Shown here in pieces: positions 1-64,000 of a stretch of DNA of 64,000 nt (position 1 is the first letter of the stretch; the number at the start of each line of letters is the position of its first letter). The DNA comes from Symbiodinium natans (lineage: Eukaryota; Sar; Dinophyceae; Suessiales; Symbiodiniaceae). Made by a program: the position numbers and the translations under genes. The DNA lies in assembly GCA_905221605.1 (NCBI GenBank), contig CAJNDS010002401.1, positions 860,542 through 924,541 on the forward strand, given 5' to 3'. A model generated the notes under the pieces. It saw only the letters and a list, made by a program, of their open reading frames with translations. It made no database searches and was not told the DNA's origin.

Positions 1-392
1 CAGGGTCTCAGGGCTTCAGGGTCTCAGGGTTTCAGGTCTAGGGTTGTGGGGTTTAGGATTTAGGGTTTAGGGTTTCTGGGGTTCCCCTAAACCCTCCCAA
101 GCCCTGAGCCCGTAACCCCAAGCCCTGCGCTTTGAATCCCTAAGTCGCAAGCACGCAAGCCACAGGACTACGAGTATGAAAGGCTCGAGCCAGCAGATCC
201 TGACCAGGTGGGGAAGGGGGTTATTAAGGTTGTTGCGGGCGGGTTTTTTCTTTCAGGATGTTTTTGAGTTTGTAGAGGGCTTGGAAGGGTTTCGCGGATG
301 TAGGCTTGGTGGCTCAGAGTACTGCGTGCCCTTGAAGTTGACCTGGAGCCCAATCTATTTGCTAACAAGGCCGGCTCTTTGTTGCGAGTACG

Positions 393-451
393 GTTTAGGG
401 TTTAGGGTTTAGGGTTTAGGGTTTAGGGTTTAGGGTTTAGGGTTTAGGGTT
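393..451 (+). repeat. (TTTAGGG)n telomere-type array
   Basis: About eight perfect tandem TTTAGGG units, G-rich on the plus strand. Confidence 0.95.
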
Positions 452-1260
452 CACCGAGCTCTTGAAAATGGAACCACAGTACCTCGGTTCTGATGGTATC
501 TTGAGGCCCGGTCTAGTTTCTGTCCGACTCGGAGGCAGACTTTTTTAACTTTGTGGGGGCCAATGCAAACTGGGAAATGCACCGGTCAAGAGTGCTTGAA
601 AAGGTTTAGGGGTTGCGTTTCAGGGCGAAACTGGTAACTGCTTATGTGCAGGGGCTTTGTGTGGGAGTAGCGCAGAACTTCCTCTTCGCCCCAAGACCTC
701 CCCCACATCAACAGCCTCAACGCAACAGCAAACGGTTTAAGAAAAGAGCCCGCCCCTAAAACGCGAAACGATGCACCGAACCTGAACCTTAAACCTGACC
801 ATAGTTCCTAATCTGCAAAGGAGCCCCTTGCTGAGGGTCATGACTGGGGTAGCTATGGAACCTTAAAACCCTCAACCCTAAACCCTAAACGTCCTTCTAC
901 AGCCCTTCTGCTCTGAGGCCTAAACCCTTGCGTGCACCGCATGGTGTGGGCTGTCGGCTTCTGGGGTTAGGGGCCTTTTAGTGAGTTTAGGTTTTTTGGG
1001 GGGATGCTAGGGTGCGGGCTTTCAGGCTGGGACTTGATTTTTTGACGGCTGAGGGTTTCACCCGAAGACCCTAAGCCATAAACCCAAAGTCCGAAGCACC
1101 AAACGCTGCACCTGCCTGCCAGAAGATGTACCATGGCCTGCTGAGGCGGGCGCAGGGGGAGCGGAGGTGCAAAGTAACCCAATCCCACCCTTCCCCCTAA
1201 AGTCAAGGCCAGGGGGATGATATGAACCCGGTTCCAGGTCTGCCCTAAGGCTTAAACCCC

Positions 1261-1363
1261 AGGGTTTAGGGTTTAGGGTTTAGGGTTTAGGGTTTAGGGT
1301 TTAGGGTTTAGGGTTTAGGGTTTAGGCCCTAAACCCTAAATCCTAAACCCTAAACCCTAAACC
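1261..1363. repeat. Head-to-head telomere repeats, (TTTAGGG)n joined to (CCCTAAA)n
   Basis: A run of TTTAGGG units up to base 1326 is followed directly by CCCTAAA units from 1327 to about 1363, with one TCCTAAA variant. The junction reads TTTAGGCCCTAAA. This polarity, G-rich strand running into C-rich strand, is what an end-to-end telomere fusion would leave; an inverted duplication of an internal array would look the same. Confidence 0.9.
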
Positions 1364-2044
1364 AAGTTTCGATTCGAGGGCCTTTGCTTGGAGGACGGTG
1401 GATTTTGAATGGCTGTGCAACTTAGAGCCACCAGGACTTTGCGAGACCCTCTTAATGTAGGGTTTTGTGGTTTAGGGTCCTCCCAAACCCCAAACCCTGA
1501 ACCCCGAAACTCTAAACCCCAAAGCCTTGATCCCAAAATCCCCCAACCCCTAACTAATCCCCAACCCCCCTACAACCAAAACGACCCCCTTAAAGGCCCT
1601 GAATCCTAAACCTTCACGAATTCCGAGCGCAGCCCTGGAACTTACACCCTGAGGCTCTAAGGGCTTTTGTCCTAGGGTTTGGGGTTTTGGGGCTTGGTTA
1701 GGGGTTTGTCTTGTCCCAGACAACATGACAGTCTTTCTTGGAGTGTTAAAACCCCACACCCTAAACCACGGCTCGGGGTTCCTAAACGCGTTTTATGGTC
1801 CAAGGTTTAGGTTTTAGCGCCTGGGGGTTAAGGTTTCGGGTTACCCTAGACCCCAAGCTTCAAACCTTAAACCCTAAACCCCAAACTCTAAAGCCCTAAA
1901 GCCCAGCCCTGAAGCCCAGCCCCAAGTCCCTTCAGGAAAGCGCTATTGGACGGCGTACCTGCGCAGATGCTCCGGGAACCCGAATCCGAGGTGCACAAGG
2001 GGAGATCCCAGGATTGCTGCTAAGGGCTTAGGCCGGGTCTTGGT

Positions 2045-2145
2045 TGGGATGTTCACCCTTCTACTAACAGTCCTTAATGGTAGGGATTACAGTACCCCTA
2101 TTATCGTCCCTATGAAGGACTGTTAGTAGCAGGGGGAACATCCCA
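2045..2145. repeat. Foldback (MITE-like) inverted repeat
   Basis: The left arm at 2045-2075 and right arm at 2115-2145 are reverse complements over about 31 bases with only a few mismatches; the core CTACTAACAGTCCTT pairs perfectly with AAGGACTGTTAGTAG. The roughly 39-base loop is itself partly self-complementary (TAGGGAT with TCCCTA). It codes for nothing visible. A non-autonomous DNA transposon or a structured intergenic hairpin are both possible. Confidence 0.75.
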
Positions 2146-2148
2146 AGG

Positions 2149-2250
2149 GTTTAGGGTTGGTTAGGATTTAGGGTTTAGGCTTTAGGATTTAGGGTTTAGG
2201 GTTTAGGGTTTAGGGTTTGGGGTTTGGGGTTTGGGGTTTAGGGTTTAGAG
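2149..2250 (+). repeat. TTTAGGG/TTTGGGG variant array
   Basis: Mixed TTTAGGG, TTTAGGC and TTTGGGG units, G-rich on the plus strand, starting just after the foldback element. Confidence 0.9.
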
Positions 2251-2551
2251 GTATGTGGTCTTTGGGGTTTCAACTTTTAGGGCAGCGGAGACTTCCGAGG
2301 GCTCTCAGAGGGCTGCGGCTCCCAGATGTTGCGGCCGATGGTTCGAATCTAGGGGTCGGAAATAATTACTAACAGACTTTCCAGTATGGTCCCTTTAATA
2401 TAATATACTAAAATAACCCCCCCCCCCCCCAAAACCCTGTTCTAGTTATTAAGGCCCCTATGTTTGAAACTTCATGGCGCCCTCAACGTCCGCTCTTGAT
2501 TGCGGGTCAACAACAAGGGGGCAAGCAACCTTAGGCCCCCAAGCCCCAAAA

Positions 2552-2694
2552 CCCTAAACCCTAAACCCCTAAACCCCAAACCCTAAACCCCAAAACCTAA
2601 ACCCCAAACCCCAAACCCTAAACCCTAAACCCTAAACCCTAAACCCCTAAACCCTAAACCCTAAACCCCAAACCCCAAACCCCCAAAACCCTAA
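2552..2694 (-). repeat. (CCCTAAA)n telomere-type array
   Basis: CCCTAAA units with CCCCAAA and CCCCTAAA variants, so the G-rich strand is the minus strand. Confidence 0.9.
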
Positions 2695-2836
2695 GTCCAG
2701 CCGAGCTCAAGATGGCTGCCAAAGCAGTTCCAGCTGCGGGTCAGTCTGATGTTATTTGTTGCTCTCTTTCTCTCCCGCTCCCTCTTTGTCGCTTGCTTTC
2801 TTTTCTCTGTTCTCCGTCTCTCTCTCTCTCTCTCTT

Positions 2837-3082
2837 TCTCATCTCTCATCTCTCATCTCTCATCTCTCATCTCTCATCTCTCATCTCTCATCTCTCATCT
2901 CTCATCTCTCATCTCTCATCTCTCATCTCTCATCTCTCATCTCTCATCTCTCATCTCTCATCTCTCATCTCTCATCTCTCATCTCTCATCTCTCATCTCT
3001 CATCTCTCATCTCTCATCTCTCATCTCTCATCTCTCATCTCTCATCTCTCATCTCTCATCTCTCATCTCTCATCTCTCATCT
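2837..3082. repeat. Heptamer satellite (TCTCATC)n
   Basis: About 35 near-perfect copies of a 7-base unit. All three plus frames stay open because seven is not a multiple of three and the unit contains no stop; the resulting Ser/Leu/Ile/His-rich reading is an artefact. Confidence 0.97.
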
Positions 3083-3293
3083 CTCTCTCTCTCTCTCATC
3101 TCTCTTTCACGTAGATGCTCGCACGTACTATTTGGGCAGTTCTCTTCAAGTCGCGGCCCCCTCTTGGGTGCCCGAGACATGAGGAGAACTCCAAACCTCA
3201 AGCCCGCCAGGTGTCGGTGAATCTGAAGATCAACTCAGAGCTGAGCGTCATCCACGTCCAGGCCCGCAAGCCCCTGAAGTTACTGTTGGTTAG

Positions 3294-3390
3294 GCTTTAG
3301 GGTTTAGGGTTTGGGGTTTAGGGTTTAGGGTTTAGGGTTTAGGGTTTAGGGTTTAGGGTATGTCTAGTCTCTTAAAGGGTATGTATATAG

Positions 3391-3435
<45 letters not shown>
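3294..3435 (+). repeat. TTTAGGG array followed by (GA)n microsatellite
   Basis: TTTAGGG units occupy 3294-3357; after a 36-base spacer a pure GA dinucleotide run occupies 3394-3435. Confidence 0.92.
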
Positions 3436-3437
<2 letters not shown>

Positions 3438-3915
3438 CCCTGATTCCCTCATTCCCTACTGAGAACCAGGGGGCAAAGGCCTTGAACCCTGAACCTGAGA
3501 AGCCTGGCGCCCAAACACCCACGGTTTAGTATGGGTTTAGGGGTTTAGGGTTTCGGGTTTAGGGATTAGGGTTTGGGGTTGACACTTTCGCCCCGAAAGC
3601 CCAAAAAACCCTTAAACCCTGAACCCTTAACACCCAAGTCAGAGACTTCAGGGTTGACCCTTAAAACCTTACACCCTCATCCCTAAAGTCAAAAACCCGT
3701 AGGGTTCAGTGTTTCGGGTTATGTTTAGGATCTAGGGGTTAGGGTTTAGGGGTTTAAAATCCTTACACCCTGAGCCCTAAGGGTTAAAACCCCCTAGATT
3801 TTGAGGGTTGAGAGGGGGGAATGGCAGGTGTCAAGAAAAGACGAGGATGAAGACATCTTCATCAACCTCGCGAAGTGCTTCTCGGCCCAGGATCTGAGTA
3901 ACTTCTCGGAGTTTC

Positions 3916-4090
3916 TTGGGTTTAGGGTTTCGGGTTTAGGGTTTAGGGTTTAGGGTTTAGTAGGGTTGAGTAGGGGTTAGTGGGGTTTAGTGGGGTTTAG
4001 TAGGGTTTAGTAGGGTTTAGTGGGGTTTAGTAGGGTTTAGTAGGGTTTAGTAGGGTTTAGTAGGGTTTAGTAGGGGTTTGGGTTTTGGGT
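3916..4090 (+). repeat. TTTAGGG array grading into a TTTAGTAGGG/TTTAGTGGGG decamer array
   Basis: The heptamer array shifts near 3957 to a ten-base variant that repeats about eleven times. This looks like local expansion of a mutated telomere unit. Confidence 0.9.
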
Positions 4091-5065
4091 TTTGGAGGGT
4101 TTAGGGTTTGGACCTTCCGGCACTAGTCATCAGGTTCTGGCCAAGGGTCCTGCCGAGGCCCAGTACAGTCCAAGTGGGCAGCGCACACAGTCAGTGTGTG
4201 TGTGTGTGTGCGCGTGTTCTGCGCAGCGCGTTGTTCTTGGACCTGGACCACGTGACACTGATCAGCGAATATCGGTGGCCCCTTTTTGGGGTCTCCCTTT
4301 GGATTATGGTTCATCATCCTTTCCAAAATGAAGCAGATCTAGTCGAACAGCTTTCGGGGGTAGAAGGGGCTCCCATCCCTTGTGGGGCTGAAGAGAACCT
4401 CCTCAACTTAGGACATGTCCTCAGAGGGCTTGGAGGACCCAAAAGCTACATTCGAGAACCCAAAAGCCTTAGACCCTCCAAAGCCTTACACCCCCCCTAC
4501 TTTCCCCAAAACCCCAAAGCCCAGGCAAACAAGTGAATGTTCTGAGCCGGGGCTTGCAAGAAGATTTTGGGATTTTCGCCCTGAGGTACACGCCCTAAAC
4601 CCCGAGCCCCAAGCCCCAAGCCCTGAACCCCCCCCGAAACGCCAACAGCTCAAAAGCCCAAGCCCTAAACTCTCTCGACCAAGGGCTTTTGGGGTTGTTT
4701 GTTTCACTTGCTGGTTCAGGGCAAACCCTAAACCCGAAACCTTAAAACCTAAACCCTAAACTCCCTAAACACCCTAAACACCCGAAACCCTAAACCCCAG
4801 ACCCTACACATAGCCCAGCCCTGGTTTCCCATCCCCCCCGGAACTCAAGCTGCCTTTTTTAACAACAGGGGTCGAGTTCAGGATTCAGGATTTGGGGCCA
4901 GGGGGCCCTGATGCTTCGTTGGAATCGCCGGCGCTTAAAAGGCTCCCTGCTGGTGCCCCCCCCCCCCCCCCCCCCAAGCCCTACACCGACTTCTCCCACA
5001 GCGTGCGTGCCTACATGTGAGCCTTCAAGTGCGGTGATACACGGCACACAAAGCCTCCAACCCCA

Positions 5066-5233
5066 TACCCTAAACCCCAAACCCTGAACCTGAAACCCGA
5101 AACCCGAAACCCGAAACCCGAAACCCGAAACCCGAAACCCTAAACCCTAAACCCTAAACCCTAAACCCTAGACCCTAAACCCTAAACCTTAACCCTAAAC
5201 CCTAAACCCTAAACCCTAAACCCTAAACCCTAC
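5066..5233 (-). repeat. (CCCGAAA)n then (CCCTAAA)n array
   Basis: Roughly seven CCCGAAA units followed by about a dozen CCCTAAA units. The abrupt change suggests that blocks of variant repeat amplified separately. Confidence 0.92.
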
Positions 5234-5337
5234 CTCTAGGTGCCAAGTACCCAAGTACGGCTTGCGCCACTCAGGCACGAGACACGGCGCCGAGTAGATC
5301 AGCCGCTGGAGCCCCCTGGCCTGAGGTAAATAAAAGC

Positions 5338-5530
5338 AGGGTTTAGGGTTTAGGGTTGAGGGTTGAGGGTTGAGGGTTTAGGGTTTAGGGTGTAGGGTTT
5401 AGGGTTTAGGTTTTAGGGTTGTTTAGGGTTGTTTAGGGTTGTTTAGGGTTTATTAGGGTTTAGGGCTGCCCTAAACCCTGAGCCCTAGACCCTAGACCCT
5501 AAACCCTAAACCCCAAAACCTAAGCCCTGA
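5338..5530. repeat. Second head-to-head telomere-type junction
   Basis: G-rich units (TTTAGGG, TTGAGGG, GTTTAGGGTT) run from 5338 to about 5466, then after the spacer CTG the sequence switches to CCCTAAA-type units. It is a second convergent junction, less clean than the one at 1326/1327. Confidence 0.85.
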
Positions 5531-5571
5531 ACCCTAAACGTCCTACACCCAACTCCCCAGACCCTAAAAAA

Positions 5572-5670
5572 TCTTACTGGCCCAAAACTTTTTAACTTTT
5601 GGACTTCTTGTAAGGTCGTTTATTCTGAAAGTTTCAACTTGGTATTTCCATGGGTTTTGGGCCAGTAAGA
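5572..5670. repeat. Foldback element with 17-bp perfect arms
   Basis: The arm TCTTACTGGCCCAAAAC at 5572-5588 is matched exactly in reverse complement at 5654-5670, around a 65-base T-rich loop. Confidence 0.8.
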
Positions 5671-5769
5671 AATCGCCCATGTCCCCTTTAGCCCCCGTGC
5701 TTGAGGATCGTCTGGTACGATGACAGCGCCCGGATGGACCGGTCTGTGGTCCTCAGGCGGTTTGGGTTG

Positions 5770-5893
5770 TAGGGCTTAGGGCTTAGGGTTTAGGGTTTTA
5801 GGGTTTAGGGTTTAGGGTTTAGGGTTTAGGGTTTAGGGTTTAGGGTTTAGGGTTTAGGGGGTTCAGGGTTTAGGGCTTGGGGCTTGGAGCTTA
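5770..5893 (+). repeat. (TTTAGGG)n telomere-type array
   Basis: About twelve units with TTAGGGC variants at both edges. Confidence 0.92.
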
Positions 5894-6594
5894 GGGCTTA
5901 GGGCCATGGGATGGGTGTGTTTTTGTGGCTTCAGGGTTTAGGATTCAAGAGCTTATAGATGTTTAGGGGTAAGCGGTTTGGATTTAAGAGTTTAGGAGTC
6001 TAGGATTTTGAGAGGGCTTCGGTGTGGTCGAGCATCGCCGAGCTGCAAAGAGGCAGTTGTAACGTGATCCGGTCGATTCCATGGGCTCACGCCCTGCACG
6101 TTGCACCTTTAGGTGTCGAAAGGGCTTGAGTCTGCTTTTCAAGCTCTATGAGGACAAAGCCGCTAACCCGAACAGTTTATAGTTTAGGGTCTAGAGCAGA
6201 GGCTGTCTCCGCAGGGCCTAGTCGGCCCTCTTGTATGGAACGCAGGGTTAGGTTTTAGGGTTCAGGGTTTCCCTGGGGGGCTCCCTGGGAAGGTTCCGAG
6301 ACATCAAGCTGCGCCATGTCTGCGGCCACGTGCTGCCGCTGCTCGTGGATGCGTGCTTTGGCGCAAGCAATCCTAACCCGTCCACTCGAAGATAGCTAAT
6401 GGGTAGGGTTTAGGGTCGAGGTTAATGCTGGAAGTCGGCTGAGAGAGGTCCAAGTAAGGTTGTATATATATATATATATGTAGATGTTAGGTCCTGCTTG
6501 GATGCCTGCTTGCTCACAAGTCCCATGAACCTCCAAGTACATCCCGAACGGCCCCTCAAACGTAGCGTAGCCGTTAAATCCTACAGCAGTAAGA

Positions 6595-6974
6595 ACCCTA
6601 AACCCTAAACCCTAAGCCCTAAGCCCCTAAACCCTAAACCCTAAACCCTGAATCCCTAAACGCGGTCCTTGCTGCCTCTGAGCCATGCCATGAACCTCCG
6701 CAGTTCCCTTTCAAAGTCTTATGTAAACAACCCTAAACCCTAAACCCTAAACCCTGAACCCTGAACCCTAAATCCCAAACCCTAAACCCCTAGAGTCCCC
6801 AAACTCTGCGGTGTTTTGGGTCCAGCGTGTAGGGTTCGAGGTGCCCCCTAAGAAGCCCCCCGAGTCCCTAAACTAGGGCCCGGAGTGAGCCCTCACGTTT
6901 AGGGTTTAGGGTTTAGGGTTTAGGGTTTAGGGTTTAGGGTTTAGGGTTCAGGGTTTAGGGTTTAGGGTTTAGGG
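6595..6974. repeat. Three short telomere-type arrays of mixed orientation
   Basis: CCCTAAA units lie at about 6595-6660 and 6728-6790; TTTAGGG units lie at 6897-6974. The sequence between them is unremarkable and carries no gene I can recognise. Confidence 0.85.
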
Positions 6975-7007
6975 ATGCGGGTCTCTTGTCAACTCCCTTT
7001 TCGCCAA

Positions 7008-7172
7008 AAGAACCTACCCTCTTCATGCCTAGGTTAATTAGGGGGATAGGACTAGGGGGACCCTTGGGGATACAGACCCTCTGAATAAGGTCCCTGTTTA
7101 AGAGGGCCAGAAGAGGGTTAAGAAGGGGTTCCCTTTTAAGGGTCCCCCCTTATCCTACCTAGGAGGTTCTTC
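7008..7172. repeat. Imperfect foldback element
   Basis: Matching blocks AGAACCT, CCTAGG, GGATA and GGGGGACCCTT on the left recur in reverse complement and reverse order on the right. The pairing is interrupted, so this is a weaker foldback than those at 2045 and 5572. Confidence 0.5.
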
Positions 7173-7239
7173 TGGGATCTGGACCCTCAAGCCTCATTAT
7201 CAAACCGAATCCCTCAACTGCAAACAAGCATCGATTCAA

Positions 7240-7503
7240 AGCCTAAAGCCTAAAGCCTAAAGCCTAAACCCTAAACCCTAAACCCTAAACCCTAAACCCT
7301 AAACCTTAAGCCCTAAAACCTAAACCGATGCCTCTGGCCCGAGCACAGGAACCGCGGCTGGTCCCACAATGGCTGGGAGGATCCCACGAGGCCGGTGGCT
7401 TTAGGGCTTGGAGGAGGAGGAGTTTAAGCCTAAACCCTAAACCCTAAACCTTAAACCCTAAACCCCAAACCCTAACCCCAAAACCCCAAACCCTAAACCC
7501 CTA
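7240..7503 (-). repeat. CCTAAAG and CCCTAAA arrays
   Basis: CCTAAAG units near 7240 pass into CCCTAAA units to about 7325; a second run occupies about 7428-7503. Confidence 0.85.
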
Positions 7504-7802
7504 GAAACCTTGAAGCCAAAGCCCTCAAATAAGCTCAACACCCAGAACCCGAGGTTGCAAAACCCGATATTCATAGACCCTTGATGACACAACGTGCCTT
7601 CAAAAGCCAGTGAGACGAGCCATAAGTACCCCTACCCACCTACTCTGTGAAACCCTTGTGAAACCCTAAGACTACCCCACCCCTGAACTCTTGCAACGAA
7701 CGGTGTAGCCTAAAACCCGAAACCGTGAACCCTAAACCATATATATATATATATATGTAAGAGGAACCTCTATGTACTATTTGACATGGCTGCTTTGTGT
7801 AT

Positions 7803-10800
7803 TAAAGTTTTAATAGTTTTAATAGTTTTGAACTTTCAAAACAACATCCTAAACTATTAAAACTTTAATTTTCCTTTTTAAGTTTTAATAGTTTTAATAG
7901 TTTTAATAGTTTACACTTTTAAAAAGGCTCCTAAACTATTAAAACTATTAAAAAGAAACGGCCTTGGCCAGGAGATTCCTGAACTTTTAAAACTATTAAA
8001 ACTTTTAAAACTATTAAAACTATTAAAACTATTAAAACTATTAAAAAGGTTTCTTTTTAATAGTTTTAATAGTTTCAACTTTTAAAAAGCCTCCTAAACT
8101 ATTAAAACTATTAAAAAGAAACGGCCTTGGCCAGGAGATTCCTGAACCTTTGAAACTATTAAAACTTTAAAACTATTGAAACTATTAAAACTATTAGAAT
8201 GGCTTCTTTTTAATAGTTTTAATAGTTTTAATAGTTTCAACTTTTAAAAAGCCTCCCGAACTATTAAAACTATTAAAAAGAAGCCTTTTTAATAGTTTTA
8301 ATAGTTTTGAAAGTTTTAAAAGTTCAGGAATCTCCAGGCCAGGCTTTTTCCTTTTTATGTTTTAATAGTTTTAATAGTTTTAATAATTTCAACTTTTAAA
8401 AAGCCTCCCAAACTATTAAAAACTAGCGGCTCGATTTGGCCAATTTTTCCCGGGCAGTCTGCGGGCAAAATTTGGCCAAATCGGGCTGCTCGTCGTACGC
8501 GATAACAATTAAATAATTTCCGGCCTCCAGAAAGGCGCGGTTCGATTTGGCCAATTTTTGCCGGGCAGGCTCCGGGCAAAATTTGGCCAAATCGGGCTGC
8601 TCGTCGTACGCGATGAGAAATGCGCGGGTCGATTTGGCCAAATTTTGCCGGGCAGCCTCCGGGCAAAATTTGGCCAAATCGAGCCGCGCATTTCTCATCG
8701 CATAACGAAGAGCAGCCCGATTTGGCCAAATTTTGCCCGGAGCCTGCCCGGCAAAATTTGGCCAAATCGAGCCGCGCCTTTCTGGAGGCCCAAAACTATT
8801 TAAATTATGTAAATAATAAAAATAAAAAAAACAATGAAATAATTCCGGGCCTCCAGAAAGGCGCGGCTCGATTTGGCCAAATTTTGCCGGGCAGGCTCCG
8901 GGCAAAATTTGGCCAAATCGGGCTGCTCGTCGTACGCGATGAGAAATGCGCGGCTCGATTTGGCCAAATTTTGCCTTTTTTAATAGTTTTAATAGTTTTA
9001 ATAGTTTCAACTTTTAAAAAGCCTCCCGAACTATTAAAACTATTAAAAAGAAGCCTTTTAATAGTTTTAATAGTTTTAATAGTTTTAATAGTTCTAATAG
9101 TTTTAAAAGTTTTAAAAGTTCGGGAATCTCCAGGCCAGGCTTTTTCCTTTTTAAGTTTTAATAGTTTTAGTAGTGTTAATAATTTCAACTTTTAAAAAGC
9201 CTCCCAAACTATTAAAACTATTAAAAAGAAGCCTTTTTAATAGTTTTAATAGTTTTAATAGTTTTAAAAGTTTTAAAAGTTCGGGAATCTCCAGGCCAGG
9301 CCTTTTCCTTTTTAAGTTTTAATAGTTTTAATAGTTTAAACTTTTAAAAAGGGGCCGAAACTATTAAAACTATTAAAACGAAACGGCCTTGGCCAGGAGA
9401 TTCCTGAACTTTTGAAACTATTAAAACTTTTAAAACTATTAAAACTATTAAAACTATTAAAACTATTAAAAAGGCTTCTTTTTAATAGTTTTAATAGTTT
9501 TAATAGTTTCAACTTTTAAAAAGCCTCCCGAACTATTAAAACTATTAAAAAGAAGCCTTTTTAATAGTTTTAATAGTTTTGATAGTTTTAATAGTTTTAA
9601 TAGTTTTAATAGTTTTAATAGTTTTAATAGTTTTAATAGTTTTAAAAGTTTTAAAAGTTCGGGAATCTCCAGGCCAGGCTTTTTCCTTTTTAAGTTTTAA
9701 TAGTTTTAATAGTTTTAATAGTTTTAATAATTTCAACTTTTAAAAAGCCTCCCAAACTATTAAAACTATTAAAAAGAATCCTTTTTAATAGTTTTAATAG
9801 TTTTAATCGTTTTAAAAGTTTTAAAAGTTCGGGAATCTCCAGGCCAGGCCTTTTCCTTTTTAAGTTTTAATAGTTTTAATAGTTTTAATAGTTTCAACTT
9901 TTAAAAAGTCTCCCAAACTATTAAAACTATTAAAAAGAAGCCTTTTTAATAGTTTTAATAGTTTTAATAGTTTTAATAGTTTTAATAGTTTTAAAAGTTT
10001 TAAAAGTTCGGGAATCTCCAGGCCAGGCCTTTTCCTTTTTAAGTTTTAATATTTTTAATAGTTTTAATAGTTTCAACTTTTAAAAAGGCTCCGAAACTAT
10101 TAAAACTATTAAAAAGAAACGGCCTTGGCCAGGAGATTCCTGAACCTTTGAAACTATTAAAACTTTAAAACTATTGAAACTATTAAAACTATTAGAATGG
10201 CTTCTTTTTAATAGTTTTAATAGTTTTAATAGTTTCAACTTTTAAAAAGCCTCCCGAACTATTAAAACTTTTAAAAAGAAGCCTTTTTAATAGTTTTAAT
10301 AGTTTTAATAGTTTTAATAGTTTTAAAAGTTCGGGAATCTCCAGGCCAGGCTTTTTCCTTTTTAAGTTTTAATAGTTTTAATAGTTTTAATAATTTCGAC
10401 TTTTAAAAAGCCTCCCAAACTATTAAAACTATTAAAAAGAATCCTTTTTAATAGTTTTAATAGTTTTAATAGTTTTAATAGTTTTAATAGTTTTAAAAGT
10501 TTTAAAAGTTCGGGAATCTCCAGGCCAGGCCTTTTCCTTTTTAAGTTTTAATAGTTTTAATAGTTTTAATAGTTTCAACTTTTAAAAAGCCTCCCAAACT
10601 ATTAAAACTATTAAAAAGAAACGGCCTTGGCCAGGAGATTCCTGAACCCTTGAAACTATTAAAACTATTAAAACTATTAAAACTATTAAAAAGGTTTCTT
10701 GTTAATAGTTTTAATAGTTTTAATAGTTTCAACTTTTAAAAAGCCTCCCAAACTATTAAAACTATTAAAAAGAAGCCTTTTTAATAGTTTTAATAGTTTT

Positions 10801-10822
10801 AATAGTTTTAAAAGTTCGGGAA
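7803..10822. repeat. TTTTAATAG nonamer satellite block with inverted spacer cores
   Basis: About 3 kb is made almost entirely of the nonamer TTTTAATAG or its complement CTATTAAAA, alternating in orientation. Between the nonamer runs sits a conserved core of about 28 bases found in both orientations. One form contains GGCCAGGAGATTCCTGAAC (near 7967, 8128, 9390, 10128, 10630). The opposite form contains GGGAATCTCCAGGCCAGG (near 9123, 9285, 9660, 9830, 10010, 10333, 10511). Large hairpins can therefore form. No coding function is visible; open frames inside are repeat artefacts. Confidence 0.93.
8425..8976. repeat. Palindromic repeat family P1, first cluster
   Basis: About six copies of an inverted repeat whose arms are GATTTGGCCAAATTTTGCC and its complement, around a short GC-rich loop. 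They are linked by a conserved spacer that includes GAGAAATGCGCGG. The cluster is embedded inside the TTTTAATAG block and some copies are inverted relative to others. Each unit can extrude as a cruciform. The apparent Trp/Pro/Asn/Phe-rich peptides on both strands are translations of the palindrome. Confidence 0.93.
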
Positions 10823-10844
10823 TTTCCTGGCCAGGGCCCCGGGC

Positions 10845-11815
10845 CTCTTCCCAATACTAAATCACGAGCCCGGGCCTTCCCCCAATACTAGATGACGAGC
10901 CCGGATCTCTCCCCAATACTAAATCACAAGCCCAAGCCTCTACCCAATACTAAATTACGAGCCCGGGCCTCCCCCAAATACTAAATCACGAGCCCGAGCC
11001 TCCCCCCAATACTAAATCACGAGCCCGAGCCTCCGCCCAATACTAAATCACGAGCCCGGGCCTCTCCCCAATACTAAATCACAAGCCCAAGCCTCCCCCC
11101 AATACTAAATCACGAGCTCGGGCCTCCCCCCAATACTAAATGACGAGCCCGAGCATCCTCTCAATACTAAATCACGAGCCCAGGCCTCCCCCCAATACTA
11201 AACTACGAGCCCGGGCCTCACTCCAATACTAACCTGCCATGAGATTCCTGAACTTTCAAAACTTTTAAAACTTTTAAAACTATTAAAACTTTTAAAACTT
11301 TTAAAACTATTAAAAAAAGCATCGGGCCATCTCCCAATACTAAATTACGAGCCCGGGCCTCCCTCCAATACTAAATCACGAGCCCGGGCCTCCCCTCAAT
11401 ACTAAATCACGAGCCGGGCCTCCCCCCAATACTAAATCACGAGCCCGAGCCTTACCCCAATACTAAATCACGAGCCCAGGCCTCTCCCCAATACTAAACT
11501 ACAAGCCCTGGCCTCCTTCCAATACTAACCGGCCATGAGATTCCTGAACTTTCAAAACTTTTAAAACTTTTAAAACTATTAAAACTTTTAAAACTTTTAA
11601 AACTATTAAAAAAGCCTCGGGCCTTCTCCCAATACTAAATTACGAGCCCGGGCCTTCTCCCAATACTAAATCACGAGCCCGGGCCTTCTCCCAATACTAA
11701 ATCACGAGCCGGGGCCTCCCCCCAATACTAAATCACGAGCCCGAGCCTCCCCCCAATACTAAATCACGAGCCCGGGCCTCCCCCCAATACTAAATCACGA
11801 GCCCGGTCCTCCCCC
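10845..11815. repeat. 31-bp satellite (GAGCCCGGGCCTCCCCCCAA type)
   Basis: Units of about 31 bases, each carrying AATACTAAATCACGAGCCC, repeat at about 10845-11235, 11325-11525 and 11612-11815, with single-base differences. The three blocks are separated by a short segment containing CCATGAGATTCCTGAAC and CTTTTAAAAC, related to the core of the neighbouring nonamer block. There are no unique spacers, so it is a satellite, not a CRISPR array. Confidence 0.93.
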
Positions 11816-11929
11816 GGAAGCGGGCCAGCCCCCCCTCCTGTTCCATTTAAATTATTTAAATTATTCAAATTATAAAAATTATGTAAATTATATAAATTAG
11901 GGTCGCGTCACTTTGGTCAGATTTTGCCG

Positions 11930-12370
11930 GGCCCCGCGTAGATCCAGGCAGATTTTGTCCATGGTGATTTCTCCAAAAACACAAAGGACAAAATCTGCCT
12001 GGATCTACGCATCACTTTTTTTGGTAAGAAACAGCGCCGCGTAGATCCGGGCAGATTTTGTCCATGGTGTTTTCTCAAAAAACACGAAGGACAAAATCTG
12101 CATGGATCTACGCGGCACTTTTTTTTGTAAGAAACAGCCCCGCATAGATCCAGGCAGATTTTGTCCATGGTGTTTTCTCAAAAAGCACGAAGGACAAAAT
12201 CTGCCTGGATCTACGCGGCACTTTGTTTTGTAAGAAACAGCCCCGCGTAGATCCAGGCAGATTTTGTCCATGGTGTTTTGTCAAAAAACACGAAGGACAA
12301 AATCTGCCTGGATCTACGCGGCACTTTTTTTGTAAGAAACAGCCCCGCGTAGATCCAGGCAGATTTTGTG
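11930..12370. repeat. Tandem ~103-bp repeat with 23-bp inverted arms (family P2)
   Basis: Five tandem copies. Each carries the arm GTAGATCCAGGCAGATTTTG, a loop containing ATGGTGTTTTCTC, then the complementary arm, then a T-rich linker containing GTAAGAAACAGCCCC. The arms pair almost perfectly. A diverged relative lies at about 17400-17620. No credible gene is present. Confidence 0.9.
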
Positions 12371-12376
12371 CGTGGC

Positions 12377-12815
12377 AGCCCGATTTGGCCAAATTTTGCC
12401 CGGAGGCTGCCCGGCAAAATTTGGTCAAATCGAGCCGCGCATTTCTCATCGCAATCGAGCCGCGCATTTCTCATCGCATACGAAGAGCAGCCCGATTTGG
12501 CCAAAATTTGCCCGGAGGCTGCCCGGCAAAATTTGGCCAAATCGAGCCGCGCATTTCTCATCGCATACGAAGAGCAGCCCGATTTGGCCAAAATTTGCCC
12601 GGAGGCTGCCCGGCGAAATTTGGCCAAATCGAGCCACGCATTTCTCATCGCGTACGAAGAGCAGCCCGATTTGGCCAAATTTTGCCCGGAGGCTGCCCGG
12701 CATAATTTGGCCAAATCGAGCCGCGCATTTCTCATCGCATACGAAGAGCAGCCCGACTTGGCCAAATTTTGCCCGGAGGCTGCCCGGCAAAATTTGGCCA
12801 AATCGAGCCGTGCCT
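12377..12815. repeat. Palindromic repeat family P1, second cluster (~90-bp period)
   Basis: Five tandem head-to-tail copies of the same palindrome as at 8425-8976, with the loop GGAGGCTGCC and the spacer CGCGCATTTCTCATCGC. This cluster is far more regular than the first, which suggests recent tandem amplification. Confidence 0.93.
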
Positions 12816-12879
12816 TTCTGCAGGCCCGAAATTATTTACATTACTTAAATTATTCAAATTTTATCTAAATTATTTCAAT

Positions 12880-13065
12880 TAGTTGGGACTGGATTTTATC
12901 TAAATTATTTCAATTAGTTGGGACTGAAATGAGTCACGGCTCCGTGCCCCGTCAACGAAAGCAGTGACTCATTTCAGGGCCTGAAATGAGTCACGGCTCC
13001 GTGCCCCCTCAACACACACAGTGACTCATCTCAGGGCCTGAAATGAGTCACGGCTCCGCCCCCCC
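12880..13065. repeat. Short repeats containing TGAGTCACGGCTCCG
   Basis: Three copies of GAAATGAGTCACGGCTCCG, two of them opposed by GTGACTCATTTCAGG or GTGACTCATCTCAGG, making small inverted pairs. TGAGTCA resembles an AP-1/bZIP site, but repetition rather than regulation is the simpler reading. Confidence 0.75.
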
Positions 13066-13169
13066 ACAAACTCTTTAAATTCCTTCAAATCCTTAAAATC
13101 TGGAAAAATCATTTTTCCTAGGTTTTAAAGTCCCTCTTCCTGGGAGACTGCAAATTTCAGACCCATTTC

Positions 13170-13947
13170 AAGGGCCTATCTCTTCTGTTCCTTTCCTTAC
13201 CCTTCTCCTTTTTTCATGGTTCATCCTTTTTGTCATTTTTGTTGTCCTTATTTCGAAAAGAAAAAGGGAAGGGAGAGATATGGGAGAGAGGATCGCTAAA
13301 GAAGAGTCCCATCTTCTCTGTGCCTTGTTTTGTCTTTCCTGCTCCTTTATTCATCTCTCTATTCTTGCCTTTGCTCTTCCTGTTAAAAATGCAACCCTGT
13401 CTATGTCTCCTCCTCCTTCTCTCTCCCTCCTCTTCAAAGACAAAAAACACAAGAAAAGGAAAAAAGCAAAGGGAATGGAGGCCCTTGGCCTTTCTTATCC
13501 TTTTTCAATGGTTGGGGGTTGGCTGCTTGCCCGTGGCCCCTCTCCATGCTTCAGCATATGCCTCCTCTCGCCTTATCTCCTCGGTTCTTTTCATTGTTCC
13601 CAAACGGAAAAAGAAAGCGAGTTCCTTTCATTTTCATTGTTCTTCCTTTGGGTTTTTGTTTCAAAGGGAAACGAACAAGAGAGAAGAAAGAGGAGAAAGA
13701 GAGGAAAGATGAAGACGAGTACCATCTTCTCTTTGCCATGGGCGATGGAACGATTGTGCCTGTGGATCGTTTTCTGCATCTTCAAGCGAGAAAAAGGACG
13801 CCCCCGAACAAAAGCACTCTCTCTCTGTCTGTATCCCTGTCGCTATCTTTCTTTCTTTCGTTCTTTCTTTATCTTGCTCTCTTTCCCTGTCCCTATCTCT
13901 ATCTCTCACTCATTCATTCCCAGTCTCACTCTCTCTCTCTCTCTATA

Positions 13948-13983
<36 letters not shown>

Positions 13984-16497
13984 TCTCTATGTGCGATGGA
14001 AGCAGGCGTCCTTTTTACGTTTTCTGTGTCTTCAAGCCAAAAAGAAAGACATCCCAAAAGATAACACTTAGGGGTGTCCCTTTTGCTCGTTTGAAGACAC
14101 AGAAAGCGATTAAAGGCACACCATTTTGGATTGGCAGCAAACCCAGCTGATGCTCATGATATATCACTCTATATATAGGGGCGATGGAACGGGTGTCCTT
14201 TTCATGCGTCTTCTGTGCTTCCTGTTTCTATTCCTTGCAGTACGCTTCCAGAAAAATGGCATCCTTGTGATCGCTCCTCTCACTTCCCTTTCCCTTCTCT
14301 CCATCTATTACCTTTTAACTGATTAAAAACAAGAAAGGAACTTGTATGATAAAGCAGGGGAAGGGTAAGCAGAGGGTGACTCCTTGCGCGTGGACCTTGC
14401 CGTACTTCATCATATCCCTCTTCTCGGCCTATCTCTTCTGTTCCTCTCCTTACCCTTCTCCTGTTTTCATAATTCCTTTTTGTTTTCCTTATTTCGAAAA
14501 GAACAAGGGAAGGGAGAGATAAGGGAGAGAGGATCGATAAAGAAGAGTCCCCCATCTTCTCTGTGCCTTGTTTTGTCTTTCCTACTCCTTTATTCATCTC
14601 TCTATTCTTGTCTTTGCTCTTCCTGTTAAAAATGCAACCCTGTCTATGTCTCCTCCTCCTTCTCTCTCCCTCTTCAAAGACAAAAAACACAAGAAAAGGA
14701 AAAAAACAAAGAGAATGGAGGCCCCTGGCCTTTCTTATCCTTTTTCAATGGTTGGGGGTTGGCTGCTTGCCCGTGGCCCCTCTCCATGCTTCAGCATATG
14801 CCTCCTCTCGTCTTATCTCCTCGGTTCTTTTGATTGTTCCCAAACGGAAAAAGAAAGCGAGTTCCTTTCATTTTCATTGTTCTTCCTTTGGGTTTTTGTT
14901 TCAAAGGGAAACGAACAAGAGAGAAGAAAGAGGAGAAGGATAGGAAAGATGAAGACGGGTACCATCTTCTCTTTGCCATGGGCGATGGAACGGCTGTCCC
15001 TTTGGATCGTTTTCTGCATCTTCAAGCGAGAAAAAAGGATGCCCCCGAACAGAAAACTCTCTCTCTCTCTGTCTGTATCCCTGTCGCTATCTTTCTTTCT
15101 TTCGTTCTTTCTTTATCTTGCTCTCTTTCCCTGTCCCTATCTCTATCTCTCACTCATTCATTCTCAGTCTCTCTCTATCTCTCTCTCTCTATGCGCGACG
15201 GAAGCAGGCGTCCTTTTTTACGTTTGCTGTGTCTTCAAGGCAAAAAGAAAGACATCCCAAAAGAAAGCACTTAGGGGTGTCCCTTTTGCTCGTTTGACAC
15301 ACAGAAAGCGATTAAAGGGACACCGTTTTGGATTGGCAGCAAACCCAGCTGATGCTCATGATGTCTCTCTCTATATATAGGGGCGATGGAACGGGTGTCC
15401 TTTTCAATCGTCTTCTGCATCTTCAAAGGAGAAAGAACGATACCCCCCAAGAAGGAAAAGAACATAAGAGACAGGGAGGGGGATTGAAGGGCTCCTCTCT
15501 TTACTTATTATTTCCCTTTCCTCTCTTCCTACCTGTTCTTGTTCTTATTCGCTTCAAAAAGCAAAATAAGGGAAAGGGGATTTCCTGAAGAGGAGGGATG
15601 ACACCTATCTGTGAAGAGCAAGAAAGGTTTTTTTCTCATTCAAAAGGGACAGGGGAGAGATGATAGATATAGAGGAATGCCATCTTCTTGCGCCTTGTTT
15701 TGTCCGTCCCTCCCCTTGCCTCTTGTCTCTTCTATTCCTTGCAGTACGCTTCCAGAACAAAGGCATCCTTGTGATCTCTACTCTCTCACTTCCCTTTCCC
15801 CTCTCTCCATCTATTACCTTTTAACTGATTAGAAAACAAGAAAGGAACTTGTATGATAAAGCAGGGGAAAGGTAAGCAGAGGGTGACTTCTTGCGCGTGG
15901 ACCTTGCCGTACTTCATCATATCCCTTTTTTTCGGCTTCCTTTCCTTACCCTTCTCCTTTGTTGTTCTCTTAATTCTTCCTTTTTGTTTTCCTTATTTCA
16001 AGAAGAAAAAGGGAAGGGAGAGATAAGGGAGAGAGGATCGATAAAGAAGAGTCCCATCTTCTCTGTGCCTTGTTTTGTCTTTCCTTATCCTTTATTCATC
16101 TCTCCTCCATTGTTGTCTTTGCTCTTCCCATTAAAAATGCGATCCTGTCTATTTCTCCTCCTCCTTCTCTCTCCGTCCTCTTCAACGACAAAAAGCACAA
16201 GGAAAACATAAGAGGGGAATGGAGGCCCTTGTCCTTTCTTATCCTTTTTCAATGGTTGGGAACGTGAGCGGGGTTAGCTGCTTGCCCGTGGCCCCTCTCC
16301 ATGCTTCAGCATATGCCTCCTCTCGCCTTATCTCCTCGGTTCTTTTGATTGTTCCCAAACGGAAAAAGAAAGCGAGTTCCTTTCATTTTCATTGTTCTTC
16401 CTTTGGGTTTTTGTTTCAAAGGGAAACGAACAAGAGAGAAGAAAGACAAGAAGGATAGGAAAGATGAAGACGAATACCATCTTCTCTTTGCCATGGG
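13170..16497. repeat. CT-rich repeated blocks, three tandem copies
   Basis: Blocks beginning near 13170, 14395 and 15885 share long near-identical stretches, for example GGAATGGAGGCCC at 13483, 14713 and 16218, and the CCATCTTCTCTTTGCCATGG segment near 13727 and 14967. Pyrimidine-rich composition with few stops gives long open frames (up to 270 codons) in several overlapping frames at once. I therefore do not call genes here. Confidence 0.85.
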
Positions 16498-16507
16498 CAA
16501 AACCCGA

Positions 16508-17440
16508 GCCTTAGCTTCCAAATAAACCCTATTTGAGCCACCCACCCCCCCCCCCGGCCCTCCCCCCTCTCCTTTATAGGAAATGAAAACTGGACATGAA
16601 CGATGTCCTCTCTCTCTCCTACTGGCACATGAAAGTCCTCCTGTATTCGTTTTCAATGAAAGATCTGTCTCTCGAGGAAATGGAAGATCTCCTCTATCTC
16701 TTTCTAGTAAACACTTCTTCAAGTAGGAGAAAGGCTTTTTCATAAGGTGTAAATAAGGAGCTCTGTCATTCCCTTGGAGGACCCCTTTTCAGAAGAGGCA
16801 AGGGCATTCATTACCTACACAGAGATAAAAGAGCTTTCACATGACCTAGACACATGACTTTTGATTGAATTCTGTGGCTCATACTACAATAACAAAACAA
16901 AACGCATTGAACAGCAGCACAAGGCTATTGAAAACACCATTTTTTCAGAGAAAAAAGGAATTGAAGTTGATCAACTTAGTTTCGATTAGAGTTTGTGGTT
17001 CTGCAACAACAAAACAAAATGCATTGAGAAAAGAGAAATAGCGCAAGGTCTACGGAAAGAACAACTTATTCAACAAAGACAGCAAACATAAAGAAGCAAC
17101 CGAAACGAACGTTGTGCAATTTAGTTTCAGGTAGCTTCTGTGGGTTTTGTAAAAACAATACGGTATAGAAAAGCGCGTCGGTTAGACCCTTTCTCTTCAA
17201 AAACCTTCGGCTAAACCCTACACACCAAATTCGTCAAGTTCTGTGGTTAGACTCGGTTAGACCCTTTCTTTGTAGAAACCTTCCGTCCATTACCCTAGGC
17301 CCGAAATCTCGTCAATTCTGTGGTTACTGCCTTTCTCACAAAAAAAACACGGGTTGAACTGTTGAAGTTTACATATGTAATAGTTATAATAGCTTGCAAA
17401 GGTTTAAATGCTTCTGCTTTTGTAGAAAAGGCAGTGAGTC
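16508..17440. repeat. Left copy of a ~0.95-kb direct repeat (LTR-like)
   Basis: From GCTTCCAAATAAACCCTATT to AAATGCTTCTGCTTTTGT this segment matches 21487-22460 closely, with a few small indels in C-rich and A-rich runs. The two copies are in the same orientation about 5 kb apart. They lack clear TG...CA ends, and no gag or pol coding lies between them. A non-autonomous LTR-type element or a plain segmental duplication would fit. Confidence 0.7.
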
Positions 17441-17625
17441 GGTCGCGCGAGATTTTTGCAGTCGCGTTTTCTCGTGATTTCTCCAAACAGAGGACGGACG
17501 TCTGGTGCGATCTACGTGCCTCCTTTTGTAAAAAGGCAGCGAGTAGATCACACCAGAGTGTGGCCATTGTGTTTTCTCGTGATTTCTCCGAATAGAAGAC
17601 GGACAAAATCTAGTTAAACTTCCGT
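17400..17625. repeat. Diverged P2-type repeat, two units
   Basis: Two degenerate units share the order GTTTTCTCGTGATTTCTCC, GACGGAC, then a GATCTACG-like linker with TTTTGTAAAAAGGCAG. This is the same succession of blocks as in the 11930-12370 array. Confidence 0.6.
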
Positions 17626-17639
17626 TGAATACCAAGAAG

Positions 17640-18860
17640 TGGAGGAGCTATATACAAGGTAGGGGAATTCCGAGTTTCTAGAGTCACTTCTCTGTCCTTT
17701 CCCATTAAAAGAAAAGGAACTTTCTCATGGCATAATCAGAGAAGAGTATCTCATTCCTTTGAGGTAGAGGCGTTCTCTTCGTTCCCGTTTAAGGAGGCAA
17801 AAGCTCTGTCACGCTCTCCCATTCCTTAGCCGGTTACAAGGTAAAGGGGCGTTTGGCTTTATGTCTTCATTCTTACTGGGTAAGGGAGGGGTTTGTCATG
17901 CTTCTTTCAGTGGGAAATACATTGCCTATGTTAACATGTTAACAGCTGGAGGAAATCTTAATGTTTTAAGTTAGACGGAGAAGGAGCTTTTTCATTTAGT
18001 AACTACCAGGAAGTAGAGGAGCTACAAAGCAGAGACCATGTAGAGGAATTCCGAGTTCTAGAATCGTTTCTCATTCCTTTCCCATTAATATAAGTGGAAA
18101 GGGAACTTTCTCGTGTCGCATTCCTTTATAAGAGGTAGAGGAGCTCTCTTCATTGCTGTTTAAAGAGGCAAAAGCTCTGTCACGCTCTCCCGTTCCTCTC
18201 TCCGATTACGAAGTACAGGGGCTTTTGGCTTTATGTCTTCGTTCGCTTTGTCATGCTCCTTTCCTATTGGGAAATAGATTGGTGCCTCTGTTAACTGTTA
18301 ACAGCTAGACGAACTCTTCATGGATCCCTATCCGATTAGGACTTACAGGGCATGAAGCGATAAAGGAGCTGTCTTTTTTCTTCCTGAGGACTGGAGGGGG
18401 TTTGTCATGCTTTGAGGGACTCTTCATGTCTTGTTAAACAGCGATGGCGCTCTTCATTTAATACCAAGAAGCAGAGTAGCTACAAGGTACAGACCAGGTA
18501 GAGGAATTCCGAGTTCCAGAATCGTTTCCCTTTCCTTTCCGATTGAAAGTGGAAACGAACTTTCTCATGCTCTATTCATCTCAGTCCGGTTGCCTTTTTT
18601 GCCAGCTAATGCCAAGATGTCGTAAGTAGAGGAGCTACAAGGTAGGGACCAGGTAGAGGAATTCCGAGCCGCAGAATCGCTTCTCTTTCTTTTCCAATTG
18701 AAAGTGGAAAAGGAACTTTCTCATTTCCTATTCAGATAAATAGTACCTCATTCCTTTAAGAGGCGGAGAAGCTTGCTTCATATCGCTTCTCTTTCCTTTC
18801 CTATGAAAGTGGAAACGGCACTTTCTCATTCTCGAAAAAAGTATCTCATTCCTTTAAGAG
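17640..18860. repeat. Dispersed direct repeats with GTAGAGGAATTCCGAG core
   Basis: The core GTAGAGGAATTCCGAG, or a close variant, followed by AGAATCG, TTCC and GAAAGTGGAAA occurs near 17660, 18034, 18498 and 18655, with partial copies between. No gene is visible in this stretch. Confidence 0.7.
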
Positions 18861-18892
18861 GCAACGGAGCCGCCCTGTTTCCTTTAAAACAA

Positions 18893-18956
18893 GGCGGTTC
18901 AACAGTACCAAATTTTCTTAGAGGTTGTCTTGAAAATTTGGTACTGTTGAACCGCC
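18893..18956. repeat. Perfect 25-bp hairpin
   Basis: The arm 18893-18917 (starting GGCGGTTCAACAGTACC) is an exact reverse complement of 18932-18956, around a 14-base loop. A U-tract typical of a terminator is absent. It could be a foldback element or a structured small RNA precursor. Confidence 0.85.
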
Positions 18957-19129
18957 CTGCTTTCTTCAAACACGGCAGCACGCCTCCAGAAAAATGGCCT
19001 CCTTGCTATCTCTCTCCTCTCTCACTTCCCTTTCCCTTCTCTCCTTCTAGTTTCTTTTAACCGATAAAACACAAGAACGGAACTTGCGTGATAAAGCAGT
19101 GGAAGGTAAACCGAGGGTGACTCCTTGCG

Positions 19130-19440
19130 CGTGGACCTTGCCGTACTTCATCATATCCCTCTTCTCGGCCTATCTCTTCTGCTCTTTTTTCTTACTGTTC
19201 TCCTGTTCATAATTCTTCCTGTTTAGTTGTTCTTATTTCGAAAAGAAAGAGGGAAGGGAGAGATAAGGGAGGGAGGAAAGATAAAGAAGAGCGCCATCTT
19301 CTCAGCGCCTTGTTTTGTCTCTCCCTCTTCTCTATTCATCTCTCTTCTATTCTTTTCTTTGCTATTCCATTGAAGTTGGGTTCCCTGTATCTCTCCTCTC
19401 TCCTTCTCTCTTCCTCCTCTTCTCCTGCTCCCCTCTAAAC
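19130..19440. repeat. Copy of the CT-rich block
   Basis: Near-identical to 20990-21310 and related to the blocks at 13170-16497 (shared GACCTTGCCGTACTTCATCA and CGCCTTGTTTTGTCTCTCCC). Confidence 0.75.
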
Positions 19441-19619
19441 GGTTGCTCCTTACAGATAGGTGCCCTCCCTCCTCTTCAGGAAATATCCTTTCCCTTACTT
19501 TGCTTTTTTAAGCGAAGAAAACAACAGATAAGAAGAGAGGAAAGGGAATGACTAAGTAAAGAGAGGAGCCCTTCAATTTCCCTCCCTACATCTGATGTTA
19601 CTATTCTTTCTTGGGTGGT

Positions 19620-20210
<591 letters not shown>

Positions 20211-20438
20211 ATGTTCATTAATTGTTCTTCCTTTTGTCTTTTCTTTCTAACGGACATGAACAAGAGAAGAGAAAAATAAGAAACAGAGGAAAGATGAAAA
20301 CGAGCACCGTCTTCTCTTTGCCTGATTTTTGCGCCTCCCTCGCCTGCCTTCATTTCTCTTCCATTCTTGTCATTGCTCTTCCCATTAGAGTTGCATTACT
20401 TTTGATCTCTCCTCTCTCCTTTCTCTCTCCTTTCTCTC

Positions 20439-20491
<53 letters not shown>

Positions 20492-20989
20492 GTTCTCCTT
20501 TAAATCTCAAAAACACACAAAAGGAAGCTTCTTTGCCTTTTTGAATGAAAAAAGAAAAGAAAAAAGAGATAGGGAAACAAATTGAAGAGCTCCACCTTTC
20601 CTCTCGTTCTATGTGTTGCTTCCTTGTCGTTTCAGAAAGCAAGCAAAATGAGGGCAAGGGGGCTTCCTGAAGAGGAGAGGGGGCACCTATCTGCGAAGAG
20701 CAAGAATAGTCTTGTCTTGTTTAATTATAGAGGGAAAAGGGAGAGACAAAGAAGGGAGAGATTACAGATAAAGAAGAGTGCCATCTCCTTTGTGCCTTGT
20801 TGCGTTCCTCCGTCTCCTTGTTTCTTGTCTCCTCTCTTCTGTTCAGTACCCTTCCAGAAAAATAAGTGGCCTCCTTGCTATCTCTCTCCCCTCTCACGTC
20901 CCTTTCCCTTCTCTCCTTCTAGTTTCTTTTAACTGATAAAACACAAGAAAGGAACTTGCATGATAAAGCAGTGGAAGGTAAGGCAGAGG

Positions 20990-21430
20990 GTGACTCCTTG
21001 CGCGTGGACCTTGCCGTACTTCATCATATCCCTCTTCTCGGCCTATCTCTTCTGCTCTTTTTTCTTACTGTTCTCCTTTGCATAATTCTTCCTGTTTAGT
21101 TGTTCTTATTTCGAAAAGAAAGAGGGAAGGGAGAGATAAGGGAGGGAGGAACGATAAAGAAGAGTGCCATCTTCTCAGCGCCTTGTTTTGTCTCTCCCTC
21201 TTCTCTATTCATCTCTCTTCTATTCTTTTCTTTGCTATTCCATTGAAGTTGGATTCCCTGTATCTCTCCTCTCTCCTTCTCTCTCCCTCCTCTTCTCCTG
21301 TTCCTCTCTAAATGACAAAAACACAAGAAAGGAAGAACAAGATGGGAATGGAAGCCCTTTTCCTGTCTTCTCCTGTTGCAATAAGAAGGAAAAGAGCACA
21401 GGAGATAAGGAAGGGAATTGAAGAGCTCCT
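20990..21430. repeat. Copy of the CT-rich block
   Basis: Second copy of the 19130-19440 block, extending further right and leading into the right LTR-like repeat. Confidence 0.75.
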
Positions 21431-21486
21431 CTAGCAACTTTCTCATGCCCTTTCCTTTCTATCTACCACACCACAACACGACCCTC

Positions 21487-22460
21487 AGCTTCCAAATAAA
21501 CCCTATTTAAGCCGGCCACCCCCCCCCTCCCCCTCCCCCCTCTCCTTTATGGGAAATGAAAGCTGGACACGAACGATGTCCTCTATCTTTTAATGCAGCA
21601 GGAGAGAGCTCCTCTCTCTCTTAATGGGACATGAAAGTCCTCCTGTGTTTGTTTTCAATGAAAGATCTGTCTCTCGAGGAAATGGAAGATCTCCTCTATC
21701 TCTTTCTAGGAAACACTTCTTCAAGTAGGAGAAAGGCTTTTTCATAAGGTGTAAATCAGGAGCTCTGTCATTCCCCAAAAAAGAAGAAGGAGAGAGGGGA
21801 GCCCTTGGAGGACCCTTTTCAGAAGAGGCAAGGGCACTCATTACCTACACAGAGATAAAAGAGCTTTCAGATGACCTAGACACATGACTTTCGATTGAAT
21901 TCTGTGGCTCATACTACAATAACAAAACAAAATGCATTGAACAGCAGCACAAGGCTATGGAAACCACCATATTTTCAGAGAGAGAAAAAAAGGAATTGAA
22001 GTTGAGCAACTTAGTTTCGATTAGAGTTTGTTGTTCTGCAACAACAAAACAAAATGCATTGAGAAAAGAGAAATAGCGCAAGGTCTACGGAAAGAACAAC
22101 TTATTCAACAAAGACAGCAAACATAAAGAAGCAACCGAAACGAACGTTGTGCAATTTAGTTTCAGGTAGCTTCTGTGGGTTTTGTAAAAACAATACGGTA
22201 TAGAAAAGCGCGTCGGTTAGACCCTTTCTCTTCAAAAGCCTTCGGCTAAACCCTACACACCAAATTCGTCAAGTTCTGTGGTTAGACTCGGTTAGACCCT
22301 TTCTTTGTAGAAACCTTCCGTCCATTACCCTAAGCCCGAAATCTCGTCAATTCTGTGGTTACTGCCTTTCTCTCAAAAAAAACAAGGGTTGAACTGCTGA
22401 AGTTTAAATATGTAGTAGTTATAATAGCTTCCAAAGGTTTAAATGCTTCTGCTTTTGTGG
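21487..22460. repeat. Right copy of the ~0.95-kb direct repeat (LTR-like)
   Basis: Partner of 16508-17440. Identity breaks at about 22460, where the left copy continues into the P2-like repeat and this copy continues into unrelated sequence. That fixes the right boundary of the duplicated unit. Confidence 0.7.
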
Positions 22461-24920
22461 CAGGAGGAGCCAGCAACAGAAAGTGTCTGGCCAAAGAGAT
22501 TAGGGTTTAAATAGTCCATTGTATATAAACAAAAGACCTATGTCAAATCATACGTAAAGGTTCCTGCCTCATATATATATATATACCCTGTCAGGGATTG
22601 TATGGGGCCCTAATTCCCGCCTTCCCTGCCAACCAACAGTAAGCCCAGCGATCAAGCGCTCCTCATGAGGTGCCAGATCTAACGCTTGCAAGCAGGCAGC
22701 TCGTGTGTGGGGGCTGTTCCACATCACAACTATTATGGGCCTGGGCTTATTTGGATCATCACCCCCCGCCCTGTAGCCCTTGGTCCATGCTGGCTGGCCT
22801 CATCTGTGCATCGAAGAGTGCCTGGGCTTTGCTTGTTCATAGAGGCATACACCAAACCCAAACGGTAAGCCCTCAACAAAAAACTATATTGCAGGCAGTG
22901 GCCCATAACACACAGGATGCAAGGGCCACTTCAGGGCGTGCGCTGACGCAGCTCTGACCCTTTCAGGAGAGGCCCTGGGCCGCAACCGAAAACCCGAAAG
23001 CCTCCCGAGGCCAGAAATTAGGAGTTCGACTGCCCTGCTCGTAAAGCCTGAAGTCGTCGCATCTCTACGACACATGCCTGGATCCCCGCAGCAGCCGCAT
23101 GGCCATTGTGCTATCATGTGCTATCCAAGGTTCTTGAACCTCTTGTGTGGATTGTCGTGCCATCTCGCGCGGCGGTCTTGGCCAGAGGTCTTGTTAATGG
23201 CAGCTAGCGGTTACAGTGGCTACTGGATGCTACTGGCAAGCTGCCGATGATCTAAGCAGACATTTCGGGGTCGGGGGTGCTGAGCATTAGTTCTAGAGCA
23301 TTCTGAACGCCAGGTCAAGACGTTACTCCATTGAATAAGGCCTCTTTGACACCTTTCTTGACAGGCCCAAATCTTGAGGACCCGGCTCATGTGCCCGCAT
23401 GTCTGGAACCGCACCACCTTGGACTCGGCTCCGTGAAGTGCAACTTGCGGTTCGGGATCAGCACTATGTAGCAGTATGAAATTTGGGCAGCTCGGATTTG
23501 CATACGTCGTGCGAGATCGGTGCGGCCTTCTGACAATAAGCCCACTTCTGGCATGTGGGACAGAGTAGTCTCGGCAACCGTAATTTCAGAGGCAGCCCTT
23601 TGGCGCCTGTGCTAGCAACTACTAGTGCCGAGAGATGCTGAGAAGGAGATTCACCGCGCACGAAAATGGTGCTCCTGCGAAGCCAAGCAGCTTGCCATCC
23701 CGACGACAAAAGGCTGAATTACTCCAACTGTCTCTGCAGTTGTCTTCTTCTGGGAGCCAGGCGCCGGCGCGAGCGATGAAGGTGGCGGGGGACACTGCGC
23801 TCGTCACTAGGTTCTGGTATGGGGTGGTCTACTTAGCGACGGCAGTGCCATTCTTCACACTCCCTTTTCCAGCGAACTGTGTCGAACAGTCTCAGCGCCA
23901 CTTCGGGCAAGAAAGGCACGAAGGAGGAAAAATCAAGACAGCTCCACATGAGATGCCTGAAAGATACCGCGCGAAGCAAAAGGACAGCGCGGCACTAGGC
24001 CACAATCAAGTTGGAGCCCGTCAAGGTCGTCTCAAACCGATTCTCACCACTTCCTGAGAAGCAGTGCGAAGATCACACCAAGCAACGTGCACCGAAACCT
24101 CAATGATCATGTACTTGTAGACTCTGTGGCTGCAGTGGTGAGGGGGGGAACTGTGGAACATCCCTAAGTCTGTCCTAAGCAACGACAATCGAACAGCCAA
24201 GCAGCTCTTTTGCTTCGAGCATGCCTGGGTTGAAAGCCGAGAAGTTCAGGGTTGACGCATGAGAGCGCGCGAACCGAAAGACCCGGCAAGCTGGGGGCGT
24301 TCAAAACCTTCGCAGAACAAGCACCAGTACTTCCTTGCAGTGTGCTACAAGGCTTCCTGCAGTTGTGAGCTCCCGGGTCTCCGAACCAAACACTCCAACC
24401 CAAGATGTTTGGAGCCCCCGAAGCTGTGGTGGGGTCTATCGCTCCCGCATTCCCTGAACCAACCAATCTAACCTGCAAGAAGCATTCCTGAAACCCCAGC
24501 CGAGCCATTTCGGATTACGGCCCTGCATCCGGGAAACGCTTGAAGATGCCATCCGGCCTTGCGGCCACCTCCTTCACTGAGCCCTGGCAAGCTCCGCTTC
24601 ACGGGTTTGGGGGTCATGCCCTGCTGTGGTTTCAACCTGTTTTGAGTGCTCTGTATGTATGTATGTATGTATGTATGTATATATTTATACATATATATAT
24701 ATATGTTAGTTATTGTGCATTCATATTAAACTTGTGTTTCTTAATTTTATATCCATTCATTTACTTACGTTTGTCTGTATACGCAAGGGTATCCTTGCTT
24801 AACAGAGCTTAGAAGGGAACCTCGTCTCTAAAACTGAGACTACGGGTACCGACTGGGGGCAAGCTTTGCCGGCCTCCTCTGCCACCATTCCAGAGTCGAG
24901 CACTACAACCTGGGGCACCG
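22460..24920. other. Unassigned stretch; no gene recognised
   Basis: Composition rises to that of the gene-bearing part, but no family motif is apparent on either strand. A plus frame at 23635-24057 (140 codons) and a minus frame at 24164-24508 are open but lack a recognisable domain. A GTAT tetranucleotide run lies at about 24655-24685. The 3' end and terminator of the ABC transporter to the right may fall in this stretch. Confidence 0.4.
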
Positions 24921-24922
24921 GG

Positions 24923-25111
24923 GTTTAGGGTTTAGGCCAGGCTTTGGGGTGTAAGGTTAAGGGTTTAGGGTTTAGGGCTTAGGGTTTTTTTTGCCACCCG
25001 CCTAGCCGACCCCAGGGTTTAGGGTTTAGGGTTTAGGGTTTAGGGTTTAGGGTTTAGGGTTTAGGGTTTAGGGTTTAGGGTTTAGGGTTTAGGGTTTAGG
25101 GTTTAGGGTTT
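24923..25111 (+). repeat. (TTTAGGG)n arrays near the 3' end of the ABC gene
   Basis: Short degenerate runs at 24923-24985 precede a clean array of about thirteen TTTAGGG units at 25015-25111. On the minus-strand gene it reads as CCCTAAA. Confidence 0.93.
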
Positions 25112-25424
25112 ACAGCGGGGTGTGTATCTGTACAGGTTGAACCACGGGAAGTGTTGGGCTGCACGAGGGGGGCACATCTCAATTGAGCCTTGCATGGCTG
25201 GATCCGGGAACTGCTTTGAGCCTCCAAAATGAATTGAGCAACAATGTGCATTTTTGCATCCGGAACGGGCCATGTCAACGACTTCATCCGGGAACTTCTG
25301 GGATGTGTAAAGAACACAACCAAATGTGACGGGTTAATGAGCTAATGATTTTCCGCACTCCTCCGAAGAACACGGATGACAAGGTCCCACGTGACACCAG
25401 GCTCCCACGGTTTGGCTCTGAGGG

Positions 25425-28400
25425 CGTGACTTGGTCAAACCTTAGAAGACGACAGAAGTTAGCTGCCACACACCCTAAACTTGGCGCTTCTTAGCAACTG
25501 TCAGACTCCTTACTAACTTAAGCATGCAGCGATGACAGGAGTCCTAAAGCATCTGCAGAAGGTAGCAGCAAAGCTCCAGACGTTGCGGTCAGCCGCGCCC
25601 CAGGGCCAAAACGAAACCCGAAGAAACACGCCAACCCCACACAATGCCACGCGGTAGGGCCGGTGCTCCATGATGGTCTCCAGGCGGTGGGCTACTGCAA
25701 GCATGGTCGAGCCAGGGAAGGCATGGTTGATGGTATCCTGCACGGACTCCTGCCAGGCATTTGGCAGCTCGGATTCTTGGATGCACTTAGCACATGATAC
25801 ATTGCTATACTCCCCTTAGAACCTTAACAAAAACTCATATGTTTACTATCCTCTTGGGATTTATATAAACAAAAATTAAAAATAATTCCTAAGGGGGATA
25901 TAGACATTCTGAAGCCCAGCAAGACGTAGCACCCTGCGGCACGATTCTCCTGCGTCGCTGGATCGATCGCAGAGGTCGCTTCGTCCAGCAGAAGCAGGGC
26001 TGGCTGCCTGTGCGTTTCGGGAAGTTCTACCTGTTTCGTTCAAGCTCTACGAGTACATTCCTGCCAGGTGGCGCCCCAAAAGACCGCACTCCCCAAACCC
26101 ACAAGCCCACAAAAAAAAATCGAAGAACACACCCGCCTCAAGACCATGCGCGCCAGGCACAGAAGCTGCCGCTGGCCGAAGCTAAGATTGCCACCTTCTC
26201 AGCTGACATCTGGTGCCCTGGAGACTATCCTGTGGGAACTTTCGCCCTGCCATGATGCACACGTGAGCAGCTGAGAGTTTCCTATGCCAGAAGTCAAGGT
26301 AGTGCAAGGCCTTCGTCTGAAACCACGTGGTCCAAGCCTGCACATGCTGCAGCTTGCCACGCGTGCGTTCAGGAGACCACGAGACCCAGAAACAGCGTGC
26401 ACCGAACGCAGGTCATGCAACCAAGCTGCCCAGAGGTAAGGTATTGATGAAGGCCTCCAAATGGGCGTACTGCACTGCTTTCCTGAGTCGTCACAATGGC
26501 ATCTGCCGCCGCAGGTGGCCACTGCAGCTTCTCTTGTGCCCAAGTGCAAGCTGAGCAGCCGAATTCGGCCATCAGTGTACACCTTGCAGTGCTGCAGCAG
26601 CACCCACAGGGCTCAACTGCTACGAGTACTATGCGAGCGGATGTGCTGCAAAGCACAGAAAGGTGCCGCGGCCTCTCGCCGGCGCACCGTTATTTATATT
26701 TATTTATGTGTGCTCTTAAAGACCTCCCAAGGTCTGAATCACATCGTTATTCGATGAAGCTGGGGAGCCTTGAATGGATCAAGGTTGTGCCGCAAGGTGC
26801 CCGTGAACAGCATGGGATCCTGCCCGGTGCAGAGGAAGAGAAGGGCGGTCAGGATGTCAGGAGCATGAGTATGAGTAACAAAGCCAGCCGGTGCCGGTTC
26901 AACAAACACCTCAGCCCTGCAAAGCCCTCTGCAGACGAAGCCCTTAGCCCCTTAGCCCTTTGTAGAGCTCCTGCGGCACCAGGCCCAGGGAGCTGCGGAG
27001 AGTGGCCTCAGCAAGGTGCTCTTTCCTCTGGTCTTTGTTGTTTGGTGGTTTTGTTGTGTTGGGACGTGAGTTGGTGGTTGAAGCAAAAGGGGCCTAGGAA
27101 CCGGTTGAGAGGGATCTGGGATTTTGGCAGACTCTTTTGGCGGGCCTATGTAGGGCCCTTTTGAGATGATGCAAGGGATGGAGACTTGGAGTCTCGTAGC
27201 CCTCGTTTATCAACGAAGGCGGTGATAGCGGGTTCACATGGCTCATCATCACCAGGATGCCTATGGCTACTATTCTTACACTGACAACATGAAAAGCCAA
27301 GGACCAACCCAATCCTTCTGCATCCCAAGCTTGTTGGCAGCAAACGAAGCCACGCTGAGCCCACGGCCAGGCCAATCTCTTGGGTGTCAATGCCTCTGAC
27401 ATGCGGCGTTTCTTTCGTGCGGGGTCTTACGAAATCCCCAACGATGAAAGGGCGGCTTCCTTCAGACAGCCGATGTAAAGGAACAAGCCCCGGTCGGGAG
27501 ATTTGCGTACTTTTGCTTCTCAGCCAGCGCAGACCAAGGGGCCGTTGATGACGATCTTCCCACCACGAGGCTCGATGATGCGAAGCAACGCCAGCCTGAT
27601 GTGGGCACAGGTCGCCCTTGCAAGGGCTGACTCGAAGAGCAAGCTTTCATGGCTTCAGAGCGAGCGTACGCGAAAATGGCCGTAGCCAGGCTTCGGGATC
27701 CAAGGCACATTGAGTGGTCGAAGGCACAAGTGGGAACACTCGCGTGATTTATGTGCAGACGGGGGACAGCATACTAGATTTTCCACAGCCGGTGGTGCCT
27801 CGAATTGCCACTGTTCAAAGTCCGCAGGGTGCTACAGTACCAGCAGGCAAACGCAAATGCGAGAAACTAATGACTCATGTCTGTTAAGCATAGCCAAGGC
27901 ACCAACCACCGCCACTTTCATACGCGGCTCAACACTGAAGGTCACACCCTTCAGTACATCCTGCGCTCAAGATACATCAACTGGCATGGGCGTATGCATT
28001 GCAGACAAGCACATTTGTGCACTTCAATACCCACATTATTCCTCGCCTGAGGCACCTCTGCGTAGCCCGCACGCAGATCCTCAAGGCATGCACCATGTCG
28101 CCACAGGACAACCAAAAGTGGGATGCTGAGGCATATCATCAAGCATCACCATCAAGCAAGTTCGGCACAAGAATGTGCACTGTCACACATTGGTTGATGG
28201 GAGCAAAACAGCGTACACACGAAGCTGTCAAAAACGTGCCGTTGTTGGAGCATCGGGCAGCTGCATGGGCCGTGACAAAGAGAGCCGCGGCACACTCTTT
28301 CCGAGATCAGGACTGCAAATACCGACGAGTATACTACATGCATGTAGATTGGAATTCCAGAACAAAACTCTAAGCCTCCGTGTTCACCCGAAAGATTGCC

Positions 28401-31400
28401 TTCCGGCCACAACAAAGCAATCAAGGTGCCCTGCATCATTACCTCGCAGTAACAGTCCTGAATGTCTAGCCGCGCCCCGTCGGCGAGCCAACTGCTCTGG
28501 AACTCGACCACGACCTGCTTCCACGCCATGCACAAGGTCACCAATCGTTGCTCACCCTCATGGGCATTTCGGCATGTGCTAAGAGGTCAGCTGGTCATGC
28601 ACAGTACCGAAAACTGCTGTGGTGTGAGGGAAGCTCCAACAACAAAGGACAGGTTCTAGCTAGTGCGTGACGGGGTAAGCGGGGGCAGTGGGGTTGGTAT
28701 CAGGGTTACGATTCGTCTTAGAACCCACAACATCCACCTAAGATGCGGATAGCGTCTACACCCTAAACCTAAATACTTGGGACCGTTTTGGATCTTAAGA
28801 GCACTAGCCCCGAGCTTCACATAACTCCAAAGTAACCTGTAACGCTCCGTGCCTGTGGTTGAGTTGTGAAGCCCGTGGCCTAAGGCCGACTCCATCGCAC
28901 ACAGCCGTGCAGCATTGACACACAAGCACGCACACTTGCCTCAAGGGTTTGGGAGGATTGCTCTGTTCTACTGTAAGGCTTTACAAGCTAATGGGATTTT
29001 CGTGCCGAGTGGCTGTCATGAAGCTCCGGGCGCTTCGGCTGAGCTCTTGTGCGATGTCCTTCCTTAGATTTGAGAAAGCTTCCTTATGCTGGTATCCCCA
29101 TAGTACATGCAGTTGTTCATAGTTTTGCTCCAGTCCATGCTGGCACACAAGCCTTAGATTCGAAAGAACTCTAACCACCGAGGTTGCAACAGGTTGCACC
29201 TCGAGGGCGCCTAGCGTCGCACTGCCCGAGGCGTCGTTGGCTGCAACGATGTGGTGCAGGCTGGGAATCTGATTCAGCTCAGCGCATGTGGCGCACAAAT
29301 CCTCCACAGGCACCGGCGAGCATTGCAGATGCGGCTCCTAAAGAGGCACACCCATCTACATCATCTGCGAATCCACCTGCCTGGAACCGGCCAATTTGGG
29401 AATCGCTGCCACTGTCTGCTAACATCAGCGATCGCCCATCCGGGGTGGAGTGGAGCAAGACTTTGCCATTCCTCAGCATGGGCAGCCTAGACTTTAGATC
29501 CACATATCACGCAAAATCTTCTCTTCAAAGCCCGGACTTTTATGGCAAATTTCCTACAGCCTGTCAAGGTCACCCCACAGCAACCTCCTGCACATAGCAA
29601 ACTTCGGAGCACACATTGTCTTCCAAGTGTCGCAAGGACCTCGACCCTATCGTCTGCCTCCTGAGTCGGCATTTCCCTAGCATCCTATATAGAATGCCGT
29701 CACCCTATGTTCAGGAGGCACTGGGCTTGGGTCAAGCAACTGCAACACAAGGACAGGCCCATGGTGCCTGCAGCATCTTGCAGCTGCCAAAGAAAACTGA
29801 ATGTCTGAATGATCCGGAACACCCTACCAGAATTTTCAGTTCTCGGATGGATTTGGTACCAACTTCGTGCGACCCAAGGCGCACGCACGGTGAGCGGGGT
29901 GGCCTTGCTGCGCAGGAATCGAACGGTGTGGTTGCGCAGCTTGGCGTCCTTTGCGGCTCTTGCGTGTGAGCGTCTCAATGCGCAGCCATACTGCCCCCTG
30001 CTGCATTAGAGCACGGCCCTCGCCGAACCTACTGCGTGTTCTCTGGTTCCGATTGTCTCGGTCGGCATGTGTCCTCGACATTGTACATCGCCTTTTCCTG
30101 TGTCACCTGACCAGGCACTGTGGACCAGCCTACAATGATGCCACAGTGAGCACATCACCTAGTACTTCAATGCTCCAACTCAAGATGAGCTCCTTGGGGG
30201 AAAAAACATGACCAGGCACCGAGGTGTACTCATGCACGCGCGCAAGCGCGATGAGCTCGAAGAGGGCGCCGGCCATCATCTCCAGGCTGGGCTCGATCAT
30301 GCCCCTGAGGACAAGCAGGCTCAGCATGCACAGCACCAAAGCCACTGACGAGCAAGGTAAAGCTATCGGAAAGTACTCACCTGACCTTCGATCTTCGTCA
30401 ATCTGTGTTAGCAGCATTAACCACACAGGTCGGTCAAACCTCCTATCATCTTCCCAGCACCCCAATCTTGATTGCCACCGGGCGGCTCGAGCAACAGCAA
30501 GTTCGTCCTTGGATTTCTCGGGTGTTTGAGGTGTAGGTTTACACAGGGTGGGGATCCCTTCATCTTCTATTTCTCGCACGCTGGAGCATAAATCACGGCC
30601 TATGTGTCCGAAACGCCCACGGCCACTAGCCCTGTCTTCCAACATCCCCTCCAAAGCTGCTGAGAAGTCAAAGGCGCAAGGCGATGCCCAGGGTGCCGGG
30701 GCCCAACCACGAGGCGTTGTAGAGGCCAATGATGTATGAGATCTTGGTGCGTCGCGATGCGAAGGTCGCATCTTTTGTCCTATCTTTTAGGGTAAACAAG
30801 AGTTCGGGGTCTGTTCATGTGGGACATGCCTTGCAGCATTGCGAGAGAACGGAGGCACGAGTTCTACAAATCACAAGTTTACCCGCTGTAGCGTTATATG
30901 AGTGTAGTTTGATTCAGACTCAAATACTGGAGTACAGGATGAAAGTCTTTTTTGAAGGCTGCAGTCCAAGGGATACTGCACGGAACTACATTGGCTCAAG
31001 TGGGTTTTCAAGATGTTCAAGATGTCATTGACATTGCAGCTACCTTGCCCGTCAACGAACTACTGCCGTTGGCACGGTATGCAGCTTAGACTGTTCGTCA
31101 CTGCAAAGGAACTTTCGCTTAGCACAAGACTCGGGGAAGGCACTGAAACCTTAAACATGACTTCCACCGTGGCAGCACGATTGCACACATGAAGTAAAGA
31201 TCAAGCCGGCTCGTCTAAACAAACGGCACATACCTTCAAGAGCTCCTCCGCTAGATGACCCTTTGCCATGCGACCGAGTTGTAGAATGTCCACAGGTAGT
31301 TCACGCGGTTGCACAGCCAGCGCTTCATGAGCCGATCGTCAGTAAGATCTGCCTGCGACCGGGGATCTGAAGTACACCACGACAAGCGTAACGACAAGAA

Positions 31401-34400
31401 GGCAGTCCGCCAGACTGGCATGGCATGGAATGACAGACTTTAAGTCTAAGCATGCTCGTGACGGCAGCTGCAGCCATGCGGTTGATGAGTTCCAGCCATC
31501 ACTGTTGACACGCCGGGTTCCAAGAGCCTGCTCACCAAAGTTAACTTTTCGGATGTCACGAATAGCGCCACAAGTCAGGTCAGACGTTGCACTGCAACAG
31601 CGAAGAGTCTGCGAACAACAGAGGGGCTTGGGCAAAATTGGCCTAGAATAACCCACTTAGAACACTCGACACATGCCTGGCCATGGAGGACTTGCGGCAA
31701 GCCCTCCATCTTGCAGGTTACTTTCGCAGGATATCTCGCACAAGCCTGCCTTCCCTGAGGCCCCAGCCCCACTTGGGGGTTTACCAAAACAAGGGACCCC
31801 TTATTTTTGATCCCCAGACAGTAGGATTCCTTAATAACAAGGGGCTCCAGGAAGGCATCCCCCTAATTTCGGAAGCCCCCACCCTAAACCCTGAAGACGG
31901 TTGCACCTTCACGGAGTTGTCGACACAACCCTCGGTCATCGAGCCATGCCCTTCCACCCCACACAGAGCCCTAAAGCCCTCAAACTCAGGAAATCCCCCC
32001 CCCCCCCCGCCGTCCCAAACTCAAACTTGCTTGAGATAGATGAGACCCTCAACTCAAGGTTAGGCGCCTCCCACAGTCACATGGGCCCGGTACCGGAGCC
32101 TGCTATCCTCAAAACCAGTACCGGTCCTTAATAAGGGAATTACCCGAAACCTCAATGTCTGGCCGTTGGCCTTTTTCTTTCTCGGGGGGGGGGGGGGGTT
32201 GGGGTGTACCCGCCACGCGACCAGTGTCAGGGGCCGGGAGAAAGTGTTAGATGGCCCTCCACAATCGGGCTAGAGCTGCTCTTCGCATTTCACGAGGCTA
32301 AGCTAGTCTGCATGCCTCAACAGAAAGGGGCGGGGGCGGAGGGGCTCTACATCATCGTCGCGTGTGCTGGATACGGGCCACGCTTTCAAAGTTCTTCATG
32401 CCAGCCATGGGGCCGCATAAGTAACTGCGATGCGATTCTGCTCACCGAAACCACGCACCACCACGGTGTTCGTCATCACCTGAAGTGACCATCGAGACAT
32501 GTTGCAGGGGGAGGCTGCCAGGTTGGGTTCAGGATCCAGGCGAGGCAACTGCTTGAAAGCTCTTGGCATGTGGAGAGTTCAGCAGCCCAACGGCCCCTGC
32601 AACCAAGTAGCATCTGACAGGTGACTCTGCGTGATGGAGGAAGATGTCTTGAAGCAGTAGCGCAGGGGAACAGCCGTGTTCTGGTAGCGCAGGTACCTGC
32701 GCACCAATGCAGCCACAAATCAGCTCCCACTCAGCCACTTACGATCCCCAGAGATGTGAACACAGAGACCGAGCCAAGTCACAGCATGAAGACCACATAG
32801 TAGAACGGCAGCGCGAAGAGCGACATGTACCAGGGCAGAATGGCATGGATGTAAGCCAGTGGCACCAGCGTCCTGTACTCGACAAAGGCCAACAAACGCA
32901 CAGAACCCTCGGCCCAACACTGCGTCAGCTCGTGCTGACAGGATTCTGGAAGAAGATCATCACACTGCCAGAGACCTGCGAGGGCCAGCGTGCAGAAGAT
33001 GAACATTCACCGCTACACTGCACACATGGGGCACGCCGCCATTTTTTGTCGCCCCTGAACTCCTAAAAAACCCCAAACCCGAAGAGCCCTGGGGCCTTCA
33101 TGAAGAGGTAGAGGTCAATGGTTGACATGTCCATGGTCAGGCGGTTCATGATGCGGCCCACAGGCTGCTTGTCAAAGAAGCGATCCTGGGTAAATAATGG
33201 GGGTGCCGGGGTTAAGGGCTTTCGGGCTACCTGAGAACAACTAAGTCTAATCCACACCGGTGCCACAAGGACAACAACTACACATATAGAAGCAGTGTCG
33301 AAAAGTGCCGTGGGAAGCAATCTTCACACGAGCTCAAGCGAAATCGAAGTCAAGCCGTCCTCCTCTTTGGCTTACTTAGGCTTCTCCATAATCACGAAAC
33401 CTGAACCCTTGACTTCCGACTCTCCAACACTAAGCATGACTTCACCAAGCCGTGCTGTGGCCCAGCGTCAATCGGGGCATGGAGGAGCTGGTGCACAATT
33501 CTGCCTGCTTCGGGTCTGGCCAGGCTGGGTTTCAGGGCAGCCTGCGGGATGCTTTGGGGAAGCGCACACATGTCGCATCAGACCACCAGCTCCTCAGTGC
33601 TAAATAGACAGGACGCTTATCAGGCCTGATCTGCAGTACCTCTTACTTCTACCTAAACCCATATCAGACAGTCCTCCGCTCGCGTAGTCAACCTGCCCTG
33701 TAGAGAAACAGAAGCAGTGAGGTTTACAAGCTGAAAACCCATGACGTTCGCAGTGAAACAGGAGGCTCTTACGTGGCCAGGATGCCGTGGACGTAGTTGG
33801 AGATGCGCAAGGAGAAGCCTTCCGCGCGCTTGCAGCACAATCTGACACCAACCGCAGGCTAGCACTGTCATCCAAGAGCCATTTACAGCCCGTGCCAGTG
33901 CATGCTACCCCGTTTGCAGAAACAGATGGCGCGCAGAGTTCCAGCAACAATCCACCAGCAAGCTACGTCCCTCCGCCCCAAGAAGATCCAAGAAGGACCG
34001 TGCGAACGCATCTTGCTGCTTGCGAGAAAGGCTGGAAAGGCTGGGCTGGCGGTTGAGGGCTGGAAGGATGTCGCAGCCAATCTCTCCCACCTGCACCGTA
34101 GATCCAACCGATGTACATCCCAATGATGCCCAGGAACATCCAGAACCTGAATGCCCGGAGGCATCAGAGCTTGGACAAGCACTGTGTCAGAAGACAGAGT
34201 CTGTGGGGCGAGCTACACGGACCCTGGCAAAGGCCCGGGCAAGTACCCCCCGAAGTACGGATTCGTCGCCTCAAGGACTATGAGTTGGCAAAATGTAAAG
34301 CTGAAGAAAGAATCTATGTGGACACGCCATTTTCGGCATACGTGATCCAAGTCACTACGTTAGGATCCAATGCAATGGCATTGGTGCAGTTGGCCAAGGA

Positions 34401-34580
34401 GATGTCGCAAAGCCTCAATATGAGGCAGACACTTCCTAGTACAAACTATCAATCCTGGGGACTGCATCACGGCCGAAACAAAATGTCGCGCTTCAGGGTT
34501 GCGGTCGAGCAGTTGATAGTGCAGGCGGCAAGAAGATGAAGAGAGTGATGGAGTAGAAAATCATGGAGTTGATCAAGTTC
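25425..34580 (-). CDS. ABCC/MRP-type ABC transporter, second half (TMD2-NBD2), many exons
   Basis: This is an ATP-driven membrane exporter of the ABCC family, assigned from family motifs. Placed exons, 5' to 3': membrane spans at 34527-34580, 34091-34146 and 33773-33818; 33096-33185 (FFDKQPVGRIMNRL, the TMD2 coupling motif); 32786-32872; 32612-32696; 32429-32479; 31272-31352; 30678-30742; 30213-30304; 28458-28491; 28056-28079; 27903-27960; 27768-27798 (Walker A, TTGCGKSS); 27543-27595; 27368-27393; 26971-27006 (Q-loop, LGLVPQ); 26769-26819; 26529-26582; 26430-26454; 26311-26337; 26137-26194 (signature, LSFGQRQ); 25950-26007 (Walker B and D-loop, LLLLDEATSAID); 25661-25749 (H-loop, LAVAHRL); then RFDQV from 25440. 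Phases agree from 32872 to 30213 and from 28079 to 25661. All key NBD residues are present. The start, the stop and a few linking exons are unresolved, so this may be the C-terminal half of a longer gene. Confidence 0.88.
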
Positions 34581-34589
34581 CTGATGCGA

Positions 34590-35690
34590 AACGCCACAGG
34601 CATTACAGGCATGGTCAGGAATGCTATGAAAGGACTTTGCCACTTTAGCCGACCGTGGCTGGCCTCCATCTGCCAACTGAGATGTAATGAGTGGTCATCT
34701 CCACTGTCGGCCGGCCTGCAACGATCTGCAACGGCAGGGTCTGACGCCCACAAGCCCTTCACACTAGCGGGGTCCAAGTCTCTTCTGCCAAGTCTGCAAA
34801 TCATGCACTGGCACTTAAGCTTACTGTGGGTTGGCCATCGCCCGTGGTCTGACAATTTCTTGCAGCTGTAGGATGGATGGCCTTCGCCTTCACCTTGGTC
34901 CGGGCAGGTCATCAAAACGAATGCTTCCCAGCCTATCGGCTCTCGATGCCGCAAACGAACACCCCTACCCCAAGCTTCCCTCACTGATCCCTCGAACCCC
35001 GACCCTTCACTCCACCTAAACATCGCCAAACCCCTCCACCCAATGCACACCGGGCAGCTCTCGCGAAGAGTTGTCACCGGCACTGGCGCCGGTGCTCCGG
35101 CGGTGGCGGGGCGCTTCTCCTGAGCCGGCTCAGGGCCACCCAGAAACGAAGAAAATTCAAGAGCAACCAGGGAACAAACCGCAACACCAAGCTACAATTT
35201 GAAGAGACTTGCCGTCTGCACTAATTTTGGCCGACCGCAATGGGAAGGTTCTGGGAGGTGGTCCTAGACCGAGATCCGAAACAAAACAGTTGGAGCTTCG
35301 AGAGGTGGAACCCCGCTGAAAGGGACGTAGACTTAAGTCTGAAAGAAAACTTGTGAATCTCAAACCGTAATAATTAATGATACATAAAGATCCTAATCTG
35401 AATTATATTGTAGTATAAAACTTGAAGTATGTCTCTGCGATGCATAAGGCGCCTCCTTGGCGGGCTTCGTGCCGACCGGCGTTACATCCATGATGTCCTG
35501 CTGACTCATGCACCATAAGGAGTCAATCGGGAGCGATCTAGGTCGCGACAGAGAGGGCAAGGGCTTTGGCTTTCTAGGAAAGGAGTGGGCGCAATCTTCC
35601 TGCGAGAAGTGCAGAGCGGTTCACCTTTTTTGAGCGGCTGCGTTTGCAAAACTGGTACCGCAGCCAGTCAAGAGAGACTAAAACCTGTGC
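34590..35690 (-). other. Unresolved upstream part of the transporter locus
   Basis: On the minus strand a short open stretch near 34890-34930 reads SIRFDDLPGPR. It resembles the linker that precedes the first membrane domain in some ABCC proteins, but is too short to be sure. No start codon, membrane exon or NBD1 motif could be placed between here and the cysteine synthase gene. Confidence 0.25.
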
Positions 35691-35697
35691 CGCCGGC

Positions 35698-38600
35698 TCA
35701 GAGCTGGAAGTTCGGCGTGGACTTGGAGATGGCCAGCTCCTCCTCGTTCCTGCGACACGGGCTTCCGCGGCTAAGGGCCCCATGACCGCGGTTGCGTGAC
35801 TTTGGGGAGGCCGACCATACAGTAGCATGAGCACATACTGCATGAGTCAAAACAGTCTCATATCACTACGAAAGACTTCTGAAAGAACACGCCCGAGGCG
35901 CATGTCGGCGCTGATGGAGGCGAAGAGGGGAGTGGAGAGGTAGCGCTCGCCGGTGTCTGCCAGCATCGCCACCAACACCGAGCCCTCGGGCGCCTTCTTG
36001 GCCATCTCAACTGCGGCATACATGGAGGCGCCTCCAGAGATTCCGGTGAAGATGCCCTGTGTTTTCGCCAAGGCCTGGGACATGTCGATGGCCGCCTGAC
36101 CTGGGATAGGCACGAACTCGTCGTAGCCGGTGTCGAGGATGCCCTTCTCTGCGATCTGCGGGATAAAGTCCGGGGTCCAGCCCTGGATGGGGTGGGGCTT
36201 GAAGGCCGGGTGCGAGCCGGTGGCCGATCCATCCGCGTTTCGCTCGGTCTTGGTTCCAGAGGCCACGAGCGGGGCATCGGCCGGCTCGCCCAGGCAGATC
36301 TTCACGTCTGGGCGCTTCTCCTTCGAGCGCAAGTCTCTACGACTCACCTAAGAGGCTGAATCCCTCCAATCCCAAACGCACACAACGGCTTGAGGCAAGA
36401 GACCCACCCGCCTCAACCTTGCGACCTCAGAGTGGCACACGTCGTTTTTGCCCACCCCCCTCCTTGATGGCCTTGCCGGCGCCAGCAAAAGTGCCACCCG
36501 TGCCATAGCCCAGCACGTAGTAGTCCAGCTTCATGCCCTCGAAGTCGTTCAAAATCTCCTGGCCTGTGGTCTTGTAGTGGAACTCGGCATTCGCCTCGTT
36601 CTCGAACTGCCGGCAAAGGAACCTCACGGCAACCAAACAAGACCAAGCTTCGTGGCCAGCAGCTATCAGCAGATCTGTGGGTCGGAGGCGGGCTGCGCAG
36701 CACGCACACACACACACACACACACAGAGGGGGTGGCGCCAAGCAGCCAGCCGTGCTTCTCTGCGAGCTCTTTCGCTTTGGCAACCATGCCGGTTCCCTT
36801 GCCTGCCTTGGGAGTGATGATCACCTGGCACGGACATCCATCCCAATTGCCACCCCAGGAAAGGGTGGGGCAAGCGAGCAAGACTCCAAAATCAAGGCGC
36901 TTTCCGGCTTTCCCAGGCGCCTTGGCTCCCATGAAGCGCATCAGCTTCCTGCGCTCGATGGAGAAAGGCTCCGCCATGGTGATGACGCACCTGCCACAGC
37001 TTTTTGCGCAAACCGCTACATTCGGCATCTGAAGACACTGTCCGGGGCAAGCTACTGCTCCGGACTTCCCCACTTTGCCGACATTGCTCTCTGCCGCGGC
37101 GCTTGTATCCGCGCTGGGCGCACAACATCGCCACAGCAATGCCCGTGTTTCCCGAGGTGGCCTGCGCTTTGTCATCACAGCTCCATTTGCACTGAAGAGA
37201 CTGAAGAGCCCCAGATGCTACCATATCATGCAACATCCACGAAGAGACACGGACGAGGCCGGAGCACCTCAATCACGGTGTCGCCAGGCTTCAGCTGGCC
37301 CTTCTTCTCTGCATCCTGAACAACTTCGTTTGGCGCTTGTACTGCGTTGAGGAATTGTGGTTCTACTTTGATCCCAGCCATACGCATCTACGCCATTGGT
37401 GTAAGCAAAGAAGTGGAATGTGGCAAAATTGCACCAGGAGCAATGTGCTCATGGACCTCACAAAGAAGGAGAGGCCAAGACTCAAGGGCCCGCTGCTCCC
37501 GACAGCATGCTGCCCCCCCCACCGACGCGACCCTGCCATACGCATCGCATACCTGGTGTTCGGACTTCGGACAGAAGGAAGGAGCGTGAAGGAGTGCCAG
37601 TATGAGTCCTGACTGACGTTCTTGGTGTCTTTGTCACGACACGCGCGCAAAGGGAGCAGAGGCAGTGGGGAGCTGCCAGAGCTGCAGCACGCTGAATCTA
37701 CCAGGCGGTGAGGCTTCGCAACATGTGAGTGGGGCCAACCCGCGCAAAGCGCAACTGCCTCAGCTACCACCCAACTTCCTCCAGCAGTTCTTGTGCTGCG
37801 GTCTCTGCACAGCTTCCACGTTGCCTCAATGATGGCGCAGGCGAGGCGATCTTTCACCTGACAAGCCCCCCACCAAACACGATAAGAGTCATCGGCATGA
37901 TCATTGTCATTTTTTGCAGTTGCCTCTACAAGAAACTTGCTTGAAAAAGCCGAGGCGCGCTAGATAGTGGGTTGAAGTACTCCAGCTTGGCGTAGATGGT
38001 GCGGCCCTTGGGGCAAATCTCCTCGGAGATCTTCACGCAAGGCGTGTTGCCAACGGTTTCCTCAGCCAGAGCTCGCAGATGCAAGTGCCTCTTCAGGGGT
38101 TGGAGGGGTTGCCCACACCGAACATGTGTTGATCGTGCGTTGTGCAAGGGGGGTGTGAGGGGGGTGTGAGGGGGTGTAAGGGGTACGGTGTAAGGGTGGT
38201 TTAAAGAGCAGTGTAGGGAAGGTGTAAGGGGGGTCGGGAAGGTGAAACGGGGGGTGTGAGAGGGTGTAAGGGGGGTGTAAGGTGGGTAAGGGCGGGGGGG
38301 GGGGTGGTGCAAACGGGATGTAAGGCCTGTTAGGGGGTGTAGGGGAGGGGGGGGGGCGAGGGTGGTTTAAGGCAGTGTAGGGGAAGGTGTACGGGGGGCT
38401 GGGAGGGCTTAGGGGTGTTGAGGGGAGGTGTGAGGGCGCTGTGAGGGTCCAAGGGTTGCAAGGGTTTTGGGCACTTGCAACAGCAGCTCGCGTGACGAGC
38501 TTCCGTGATGTTGGCATAGACACGGCCTTGCCAGGTCTGTGTGGTCATGGTGTGATGGTTAATGACTGCAAGCAGGCAAAATCTCCGGAAGGTCTACGTA

Positions 38601-38908
38601 CAAGGCCTGCTGTGCTTCAACATGGGCAACCCAGCTCCTATACGCGCAAGACATCTCCCACTCCTCAGCTTCGCTTGCGCGTCGACCCTGGACGACACCT
38701 AAACTCTCAATCCAATAAACCTCTACAGCACCCACAACCCTGTAATTGCAGCACTCTCCGCCTCTTAAACAATAAACGGCCAACCCCTAAACCTCTACAC
38801 AACAAACCCCGAAACCCACCCAACTCCCTGGGCGCCTCGTCCTTTGCCGCGGTCCGCCAGGCCTGACGCCACAGGGGCACTCGCCGTGAGGCCGGCGAAG
38901 CAGGACAT
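35698..38908 (-). CDS. cysK: Cysteine synthase (O-acetylserine (thiol)-lyase), copy A, 11 exons
   Basis: A PLP enzyme that makes L-cysteine from O-acetylserine and sulfide. Exons, 5' to 3': 38851-38908, 38504-38526, 37959-38060, 37825-37857, 37268-37315, 37103-37161, 36921-36990, 36748-36824, 36463-36622, 35902-36320, 35698-35749. They total 1101 bases, giving 366 residues plus TGA, in one continuous frame. Visible motifs are the PLP lysine in SSVKDRLA, the substrate loop ATSGNTGIAVAM, the phosphate-binding GYGTGGTFAGAGKAIK and the C-terminal NEEELAISKSTPNFQL. There is no haem or CBS domain, which argues against cystathionine beta-synthase. The first two exons (start MSCFAGLTASAPVASGLAD) are the least certain; they are kept because they are open and conserved in all three copies and restore the family's VYANIT-ETVGNTP start. 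Exon 2 may end with a GA donor (as given) or three bases later with a GC donor. Intron 2 is enlarged by a minisatellite. Confidence 0.92.
38100..38450. repeat. G-rich minisatellite in intron 2 of cysteine synthase copy A
   Basis: Irregular repeats of GGGGTGTAAGG and AGGGGGGTGTGAGG fill most of the intron (443 bases here, against 71 in copy B and 135 in copy C). On the transcribed strand it is C-rich (CCTTACACCCC). Confidence 0.9.
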
Positions 38909-38909
38909 T

Positions 38910-40080
38910 TGCCTTGGGCAAAGATCGCTCTTGCCTTCACAGAACATGCTGTATTTTCTTGCCATCCGCTCAGCTGAACATGTGGGGTGTAGGCTTCAGA
39001 GGTTGCATCGCGTTTAGGTCGGCGGTGGTTGAGGTCCAAAAGGTCTAGCAAATTCTATGCTAGCTATACTTTCTCACCATTCCAGAATCATGCATGGCCT
39101 GTGTTCCAGCTACAGTCGGAACCATGAAAAATCAATGTTGTACCAGGTATGGGGGAGATCTGGGCCTAGGAGATTTACAGAAAACGGTGTCTTCGGGAGT
39201 GAGGTTGAGTTTTCGGGACTAAAGAGTGTAAGGTGTGCTGAAAGGTTTCACAATGCGACAGGCAGGGCAAGAGCATGGCAAACGAGGGCCCCGCCGAGAC
39301 TTTGTCAGCAGCTCGCGGCACTCCTAGGCTTTCGGCATAGATGGGACTTCTCCAAACCCTAAACATTCGGTAGGCCGGCAATAGTCTTGTTGCCTCCGAA
39401 GCACGGGAGAACTTGTGCTCGTGAGAGCGATCAGTGAGCGGCATGCGCACCGAAGTGGGGCCCAGATGGCAGCAAAAACAAACGGCGCAAACTCAAGAAG
39501 TGGAAACAGCAAGCAGAGTGAGAGGAAGAGAGGGAAACAGAAAAGGCAGAGCGAGAGGGGAGAGAGAGAGAGAGAGACGCGGAGAGAGAGGGAGAGAGAG
39601 CGAGAGCTCCGCGCTCTTCACGATCCGATTGGCACGAAGCGTCCACGCAAGACCATTCCCTCCCCGAACGCCGGAGCTGCTTGCCGAAACAGTTGTCCTG
39701 CCCGGAGTTGCCCATAGAATTCCTGATCTCTTAAGCGATTCTTAAGCGTGGGCCCTGGGCCCCACACCCCCATCACTAAACGCTCCCCGCCCGTCAGAAG
39801 CGCCACGTTTTCAGATCTGTTTGCCTCGCAGCCTACTTCTCCAACGCATCGGCCCTGTGAACTCTGAACCAGGCTCGAATGTTTCGACGCTGAGGCTGCG
39901 GATTCGATCAGAACAACTATGATCTATGTGCATGTTTGACGAATGTAAGTAGAACAACTGTATTCTGTATGCTAGTGGGCCCCAACCTCAGTCAGCCCTC
40001 TTTGTTCAAAATGGGTACCGCAGTCCGTCCAGAGATTCAGAGCCCGCAGGGCTGCAAAAATTTTTGAAAAACTTGAGGAC
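38910..40080. other. Upstream region of cysteine synthase copy A
   Basis: No gene is supported. The stretch is partly conserved with the matching regions of copies B and C. It includes a purine-rich GA/GAGA run near 39530-39605. Confidence 0.5.
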
Positions 40081-42834
40081 CTAGAGCTGGAAGTTCGGCG
40101 TGGACTTGGAGATGGCCAGCTCCTCCTCGTTCCTGCGACACTTCCCCGGCTACGGGCCCCATGACCGCGGTTGCGTGACTCTGGGGAGGCCGACCATACA
40201 GTAGCATGAGCACATACTGCATGAGTCAAAACAGTCTCATATCACTACGAAAGACTTCTGAAAGAACACGCCCGAGGCGCATGTCGGCGCTGATGGAGGC
40301 GAAGAGGGGAGTGGAGAGGTAGCGCTCGCCGGTGTCTGCCAGCATCGCCACCAACACCGAGCCCTCGGGCGCCTTCTTGGCCATCTCAACTGCGGCATAC
40401 ATGGAGGCGCCTCCAGAGATTCCGGTGAAGATGCCCTGTGTTTTCGCCAAGGCCTGGGACATGTCGATGGCCGCCTGACCTGGGATAGGCACGAACTCGT
40501 CGTAGCCGGTGTCGAGGATGCCCTTCTCTGCGATCTGCGGGATAAAGTCCGGGGTCCAGCCCTGGATGGGGTGGGGCTTGAAGGCCGGGTGCGAGCCGGT
40601 GGCCGATCCATCCGCGTTTCGCTCGGTCTTGGTTCCAGAGGCCACGAGCGGGGCATCGGCCGGCTCGCCCAGGCAGATCTTCACGTCTGGGCGCTTCTCC
40701 TTCGAGCGCAAGTCTCTACGACTCACCTAAGAGGCTGAATCCCTCCAATCCCAAACGCACACAACGGCTTGAGGCAAGAGACCCACCCGCCTCAACCTTG
40801 CGACCTCAGAGTGGCACACGTCGTTTTTGCCCACCCCCCTCCTTGATGGCCTTGCCGGCGCCAGCAAAAGTGCCACCCGTGCCATAGCCCAGCACGTAGT
40901 AGTCCAGCTTCATGCCCTCGAAGTCGTTCAAAATCTCCTGGCCTGTGGTCTTGTAGTGGAACTCGGCATTCGCCTCGTTCTCGAACTGCCGGCAAAGGAA
41001 CCTCATGGCAACCAACAAGACTACAGTACGCTTCGTGGCCAGCAGCTATCAGTTTCTGTGGCTTGGAGCACAGACACACAGAGGGGGTGGCGCCAAGCAG
41101 CCAGCCGTGCTTCTCTGCGAGCTCTTTCGCTTTGGCAACCATGCCGGTTCCCTTGCCTGCCTTGGGAGTGATGATCACCTGGCCAGGACATCCCATGATG
41201 TTGACATCCCAGGAAAGGGTGGGGCAAGCGAGAAAGACTCCAAAATCAAGGCGCTTTCCGGCTTTCCCAGATGCCTTGGCTCCCATGAAGCGCATCAGCT
41301 TCCTCCGCTCGATGGAGAAAGGCTCCGCCATGGTGATGACACACCTGCTGAAGACACTGTCCGGGGCAAGCTACTGCCCCGACTGCCCCGGACTTCCCCT
41401 GGCACACGTTGCCGACATTGCTCTCTGCCGCGGCGCTTGTATCCGCGCTGGGCGCACAACATCGCCACAGCAATGCCCGTGTTTCCCGAGGTGGCCTGCG
41501 CTTTGTCATCACAGCTCCATTTGCACTGAAGAGACTGAAGAGCCCCAGATGCTACCATATCATGCAACATCCACGAAGAGACACGGACGAGGCCGGCGCA
41601 CCTCAATCACGGTGTCGCCGGGCTTCAGCTGGCCCTTCTTCTCTGCATCCTGGAGCACTTCTGTTGGCGCTTGTACTGCGCTGAGGGATTGTGGTTCTAC
41701 TGCGATCTCCCAGCCATACACGTCTACGCCATTGGTGCAAGCAAAGAAAGTGAAATGTGGCAACATTGCACCAGGAGCAATGTGCTCATGGACCTCACAA
41801 AGAAGGAGAAGTGGAGCGGGGCCAAGACTGAAGGGCGCGCTGCTCCCGACAGCATGCTGCCCCCCACCCACCCACCGACGCGACCCTGCCATACGCATCG
41901 CATACCCCCGGCGCCAGCTGGTGTTCGGACTTCGGACGGAAGGAGCGCGAAGGAGTGCCAGTATGAGTCCTGACTGACGCGGACCCCAAGGCCCTTCTTG
42001 GTGTCTTTGTCACGACACACGCAAAAGGAGCAGAGGCAGTGGGGAGCTGCCAGAGCTGCAGCACGCTTGAATCCACTGGGCGGTTAGGCTTCGCAACATG
42101 TGAGTGGGGCCAACAAGCGCAAAGCGCAACTGCCTCAGCTACCACCCAACTTCCTCACGCCGCATTCTGCTGAAGTTCTTTGTGCTTTGGTCTCTGCACA
42201 ACTCCCAAGGTGCCTCAATGATGGCGCAGGCGAGGCGATCTTTCACCTGACAGCCCCCGGCATGATCATTCTCATTTTTTGCAGTTGCCTCTACAAGAAA
42301 CTTGCTTGAAAAAGCCGAGGCGCGCTAGATAGTGGGTTGAAGTACTCCAGCTTGGCGTAGATGGTGCGGCCCTTCGGGCAAATCTCCTCGGAGATCTTCA
42401 CGCAAGGCGTGTTGCCAACGGTTTCCTCAGCCAGAGCTCGCAAATCCGGGCTTAAGGAGCCGGGCACTTGCATCAGCAGCTCGCGTGACAAGCTTCCGTG
42501 ATGTTGGCATAGACACGGCCTTGCGGGGTTCGTGTGGCTCATGGTGCAGCCGCACATGATGAAAATGTGACGGTTAATTGAAGTCAATTACTGCAAGCAG
42601 GTGGGATCTCTGGGAGGTCTACTCTGCATTCTCAAGGACTGATGTGCTCTAACATGGGCAACACAGCTCCTGCACGCAAGACATGGCTCTACCGCTCCCA
42701 CTCCTCCACTTCTCCTGCACGTCGACCCTGGACGACACCCAAACTCCGACTCCCTGGGCGCCTCGTCCTTTGCCGCGGTCCGCCAGGCCTGAGGCCACAG
42801 GGGCACTCGCGGTGAGGCCGGCGAAGCAGGACAT
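40081..42834 (-). CDS. cysK: Cysteine synthase (O-acetylserine (thiol)-lyase), copy B, 11 exons
   Basis: Exons, 5' to 3': 42777-42834, 42497-42519, 42324-42425, 42214-42246, 41602-41649, 41437-41495, 41275-41344, 41102-41178, 40842-41001, 40281-40699, 40081-40132. Every exon has exactly the same length as its partner in copies A and C, and the encoded protein from exon 2 onward appears the same, with a TAG stop instead of TGA. Intron 2 is only 71 bases. Upstream of exon 2 this copy has one extra base relative to copy A, which puts the nearby ATG at about 42543 out of frame. That favours the distal MSCFAG start used here. Confidence 0.92.
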
Positions 42835-43830
42835 TTGCCTTGGGCAAAGAGGGCAAAGAGGGCTTGGGATCGTTCTTGCCTTCAGAGAACATGCAGTCTT
42901 TTTCTTGCCATCTGCTCAGCTGAACTAGGCTTCAGGGTTTGCGTAGTGTTTAGGTCGGCGGTGGGTGAGGTGCATCATGAGGCCTCGCAAACTCTATGCT
43001 AGCCATAATTTCTCACCATTCCAGAATCATGCATTGCCGGTGTTCCAGCTATAATCGAACCATGAAAAAGCCACTTGGTACTTGGCATGAGCAGATTTGG
43101 GTCCAGGAGCTTTACAGAAAACGGTGTTCGGGGCAGTGTGTCTTCGGGAGTGAGGTTGAGTTTTTGAGTTTTGAAAAAGGGCAGGGCAAGAGCATGGCAA
43201 ACGAGGGCCCCGCCGAGACTTTGTCAGCAGCTCGTGGCTGTCAGCGGCTCGCGGCACTCCTGGGCTGTCGGCAAGGATTGGACTTCTCATTTTGCATCCG
43301 GGCCTCTGCGAACCGTGCCGGGTACCCTTAAAAGGTGGCGCCATGCGATTTTCACAGGCGAGATCCGGGTCATGAACGTAAGGACACGTCAAGGACCGTC
43401 TGTGGTTCACAGCTAAACCCCGGGCATCACAGTGTGACCGAGTGGGCGAGATCGGACTTCTCCAAACCCGAAACATTCGGTACGTCGAATGTTTAGCAAT
43501 GGGATCTGGGACCCCGGGGCTTGGCACTTGGCAAAGTCTTCTTGCCTCCGAGGCACGGGAGCGCTTGTGCCAGTGAGCGATGAGTATGCGGCATGCGCAC
43601 CGAAGTTGGGCCCAGATGGCAGCAACACAAGCCGCGCAAACTAAAGGGAAGGAAGGGAACAGCAAGCAGAGTGAGAGGGAGAGGGACAGAGGAGGAGGGG
43701 AGAACCTTTTCTTGTGGATGCTCTTTGCCTGTGCTGAAACACAGTCGACAGCTCCACTCTCCACGATTGCCTGAGGCGCCGCAGAAAGATCAGCAAGCCA
43801 GATCACTACCCTCCCCGAACGTCAAGATGT

Positions 43831-43885
43831 AGGGTTGAGGGTTAGGGTTTAGGGTTTTAGGGTTTAGGGCTTAGGATTGAGGGGT
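43831..43885 (+). repeat. Degenerate TTTAGGG array
   Basis: TTTAGGG, TTTTAGGG and TTGAGGG units lie between cysteine synthase units B and C. Confidence 0.85.
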
Positions 43886-44326
43886 TGAGGGTTTACGGTT
43901 GCCTGTTGAAAGGGTCACATGCTGCTCCAACACATCGGCACCGTGACCTGCTAGGCCTGCAGGGTCTGAGGCTGCGGAATCGATCATAAACCCTATGATA
44001 CATGCGCATGTATAAGGAATCTTCTCTTTTCAGCGCCAACTACTCTCTTGGACCCAGAAGTCTGAAACACCTTCCCTACTTCTGAGGGCGGCGCAAGGAC
44101 AAAACAACACAAGGGGAGTTGCAGACATGCTCATAAGCACCCCTTGGCACAAGCAAGTGCGTGCGTGTGCGCCCTTGCGGAACAGATTCATTAAAACAAT
44201 AACTATACCATATACAGGTAAGCCAACCTTCAGCCCTCTTTTTGCCGCCGTCCGTCCAGAGACCAGAGATCAGCCATCAGCCGAGTCCGCGGGCCGTAGG
44301 AGTCTGGATGCCCCCCCTCCTTTCTG

Positions 44327-44455
44327 GGAGTAGTTGCATGGGCCCTTAATTTGGTCCCTAACCTCCTTTAAAGGGTTCTGATGTATGGGCCCTTCATTTG
44401 TACCGGGTATATAAGGGATATATAAGGTGCACCTACTAAGGGACCATGTAACTAC
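44327..44455. repeat. Foldback element between cysteine synthase units
   Basis: The left arm GTAGTTGCATGGGCCCTTA pairs, with two mismatches, with TAAGGGACCATGTAACTAC on the right. It is present only between units B and C, so it probably inserted after the duplication. Confidence 0.6.
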
Positions 44456-44560
44456 CCTTCCCTCCAGAAGAGCTTTCCTGAAGTGGCGACCTTGCCTCGC
44501 CACAGCCCCGACCGAGGCGGGTCGCGTAGCTTTAAATTCCAAGGGCTGCAAAAAGAGGGT

Positions 44561-44616
44561 CTAGGGTTTAGGGTTTAGGGTTTAGGGTTTAGGGTTTAGG
44601 GTTTAGGGTTCAGGGT
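44561..44616 (+). repeat. (TTTAGGG)n array just 3' of cysteine synthase copy C
   Basis: Eight units ending 18 bases before the copy C stop codon; absent from copies A and B. Confidence 0.92.
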
Positions 44617-44634
44617 TTTTTGGGACCTGAGCAC

Positions 44635-47556
44635 TCAGAGTTGGAAGTTCGGCGTGGACTTGGAGATGGCCAGCTCCTCCTCGTTCCTGCGACACGGACT
44701 TCCCCGGGCTCCATGGCCAGGGTTGCGTGACTTTGGCTTGGGGAGAACCAACATAATGCATGAATACAGCCTGAATACGCATGACTCATATCAGTCTCAC
44801 ATCACTTCGACAAATCTGAAAGAAACTACGGCAGACTTCTGAAAGAGCACGCTCGAGGCGCATGTCGGCGCTGATGGAGGCGAAGAGGGGAGTGGAGAGG
44901 TAGCGCTCGCCGGTGTCGGCCAGCATCGCCACCAACACCGAGCCCTCGGGCGCCTTCTTGGCCATCTCAACTGCGGCATACATGGAGGCGCCTCCAGAGA
45001 TTCCGGTGAAGATGCCCTGTGTTTTCGCCAAGGCCTGGGACATGTCGATGGCCGCCTGACCTGGGATAGGCACGAACTCGTCGTAGCCGGTGTCGAGGAT
45101 GCCCTTCTCTGCGATCTGCGGGATAAAGTCCGGGGTCCAGCCCTGGATGGGGTGGGGCTTGAAGGCCGGGTGCGAGCCGGTGGCCGATCCATCCGCGTTT
45201 CGCTCGGTCTTGGTTCCAGAGGCCACGAGCGGGGCATCGGCCGGCTCGCCCAGGCAGATCTTCACGTCTGGGCGCTTCTCCTGCGCAAGTCTCTACGAGT
45301 ACCTAAGAGGCTGAATCCCTCAAATCCCAAACGCACACGTCGTTTTTGTCCTCTCCTTGATGGCCTTGCCGGCGCCAGCAAAAGTGCCACCCGTGCCATA
45401 GCCCAGCACGTAGTAGTCCAGCTTCATGCCCTCGAAGTCGTTCAAAATCTCCTGGCCTGTGGTCTTGTAGTGGAACTCGGCATTCGCCTCGTTCTCGAAC
45501 TGCCGGCAAAGGAACCTCACGGCAACCAAACAAGGCTAAGCTTCGTGGCCAGCAGCTGCTCTCGGCAGCTTCTGTGGCTTGGAACCGGGCTGCGCAGCAA
45601 ACACACACACCCAGGTGGCGCCAAGCGGCCAGCCGTTCTTCTCTGCAAGCTCTTTCGCTTTGGCAAAACCTCCGGTTGCCTTGCCTGCCTTGGGAGTGAT
45701 GATGACCTGGCCAGGAGTGACATTGACGCTAGGCAATGGTGGCGCAAGCGAGGGAGTCTTAAATCCGCCGAGGCCGGTGTGAGGCGTTTAGATCCAGGTC
45801 TCGGGAACTTAGATAGGATGCCCACCCCCTAGCCCCCTCCGAGGAAGCCAAGCGTTTTTTGACTCGAACTAGGTCCCCCCCAAGCTGACCAGTGTCCACG
45901 TGCCGGGACCAGGGGGGGATCTTGGACCAGGCATACTGGGCGGATATGCACCCCCCCCTTTATCATCATGATTCTCCTGCCTCTTCTTTCTCTCCTTTTC
46001 ACACTTGACACAACAGCATCCTGCAGCACCCCTTGCCCCCACCCCCTACCCCCCCCCCACCTGGGAACGCTTTGTTCGCCTCAGTACCCAGCGGTCAACT
46101 TTCCGGGTTTCCCAGGCGCCTTGGCTCCCATGAAGCGCATCAGCTTCCTCCGCTCGATGGAGAAAGGCTCCGCCATGGTGATGACACACCTGCTGAAGAC
46201 CCTGTCCGGGGCAAGCTACTGCCCCGGACTTCCCCTCATTGCTCTCTGCCGCGGCGCTTGTATCCGCGCTGGGCGCACAACATCGCCACAGCAATGCCCG
46301 TGTTTCCCGAGGTGGCCTGCGCTTTGTCATCACAGCTCCTTTTGCACTGAAGAAACTGAAGAGCCCCAGATGCATATCATGCAACCTCCACGAAGAGACA
46401 CGGACGAGGCCGGAGCACCTCAATCACGGTGTCGCCGGGCTTCAGCTGGCCCTTCTTCTCTGCATCCTGGAGCACTTCTTTTGGCGCTTGTACTGCGGTC
46501 CATTTTCCAGTTGAGGACTCTTCGAGGACTTTGGGGCGCGCTTTTTTTGCAGATCATGTCTACACAAGTGCGAAATATACGGCGAAATTGCACCAGGAGC
46601 GTCGCGCTGATTGACTTACACTGAGCGGGAGACTCAAGGGATGTCAAGCGCCCGCTGCTCCCGACAGCCTGCTGCCCCCGCCCAGGACGTGGGAAGGTCA
46701 CGACACGCGCGCAAAGGGAGCAGAGGCAGTGGGGAGCTGCCAGAGCTGCTGCACGCTGAATCTACCAGGCGGTTAGGCTTCGCAACATGTGAGTGGGGCC
46801 AACCAGCGCAAAGCGCAACTGCCTCAGCTACCACCCAACTTCCTCACGGCGCATTCTGCTGAAGTTCTTTGTGCTTTGGTCTCTGTACAACTTCCCAGGT
46901 GCCTCAATGATGGCGCAGGCCAAGCGATCTTTCACCTGACAGCCCCTCACCAAACACTCAGCACAACTCTGATTCTCTTTCCGATCCCTCGACAAAAAAT
47001 TTGCCTGAAGTCTGTAGAAGCCGAGGCGCGCTGGAAAGTGGGTTGAAGTACTCCAGCTTGGCGTAGATGGTGCGGCCCTTCGGGCAAATCTCCTCGGAGA
47101 TCTTCACGCAAGGCGTGTTTCCAACGGTTTCCTCAGCCAGAGCTCGCAAATCCAAGTGCCTCTTGAGGGGTTAGAGGGGGTGCTGAGGGCTTTAAAGGGC
47201 CCATAAGGCGTCCGAGGGTTGTAAGGGTGTTGGGCACTTGCAACAGCAGCTCGCGTGACGAGCTTCCGTGATGTTGGCATAGACACGGCCTTGCGGGGTC
47301 TGGCGCAGCCGTACATGATGAAAATGCAGGCAGGCGGGATCTCTGGGCGGTCTACCCTGCGTAATCAAGGACTTGGGCAACCCAACTCCTACACGCAAGA
47401 CATGCCTACAGCTCCCACTCCTCAACTCAACTTCTCTTGTGCGTCGACCCTGGACGACACCCAAACTCCAACTCCCAGGGCGCCTCGTCCTTTGCCGCGG
47501 TCCGCCAGGCCTGAGGCCACTGGGGCACTCGCAGTGAGGCCGGCGAAGCAGGACAT
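44635..47556 (-). CDS. cysK: Cysteine synthase (O-acetylserine (thiol)-lyase), copy C, 11 exons
   Basis: Exons, 5' to 3': 47499-47556, 47267-47289, 47030-47131, 46903-46935, 46419-46466, 46258-46316, 46120-46189, 45630-45706, 45356-45515, 44862-45280, 44635-44686. All lengths match copies A and B and the frame is intact to a TGA stop. Visible coding changes are slight (for example W-P-L for W-L-L at the exon 8 edge, which is spliced out in my model). Introns are much more diverged than exons. Intron 7, between 45707 and 46119, is 413 bases here against 96 in copies A and B and contains C-rich low-complexity sequence. The exon 10 acceptor reads GCGCAG here but CTCGAAG in A and B. Confidence 0.92.
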
Positions 47557-48489
47557 TTGCCTTGCGCAAAGAGGGCAAAGAGGGCTTCTTGCCTTCTGCA
47601 TGGGCTGGCAGAGACCAGGCCGACAACACGTAACCATTTTTGTCACTTAGCTGAGCATGTAGGGCTTAGCCTTCAGGGTTTACGTAGTGTGGTGGTTGAA
47701 GTCAACAAGGCCTGGCAAGTTCTCTATGCCACCGATACTTTCTCACCCAGAATCATGCATGGCCTGTGTTCCAGCTACAATCGCAACCATGAAAAAGCAA
47801 TTTGGTACGGAGCATGAAGAGATTATTTGGATCCAGGAGCTTTACAGAAAACGGTGTGGAATGAAGCTGAGTTTTTGGTCTCAAGAGCGTAAGGTGTGCT
47901 GAAAGGGGGTCACAATGCGCAAGGCAGGGCAAGAGCATGGCAAACGAGGGCCCCGCCGAGACTTTGTCAGCAGCTCGCGGCACTTATGGGCTCTCGGGAA
48001 AGATGGGACTTCTCCAAACCCTACACATTGGGTGCTTCGGCAATTTGGCAATAGGATCTGGGAAAATGAGACTTGGCACCAGGCAATAGTCTTCTTGCCT
48101 CTGAGGCACGGGAGAACTTGTGCTTGCGAGGGCGATCAGGAAGCGGCATGGCGCACCGAAGTTGGGCCCCGGATGGCAGCAAAACAACCGGCGCAAGCTG
48201 AAGGGAAGGGGGAACAGCAAGCCGAGAGGGAGGGAGCAGGAGAGGGAGAGAGCGCCTTTTCTTGTGGGACGCACGCGGCCTTCGCTGAAAGACAGTGGCC
48301 TGCCAAAAGTTGCCTTAGACTTCCTGAAACCTTAAGCTCGGGCCCCACAACCCCATCACCCCCCCCCCAACCCCGGCCGTCAGAAGCGCCACATTTTCGG
48401 ATCTGCCTCGCAGCCTACTGCTCCAGCACACCGTGGACGGCCCCGCGGGCTCTGAGCCAGGCCTCGCCAAGTCTACTGAGGCGGCGGAT

Positions 48490-48720
48490 TCGATCATAGA
48501 TATATATATATATATATACATATATGTATGTATGTAGCAGACAAAGACGAAGACAGGAAAACCATAGGTGTGGATCATGGGGGGGGGTGACCATATACAT
48601 ATATATATATATATACATATATTCGACCTTCTTCCCTATATGCAGATGCAGATGTATATGTATGTGCGTCTGCAAAATGAGTGCCGACATGTACTGTACT
48701 TGTACAAATGAGCCAACCTA
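48490..48720. repeat. (TA)n microsatellites
   Basis: TA/TATG runs at about 48499-48535 and 48592-48622; no gene in the surrounding stretch. Confidence 0.85.
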
Positions 48721-48857
48721 GGTTCAGCCCCTTGTGGAGGGTAGGGGGCTTGGCTTTGTATTGTGTAGAGAGGCAAACCTAAGCTCAACTGTTCCTAGGC
48801 CCCCCTTTCGAGAACACCATTCTTGTCGCGTAATTATAAATACAGAAGTAGCAAACC

Positions 48858-49144
48858 CCCAAACCCTAAACCCTAAAGCCCTAAAGCCCTAAACCCTAAA
48901 CCCTAAACCCTAAAGAGATCCCACCTCCGCCTCGGCCTGCTCGCAATCAACCGCGAAGTCCAGCGGCGTGGCGCCATCCATGCGCTGGCAGTTCCTGGCT
49001 TCCCGTTCGCAGGGCTGGTTTAGGGGTTTAGGGTTCAGGGGCTTAGGGGTTTTGGGGGGTTTCGGGTTTAGGGTTTAGGGTTGTTTTTCTCTCCCGGTGT
49101 AGGGTTTAGGTTTCTTTTTGCGGTTTAGGGTTTAGGGTTTAGGG
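48858..49144. repeat. CCCTAAA array, then TTTAGGG array
   Basis: CCCTAAA units at 48858-48913 and TTTAGGG-type units at 49017-49144 converge across about 100 bases of unique sequence. Confidence 0.88.
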
Positions 49145-49145
49145 T

Positions 49146-49845
49146 CTACTCGTTGATGGTGTTGCTTCTTTGTCGAGCGCACGTCAAATGCCCGATGCAT
49201 GCAAGAACATGTAGCACGCTCCAAACTATTGTTTGTGGCTTGCGCCGGCATAGCTGTTTACGTACATACCGTGTGACTCGACAGTGCGCACCATCCGAAT
49301 CCGCTTGTTTGACGCTTAAATCTTCTGCAGACCGACTGCATGCAGGTAACGGCTCTACACTCCATCTACTCCACATCGACCGGCACTCCACAACCAAAAA
49401 ACAGAACCAGAAGGCACCTGAAATCCACTTTAAGCTGTTGAGTACCCGAAGCTCAGACCTTCCCAAAGCCATTGGACAAGCAATCCCGCCGGTGGAGCAG
49501 GTCAGCACCGGCAGAATGGAGAATGGACAGGGCTTCGACCTGGCAGCAGCTTCGCTTGTTCTTCTTGGGGAACCGCGTATGGGTGGACTAAGCTTGGCCC
49601 CACAGGGCTGCGCATCAGAGCAGAAAGCAAGTGGAATGGGATTGAATCGGAGGGCTGCTGCTTGTGCCACCTCTTCTGCCGAAGAGGTAAAAACTCGGGG
49701 AACGGTCGATGATGGTTGCTTCTTTGCCCCGCCTGACCAGCGATGGCCGCCACATGAGCTGGACACAGCGACGACGAGACGCTGCCGTCCTCGAGGCTTA
49801 GCTGTACATATACATATATATATATATATCTCTAACATAACCTAA
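49146..49845. other. Stretch open on both strands (230 codons each); coding status unclear
   Basis: A plus frame (49153-49845) and a minus frame (49146-49838) are both open for 230 codons and overlap almost fully. Neither shows a domain I recognise, and both end in low-complexity IYIYI-type residues from an adjacent TA repeat. At most one could be real. Given how fragmented genes are here, one long single-exon gene would be out of character. Confidence 0.2.
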
Positions 49846-50105
49846 TAGACATATTATGGGTAATGCAGCAATGTGTGTATATAATCCTTTGTGGCCTTAG
49901 GTCTTGCGCACGTCACTTGCCCACGCCACCAGCTCTTCTCCTTCCCCTTGCCCTTGCCCCTGCCCCCTCCACCTGCCCCTCTCCCTCTGCCTCTGCCCCT
50001 CTCCCTCTGCCTCTCCCTATTGTTTACTCTTCTTCATCTTCTTCTTCCCAGGGGTTTGCGATCAACACTCTTTCTCTCTTTTGTATGGAGAGGGGTTTGA
50101 ACACG

Positions 50106-50198
50106 CTTCTTCTTCTTCTTCTTCTTCTTCTTCTTCTTCTTCTTCTTCTTCTTCTTCTTCTTCTTCTTCTTCTTCTTCTTCTTCTTCTTCTTCTTCTT

Positions 50199-50246
<48 letters not shown>

Positions 50247-50312
50247 TTCTTCTTCTTCTTCTTCTTCTTCTTCTTCTTCTTCTTCTTCTTCTTCTTCTTC
50301 TTCTTCTTCTTC
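50106..50312. repeat. (CTT)n trinucleotide array
   Basis: About 69 near-perfect CTT units with two small interruptions. The pure pyrimidine/purine strand bias can form triplex DNA. Polyserine, polyleucine, polyglutamate and polylysine frames are artefacts. Confidence 0.97.
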
Positions 50313-50399
50313 TGCTGGGCATGGCGGGGGGGAGCGCACCCGAGGTCCGTCCTGGTACACGAAGTGAGACAGCTGAAAACCTGCGCGCCCCGCAAAAGG

Positions 50400-51075
50400 G
50401 CTTATAATAAGTATATTCATGCGCCCTTTTACTCACTTTACGCTTTCACCTCTGGATCTAGGATATAATCATTAGGGTCTTTAGGGGTGGTTTGTGAAGG
50501 TGAGAAAGGTGTGTGAGAGTGAGTGGTTCCGTTCATTTTGCTCACTTCATTCGCTCGGTCACTTCGTTCATACGTTAACAAGGGTTTTTAAGGGAGTTAC
50601 AGGAGCTTTGGGGCGGCTAACAAGATGATAAGGGTGTTTTAATGCTTTTATTAGGTTTAGTGCGTACATGTGATGCATTAGATAAAAGTGAAGAGATTTC
50701 CCGTCCCTTGAGATTCTATTAATAGTGTAGTTCATGCACTCATTGCATTCGTTCTATTATCTATTATTCTTCACTTGTATTCTCTTCTCACGCTTTTAGT
50801 AAGCTCTCTATCACCAACCTTCGTGAAGATAATAAGCGTACTAATAATGGCCCTTTTGATCTTTTAGTCTGCAATTTTAAAAATTTTCTTGTCTTCTTCT
50901 TTCTCACTTTTTCTTATCTTTTCATATAATTCCTAAAGAGCGTACTAAAAGAGAGAACAAAACCCCAATATTATTATATTATTGTGCTTTCTTGCATTTT
51001 TAATTGAATTTTAAGGGGTCTTTAATTCATTTCGCTTGTAATATTATAATAAGGCCTTAAAGACCCCCTTTATGA
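50400..51075. other. AT-rich island without recognisable gene
   Basis: The composition drops sharply to AT-rich compared with the flanks. GGGGTCTTTAA near 51016 and TTAAAGACCCC near 51056 form a short inverted pair. No open frame of note lies here. Confidence 0.5.
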
Positions 51076-51939
51076 TTCTAGACTGCCTTTATCTTTTCAC
51101 CGAAGGGAAAGCACAACACCACTATCCGGTCGCCGAGAAACAAAGAAAAAACGTGCGCAATCTCATCTGAATATAGGGTGTGATCATATCCGGAATTGTG
51201 CCCTGTACTCCGGAAGTATTAGGGGCTGTCCCTTCTGGATTTGCAACAGGTACATTCCTTCCACACTGGTTGACCGACTAGGAATCCCCTCACTTTAAGA
51301 CTTGAAGAACACGAAGTGCTCCGACGCTTGACAGGGAGTTACAATGAAAGTCTCATTTCTCTCACACTCTCTCTCTCTCTCTCTCTCTCTCTTGACCCCG
51401 CACCAAAGCAACACTTGAGGGTGTCGGACTTCGAGTTGCGAGTCCCCAAGTCCTCCGCAAGCTCAAGTGCCGGAGCTGTAGGCGCATTGACATCTGCACC
51501 TGGTACAGGGCCAAAACAAGTGCCGTCAGCTCGAAACTGCTTCAACGCGCTCTGCAGGACCATCCAGCACATTTCAACTCATCTCCAGAACGCGGCACAC
51601 ACGTCTGAACACAAGGGACTCAGGCTTCGGCCGTGCAAAACCAGCCTCAGAACTTCAGTCGACCGCATGCCTTGAGGGCGATTCTGTGGAGCACGAAAGG
51701 GAACCAGACTCGCGTGGGTTCTTTGAAATGTGGCCTCACGCAAGCGTGCGCGGGTGCGCTGAAACTTCAACTCACACATAGAACGCGCAGTCAGAGTTGC
51801 AACAACGCCACGACAGAAGGATGCTGCTGCGATGTGTCCCTCGAGATGCTATAGCGGGTGACCATGATACTCGGCAGAAACCACAATCCCACGGCTTGTT
51901 CTCTGTTTGCTACAGTACTTGCATTACGTACGGATCTGC

Positions 51940-54696
51940 CGGGCAACCAGCGCAGGTTCTGCGGCTTCAGCACCGCAACGTGCGCTGCCCGCTCGCCGCT
52001 GCTCCGCAGCGGCGCGTCGAGGAGGCCGCGGAGGCTCGTCTTGGCAAAGGAATCGCAGGCACAGTGGGGACTTGATCCCACCTACAGTGTACCTTCCTTC
52101 CTGGCGAGTGTTGAAGTTAGTGCTGGCGGGGAAAGATATCACAAAGGCCCCACATCTCACCCACATTTCCACTCTCCGGGCCTTGGCCTGCACCTTGTGG
52201 CAAAGGGCCTGCACCAAAATGCACTGCCCAAATCTCCGAGAATGCTCACAATCCCCTCCCACCAATATTGAACCCCCAGGTACCCCCGAAAATAAAATAC
52301 CCCCAATATACTGTAATATAACTACAGAATGTGGCATTTAATGTTAGGGGGAACAGGGGGTGCGTTTAATATCGAGGGGAGGGGGATTATCCTAGAGCAA
52401 CCCCTCTCTCTCGCTCTCGCTCTCGCTCTCGCCCTCCCGAAGTCTTCCTTTGCCTGGTAAGCCCGGAGCACTGTGGGGTCTCCGTCTGGAGCATGTACAA
52501 AGGCAGTGTGCAGCTTCTCCACTACAGCCCGCGGAAAACCGGACCTCAGGCAGCAGTCATGGACAACCAACCACCAGCCAGGCGCTGCTATATTATATAA
52601 CTATATATATTTTTTCCTATCAATTATTCTATTATGCATAATTATACAGTATCTGCCACAGTCTTTCGGCTGCTACCCTTGAGCTGGAGGCTTCACAGAA
52701 GCTGTGCTTTGTCAAGGCGCTTCTTCTCAAAGTCCGGGTCATCGTAGAATGGCCGACCATGGTCGGTCTCTCCACCTAGCTCATTCGCTCATAGATGCAA
52801 GTGCGCTTCCCTCTTACCTTCGGAGGCGTGGGTCCAGAACATGCCACCGAGCCCTCGGCGCTTCTTCCGCCAGTCAGCCAAGCTCATCTTGCGGACATTC
52901 CTGCAGGCAGTTGCGATCTCGAAAGTGTGGACGAAGTGCTGCGTATACACATGTATACACTCAGCCGCGTCTTCAAGTGTTTTCCACAGGGTGCTGAAAC
53001 TCACAACTTCAGCGAACGGCCTCGACTCCCACCAATCCGGACCATAGGAGATGCAAAGCTCCTGTGGTCACATCTGGCCATCGGCCTGCTAGTGGCCAGC
53101 TACTCTGAACTCGCCAACGTCTCACAACCCAAACTCGAGAGTACCCCAAAGTCCTCGCCAGCTTTGATGTCCCGCAGGGCTGCGAAGCAGCCTCAGGCTC
53201 GTGGCGCTGAAACTTCTGCCGTCTGGACTCTCAACCCCAAGCGCGTGCGACGATCCTCGCCCACCACCCCGAAGCTCCAAACCCTCCCAGAACCAAATTC
53301 AATCATGCAATTTCAACATCGACGCCGCAAACACCCAGAGAAAAAACAGAAACACAACATCAGGGGATCTTGTGCTCGGGAAGCCCATGAGCTGCAGCAT
53401 CCGTGGACCCGTCACTTTGGCCGGGCCTTGGTTGTGATCTCGACATTGAATTCTCCCTTGGCTCTAGAAGTCCAGCAACACATTGGCATGCTCCCACTCA
53501 AAACCCAGGAGCTTACTGTCTAGAGGTCCGAATTAACTATGCCGACCTCTCTCTACCACAGGATTGATGGGACAAAAGATGACCGAAACCAAGAGAACGA
53601 CATCCTCCAAAGCAACCCCACGGTCGAGCAGCGGAAGTCCACATTTGGGGTGTCCGCATGGTTGAATACGCTGCCCCGGCCCAGCGCCAGCTTCAGGCCC
53701 AGAGGGCGCGCCGTGGGCTCCTCAGCGCAACACCTACTACAGTAGCAAGTTGAGCCCGTGCGCGTTGTGCTGTCCTGCATCTTGTGTGTCTTGATGTGAA
53801 CCCTGAGTACAAATTACAAAGTGGCACCGGGATTTTGGGGTCGATTTTGCCACTTGAATCGAAGCTCCTGGTCTCCGTGCGCACTGAAGCGGTGATCCGC
53901 GAGGCAGTTCCCGAGGTCCCAGCGGCCCAGAAACATGGTCCTTGGATTGCATCGTGAGAGTCCATCCTTTTCTTGAGGAGAAAACCAAAAACAAATTCGT
54001 GGCAGAGTCCTCTCCGCCCAGTGGCGGCGCCAGCTCCACTATCTCCCCGGCTGCAATATCACGGACAGCAAACACCCCGTAGCCGTGGATGCTGGAAACG
54101 TCCACTTTGACTCGGTCGGAGAAAAGGTTGGACGGCAACACCTCGCCGTCCAGGTCCGAGCCTGTGGGGTTGTCAAAGTCTGACCCAGCCCCCGAGCCTA
54201 TGATCCTCCCTTAGTGACTTAGTGATCCCCTCTTGCCTGGCTCAGCCTGTGGTAGCTTCAGGCCCTGCTCTTCAAAAGCGGACAGAGACCACGCCACCAC
54301 ATCTTTCTGTTCTGAGGAAGCCGCCGCTGACCGGCAAACGCGTAGCTCAGCGCCCGCCGCCACCACAGAGGTCGTTCGCAGGCATAGGTGATGTAAGGCG
54401 ACGCCGTTCTGCTCCGTCACGTCCACGCTCCAGGTCACGTTTGCTTGCTCCTTCGAGACATCTGCGTACAGCATTCCCCAGCCAAGCGGGAAGTGCAGAC
54501 AGCCGTCACCAACATCATACAACCATCGCTGTAGCGTGGCAGACGGAATGTCCACAGACTTGAGGGGAATGGAATAGCAACGCTCCACAAGGGAACCCTC
54601 GTCCAGGGTTTCTTCAGCAAAAACTCCCATGCACCCATCACGCTCTTGCCAGGAGAGTGCCGCGACCCAGGCGGCTGAATCACTTGCAGCCGCCAT
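51940..54696 (-). CDS. Tandem SET-domain protein (putative protein-lysine methyltransferase), multi-exon, 3' end not found
   Basis: Exons, 5' to 3': 54237-54696 (start MAAASDSAAW), then from 54197, 53622-53720, 53154-53179, 53021-53061, 52818-52900, 52703-52775, 52454-52544, 51940-52039. The second SET domain is nearly canonical: HGYGVFAVRDIAAGEIVE at its start, GRGSVFNHADTPNVDF (SAM-binding NHxxxPN type), LRDIKAGE joined to ELCISYGPDWW. The first, within exon 1, has the same outline (GVFAEETLDEGSLVE, PLGWGMLYADVSKEQANVTW, AAGAELRV) but lacks the NH pair and the terminal tyrosine, so it is probably inactive. Known SET proteins transfer methyl from SAM to lysine; the substrate here is unknown. 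Phases agree from 53179 through 51940. A linking exon between 54000 and 53720 and the stop codon are unresolved. A possible further exon lies near 51460-51570. Confidence 0.8.
52403..52433. repeat. Short (TCTCGC)n repeat in an intron of the SET gene
   Basis: Four to five hexamer units immediately 3' of the 52454-52544 exon. Confidence 0.8.
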
Positions 54697-54749
54697 CGCG
54701 CAGAACTACATGTCTGCGTGCTAAGGTTGGGTTGGCTATTGCAGTGCAA

Positions 54750-55545
54750 GAGGTACTTGTGGGTTTGGGGAAGCTTTCTGGCATCCGTTGCAAGCGTGCA
54801 CCACTATACATTCACTAGATCATCTAAATAAGTTCAGAAGCAGCCAATTCCAACAAGCTCTCTGATGGCCACCCAGCGTATCGAATAACCTGCTCCAACA
54901 TGCGCTGCAGCTTGATTGAGAACTTGATGTGGTGGCTAGCCAGTGGGCAGCTAGAAACCCTGCGGTTTTGGTTACGAAAGACACATGATACTGTATGTGC
55001 CACAGTGCCACATGCTCACCATGCTTCACGCCTCTCTGCACCTGTGGGTCGCAAAATGCAAGCAAACCGTGAAGAGACATGAAGAGACTCTGCGCCCATG
55101 TACCAGAACCGTCCAGTACCACAGTAGCAACAGGTGGCACACAATTCATCGGTGGTCCTCCAAAGCGCTACTCCGGAGGAGCTGCTTGAACTCTTCCTGC
55201 TTGGACATGATTCAGCATCCGGTGCTGACTCTGGCAGTTTAAACTCATCTCAAGAAGAGTGGTATAGTAGTAGAGGCAACGGCGTTTGTGAAGCGAAGGC
55301 TGTCTCTGATGCGCAACGGGCCCTTGCAAATCTGACGCAACACTTGTTGCTTGTTGCACTGGGGCCGCCACTGTCTCTGCCACCTCCGAGCGCGACAAGT
55401 TCACGGGTCATGGTGAACCGGGCCGTGAAACGCAAACACATCACAGCCCTGGTTTTCTCGTCCAGAAGCATGTTTCTTAGAGGCCCTGGCAGCGAACCCC
55501 CCCTCTGATGATGACAGAACCACTCTCCCAAATTCGGGGGTCCGT
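54750..55545. other. Stretch between SET gene and ABC transporter; no gene recognised
   Basis: Two minus-strand open frames (54820-55149 and 55250-55531) show no membrane or nucleotide-binding motif. If the transporter gene continues past NBD1, its linker exons could lie here, but I cannot identify them. Confidence 0.35.
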
Positions 55546-55547
55546 TG

Positions 55548-58500
55548 CTACTTGGCCCCTTCCTCGCTGGGCTTCCCCGAGGCCACGATGCGGCCCTTCG
55601 ACATCACCTTGAAAAGGAAGGATCAACTCGGGGAGTGGTTTATGACAATTATGAGGAGTTCACATGAGAACTACTCCCTCTGAGTGCTTTAGTAGTGCTT
55701 TAGGGGAATGGCATGGAAGGGCCGCAAGCTTGAAGCACGAACGGTCAACCGAGCGCGGCACGAAAACGCGATCGAACTTTCTGAGACGTTCCTCAGCGGG
55801 TTCAGTGGGCACAAGTCACTGGCTGCCCTTCAGGACCCAAGGGCTTTAAGCGCTTTGCCGGTGGCCCCGAGTGGCCCCAATTGCCATCGAGCATCGATTT
55901 CAGGCTGCAAGGCCACAACGCGCGCCCGATCCTTCAGCATAGGGCCACAAAGCAGCTCCTGCAAAAAGCAGAAGTGAGATTTCTTCCTACTGCATCACAT
56001 GCAGAGCCTGACTGCAGATGGACTTTGGTCAGCTGCCCAAAGATATGTATATATATATATATGTGTACATATAGCGAGGATGTGTCTGGTTATATATATA
56101 TATATATATTTGCCTTTCTGCGTGCGTCTGTTGCAAAGCTCCATGTAGTGCCTTCCCTCGGCAACTTGACAACCTTTGCCTCGAGGATCCACAGGGCTGT
56201 CGGGGCATCCACAGAGCCGAAAGGATCCTGAGTGGTGGCTTAAGGGGTAGAAGGGCTTACGGGCTTTGAAGGGCTTTAAGGGCTTTAAGGGCTTTAAGGG
56301 CTTTAAGGGCTTTAAGGGCTTTAAGGGCTTTAAGGGCTTTAAGGGCTTTAAGGGCTTTAAGGGCTTTAAGGGCTTTAAGGGCTTTAAGGGCTTTAAGGGC
56401 TTTAAGGGCTTTAAGGGCTTTAAGGGCTTTAAGGGCTTTAAGGGCTTTAAGGGCTTTAAGGGCTTTAAGGGCTTTAAGGGCTTAGGGTTTAGGTGAAAAC
56501 TTGTAGGGTTGCGGTTCAGGGGCTAGGGTTTAGCTTTCAAAAGCACTCTCTGCGGGTTAAAGTTTCGGTGGCCTTGCACCAAGTCTAAGACCTCGACACC
56601 TAGCAAACACCCTGCTCCTCTCACGCCGCCAATCCCAGCCACGAGTTAAGTGAGGCGCTGAAGCCGGGTGCGAGGGGAGCGAGTCAAGAAACCCAAAAGC
56701 GAAGCCCGTTGCCTTTCATGGCGCTGACAGAAGACCCATCTGTACCGTGCATGTCAAGCGGCATCCAGAAGAACCAGCTCCTCGGTATCCCCACACGCTC
56801 CCACCCCACGCAGACTTCGGCTACATGTTCAGGCGAGGTTGGCACTCGAGAACATTCAAGAACACACCTCCTACTACCAGATATGCCAGCAAAGCACAGC
56901 GTTTGCATTGTACGCCACCCTTGCCAGCGACACGCGCGCCCGCTGGCCGCCGGACAAGCCTCAGAGAACCATGAGCACTGCCAGCATAGTGATTTAACAA
57001 GAAGCAGCGACAGGAGTTGACATGACAGTGATGCCCAACCCTCCTAGCCTGACATGCCCTTACCTTCTCTTGTGATTGTGTCACACCAGGAAGTTCTAAG
57101 AATCGTGGGCAAGCGACTGATTCCACGCGCACCGATGAAAGCCTCGTCCCCACCTGCAACACAAGAGCGCTTTCGAGCCGGAGCATGCAGTCTTTGCCCA
57201 TGGTCACTTCCCCTGCCTACAACCCCTAAGCCTACTTTGAAAGCTTTACTTACTGCAGGCCAAACTCAAAATCAGTCACCTGCACGCCCTGGAAACACAA
57301 AGGGAAGGGGGGGGGGGGGGGATGTGGACTAGGGACTAGTGTAGACACCCTTTCGTCAAAGGTACATGGTCAGTTCTCAAGATGATGGTCCCTTTTTGGG
57401 CACCCTTAATTTTGGGGTCAAATTACCTTATAGTCGTACTAGAGAAGTGACCACATGGTCTTTGCACACCCTGAGCCTGAAGAGAACCCCAGGAGTATTC
57501 TGAGCCTGGCAGGAGCTTCAGGTCGCCATCCAGGCCCGCAGCTGCGACGGCCTGGCGATATTTGGCCTGCATGCGGCTGAGAGTTTTTGCGGGCAGTTAG
57601 GGTTGTTTGGGGTTTAGGGCGAATAGGTTTAAAGGGTTCCAGGTTTGTACGGCTGCTTAAGGGCGGCCAACCAGGCTTTAGGGGTTTTGACGTGACATCA
57701 GGCTGCAGGGGCAGATATCTCTATTTGCCCAAACCCCTTGCGGGGTCCTCATCGAACTCCTGGCCAAAGACCACATTCTCACGCAGGGTGCCCTCCGCGA
57801 TGTGGGGGACTTGCGCACCTAAGCCGAAGCGTTGGGAACTAAAACCGGCACCTGGCCATTTTCCCAAGGCTGTGAATCGCGCAGCACATACACGCATGCA
57901 GTGTTCAACACCGCTTCATGTGTACACACGCATGAAGGGCAGCCATGAGAGTGCTTCATTGCTTTCCTGGGGTGGTCCAAGCATCCACCCGGTGCCCTAT
58001 TTCTGACAGTTCGCCACCCTAACCCCGGTCCGACTCCACGTTTGGACTTGACGCACCAAGCCTGAGCTGCGGGCTGTACCCACAGACATGCGGCCGGGAC
58101 AAGAAGGCCTTCTCTTCCTGGGCGAAAAAACCGAACAATACTTCGACTGCAAGGCTGGTACGCTACATACAGTACAGTGCATTTTTAAATATAGTATGTA
58201 CCGCCATGCCTGCTTCTGAGGGCGGCGCAAAACAGAAACCCTGCTGAATGAAAAAAAGTAGAGTATCTTTATGATATAAGCTATACTACATAAAGCATCA
58301 TGTATTGAAGCTTGACCAAGTGGCCGAGGCAGGATGGAGCTCCCCGAGCGCAGCTTCTAGAAGAGTGCTCTTCCTTGGGTGCTTCGGGTTCTGAAGGTGG
58401 GCTTTGGCGTTAAACCAACGGTGACGGCGGAGCAGAGAAAGATGATGTAGGTGATTAATGACTTTGTGGAGCAGATACCAGAAATCCAACATGTTCTACA

Positions 58501-58943
58501 CAGCACATTGGCAAAAGTGAAGAAACGGACATCATGCACGTCACTCACAGACCTTGTAAAGACTCCCAAGGAAGTGGCCTCGCTGGGAGCGACTTCTCTT
58601 ACGCTCGAAAATCGATTTGCCCCAAGCTTTCCCACACGTTGCCTCTGGCAACCAAGGTGTATTTTGGGCTCACGGGCTCCTGCCTGGTTCATGGGTGACA
58701 CCCTGAACCCTAAACCCTAAACCCTAAACCCTAAACCCTAAACCTTAAACCCTAAACCCTAAACCCTAAACCGAACTCAGCTTCGTTCACCCTTATGCTG
58801 TTATGCCAGGACACCCGGAGCCCACGCCACCGACAATCGCCACCATCTCCTGAGATTCGCCGCTAGCTTGCTCGAACAATGCTCCTTCTGATCGAAAGTA
58901 GGGGTCACGCAAAAACTACCAGTTAAAAGCAAGAATCCATTAT

Positions 58944-58994
<51 letters not shown>

Positions 58995-59039
58995 CAGTAG
59001 TAGTAGCAGTAGCAGCAGGAGCAGGAGCAGGAGCAGCAG

Positions 59040-59070
<31 letters not shown>

Positions 59071-62000
59071 CATGGTCGTCGCACAGCTAGCATGTTATTG
59101 CTAATCGCAATGGTCGCAGTGATCCACAGAAAAGTCGTAGCAATAGGTCAAAGTGTCTTAATTTCCTATCTTTAACCCTTTGCTCCTTCGTCGCTTCATT
59201 CTAGCTTCTCTGATTTACTTTCTGTCCCTCTCGTTCTGCCTTTGCAGACCTTTTCTTCGAATCGATCGACCTTTACATGTGTTTGAGAGCTGTTCATTGT
59301 TTCTTGAACCGCCGATTTTTCCACTGCATCTATCCGAGGTACATCCGGCGGAGGTTATGCATGCAGATGCGGAACACCAATCAAAGGTGCGGCTTATTCA
59401 AACCTCTCAGCGCTCGAAGGCATTGCTTGCGCTGAAGGCTACTCGCGACACAGCGCCTTAAGTTCTGACTGACTCCACGCAGGCATCCTGCCACCTCCAA
59501 CAGCCATGTCAGCACCCTGTCACGGATGCACGCCGAGTTGCTCCCTTTCGCACCTGTATGTCGAGGTCGTGCAAAGCCTCGATTTCAATCGATTTCAATA
59601 CAAACGCTGTGTGACATGTGTTGGCTGATTCGCCTCGAGAGCTCGGCACGACGCGCGCCTTTGCCCAACAACAACCTCGACCTCGAGACTCTGGACTGAT
59701 GCCCCGAGCAACCACCTCCGACGGCTTCTCGCGGGAGTAGAGGTAGCTTCCACGGATCTGGAAGCTGGTCCCCTCCGAGCCTTCAGGTGAGATGCGGGGG
59801 TACTTCCTTGCGTTCCAGTGACGACTCAAAGCCCACTACTTGCTCTGCGCAATGCCGAGGTCGAGGCCGCCAGTCTTGGGCCAGATCTCCACCCACTTTG
59901 GAACGCTAACTCCTTCCCAATTCCATCGTGATGAGTAGACAGTTCTGGCCCCAGGGAATGCAATGCTTCTGGCGGCTCTAATCAGCAAGCCAAGAGGTTC
60001 GAAGGGCTCCTGGGAGAACCGGTGCTTCCTCTTGCTTCAGGTAGTTCTCCGCGCGCAACTTGGAGAGCAAGAAGCCTACTGCCTACTCTTCCAATTTCCA
60101 AACCGAGACACAATGACCTAGCACAAGAAGCACAGGTTGCACAAGCTCTCAATTCAGACTTGTTACCTTCCTTGCTTGCACACGCACAGCGTGTTCAGCA
60201 CGGCTACTAGTTTGCCTAAGAAACCCAAGAACATAAAAAGCAATCCCTATATTGCCCTTATAAGGAAGAATATATCTTAACTTTTTGGGGGGTTCTTAAG
60301 CAAATCGTAGTTCACTGGGCTCGTCATGGGCCCCGACTGCGCTGATGCGGACCGTGATCATTCGCTGGATGCCTCCAGACAGCGTGGAGCTCTCCGCCCT
60401 GCAGCCAGATCACGCGCACTCAGGGTTTCAGGGTTTCAGCCACATGTCAGGGCCGTGCCTGCTGTGACTCTGCCAGTTTTTGAAGAGCAGAAGCATCAAG
60501 CATTGACTACCACCAAGCTTGCATGCACGCAAAGCCAACTCCCCGGCTCAGCCGCAGCTGGCCATGGAAGAGGGAGGGGAGGGGGGAGCCACATGCCCAA
60601 CAGAACTTGCCGCAACCGCTGCCTCGATGTGGAAGTGCTGGCAACAGTTACCATCGAATTCCCTCTTAACCCTAAACCCTAAACCCAAAACCCAAAACCC
60701 TAAACCCTAATGCCATGACGGTCACACACCTCAGGGAAGCCAGGATCTGCAGGCAAGCGAAGATCGAGGCGAGGTCGCTGTTGCCGTACCTGACACAAGC
60801 TCTTCCCGAGGTGCATAGTCTTCACACGGGTTTAGGGGTTTAGGGCTTTTATGCCACCCGCTAAGGGCTTAGGGTTCTGGGCTTAAGGTGGTTGGACGAG
60901 GTCAGGCTGGTCAGGACCTCACACGCCATATCCCGGCTGCGCGCTGCACAAGAGGTTGGGTGAGGCCGACATTAAGAATCACGAAGCTGCACCGATTTCG
61001 GCCCGATGCCTATTCCATAAATGACTTTGCCTCAAGGCTGAGCATCTTTTTGAATGCTCAGTGCAGCAAAGTCTCAGGTGAAGGAAGCCCCACAGGCCGG
61101 CGCAGGTCAACAACCTTCCGAGGTTCAAAGTCAACGGAATACCTTGACTTTCCTCATTGCGCTGGACTTGATGGTACCATGATGCAGCGCTTTGTCGGTT
61201 ACGTACGTTCATGTGGCCTTGGGAAGAGGTTGAAGAGGACAACGAAATGGCTGCCTTGGGCACAAGGGACCAGTTTGCAGAAAGTGCGGGCTCCACAGTT
61301 AGGGGTACGATGTTGGGCGCATCGTTGATGGCTACAGTGGGAAGCGGAGTAAGTGAAATGGCTCAAGGCGCAGAATAATCCATCTTGCTGCTACCGCAAA
61401 GGAAGAAGCTCACGCGCTGGCCCAATGAAACCAACGGGGCTGCGCCATGCGCTCATGCCTCCGAGCAGCACATCCTGAAGTAGATTCCCAGCATCGACAG
61501 CTCTCTGGCTCGGATCCTTTTGATTTGTTCCTGAGAGAGGAGGCAAGGGTTGGAACGCCGGGCTGTGGTTTTCACTCGGCATGTTGGGTTGAAGCGGTCA
61601 ACTGCTTGGTCGTAAAGGCTTGACTTACTTAAGTGTTCAAAAGCTGAGGCCACAGGAGGGGGTCTGGGGGGGCACCCCTCCCCCCGAGACCGTATCGGCA
61701 GCTATCGGGACCAGCAGTCTCAAGCAAGTCTTCGGATGTATCTCGCTTCGTGGCATGCATCACTGGAGAGAAGCGAGTGGATCCATGGCTACACAAGGGG
61801 GACATTGCTTTTAAAGAGTCCTCCATGGCGTTCTCCCACGCGTAGCACTTCACAATGCGAATGCCCTTGAGCACTTCGCGGAGCAAGTAGACGCCTGAAC
61901 TCCGATGCAGCTCACACGCCCCTGCCCGAGCTGCAAGTGTGGAACATATCATGCAAGCATGAGGGTTCGGGCTGTCAGTGTGTTCCCACATCTCTTGGCG

Positions 62001-62822
62001 ATGGCACCAGCGACAGCAGGCAAATCCACTCATGGCTGCTTGAGGTGTAAAAATCGGATCGATGGCTTGCAAAATGCAAAAAACCAAACACACAGAGTTT
62101 CAGCGCTCGCTTGACTGATCAGCACGACAAAACGAATGCAAAAGCCTCCACCTGCAAACCAAGGGGCGCTTGTCCTGAACATCCTGCAGCTGCATCATGT
62201 TGATCCCCATGGCCCCGCTGAGGATCACGGACACGGTGAGGGCTGTAGCAGGTAGCAGGTCAGGCAAATGAACGCCATCGGAGTTGATGTACGTTTACAA
62301 CGTTTTACAACACTCAGGGGTTCTGCTCACTACGCTTCCGAATCCATGGATACATGTAGCCACTGCCAGGACAACTCCTCTCTTGGCAACCTTCAACATT
62401 TTTGCTCGGCCTGGGATGGCCACTGCCAGGCAGAAGAGAGTGGCCAGGCGGAGCTTGACAGCCTTTGGTCTCAGGCCGCAGAGCTTAGAACTCACGATCA
62501 GCGGAGGGTACTTGGACCACCGCCTGTAGATTTGGTTTAGGGTTTAGGGTTTAGGGTGTAGGGTTTAGGATGTAGGGTGTAGGGTCTAGGGCTTAGGGTT
62601 TAGGGTTCAGGGTTCAGGGTTTAGGGTTTAGGGTTTAGGGTTTCGGGTTTAGGGCCTTCTCTGTTGAACTAGGACCGACCGGCTCACAAAAGGGCTGCCG
62701 CTGAAAGTTGACCCACAACCGGGGCCTGGACTGGAAAACCCCACAAACTCTCACTGGTGCCAAGGGTCCATGAGCACGAGCAGCACCGCCACCGTCATGG
62801 TCGCGTTAAGCGTGAGTGAGGC
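55548..62822 (-). CDS. ABCC/MRP-type ABC transporter, first half (TMD1-NBD1), many very short exons
   Basis: Placed exons, 5' to 3': 62761-62822 (membrane span); 62168-62242 (ending QLQDVQDK); 61809-61894 (REVLKGIRIVKCYAWENAM, the TMD1 coupling motif); about 61472-61530 (IRARELSMLG); 60026-60075; 59716-59780; 59542-59577 (LHDLDIQVRKG); 59495-59516, 58628-58644 and 58331-58369 (together Walker A, GEATCGKST); 57742-57818 (GTLRENVVFG); 57506-57566; 57118-57153; 56901-56959 (signature, LSGGQRARVSLARVAY); 56763-56780 (Walker B, ELVLLD); 56180-56227 (D-loop region, DPFGSVDAPTALW); 55902-55958; 55762-55791; from 55607 (VMSKGRIVASGKPSE). The usual H-loop histidine reads Q in my model. The last exon runs into TAG at 55548 unless a GA donor after KPSE is used. 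The N-terminus, possibly with an exon near 63400-63560, is unresolved. Confidence 0.82.
56257..56484. repeat. (GGGCTTTAA)n minisatellite in an ABC transporter intron
   Basis: About 25 nearly perfect nonamer units lie inside the intron between the Walker B and D-loop exons. The unit resembles a telomere variant. Confidence 0.97.
57340..57460. repeat. Possible foldback element in an NBD1 intron
   Basis: CATGGTC and GACCA-type blocks recur in opposite orientation on either side of a GGTCCCTTTTTGGGCACCC centre. It resembles the elements at 44327 and 63260, but the pairing is weak. Confidence 0.35.
58701..58772 (-). repeat. (CCCTAAA)n array in an ABC transporter intron
   Basis: About ten units within the intron between the 17-base Walker A exon and the 22-base exon before it. 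Confidence 0.93.
58944..59071. repeat. (AGT)n grading into (AGC)n trinucleotide array
   Basis: AGT units (58944-59010) pass through mixed AGT/AGC and GGAGCA units to AGC units (to 59071). The array shares an intron with the CCCTAAA array at 58701. Confidence 0.93.
60665..60712 (-). repeat. Short CCCTAAA/CCCAAAA array
   Basis: Six units in a transporter intron; a degenerate TTTAGGG-like run also lies near 60828-60880. Confidence 0.85.
62531..62653 (+). repeat. TTTAGGG array with variants in an ABC transporter intron
   Basis: TTTAGGG, GTGTAGGG, TTCAGGG and TTTCGGG units lie between two membrane-span exons. Confidence 0.92.
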
Positions 62823-62829
62823 CTGAAAC

Positions 62830-64000
62830 GTCAGCCTTGGCTGAAAGCTGGCGTAGATTTCATGATGAACAGCACCCTGAACCAGGTGTCCAGCTAGTGA
62901 CTGTTCAAGGCTGCAAGCCCATGCACCCTACAGCCATCCGCTGACATCACGGTCTTCTTCTGCCTGCCGAGCTGCCCATGGAAGTTGCCAATCACATCAT
63001 TGTTGATCGTCATCATGGCCTGAAGCCACGGCTTGTACAAAGCAGGGGGCCTTACTCATGCAAGAGCTGCTCGACAGAGGGCGTGGCACAAGGCGACTCA
63101 TGCCTACATGTACGCTGCAATGGCAGTCAAAGGGAAACCTCTTCTTCGGCGAGCGTTTTTTATGTCCAACTGGGTAGCGTCTTCCAGAAGGAAAGTACTG
63201 CGGAAGAAGGTGTAGAAGCCGGTTTTGTTTCAGGCTAGGCTTGTTCCTCTTCGAGTAGTTTCGTGGTCCCTTAAATGGGGACCCATTTATATACCCCTCA
63301 TATACCCTATACACATGAAGGGCCCTTTCCATCAGCAACCTTTAAAAGGAGGTAAGTGACCATAAAAGAGAACCCATGTAAGTACCCTTAGAGTTCCTCC
63401 GTTTCCAAAGCAAGTGCTCCTACCATGGCAACTGAAATCCCCCGCAGCCGAAGTACATTCGGCTTCTTCGACACCTTCTCGGCCAGGTCCTTTCGGCACA
63501 ATAACCGAACAGGAGAGGCCATGAATGCAAAAGGCAGGCGCGATGGGAAGCAGCAGCCATGCAGCAGATTCGACTGGATCAAAGTTGTGAGAACAAACAA
63601 GGCTCTGGATGTGAGCGAGTGATCGAAAATAAGAACCTAAATCCCTAATGAACATATTGTATAACTTTGATGAACCCCCAGTAGGCCTCGGAGCCCACAG
63701 GCTTGTCTTGGCTGAGGACAGAGGCAGGAAGGCGCTGTGTCTTCCTGCGTTTCAGGGCGGGCTTTGAGACGGGTTTCGACTCTTTCAGAGGGGATTAGGG
63801 TTTAAGGTTTAGGGTAGGTTACGTTTTGCGATTGGGATCTGCAGCGCATCTATGCGCGGGTCGAAACGGTGGGCCCGTGTTTGTGAAGATACTTCAATGG
63901 GCAAGCGAAGGCACAGCATTCTTTAAGCATCTCGTTTGCTCAGTCAAGGCGCTTGAACATAGCCACGGCCTCAACGCCAGCAGCTGCCGAAGACTTCAGG
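62830..64000 (-). other. Upstream part of the first-half transporter; exons not resolved
   Basis: A minus-strand stretch near 63430-63560 reads KDLAEKVSKKPNVLRL and could be N-terminal transporter sequence, but no start codon or membrane span could be fixed. A foldback-like segment with GGTCCCTTAAATGG lies at about 63262-63395, and degenerate TTTAGGG units lie near 63797-63815. The gene may continue beyond the window. Confidence 0.35.

Follow-up and report, generated by a model that had tools for sequence, protein, structure and literature searches.

Nesting of genes within introns is already known, and was reported as frequent, in a relative of the species studied here. Two genomes of the dinoflagellate Polarella glacialis (Suessiales) were reported to contain 4898 and 3359 intron-nested genes, with support from full-length transcripts, and by annotation these amount to 8.4% and 6.5% of genes (PMC7245778). 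Among the literature matches listed, nested-gene terms occurred only in that paper. Dinoflagellates are also described as trans-splicing multi-gene transcripts, with polycistronic expression apparently rare (PMC11453091).

Here, we describe a locus in a 64,000-nucleotide stretch of Symbiodinium natans DNA, the whole of which we call the window. On its minus strand, exons encoding TMD1-NBD1 of an ABCC/MRP transporter occupy 62.3 to 55.56 kb and those encoding TMD2-NBD2 occupy 34.72 to 24.80 kb; between these halves, on the same strand, lie a SET-type gene (~54.7 to 53.0 kb) and three tandem cysteine synthase units (48.5 to 35.7 kb). From the sequence, we consider that the two halves probably belong to one ABCC (MRP-type) full transporter gene, within which an interval of ~20 kb harbors four nested genes, all on the strand of their host. 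Such an arrangement is less surprising because thousands of intron-nested genes have been published for a related dinoflagellate (PMC7245778).

The two ABCC halves and their paralogs

The ABCC gene is at least 37.4 kb long and consists of several tens of small exons; the spliced-alignment model has 47, not all of them certain. The NCBIfam model MRP_assoc_pro was the best for each half, with half 1 falling on positions 642 to 843 of its 1522 (E value, 2e-50) and half 2 on positions 1301 to 1500 (1.4e-69), both far under the full-length cut-off, as expected of fragments. Walker A, signature, and Walker B motifs were found in NBD1 and NBD2, and Pfam ABC_tran matched both halves. Spliced alignment of the window to two paralogs scored 902 (913 with a refined profile), while shuffles of the first profile, the one scoring 902, reached 63 to 78 (n = 5, all lower) and the opposite strand reached 70.5. 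Colinearity is built into this method, and since the aligner does not allow stops, an open frame in a weak exon carries no weight. A first-pass annotation had placed four ABCC motifs on the minus strand, where reading the sequence confirmed them, and had proposed that the halves are complementary and ordered as in one full-length ABCC protein, with which the MRP model positions, the colinear matches, and the two paralogs agree. It had also considered two copies of the same half unlikely; the different model positions of the halves (642 to 843 versus 1301 to 1500) rule that arrangement out. An Rfam scan gave 0 matches at gathering scores.

All half 1 features lie on the minus strand. The outermost is a probable TMD1 exon region that includes GINMMQLQDVQDKR (62166 to 62267), which was obtained by frame reading with approximate boundaries and which we take to be ABCC-like, followed by TMD1 exon GVYLLREVLKGIRIVKCYAWENAMEDSL (61812 to 61895), whose counterpart at ~415.1 kb of the C1891 paralog reads SLLREVLFGIRTVKCYAWEAAFFEEV. 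Exons of NBD1 from near the A-loop to the LSGGQRARVSLARVAY signature, including Walker A and the Q-loop, span 56898 to 59772 (spliced alignment, PDB, and NCBIfam), and its C-terminal exons, with Walker B and the D-loop, span 55563 to 56780 (spliced alignment). The last certain exon among these, VMSKGRIVASGKPSE (55607 to 55563), has a GA donor in phase 0, and its boundary coincides in position and phase with that of C1891 435081 to 435125. ABCC3 and YCF1 were the top PDB matches to the NBD1 fragment (2.6e-22), and Pfam recognized ABC_tran in half 1 at 6.8e-17 and ABC_membrane at 0.0046, below its cut-off, with TMD1 incompletely modelled. The TMD1 frame of the other paralog, C2411, aligned to the 5′ region with a score of 71.5, and because this is lower than all five shuffles (72 to 95.5), that alignment is not used to call TMD1 exons 5′ of the CYAWE exon. 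A histidine is expected at the H-loop position; NBD1 of the window gene has Q there, as do C2411 and C1891. Beyond the last NBD1 donor, the frame meets a TAG four codons later, and a truncated half 1 protein from read-through past this donor is possible.

Half 2, also on the minus strand, opens with three TMD2-start exons placed by spliced alignment: the first recognizable one, GRPTVEMTTHYISVGRW (34715 to 34664), then RNLINSMIFYSITLFIF (34580 to 34530) and LLCDISLANCTNAIALDP (34413 to 34362). Their identities with C1891 are 12/17, 3/17, and 10/18, and together (34362 to 34715) they scored 125 against a shuffle maximum of 71.5 (n = 100), a generous control given that the C1891 reading was selected visually alongside the window sequence. 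Further TMD2 exons, including DRFFDKQPVGRIMNRLTMDMSTIDLYLFMKAP (33185 to 33079), span 32417 to 33970 (Pfam ABC_membrane and spliced alignment), and a less certain end of TMD2 was aligned at 30771 to 30033. Exons of NBD2, with Walker A TTGCGKSS, LSFGQRQLLCLAR, DEATSAIDPATQE, and AVAHRLETI, run from ~27960 (Pfam ABC_tran and NCBIfam MRP). The last of them, in the block from 24799 to 30771, ends at 24802 by reading of the sequence, with the stop codon at 24799 to 24801; this lies past the end given earlier for half 2 (25425), and the first recognizable exon of the half begins at 34715. Pfam matches to half 2 were ABC_tran (3.6e-26) and ABC_membrane (4.2e-10), and a PDB search with the TMD2/NBD2 fragment returned ABCC5 first (2.8e-28) and ABCB1 a close second (1.1e-27). 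Upstream, the frame of the first TMD2 exon meets a TGA at 34761, and the sole ATG (34698 to 34696) comes only after GRPTVE, which matches GRPTWE in C1891; C2411 is without these GRPT residues. With a stop upstream and the ATG placed after sequence that C1891 has in common, this exon seems to depend on another one further 5′, and a start of half 2 within it is disfavored.

Splice sites were tallied for the 18 of 47 exons passing filter. Donors were GC (9), GT (6), and GA (3), and the acceptor was AG followed by G in 17 of 18; since the aligner permits only these three donors and slightly favors AGG, the counts are consistent with a dinoflagellate but are not independent. GC, GT, and GA donors are described for Symbiodinium microadriaticum (PMC5177918). 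Relicts of the dinoflagellate spliced leader (DinoSL) were not found in the window at up to 3 mismatches, nor was its 12-base core at 1 mismatch. Iso-Seq of S. tridacnidorum and S. natans, including a library specific for DinoSL, has been described (PMC8045281).

Full-length or near-full-length ABCC relatives are present in the same genome. In C2411 (921957 to 924674), NBD1-TMD2-NBD2 up to Walker B forms one frame of 906 codons, and C1891 (415 to 462 kb) holds the whole ABCC order on one strand. After filtering of repeats, C1891 and the window share seven distinct stop-free matches in identical order. The C1891 exons that match the edges of the window's array are 1.47 kb apart, and this stretch contains no frame of at least 140 codons; two other introns of C1891 contain LINE-like elements. 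Exact agreement in position and phase with C1891 was found at 3 of 46 internal exon boundaries, with ~0.8 expected by chance; with so few in agreement, the shared last NBD1 boundary argues weakly that the intron is ancestral. The best-scoring match to a half 2 query outside the window was on C1202 (54% over 82 residues), and short stretches reached 69% identity (C1891), among the 81 candidates scored, which makes counts from this search lower bounds.

The 20-kb interval and its genes

The interval from the last certain NBD1 exon to the first certain TMD2 exon measures ~20.8 kb (34716 to 55562, minus strand). The SET-domain gene and three cysteine synthase genes assigned to it by the first-pass annotation were recovered there, all on the minus strand, with three copies of the latter found and the SET-type identity of the former moderately supported. 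For this gene (53020 to 54696; presumed ATG at 54696, SET motifs at ~54141 to 53020), a query stitched from three fragments matched Pfam SET at 0.00039 (21.2 bits versus a cut-off of 22.4) and PBCV-1 vSET in the PDB at 3.6e-09, while the two long frames at the locus, taken singly, had no Pfam match at an E value of 0.01. Unit C of the cysteine synthase array lies at 44625 to 48496 (last coding exon, 44861 to 45262), unit B at 40071 to 43745, the extent of its repeat match (40280 to 40681), and unit A at 35697 to 39910 (35901 to 36302). Repeat matches among the three units are 72 to 91% identical. The cysteine synthase query matched Pfam PALP at 8e-53 and NCBIfam cysK at 2.1e-90, though under the cut-off of the latter, and cysteine synthases were among its top PDB matches. 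If the halves are one gene, the order on the genome places these four genes between its exons.

Some 50 linker residues should be encoded within the interval, by a single small exon or several. Their placement was not significant, with shuffled linkers scoring equally in 30 of 100 trials on the flanks only and in 37 of 40 on the whole interval, and because shuffled linkers score as well, no linker exon is claimed. Weak linker exons within the nested genes came from the first alignment run, which also missed two TMD2-start exons. Later runs proposed different solutions: 55383 to 55295 with 52479 to 52421; 55196 to 55158 with 35128 to 35061 and 34964 to 34933; and 55199 to 55139 with 34740 onwards. 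An ungapped frame comparison of C1891 with 55.6 to 34.35 kb returned, at the threshold used, only repeats, low-complexity sequence, or shadows of cysteine synthase. Direct repeats were sought at the array edges; the longest common word was 10 bases, taken as chance without a formal test.

One gene, two genes, or a broken gene

Of the four explanations left open by the first-pass annotation, one gene with nested genes is now favored. One or more introns at the NBD1-linker junction would have grown to ~20 kb and would now house the SET-type gene together with the cysteine synthase genes, three copies arisen by tandem duplication. The ABCC pre-mRNA would be spliced across the 20 kb, the nested genes may each yield an mRNA of their own, through their own promoters or spliced-leader trans-splicing, and the array probably entered or expanded after the window gene split from its paralogs. 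That both halves sit on one polypeptide is suggested by C2411 and C1891. Several observations run counter to this reading: the ~50 linker residues are unplaced, so that no phase-consistent chain could be traced across the gap; polyadenylation at nested genes on the same strand could truncate the host transcript; and an ATG (34698 to 34696) lies near the TMD2 start, with the TAG four codons past the NBD1 donor.

These same features could reflect two half-transporter genes, into which entry of the array at the linker would have split an ancestral ABCC gene; each would have its own mRNA, with a spliced leader on that of half 2, and the two products would form a heterodimer. The array does sit exactly between the two TMD-NBD modules, the TAG and the ATG offer a possible end and start, linker exons could not be placed, and same-strand nesting with spliced-leader trans-splicing would make separate cistrons feasible (PMC11453091). 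However, that ATG comes after residues also present in C1891, though absent in C2411, the stop at 34761 closes the frame upstream, and intact hosts with intron-nested genes are documented in Polarella (PMC7245778), and we regard this reading as unlikely. A locus undergoing fission, yielding both a full ABCC protein, when splicing spans the 20 kb, and two half-transporters through insertion and trans-splicing, with sulfur-metabolism genes co-transcribed, strikes us as a speculative prospect and rather improbable. It is doubtful to a greater degree that array insertion left a pseudogene or dying gene: the halves are far apart and their linker exons are not placeable, but Walker A, signature, and Walker B are kept in both NBDs, seven stop-free stretches match C1891, and the Q at the NBD1 H-loop position occurs in both paralogs. 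Misplacement of the SET-cysteine synthase stretch into the ABCC gene by the assembler is very improbable. Tandem arrays such as this one, with three units 72 to 91% identical, can mislead assemblers, but two chimeric joins preserving order and strand would be needed, and the window contains 0 N's, which rules out a scaffold gap between the halves. Moreover, the flank at 34300 to 35690 has a single match in 759 Mb and that at 55250 to 56250 one full match, its other 53 rows being confined to ~90 low-complexity bases, so that each flank occurs in full only once in the genome.

Comparison with known systems

If one gene, the locus offers a testable example of several genes nested on the strand of their host where mRNAs can be trans-spliced, and it could reveal how cis-splicing over 20 kb fares in competition with polyadenylation and trans-splicing of the genes inside. 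The locus is also a warning that automatic annotation may call two half-transporters where one gene exists, and such miscalls would distort ABC transporter counts in coral symbionts and their relatives.

Polarella, like the window on the favored reading, has multi-exon genes whose long introns contain other genes, in some cases multiple members of one family, and unidirectional gene clustering (PMC7245778). In Polarella there is mostly one nested gene per host, whereas the window would have four in one interval (PMC7245778). The TMD1-NBD1-TMD2-NBD2 order is that of ABCC/MRP full transporters (ABCC3, YCF1, and ABCC5 in the PDB; NCBIfam MRP_assoc_pro). Unlike these, the window gene comprises many small exons distributed across at least 37.4 kb, has Q at the NBD1 H-loop, and carries a gene-bearing 20-kb interval in its linker. 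Its own paralogs share the ABCC order, but at the position of the window's ~20.8 kb, C2411 has one continuous frame and C1891 has 1.47 kb.

Two halves of an ABCC transporter and their relatives

The four transporter motifs named in the first-pass annotation were all present on the minus strand at the positions it gave. The NCBIfam MRP model (MRP_assoc_pro, 1522 positions) was the best match both for the TMD1-NBD1 exons (half 1; model positions 642-843) and for the TMD2-NBD2 exons (half 2; 1301-1500), a separation that upholds the proposal of complementary halves lying in the order of one ABCC protein. The end proposed for half 2, at 25425, has to be moved, as coding continues to a stop codon at 24799-24801. 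Against PDB, the NBD1 fragment matched ABCC3 and YCF1 best, and the TMD2-NBD2 fragment ABCC5, with ABCB1 a close second. Of the Pfam domains, ABC_tran turned up in each half; ABC_membrane was clear in half 2 alone, since the model of TMD1 in half 1 is incomplete. From these matches, assignment of the locus to ABCC is well supported.

A search of the genome (759,417,921 bases in 2543 contigs; the published S. natans assembly is summarized in PMC8045281 as 761.6 Mb in 2855 scaffolds, GC 51.79) with half 2 as query led, from 81 scored candidates, to paralogs on contigs C2411 and C1891; the best-scoring of the 81 outside the window lay on contig C1202 (54% over 82 residues). The C2411 paralog is a single 906-codon frame containing NBD1, TMD2, and NBD2 up to Walker B, with two Pfam ABC_tran stretches and one ABC_membrane. 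The C1891 paralog, on the plus strand, is divided into many exons: TMD1 lies near 415.1 kb, NBD1 lies at 428.7-435.1 kb, TMD2 runs from ~436.6 kb, and NBD2 reaches 461.9 kb. ABCC relatives therefore occur in compact as well as exploded form. In two of its introns the C1891 gene carries LINE-like elements (419317-425386, plus strand; 446499-452607, minus strand) whose long open frames include reverse transcriptase and endonuclease, and RNase H in one. Unlike the window gene, the C1891 gene has thus grown by LINE-like elements, and in introns other than the one at the place of the array of four genes; there, its gap is 1.47 kb (435.125 to 436.597 kb), in which a scan found no open frame of at least 140 codons.

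All three ABCC paralogs carry Q at the position expected for the NBD1 H-loop (VVALQPE at window 55958-55896, VVVLQPD at C1891 434812-434865, IIAMQPN in the C2411 frame), which we take to be the site of the H-loop histidine; this Q may mark a degenerate ATP site in the subfamily. Elsewhere in the genome, contig C92 (193-221 kb; L001-L005 and others) holds at least five near-identical full ABC transporters in tandem, repeating every ~5 kb and judged by eye to be ABCB-like.

Colinearity and the spliced model

We compared translated frames of C1891 with the window gene strand after filtering repeats and without a splice model. Eight matches were returned, one an out-of-frame shadow; the seven distinct matches, all above 29 bits, occur in identical order in both genes. 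A C2411 plus C1891 profile was then fitted to window 60600-24300 with a spliced aligner that permits GT/GC/GA...AG introns in all phases, forbids stops, and is colinear by construction. The score was 902 (913 with a corrected profile), against controls with the first profile of 63-78 for five of five shuffled profiles and 70.5 on the opposite strand. The refined model has 47 exons, including two unsupported linker exons and some others that are weak. Strong exons cover NBD1 (59772-55563), TMD2 (from 34715), and NBD2 (to 25980), all on the minus strand, and the remaining C-terminal exons were followed by reading frame to 24.8 kb; a separate alignment, of the 5' region with the TMD1 frame of C2411, established no TMD1 exons upstream of the CYAWE exon.

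Among the 18 of 47 modelled exons that passed filtering, donors were GC (9), GT (6), and GA (3), and 17 had the acceptor AG|G. This pattern is consistent with a Symbiodiniaceae dinoflagellate genome and is not independent evidence for one, since the aligner permits only GT, GC, and GA and mildly favours AGG; donors of S. microadriaticum are likewise tabulated as GC/GT/GA in PMC5177918. GC content in 2-kb steps ranges from 0.31 to 0.60. The stretch at 7900-11900 is AT-rich (GC 0.31 between 8 and 10 kb) and contains arrays both of TTTTAATAG and of 31-base repeats. Telomere-like TTTAGGG-type arrays are common in the window (25014-25112, 62534-62654, and others). The DNA probably comes from a dinoflagellate of the Symbiodiniaceae, possibly S. 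natans.

Genes and edges of the interval

Read 5' to 3' on the minus strand, the interval between the halves contains a SET-type gene (presumed ATG at 54696) followed by three tandem cysteine synthase units (48.5-35.7 kb). The latter stood as annotated, with matches to PALP (8e-53), cysK (2.1e-90), and PDB. The proposed SET-domain gene fared less evenly: stitched fragments matched PDB vSET at 3.6e-09 and fell just below the Pfam SET cut-off, and its single frames gave no match at E 0.01. Repeat matches across the cysteine synthase units are 72-91% identical. Their last coding exons (35901-36302, 40280-40681, and 44861-45262, minus strand) differ pairwise at 0, 1, and 1 of 402 nucleotides, a pattern that, on sequence, suggests gene conversion over this tract or else very strong constraint.

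The window contains no N; segment 34300-35690 is matched once in the genome, and 55250-56250 has one full match, the other 53 falling within ~90 low-complexity bases. No alternative junction lacking the array was seen in the genome's contigs. Together these argue against misassembly, though with less weight than mapped reads would carry.

At the NBD1 edge, the last certain exon (55607-55563, VMSKGRIVASGKPSE) and its C1891 counterpart end at matching residues, in phase 0, and the preceding boundary is also common to both. This agreement lends weak support, since exact boundaries agree at only 3 of 46 positions gene-wide, with 0.8 expected by chance. Read-through past the donor meets TAG after four codons. 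At the other edge, the first TMD2 exons match the C1891 reading without gaps at 12/17 (34715-34664), 3/17 (34580-34530), and 10/18 (34413-34362) residues and reach a score of 125; the highest among 100 shuffles was 71.5, a control flattered by our having picked that reading with the window in view.

One gene or two

These sequences are most simply explained by a single ABCC gene in which the linker intron would have taken in the SET-type gene and the three cysteine synthase genes; the host transcript would be spliced across the interval, and the nested genes would be expressed independently of it. The chief rival, in which the ABCC gene would have split into two half-transporters made from separate mRNAs, is made less likely by the lack of a start in the first TMD2 exon. 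A TGA at 34761 closes the frame of exon 34715-34664, whose sole ATG (34698-34696) comes after GRPTVE, which matches GRPTWE of C1891, not C2411; half 2 therefore seems to require an exon upstream of 34715. The linker between NBD1 and TMD2 is ~50 residues in C2411 and poorly conserved, and its placement in the window gave several solutions, equalled by shuffled linkers in 30 of 100 trials restricted to the flanks and in 37 of 40 over the whole interval. Because shuffled linkers score as well, we claim no linker exon.

Among the matches listed for dinoflagellate nested genes, only PMC7245778, on intron-nested genes in Polarella glacialis, contained nested-gene terms, and "nested" does not appear in the accessible portion of a 2024 review (PMC11453091). 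As read from its sequence, the locus is probably a further case of the arrangement described in PMC7245778, to which it would add several same-strand genes within one interval.
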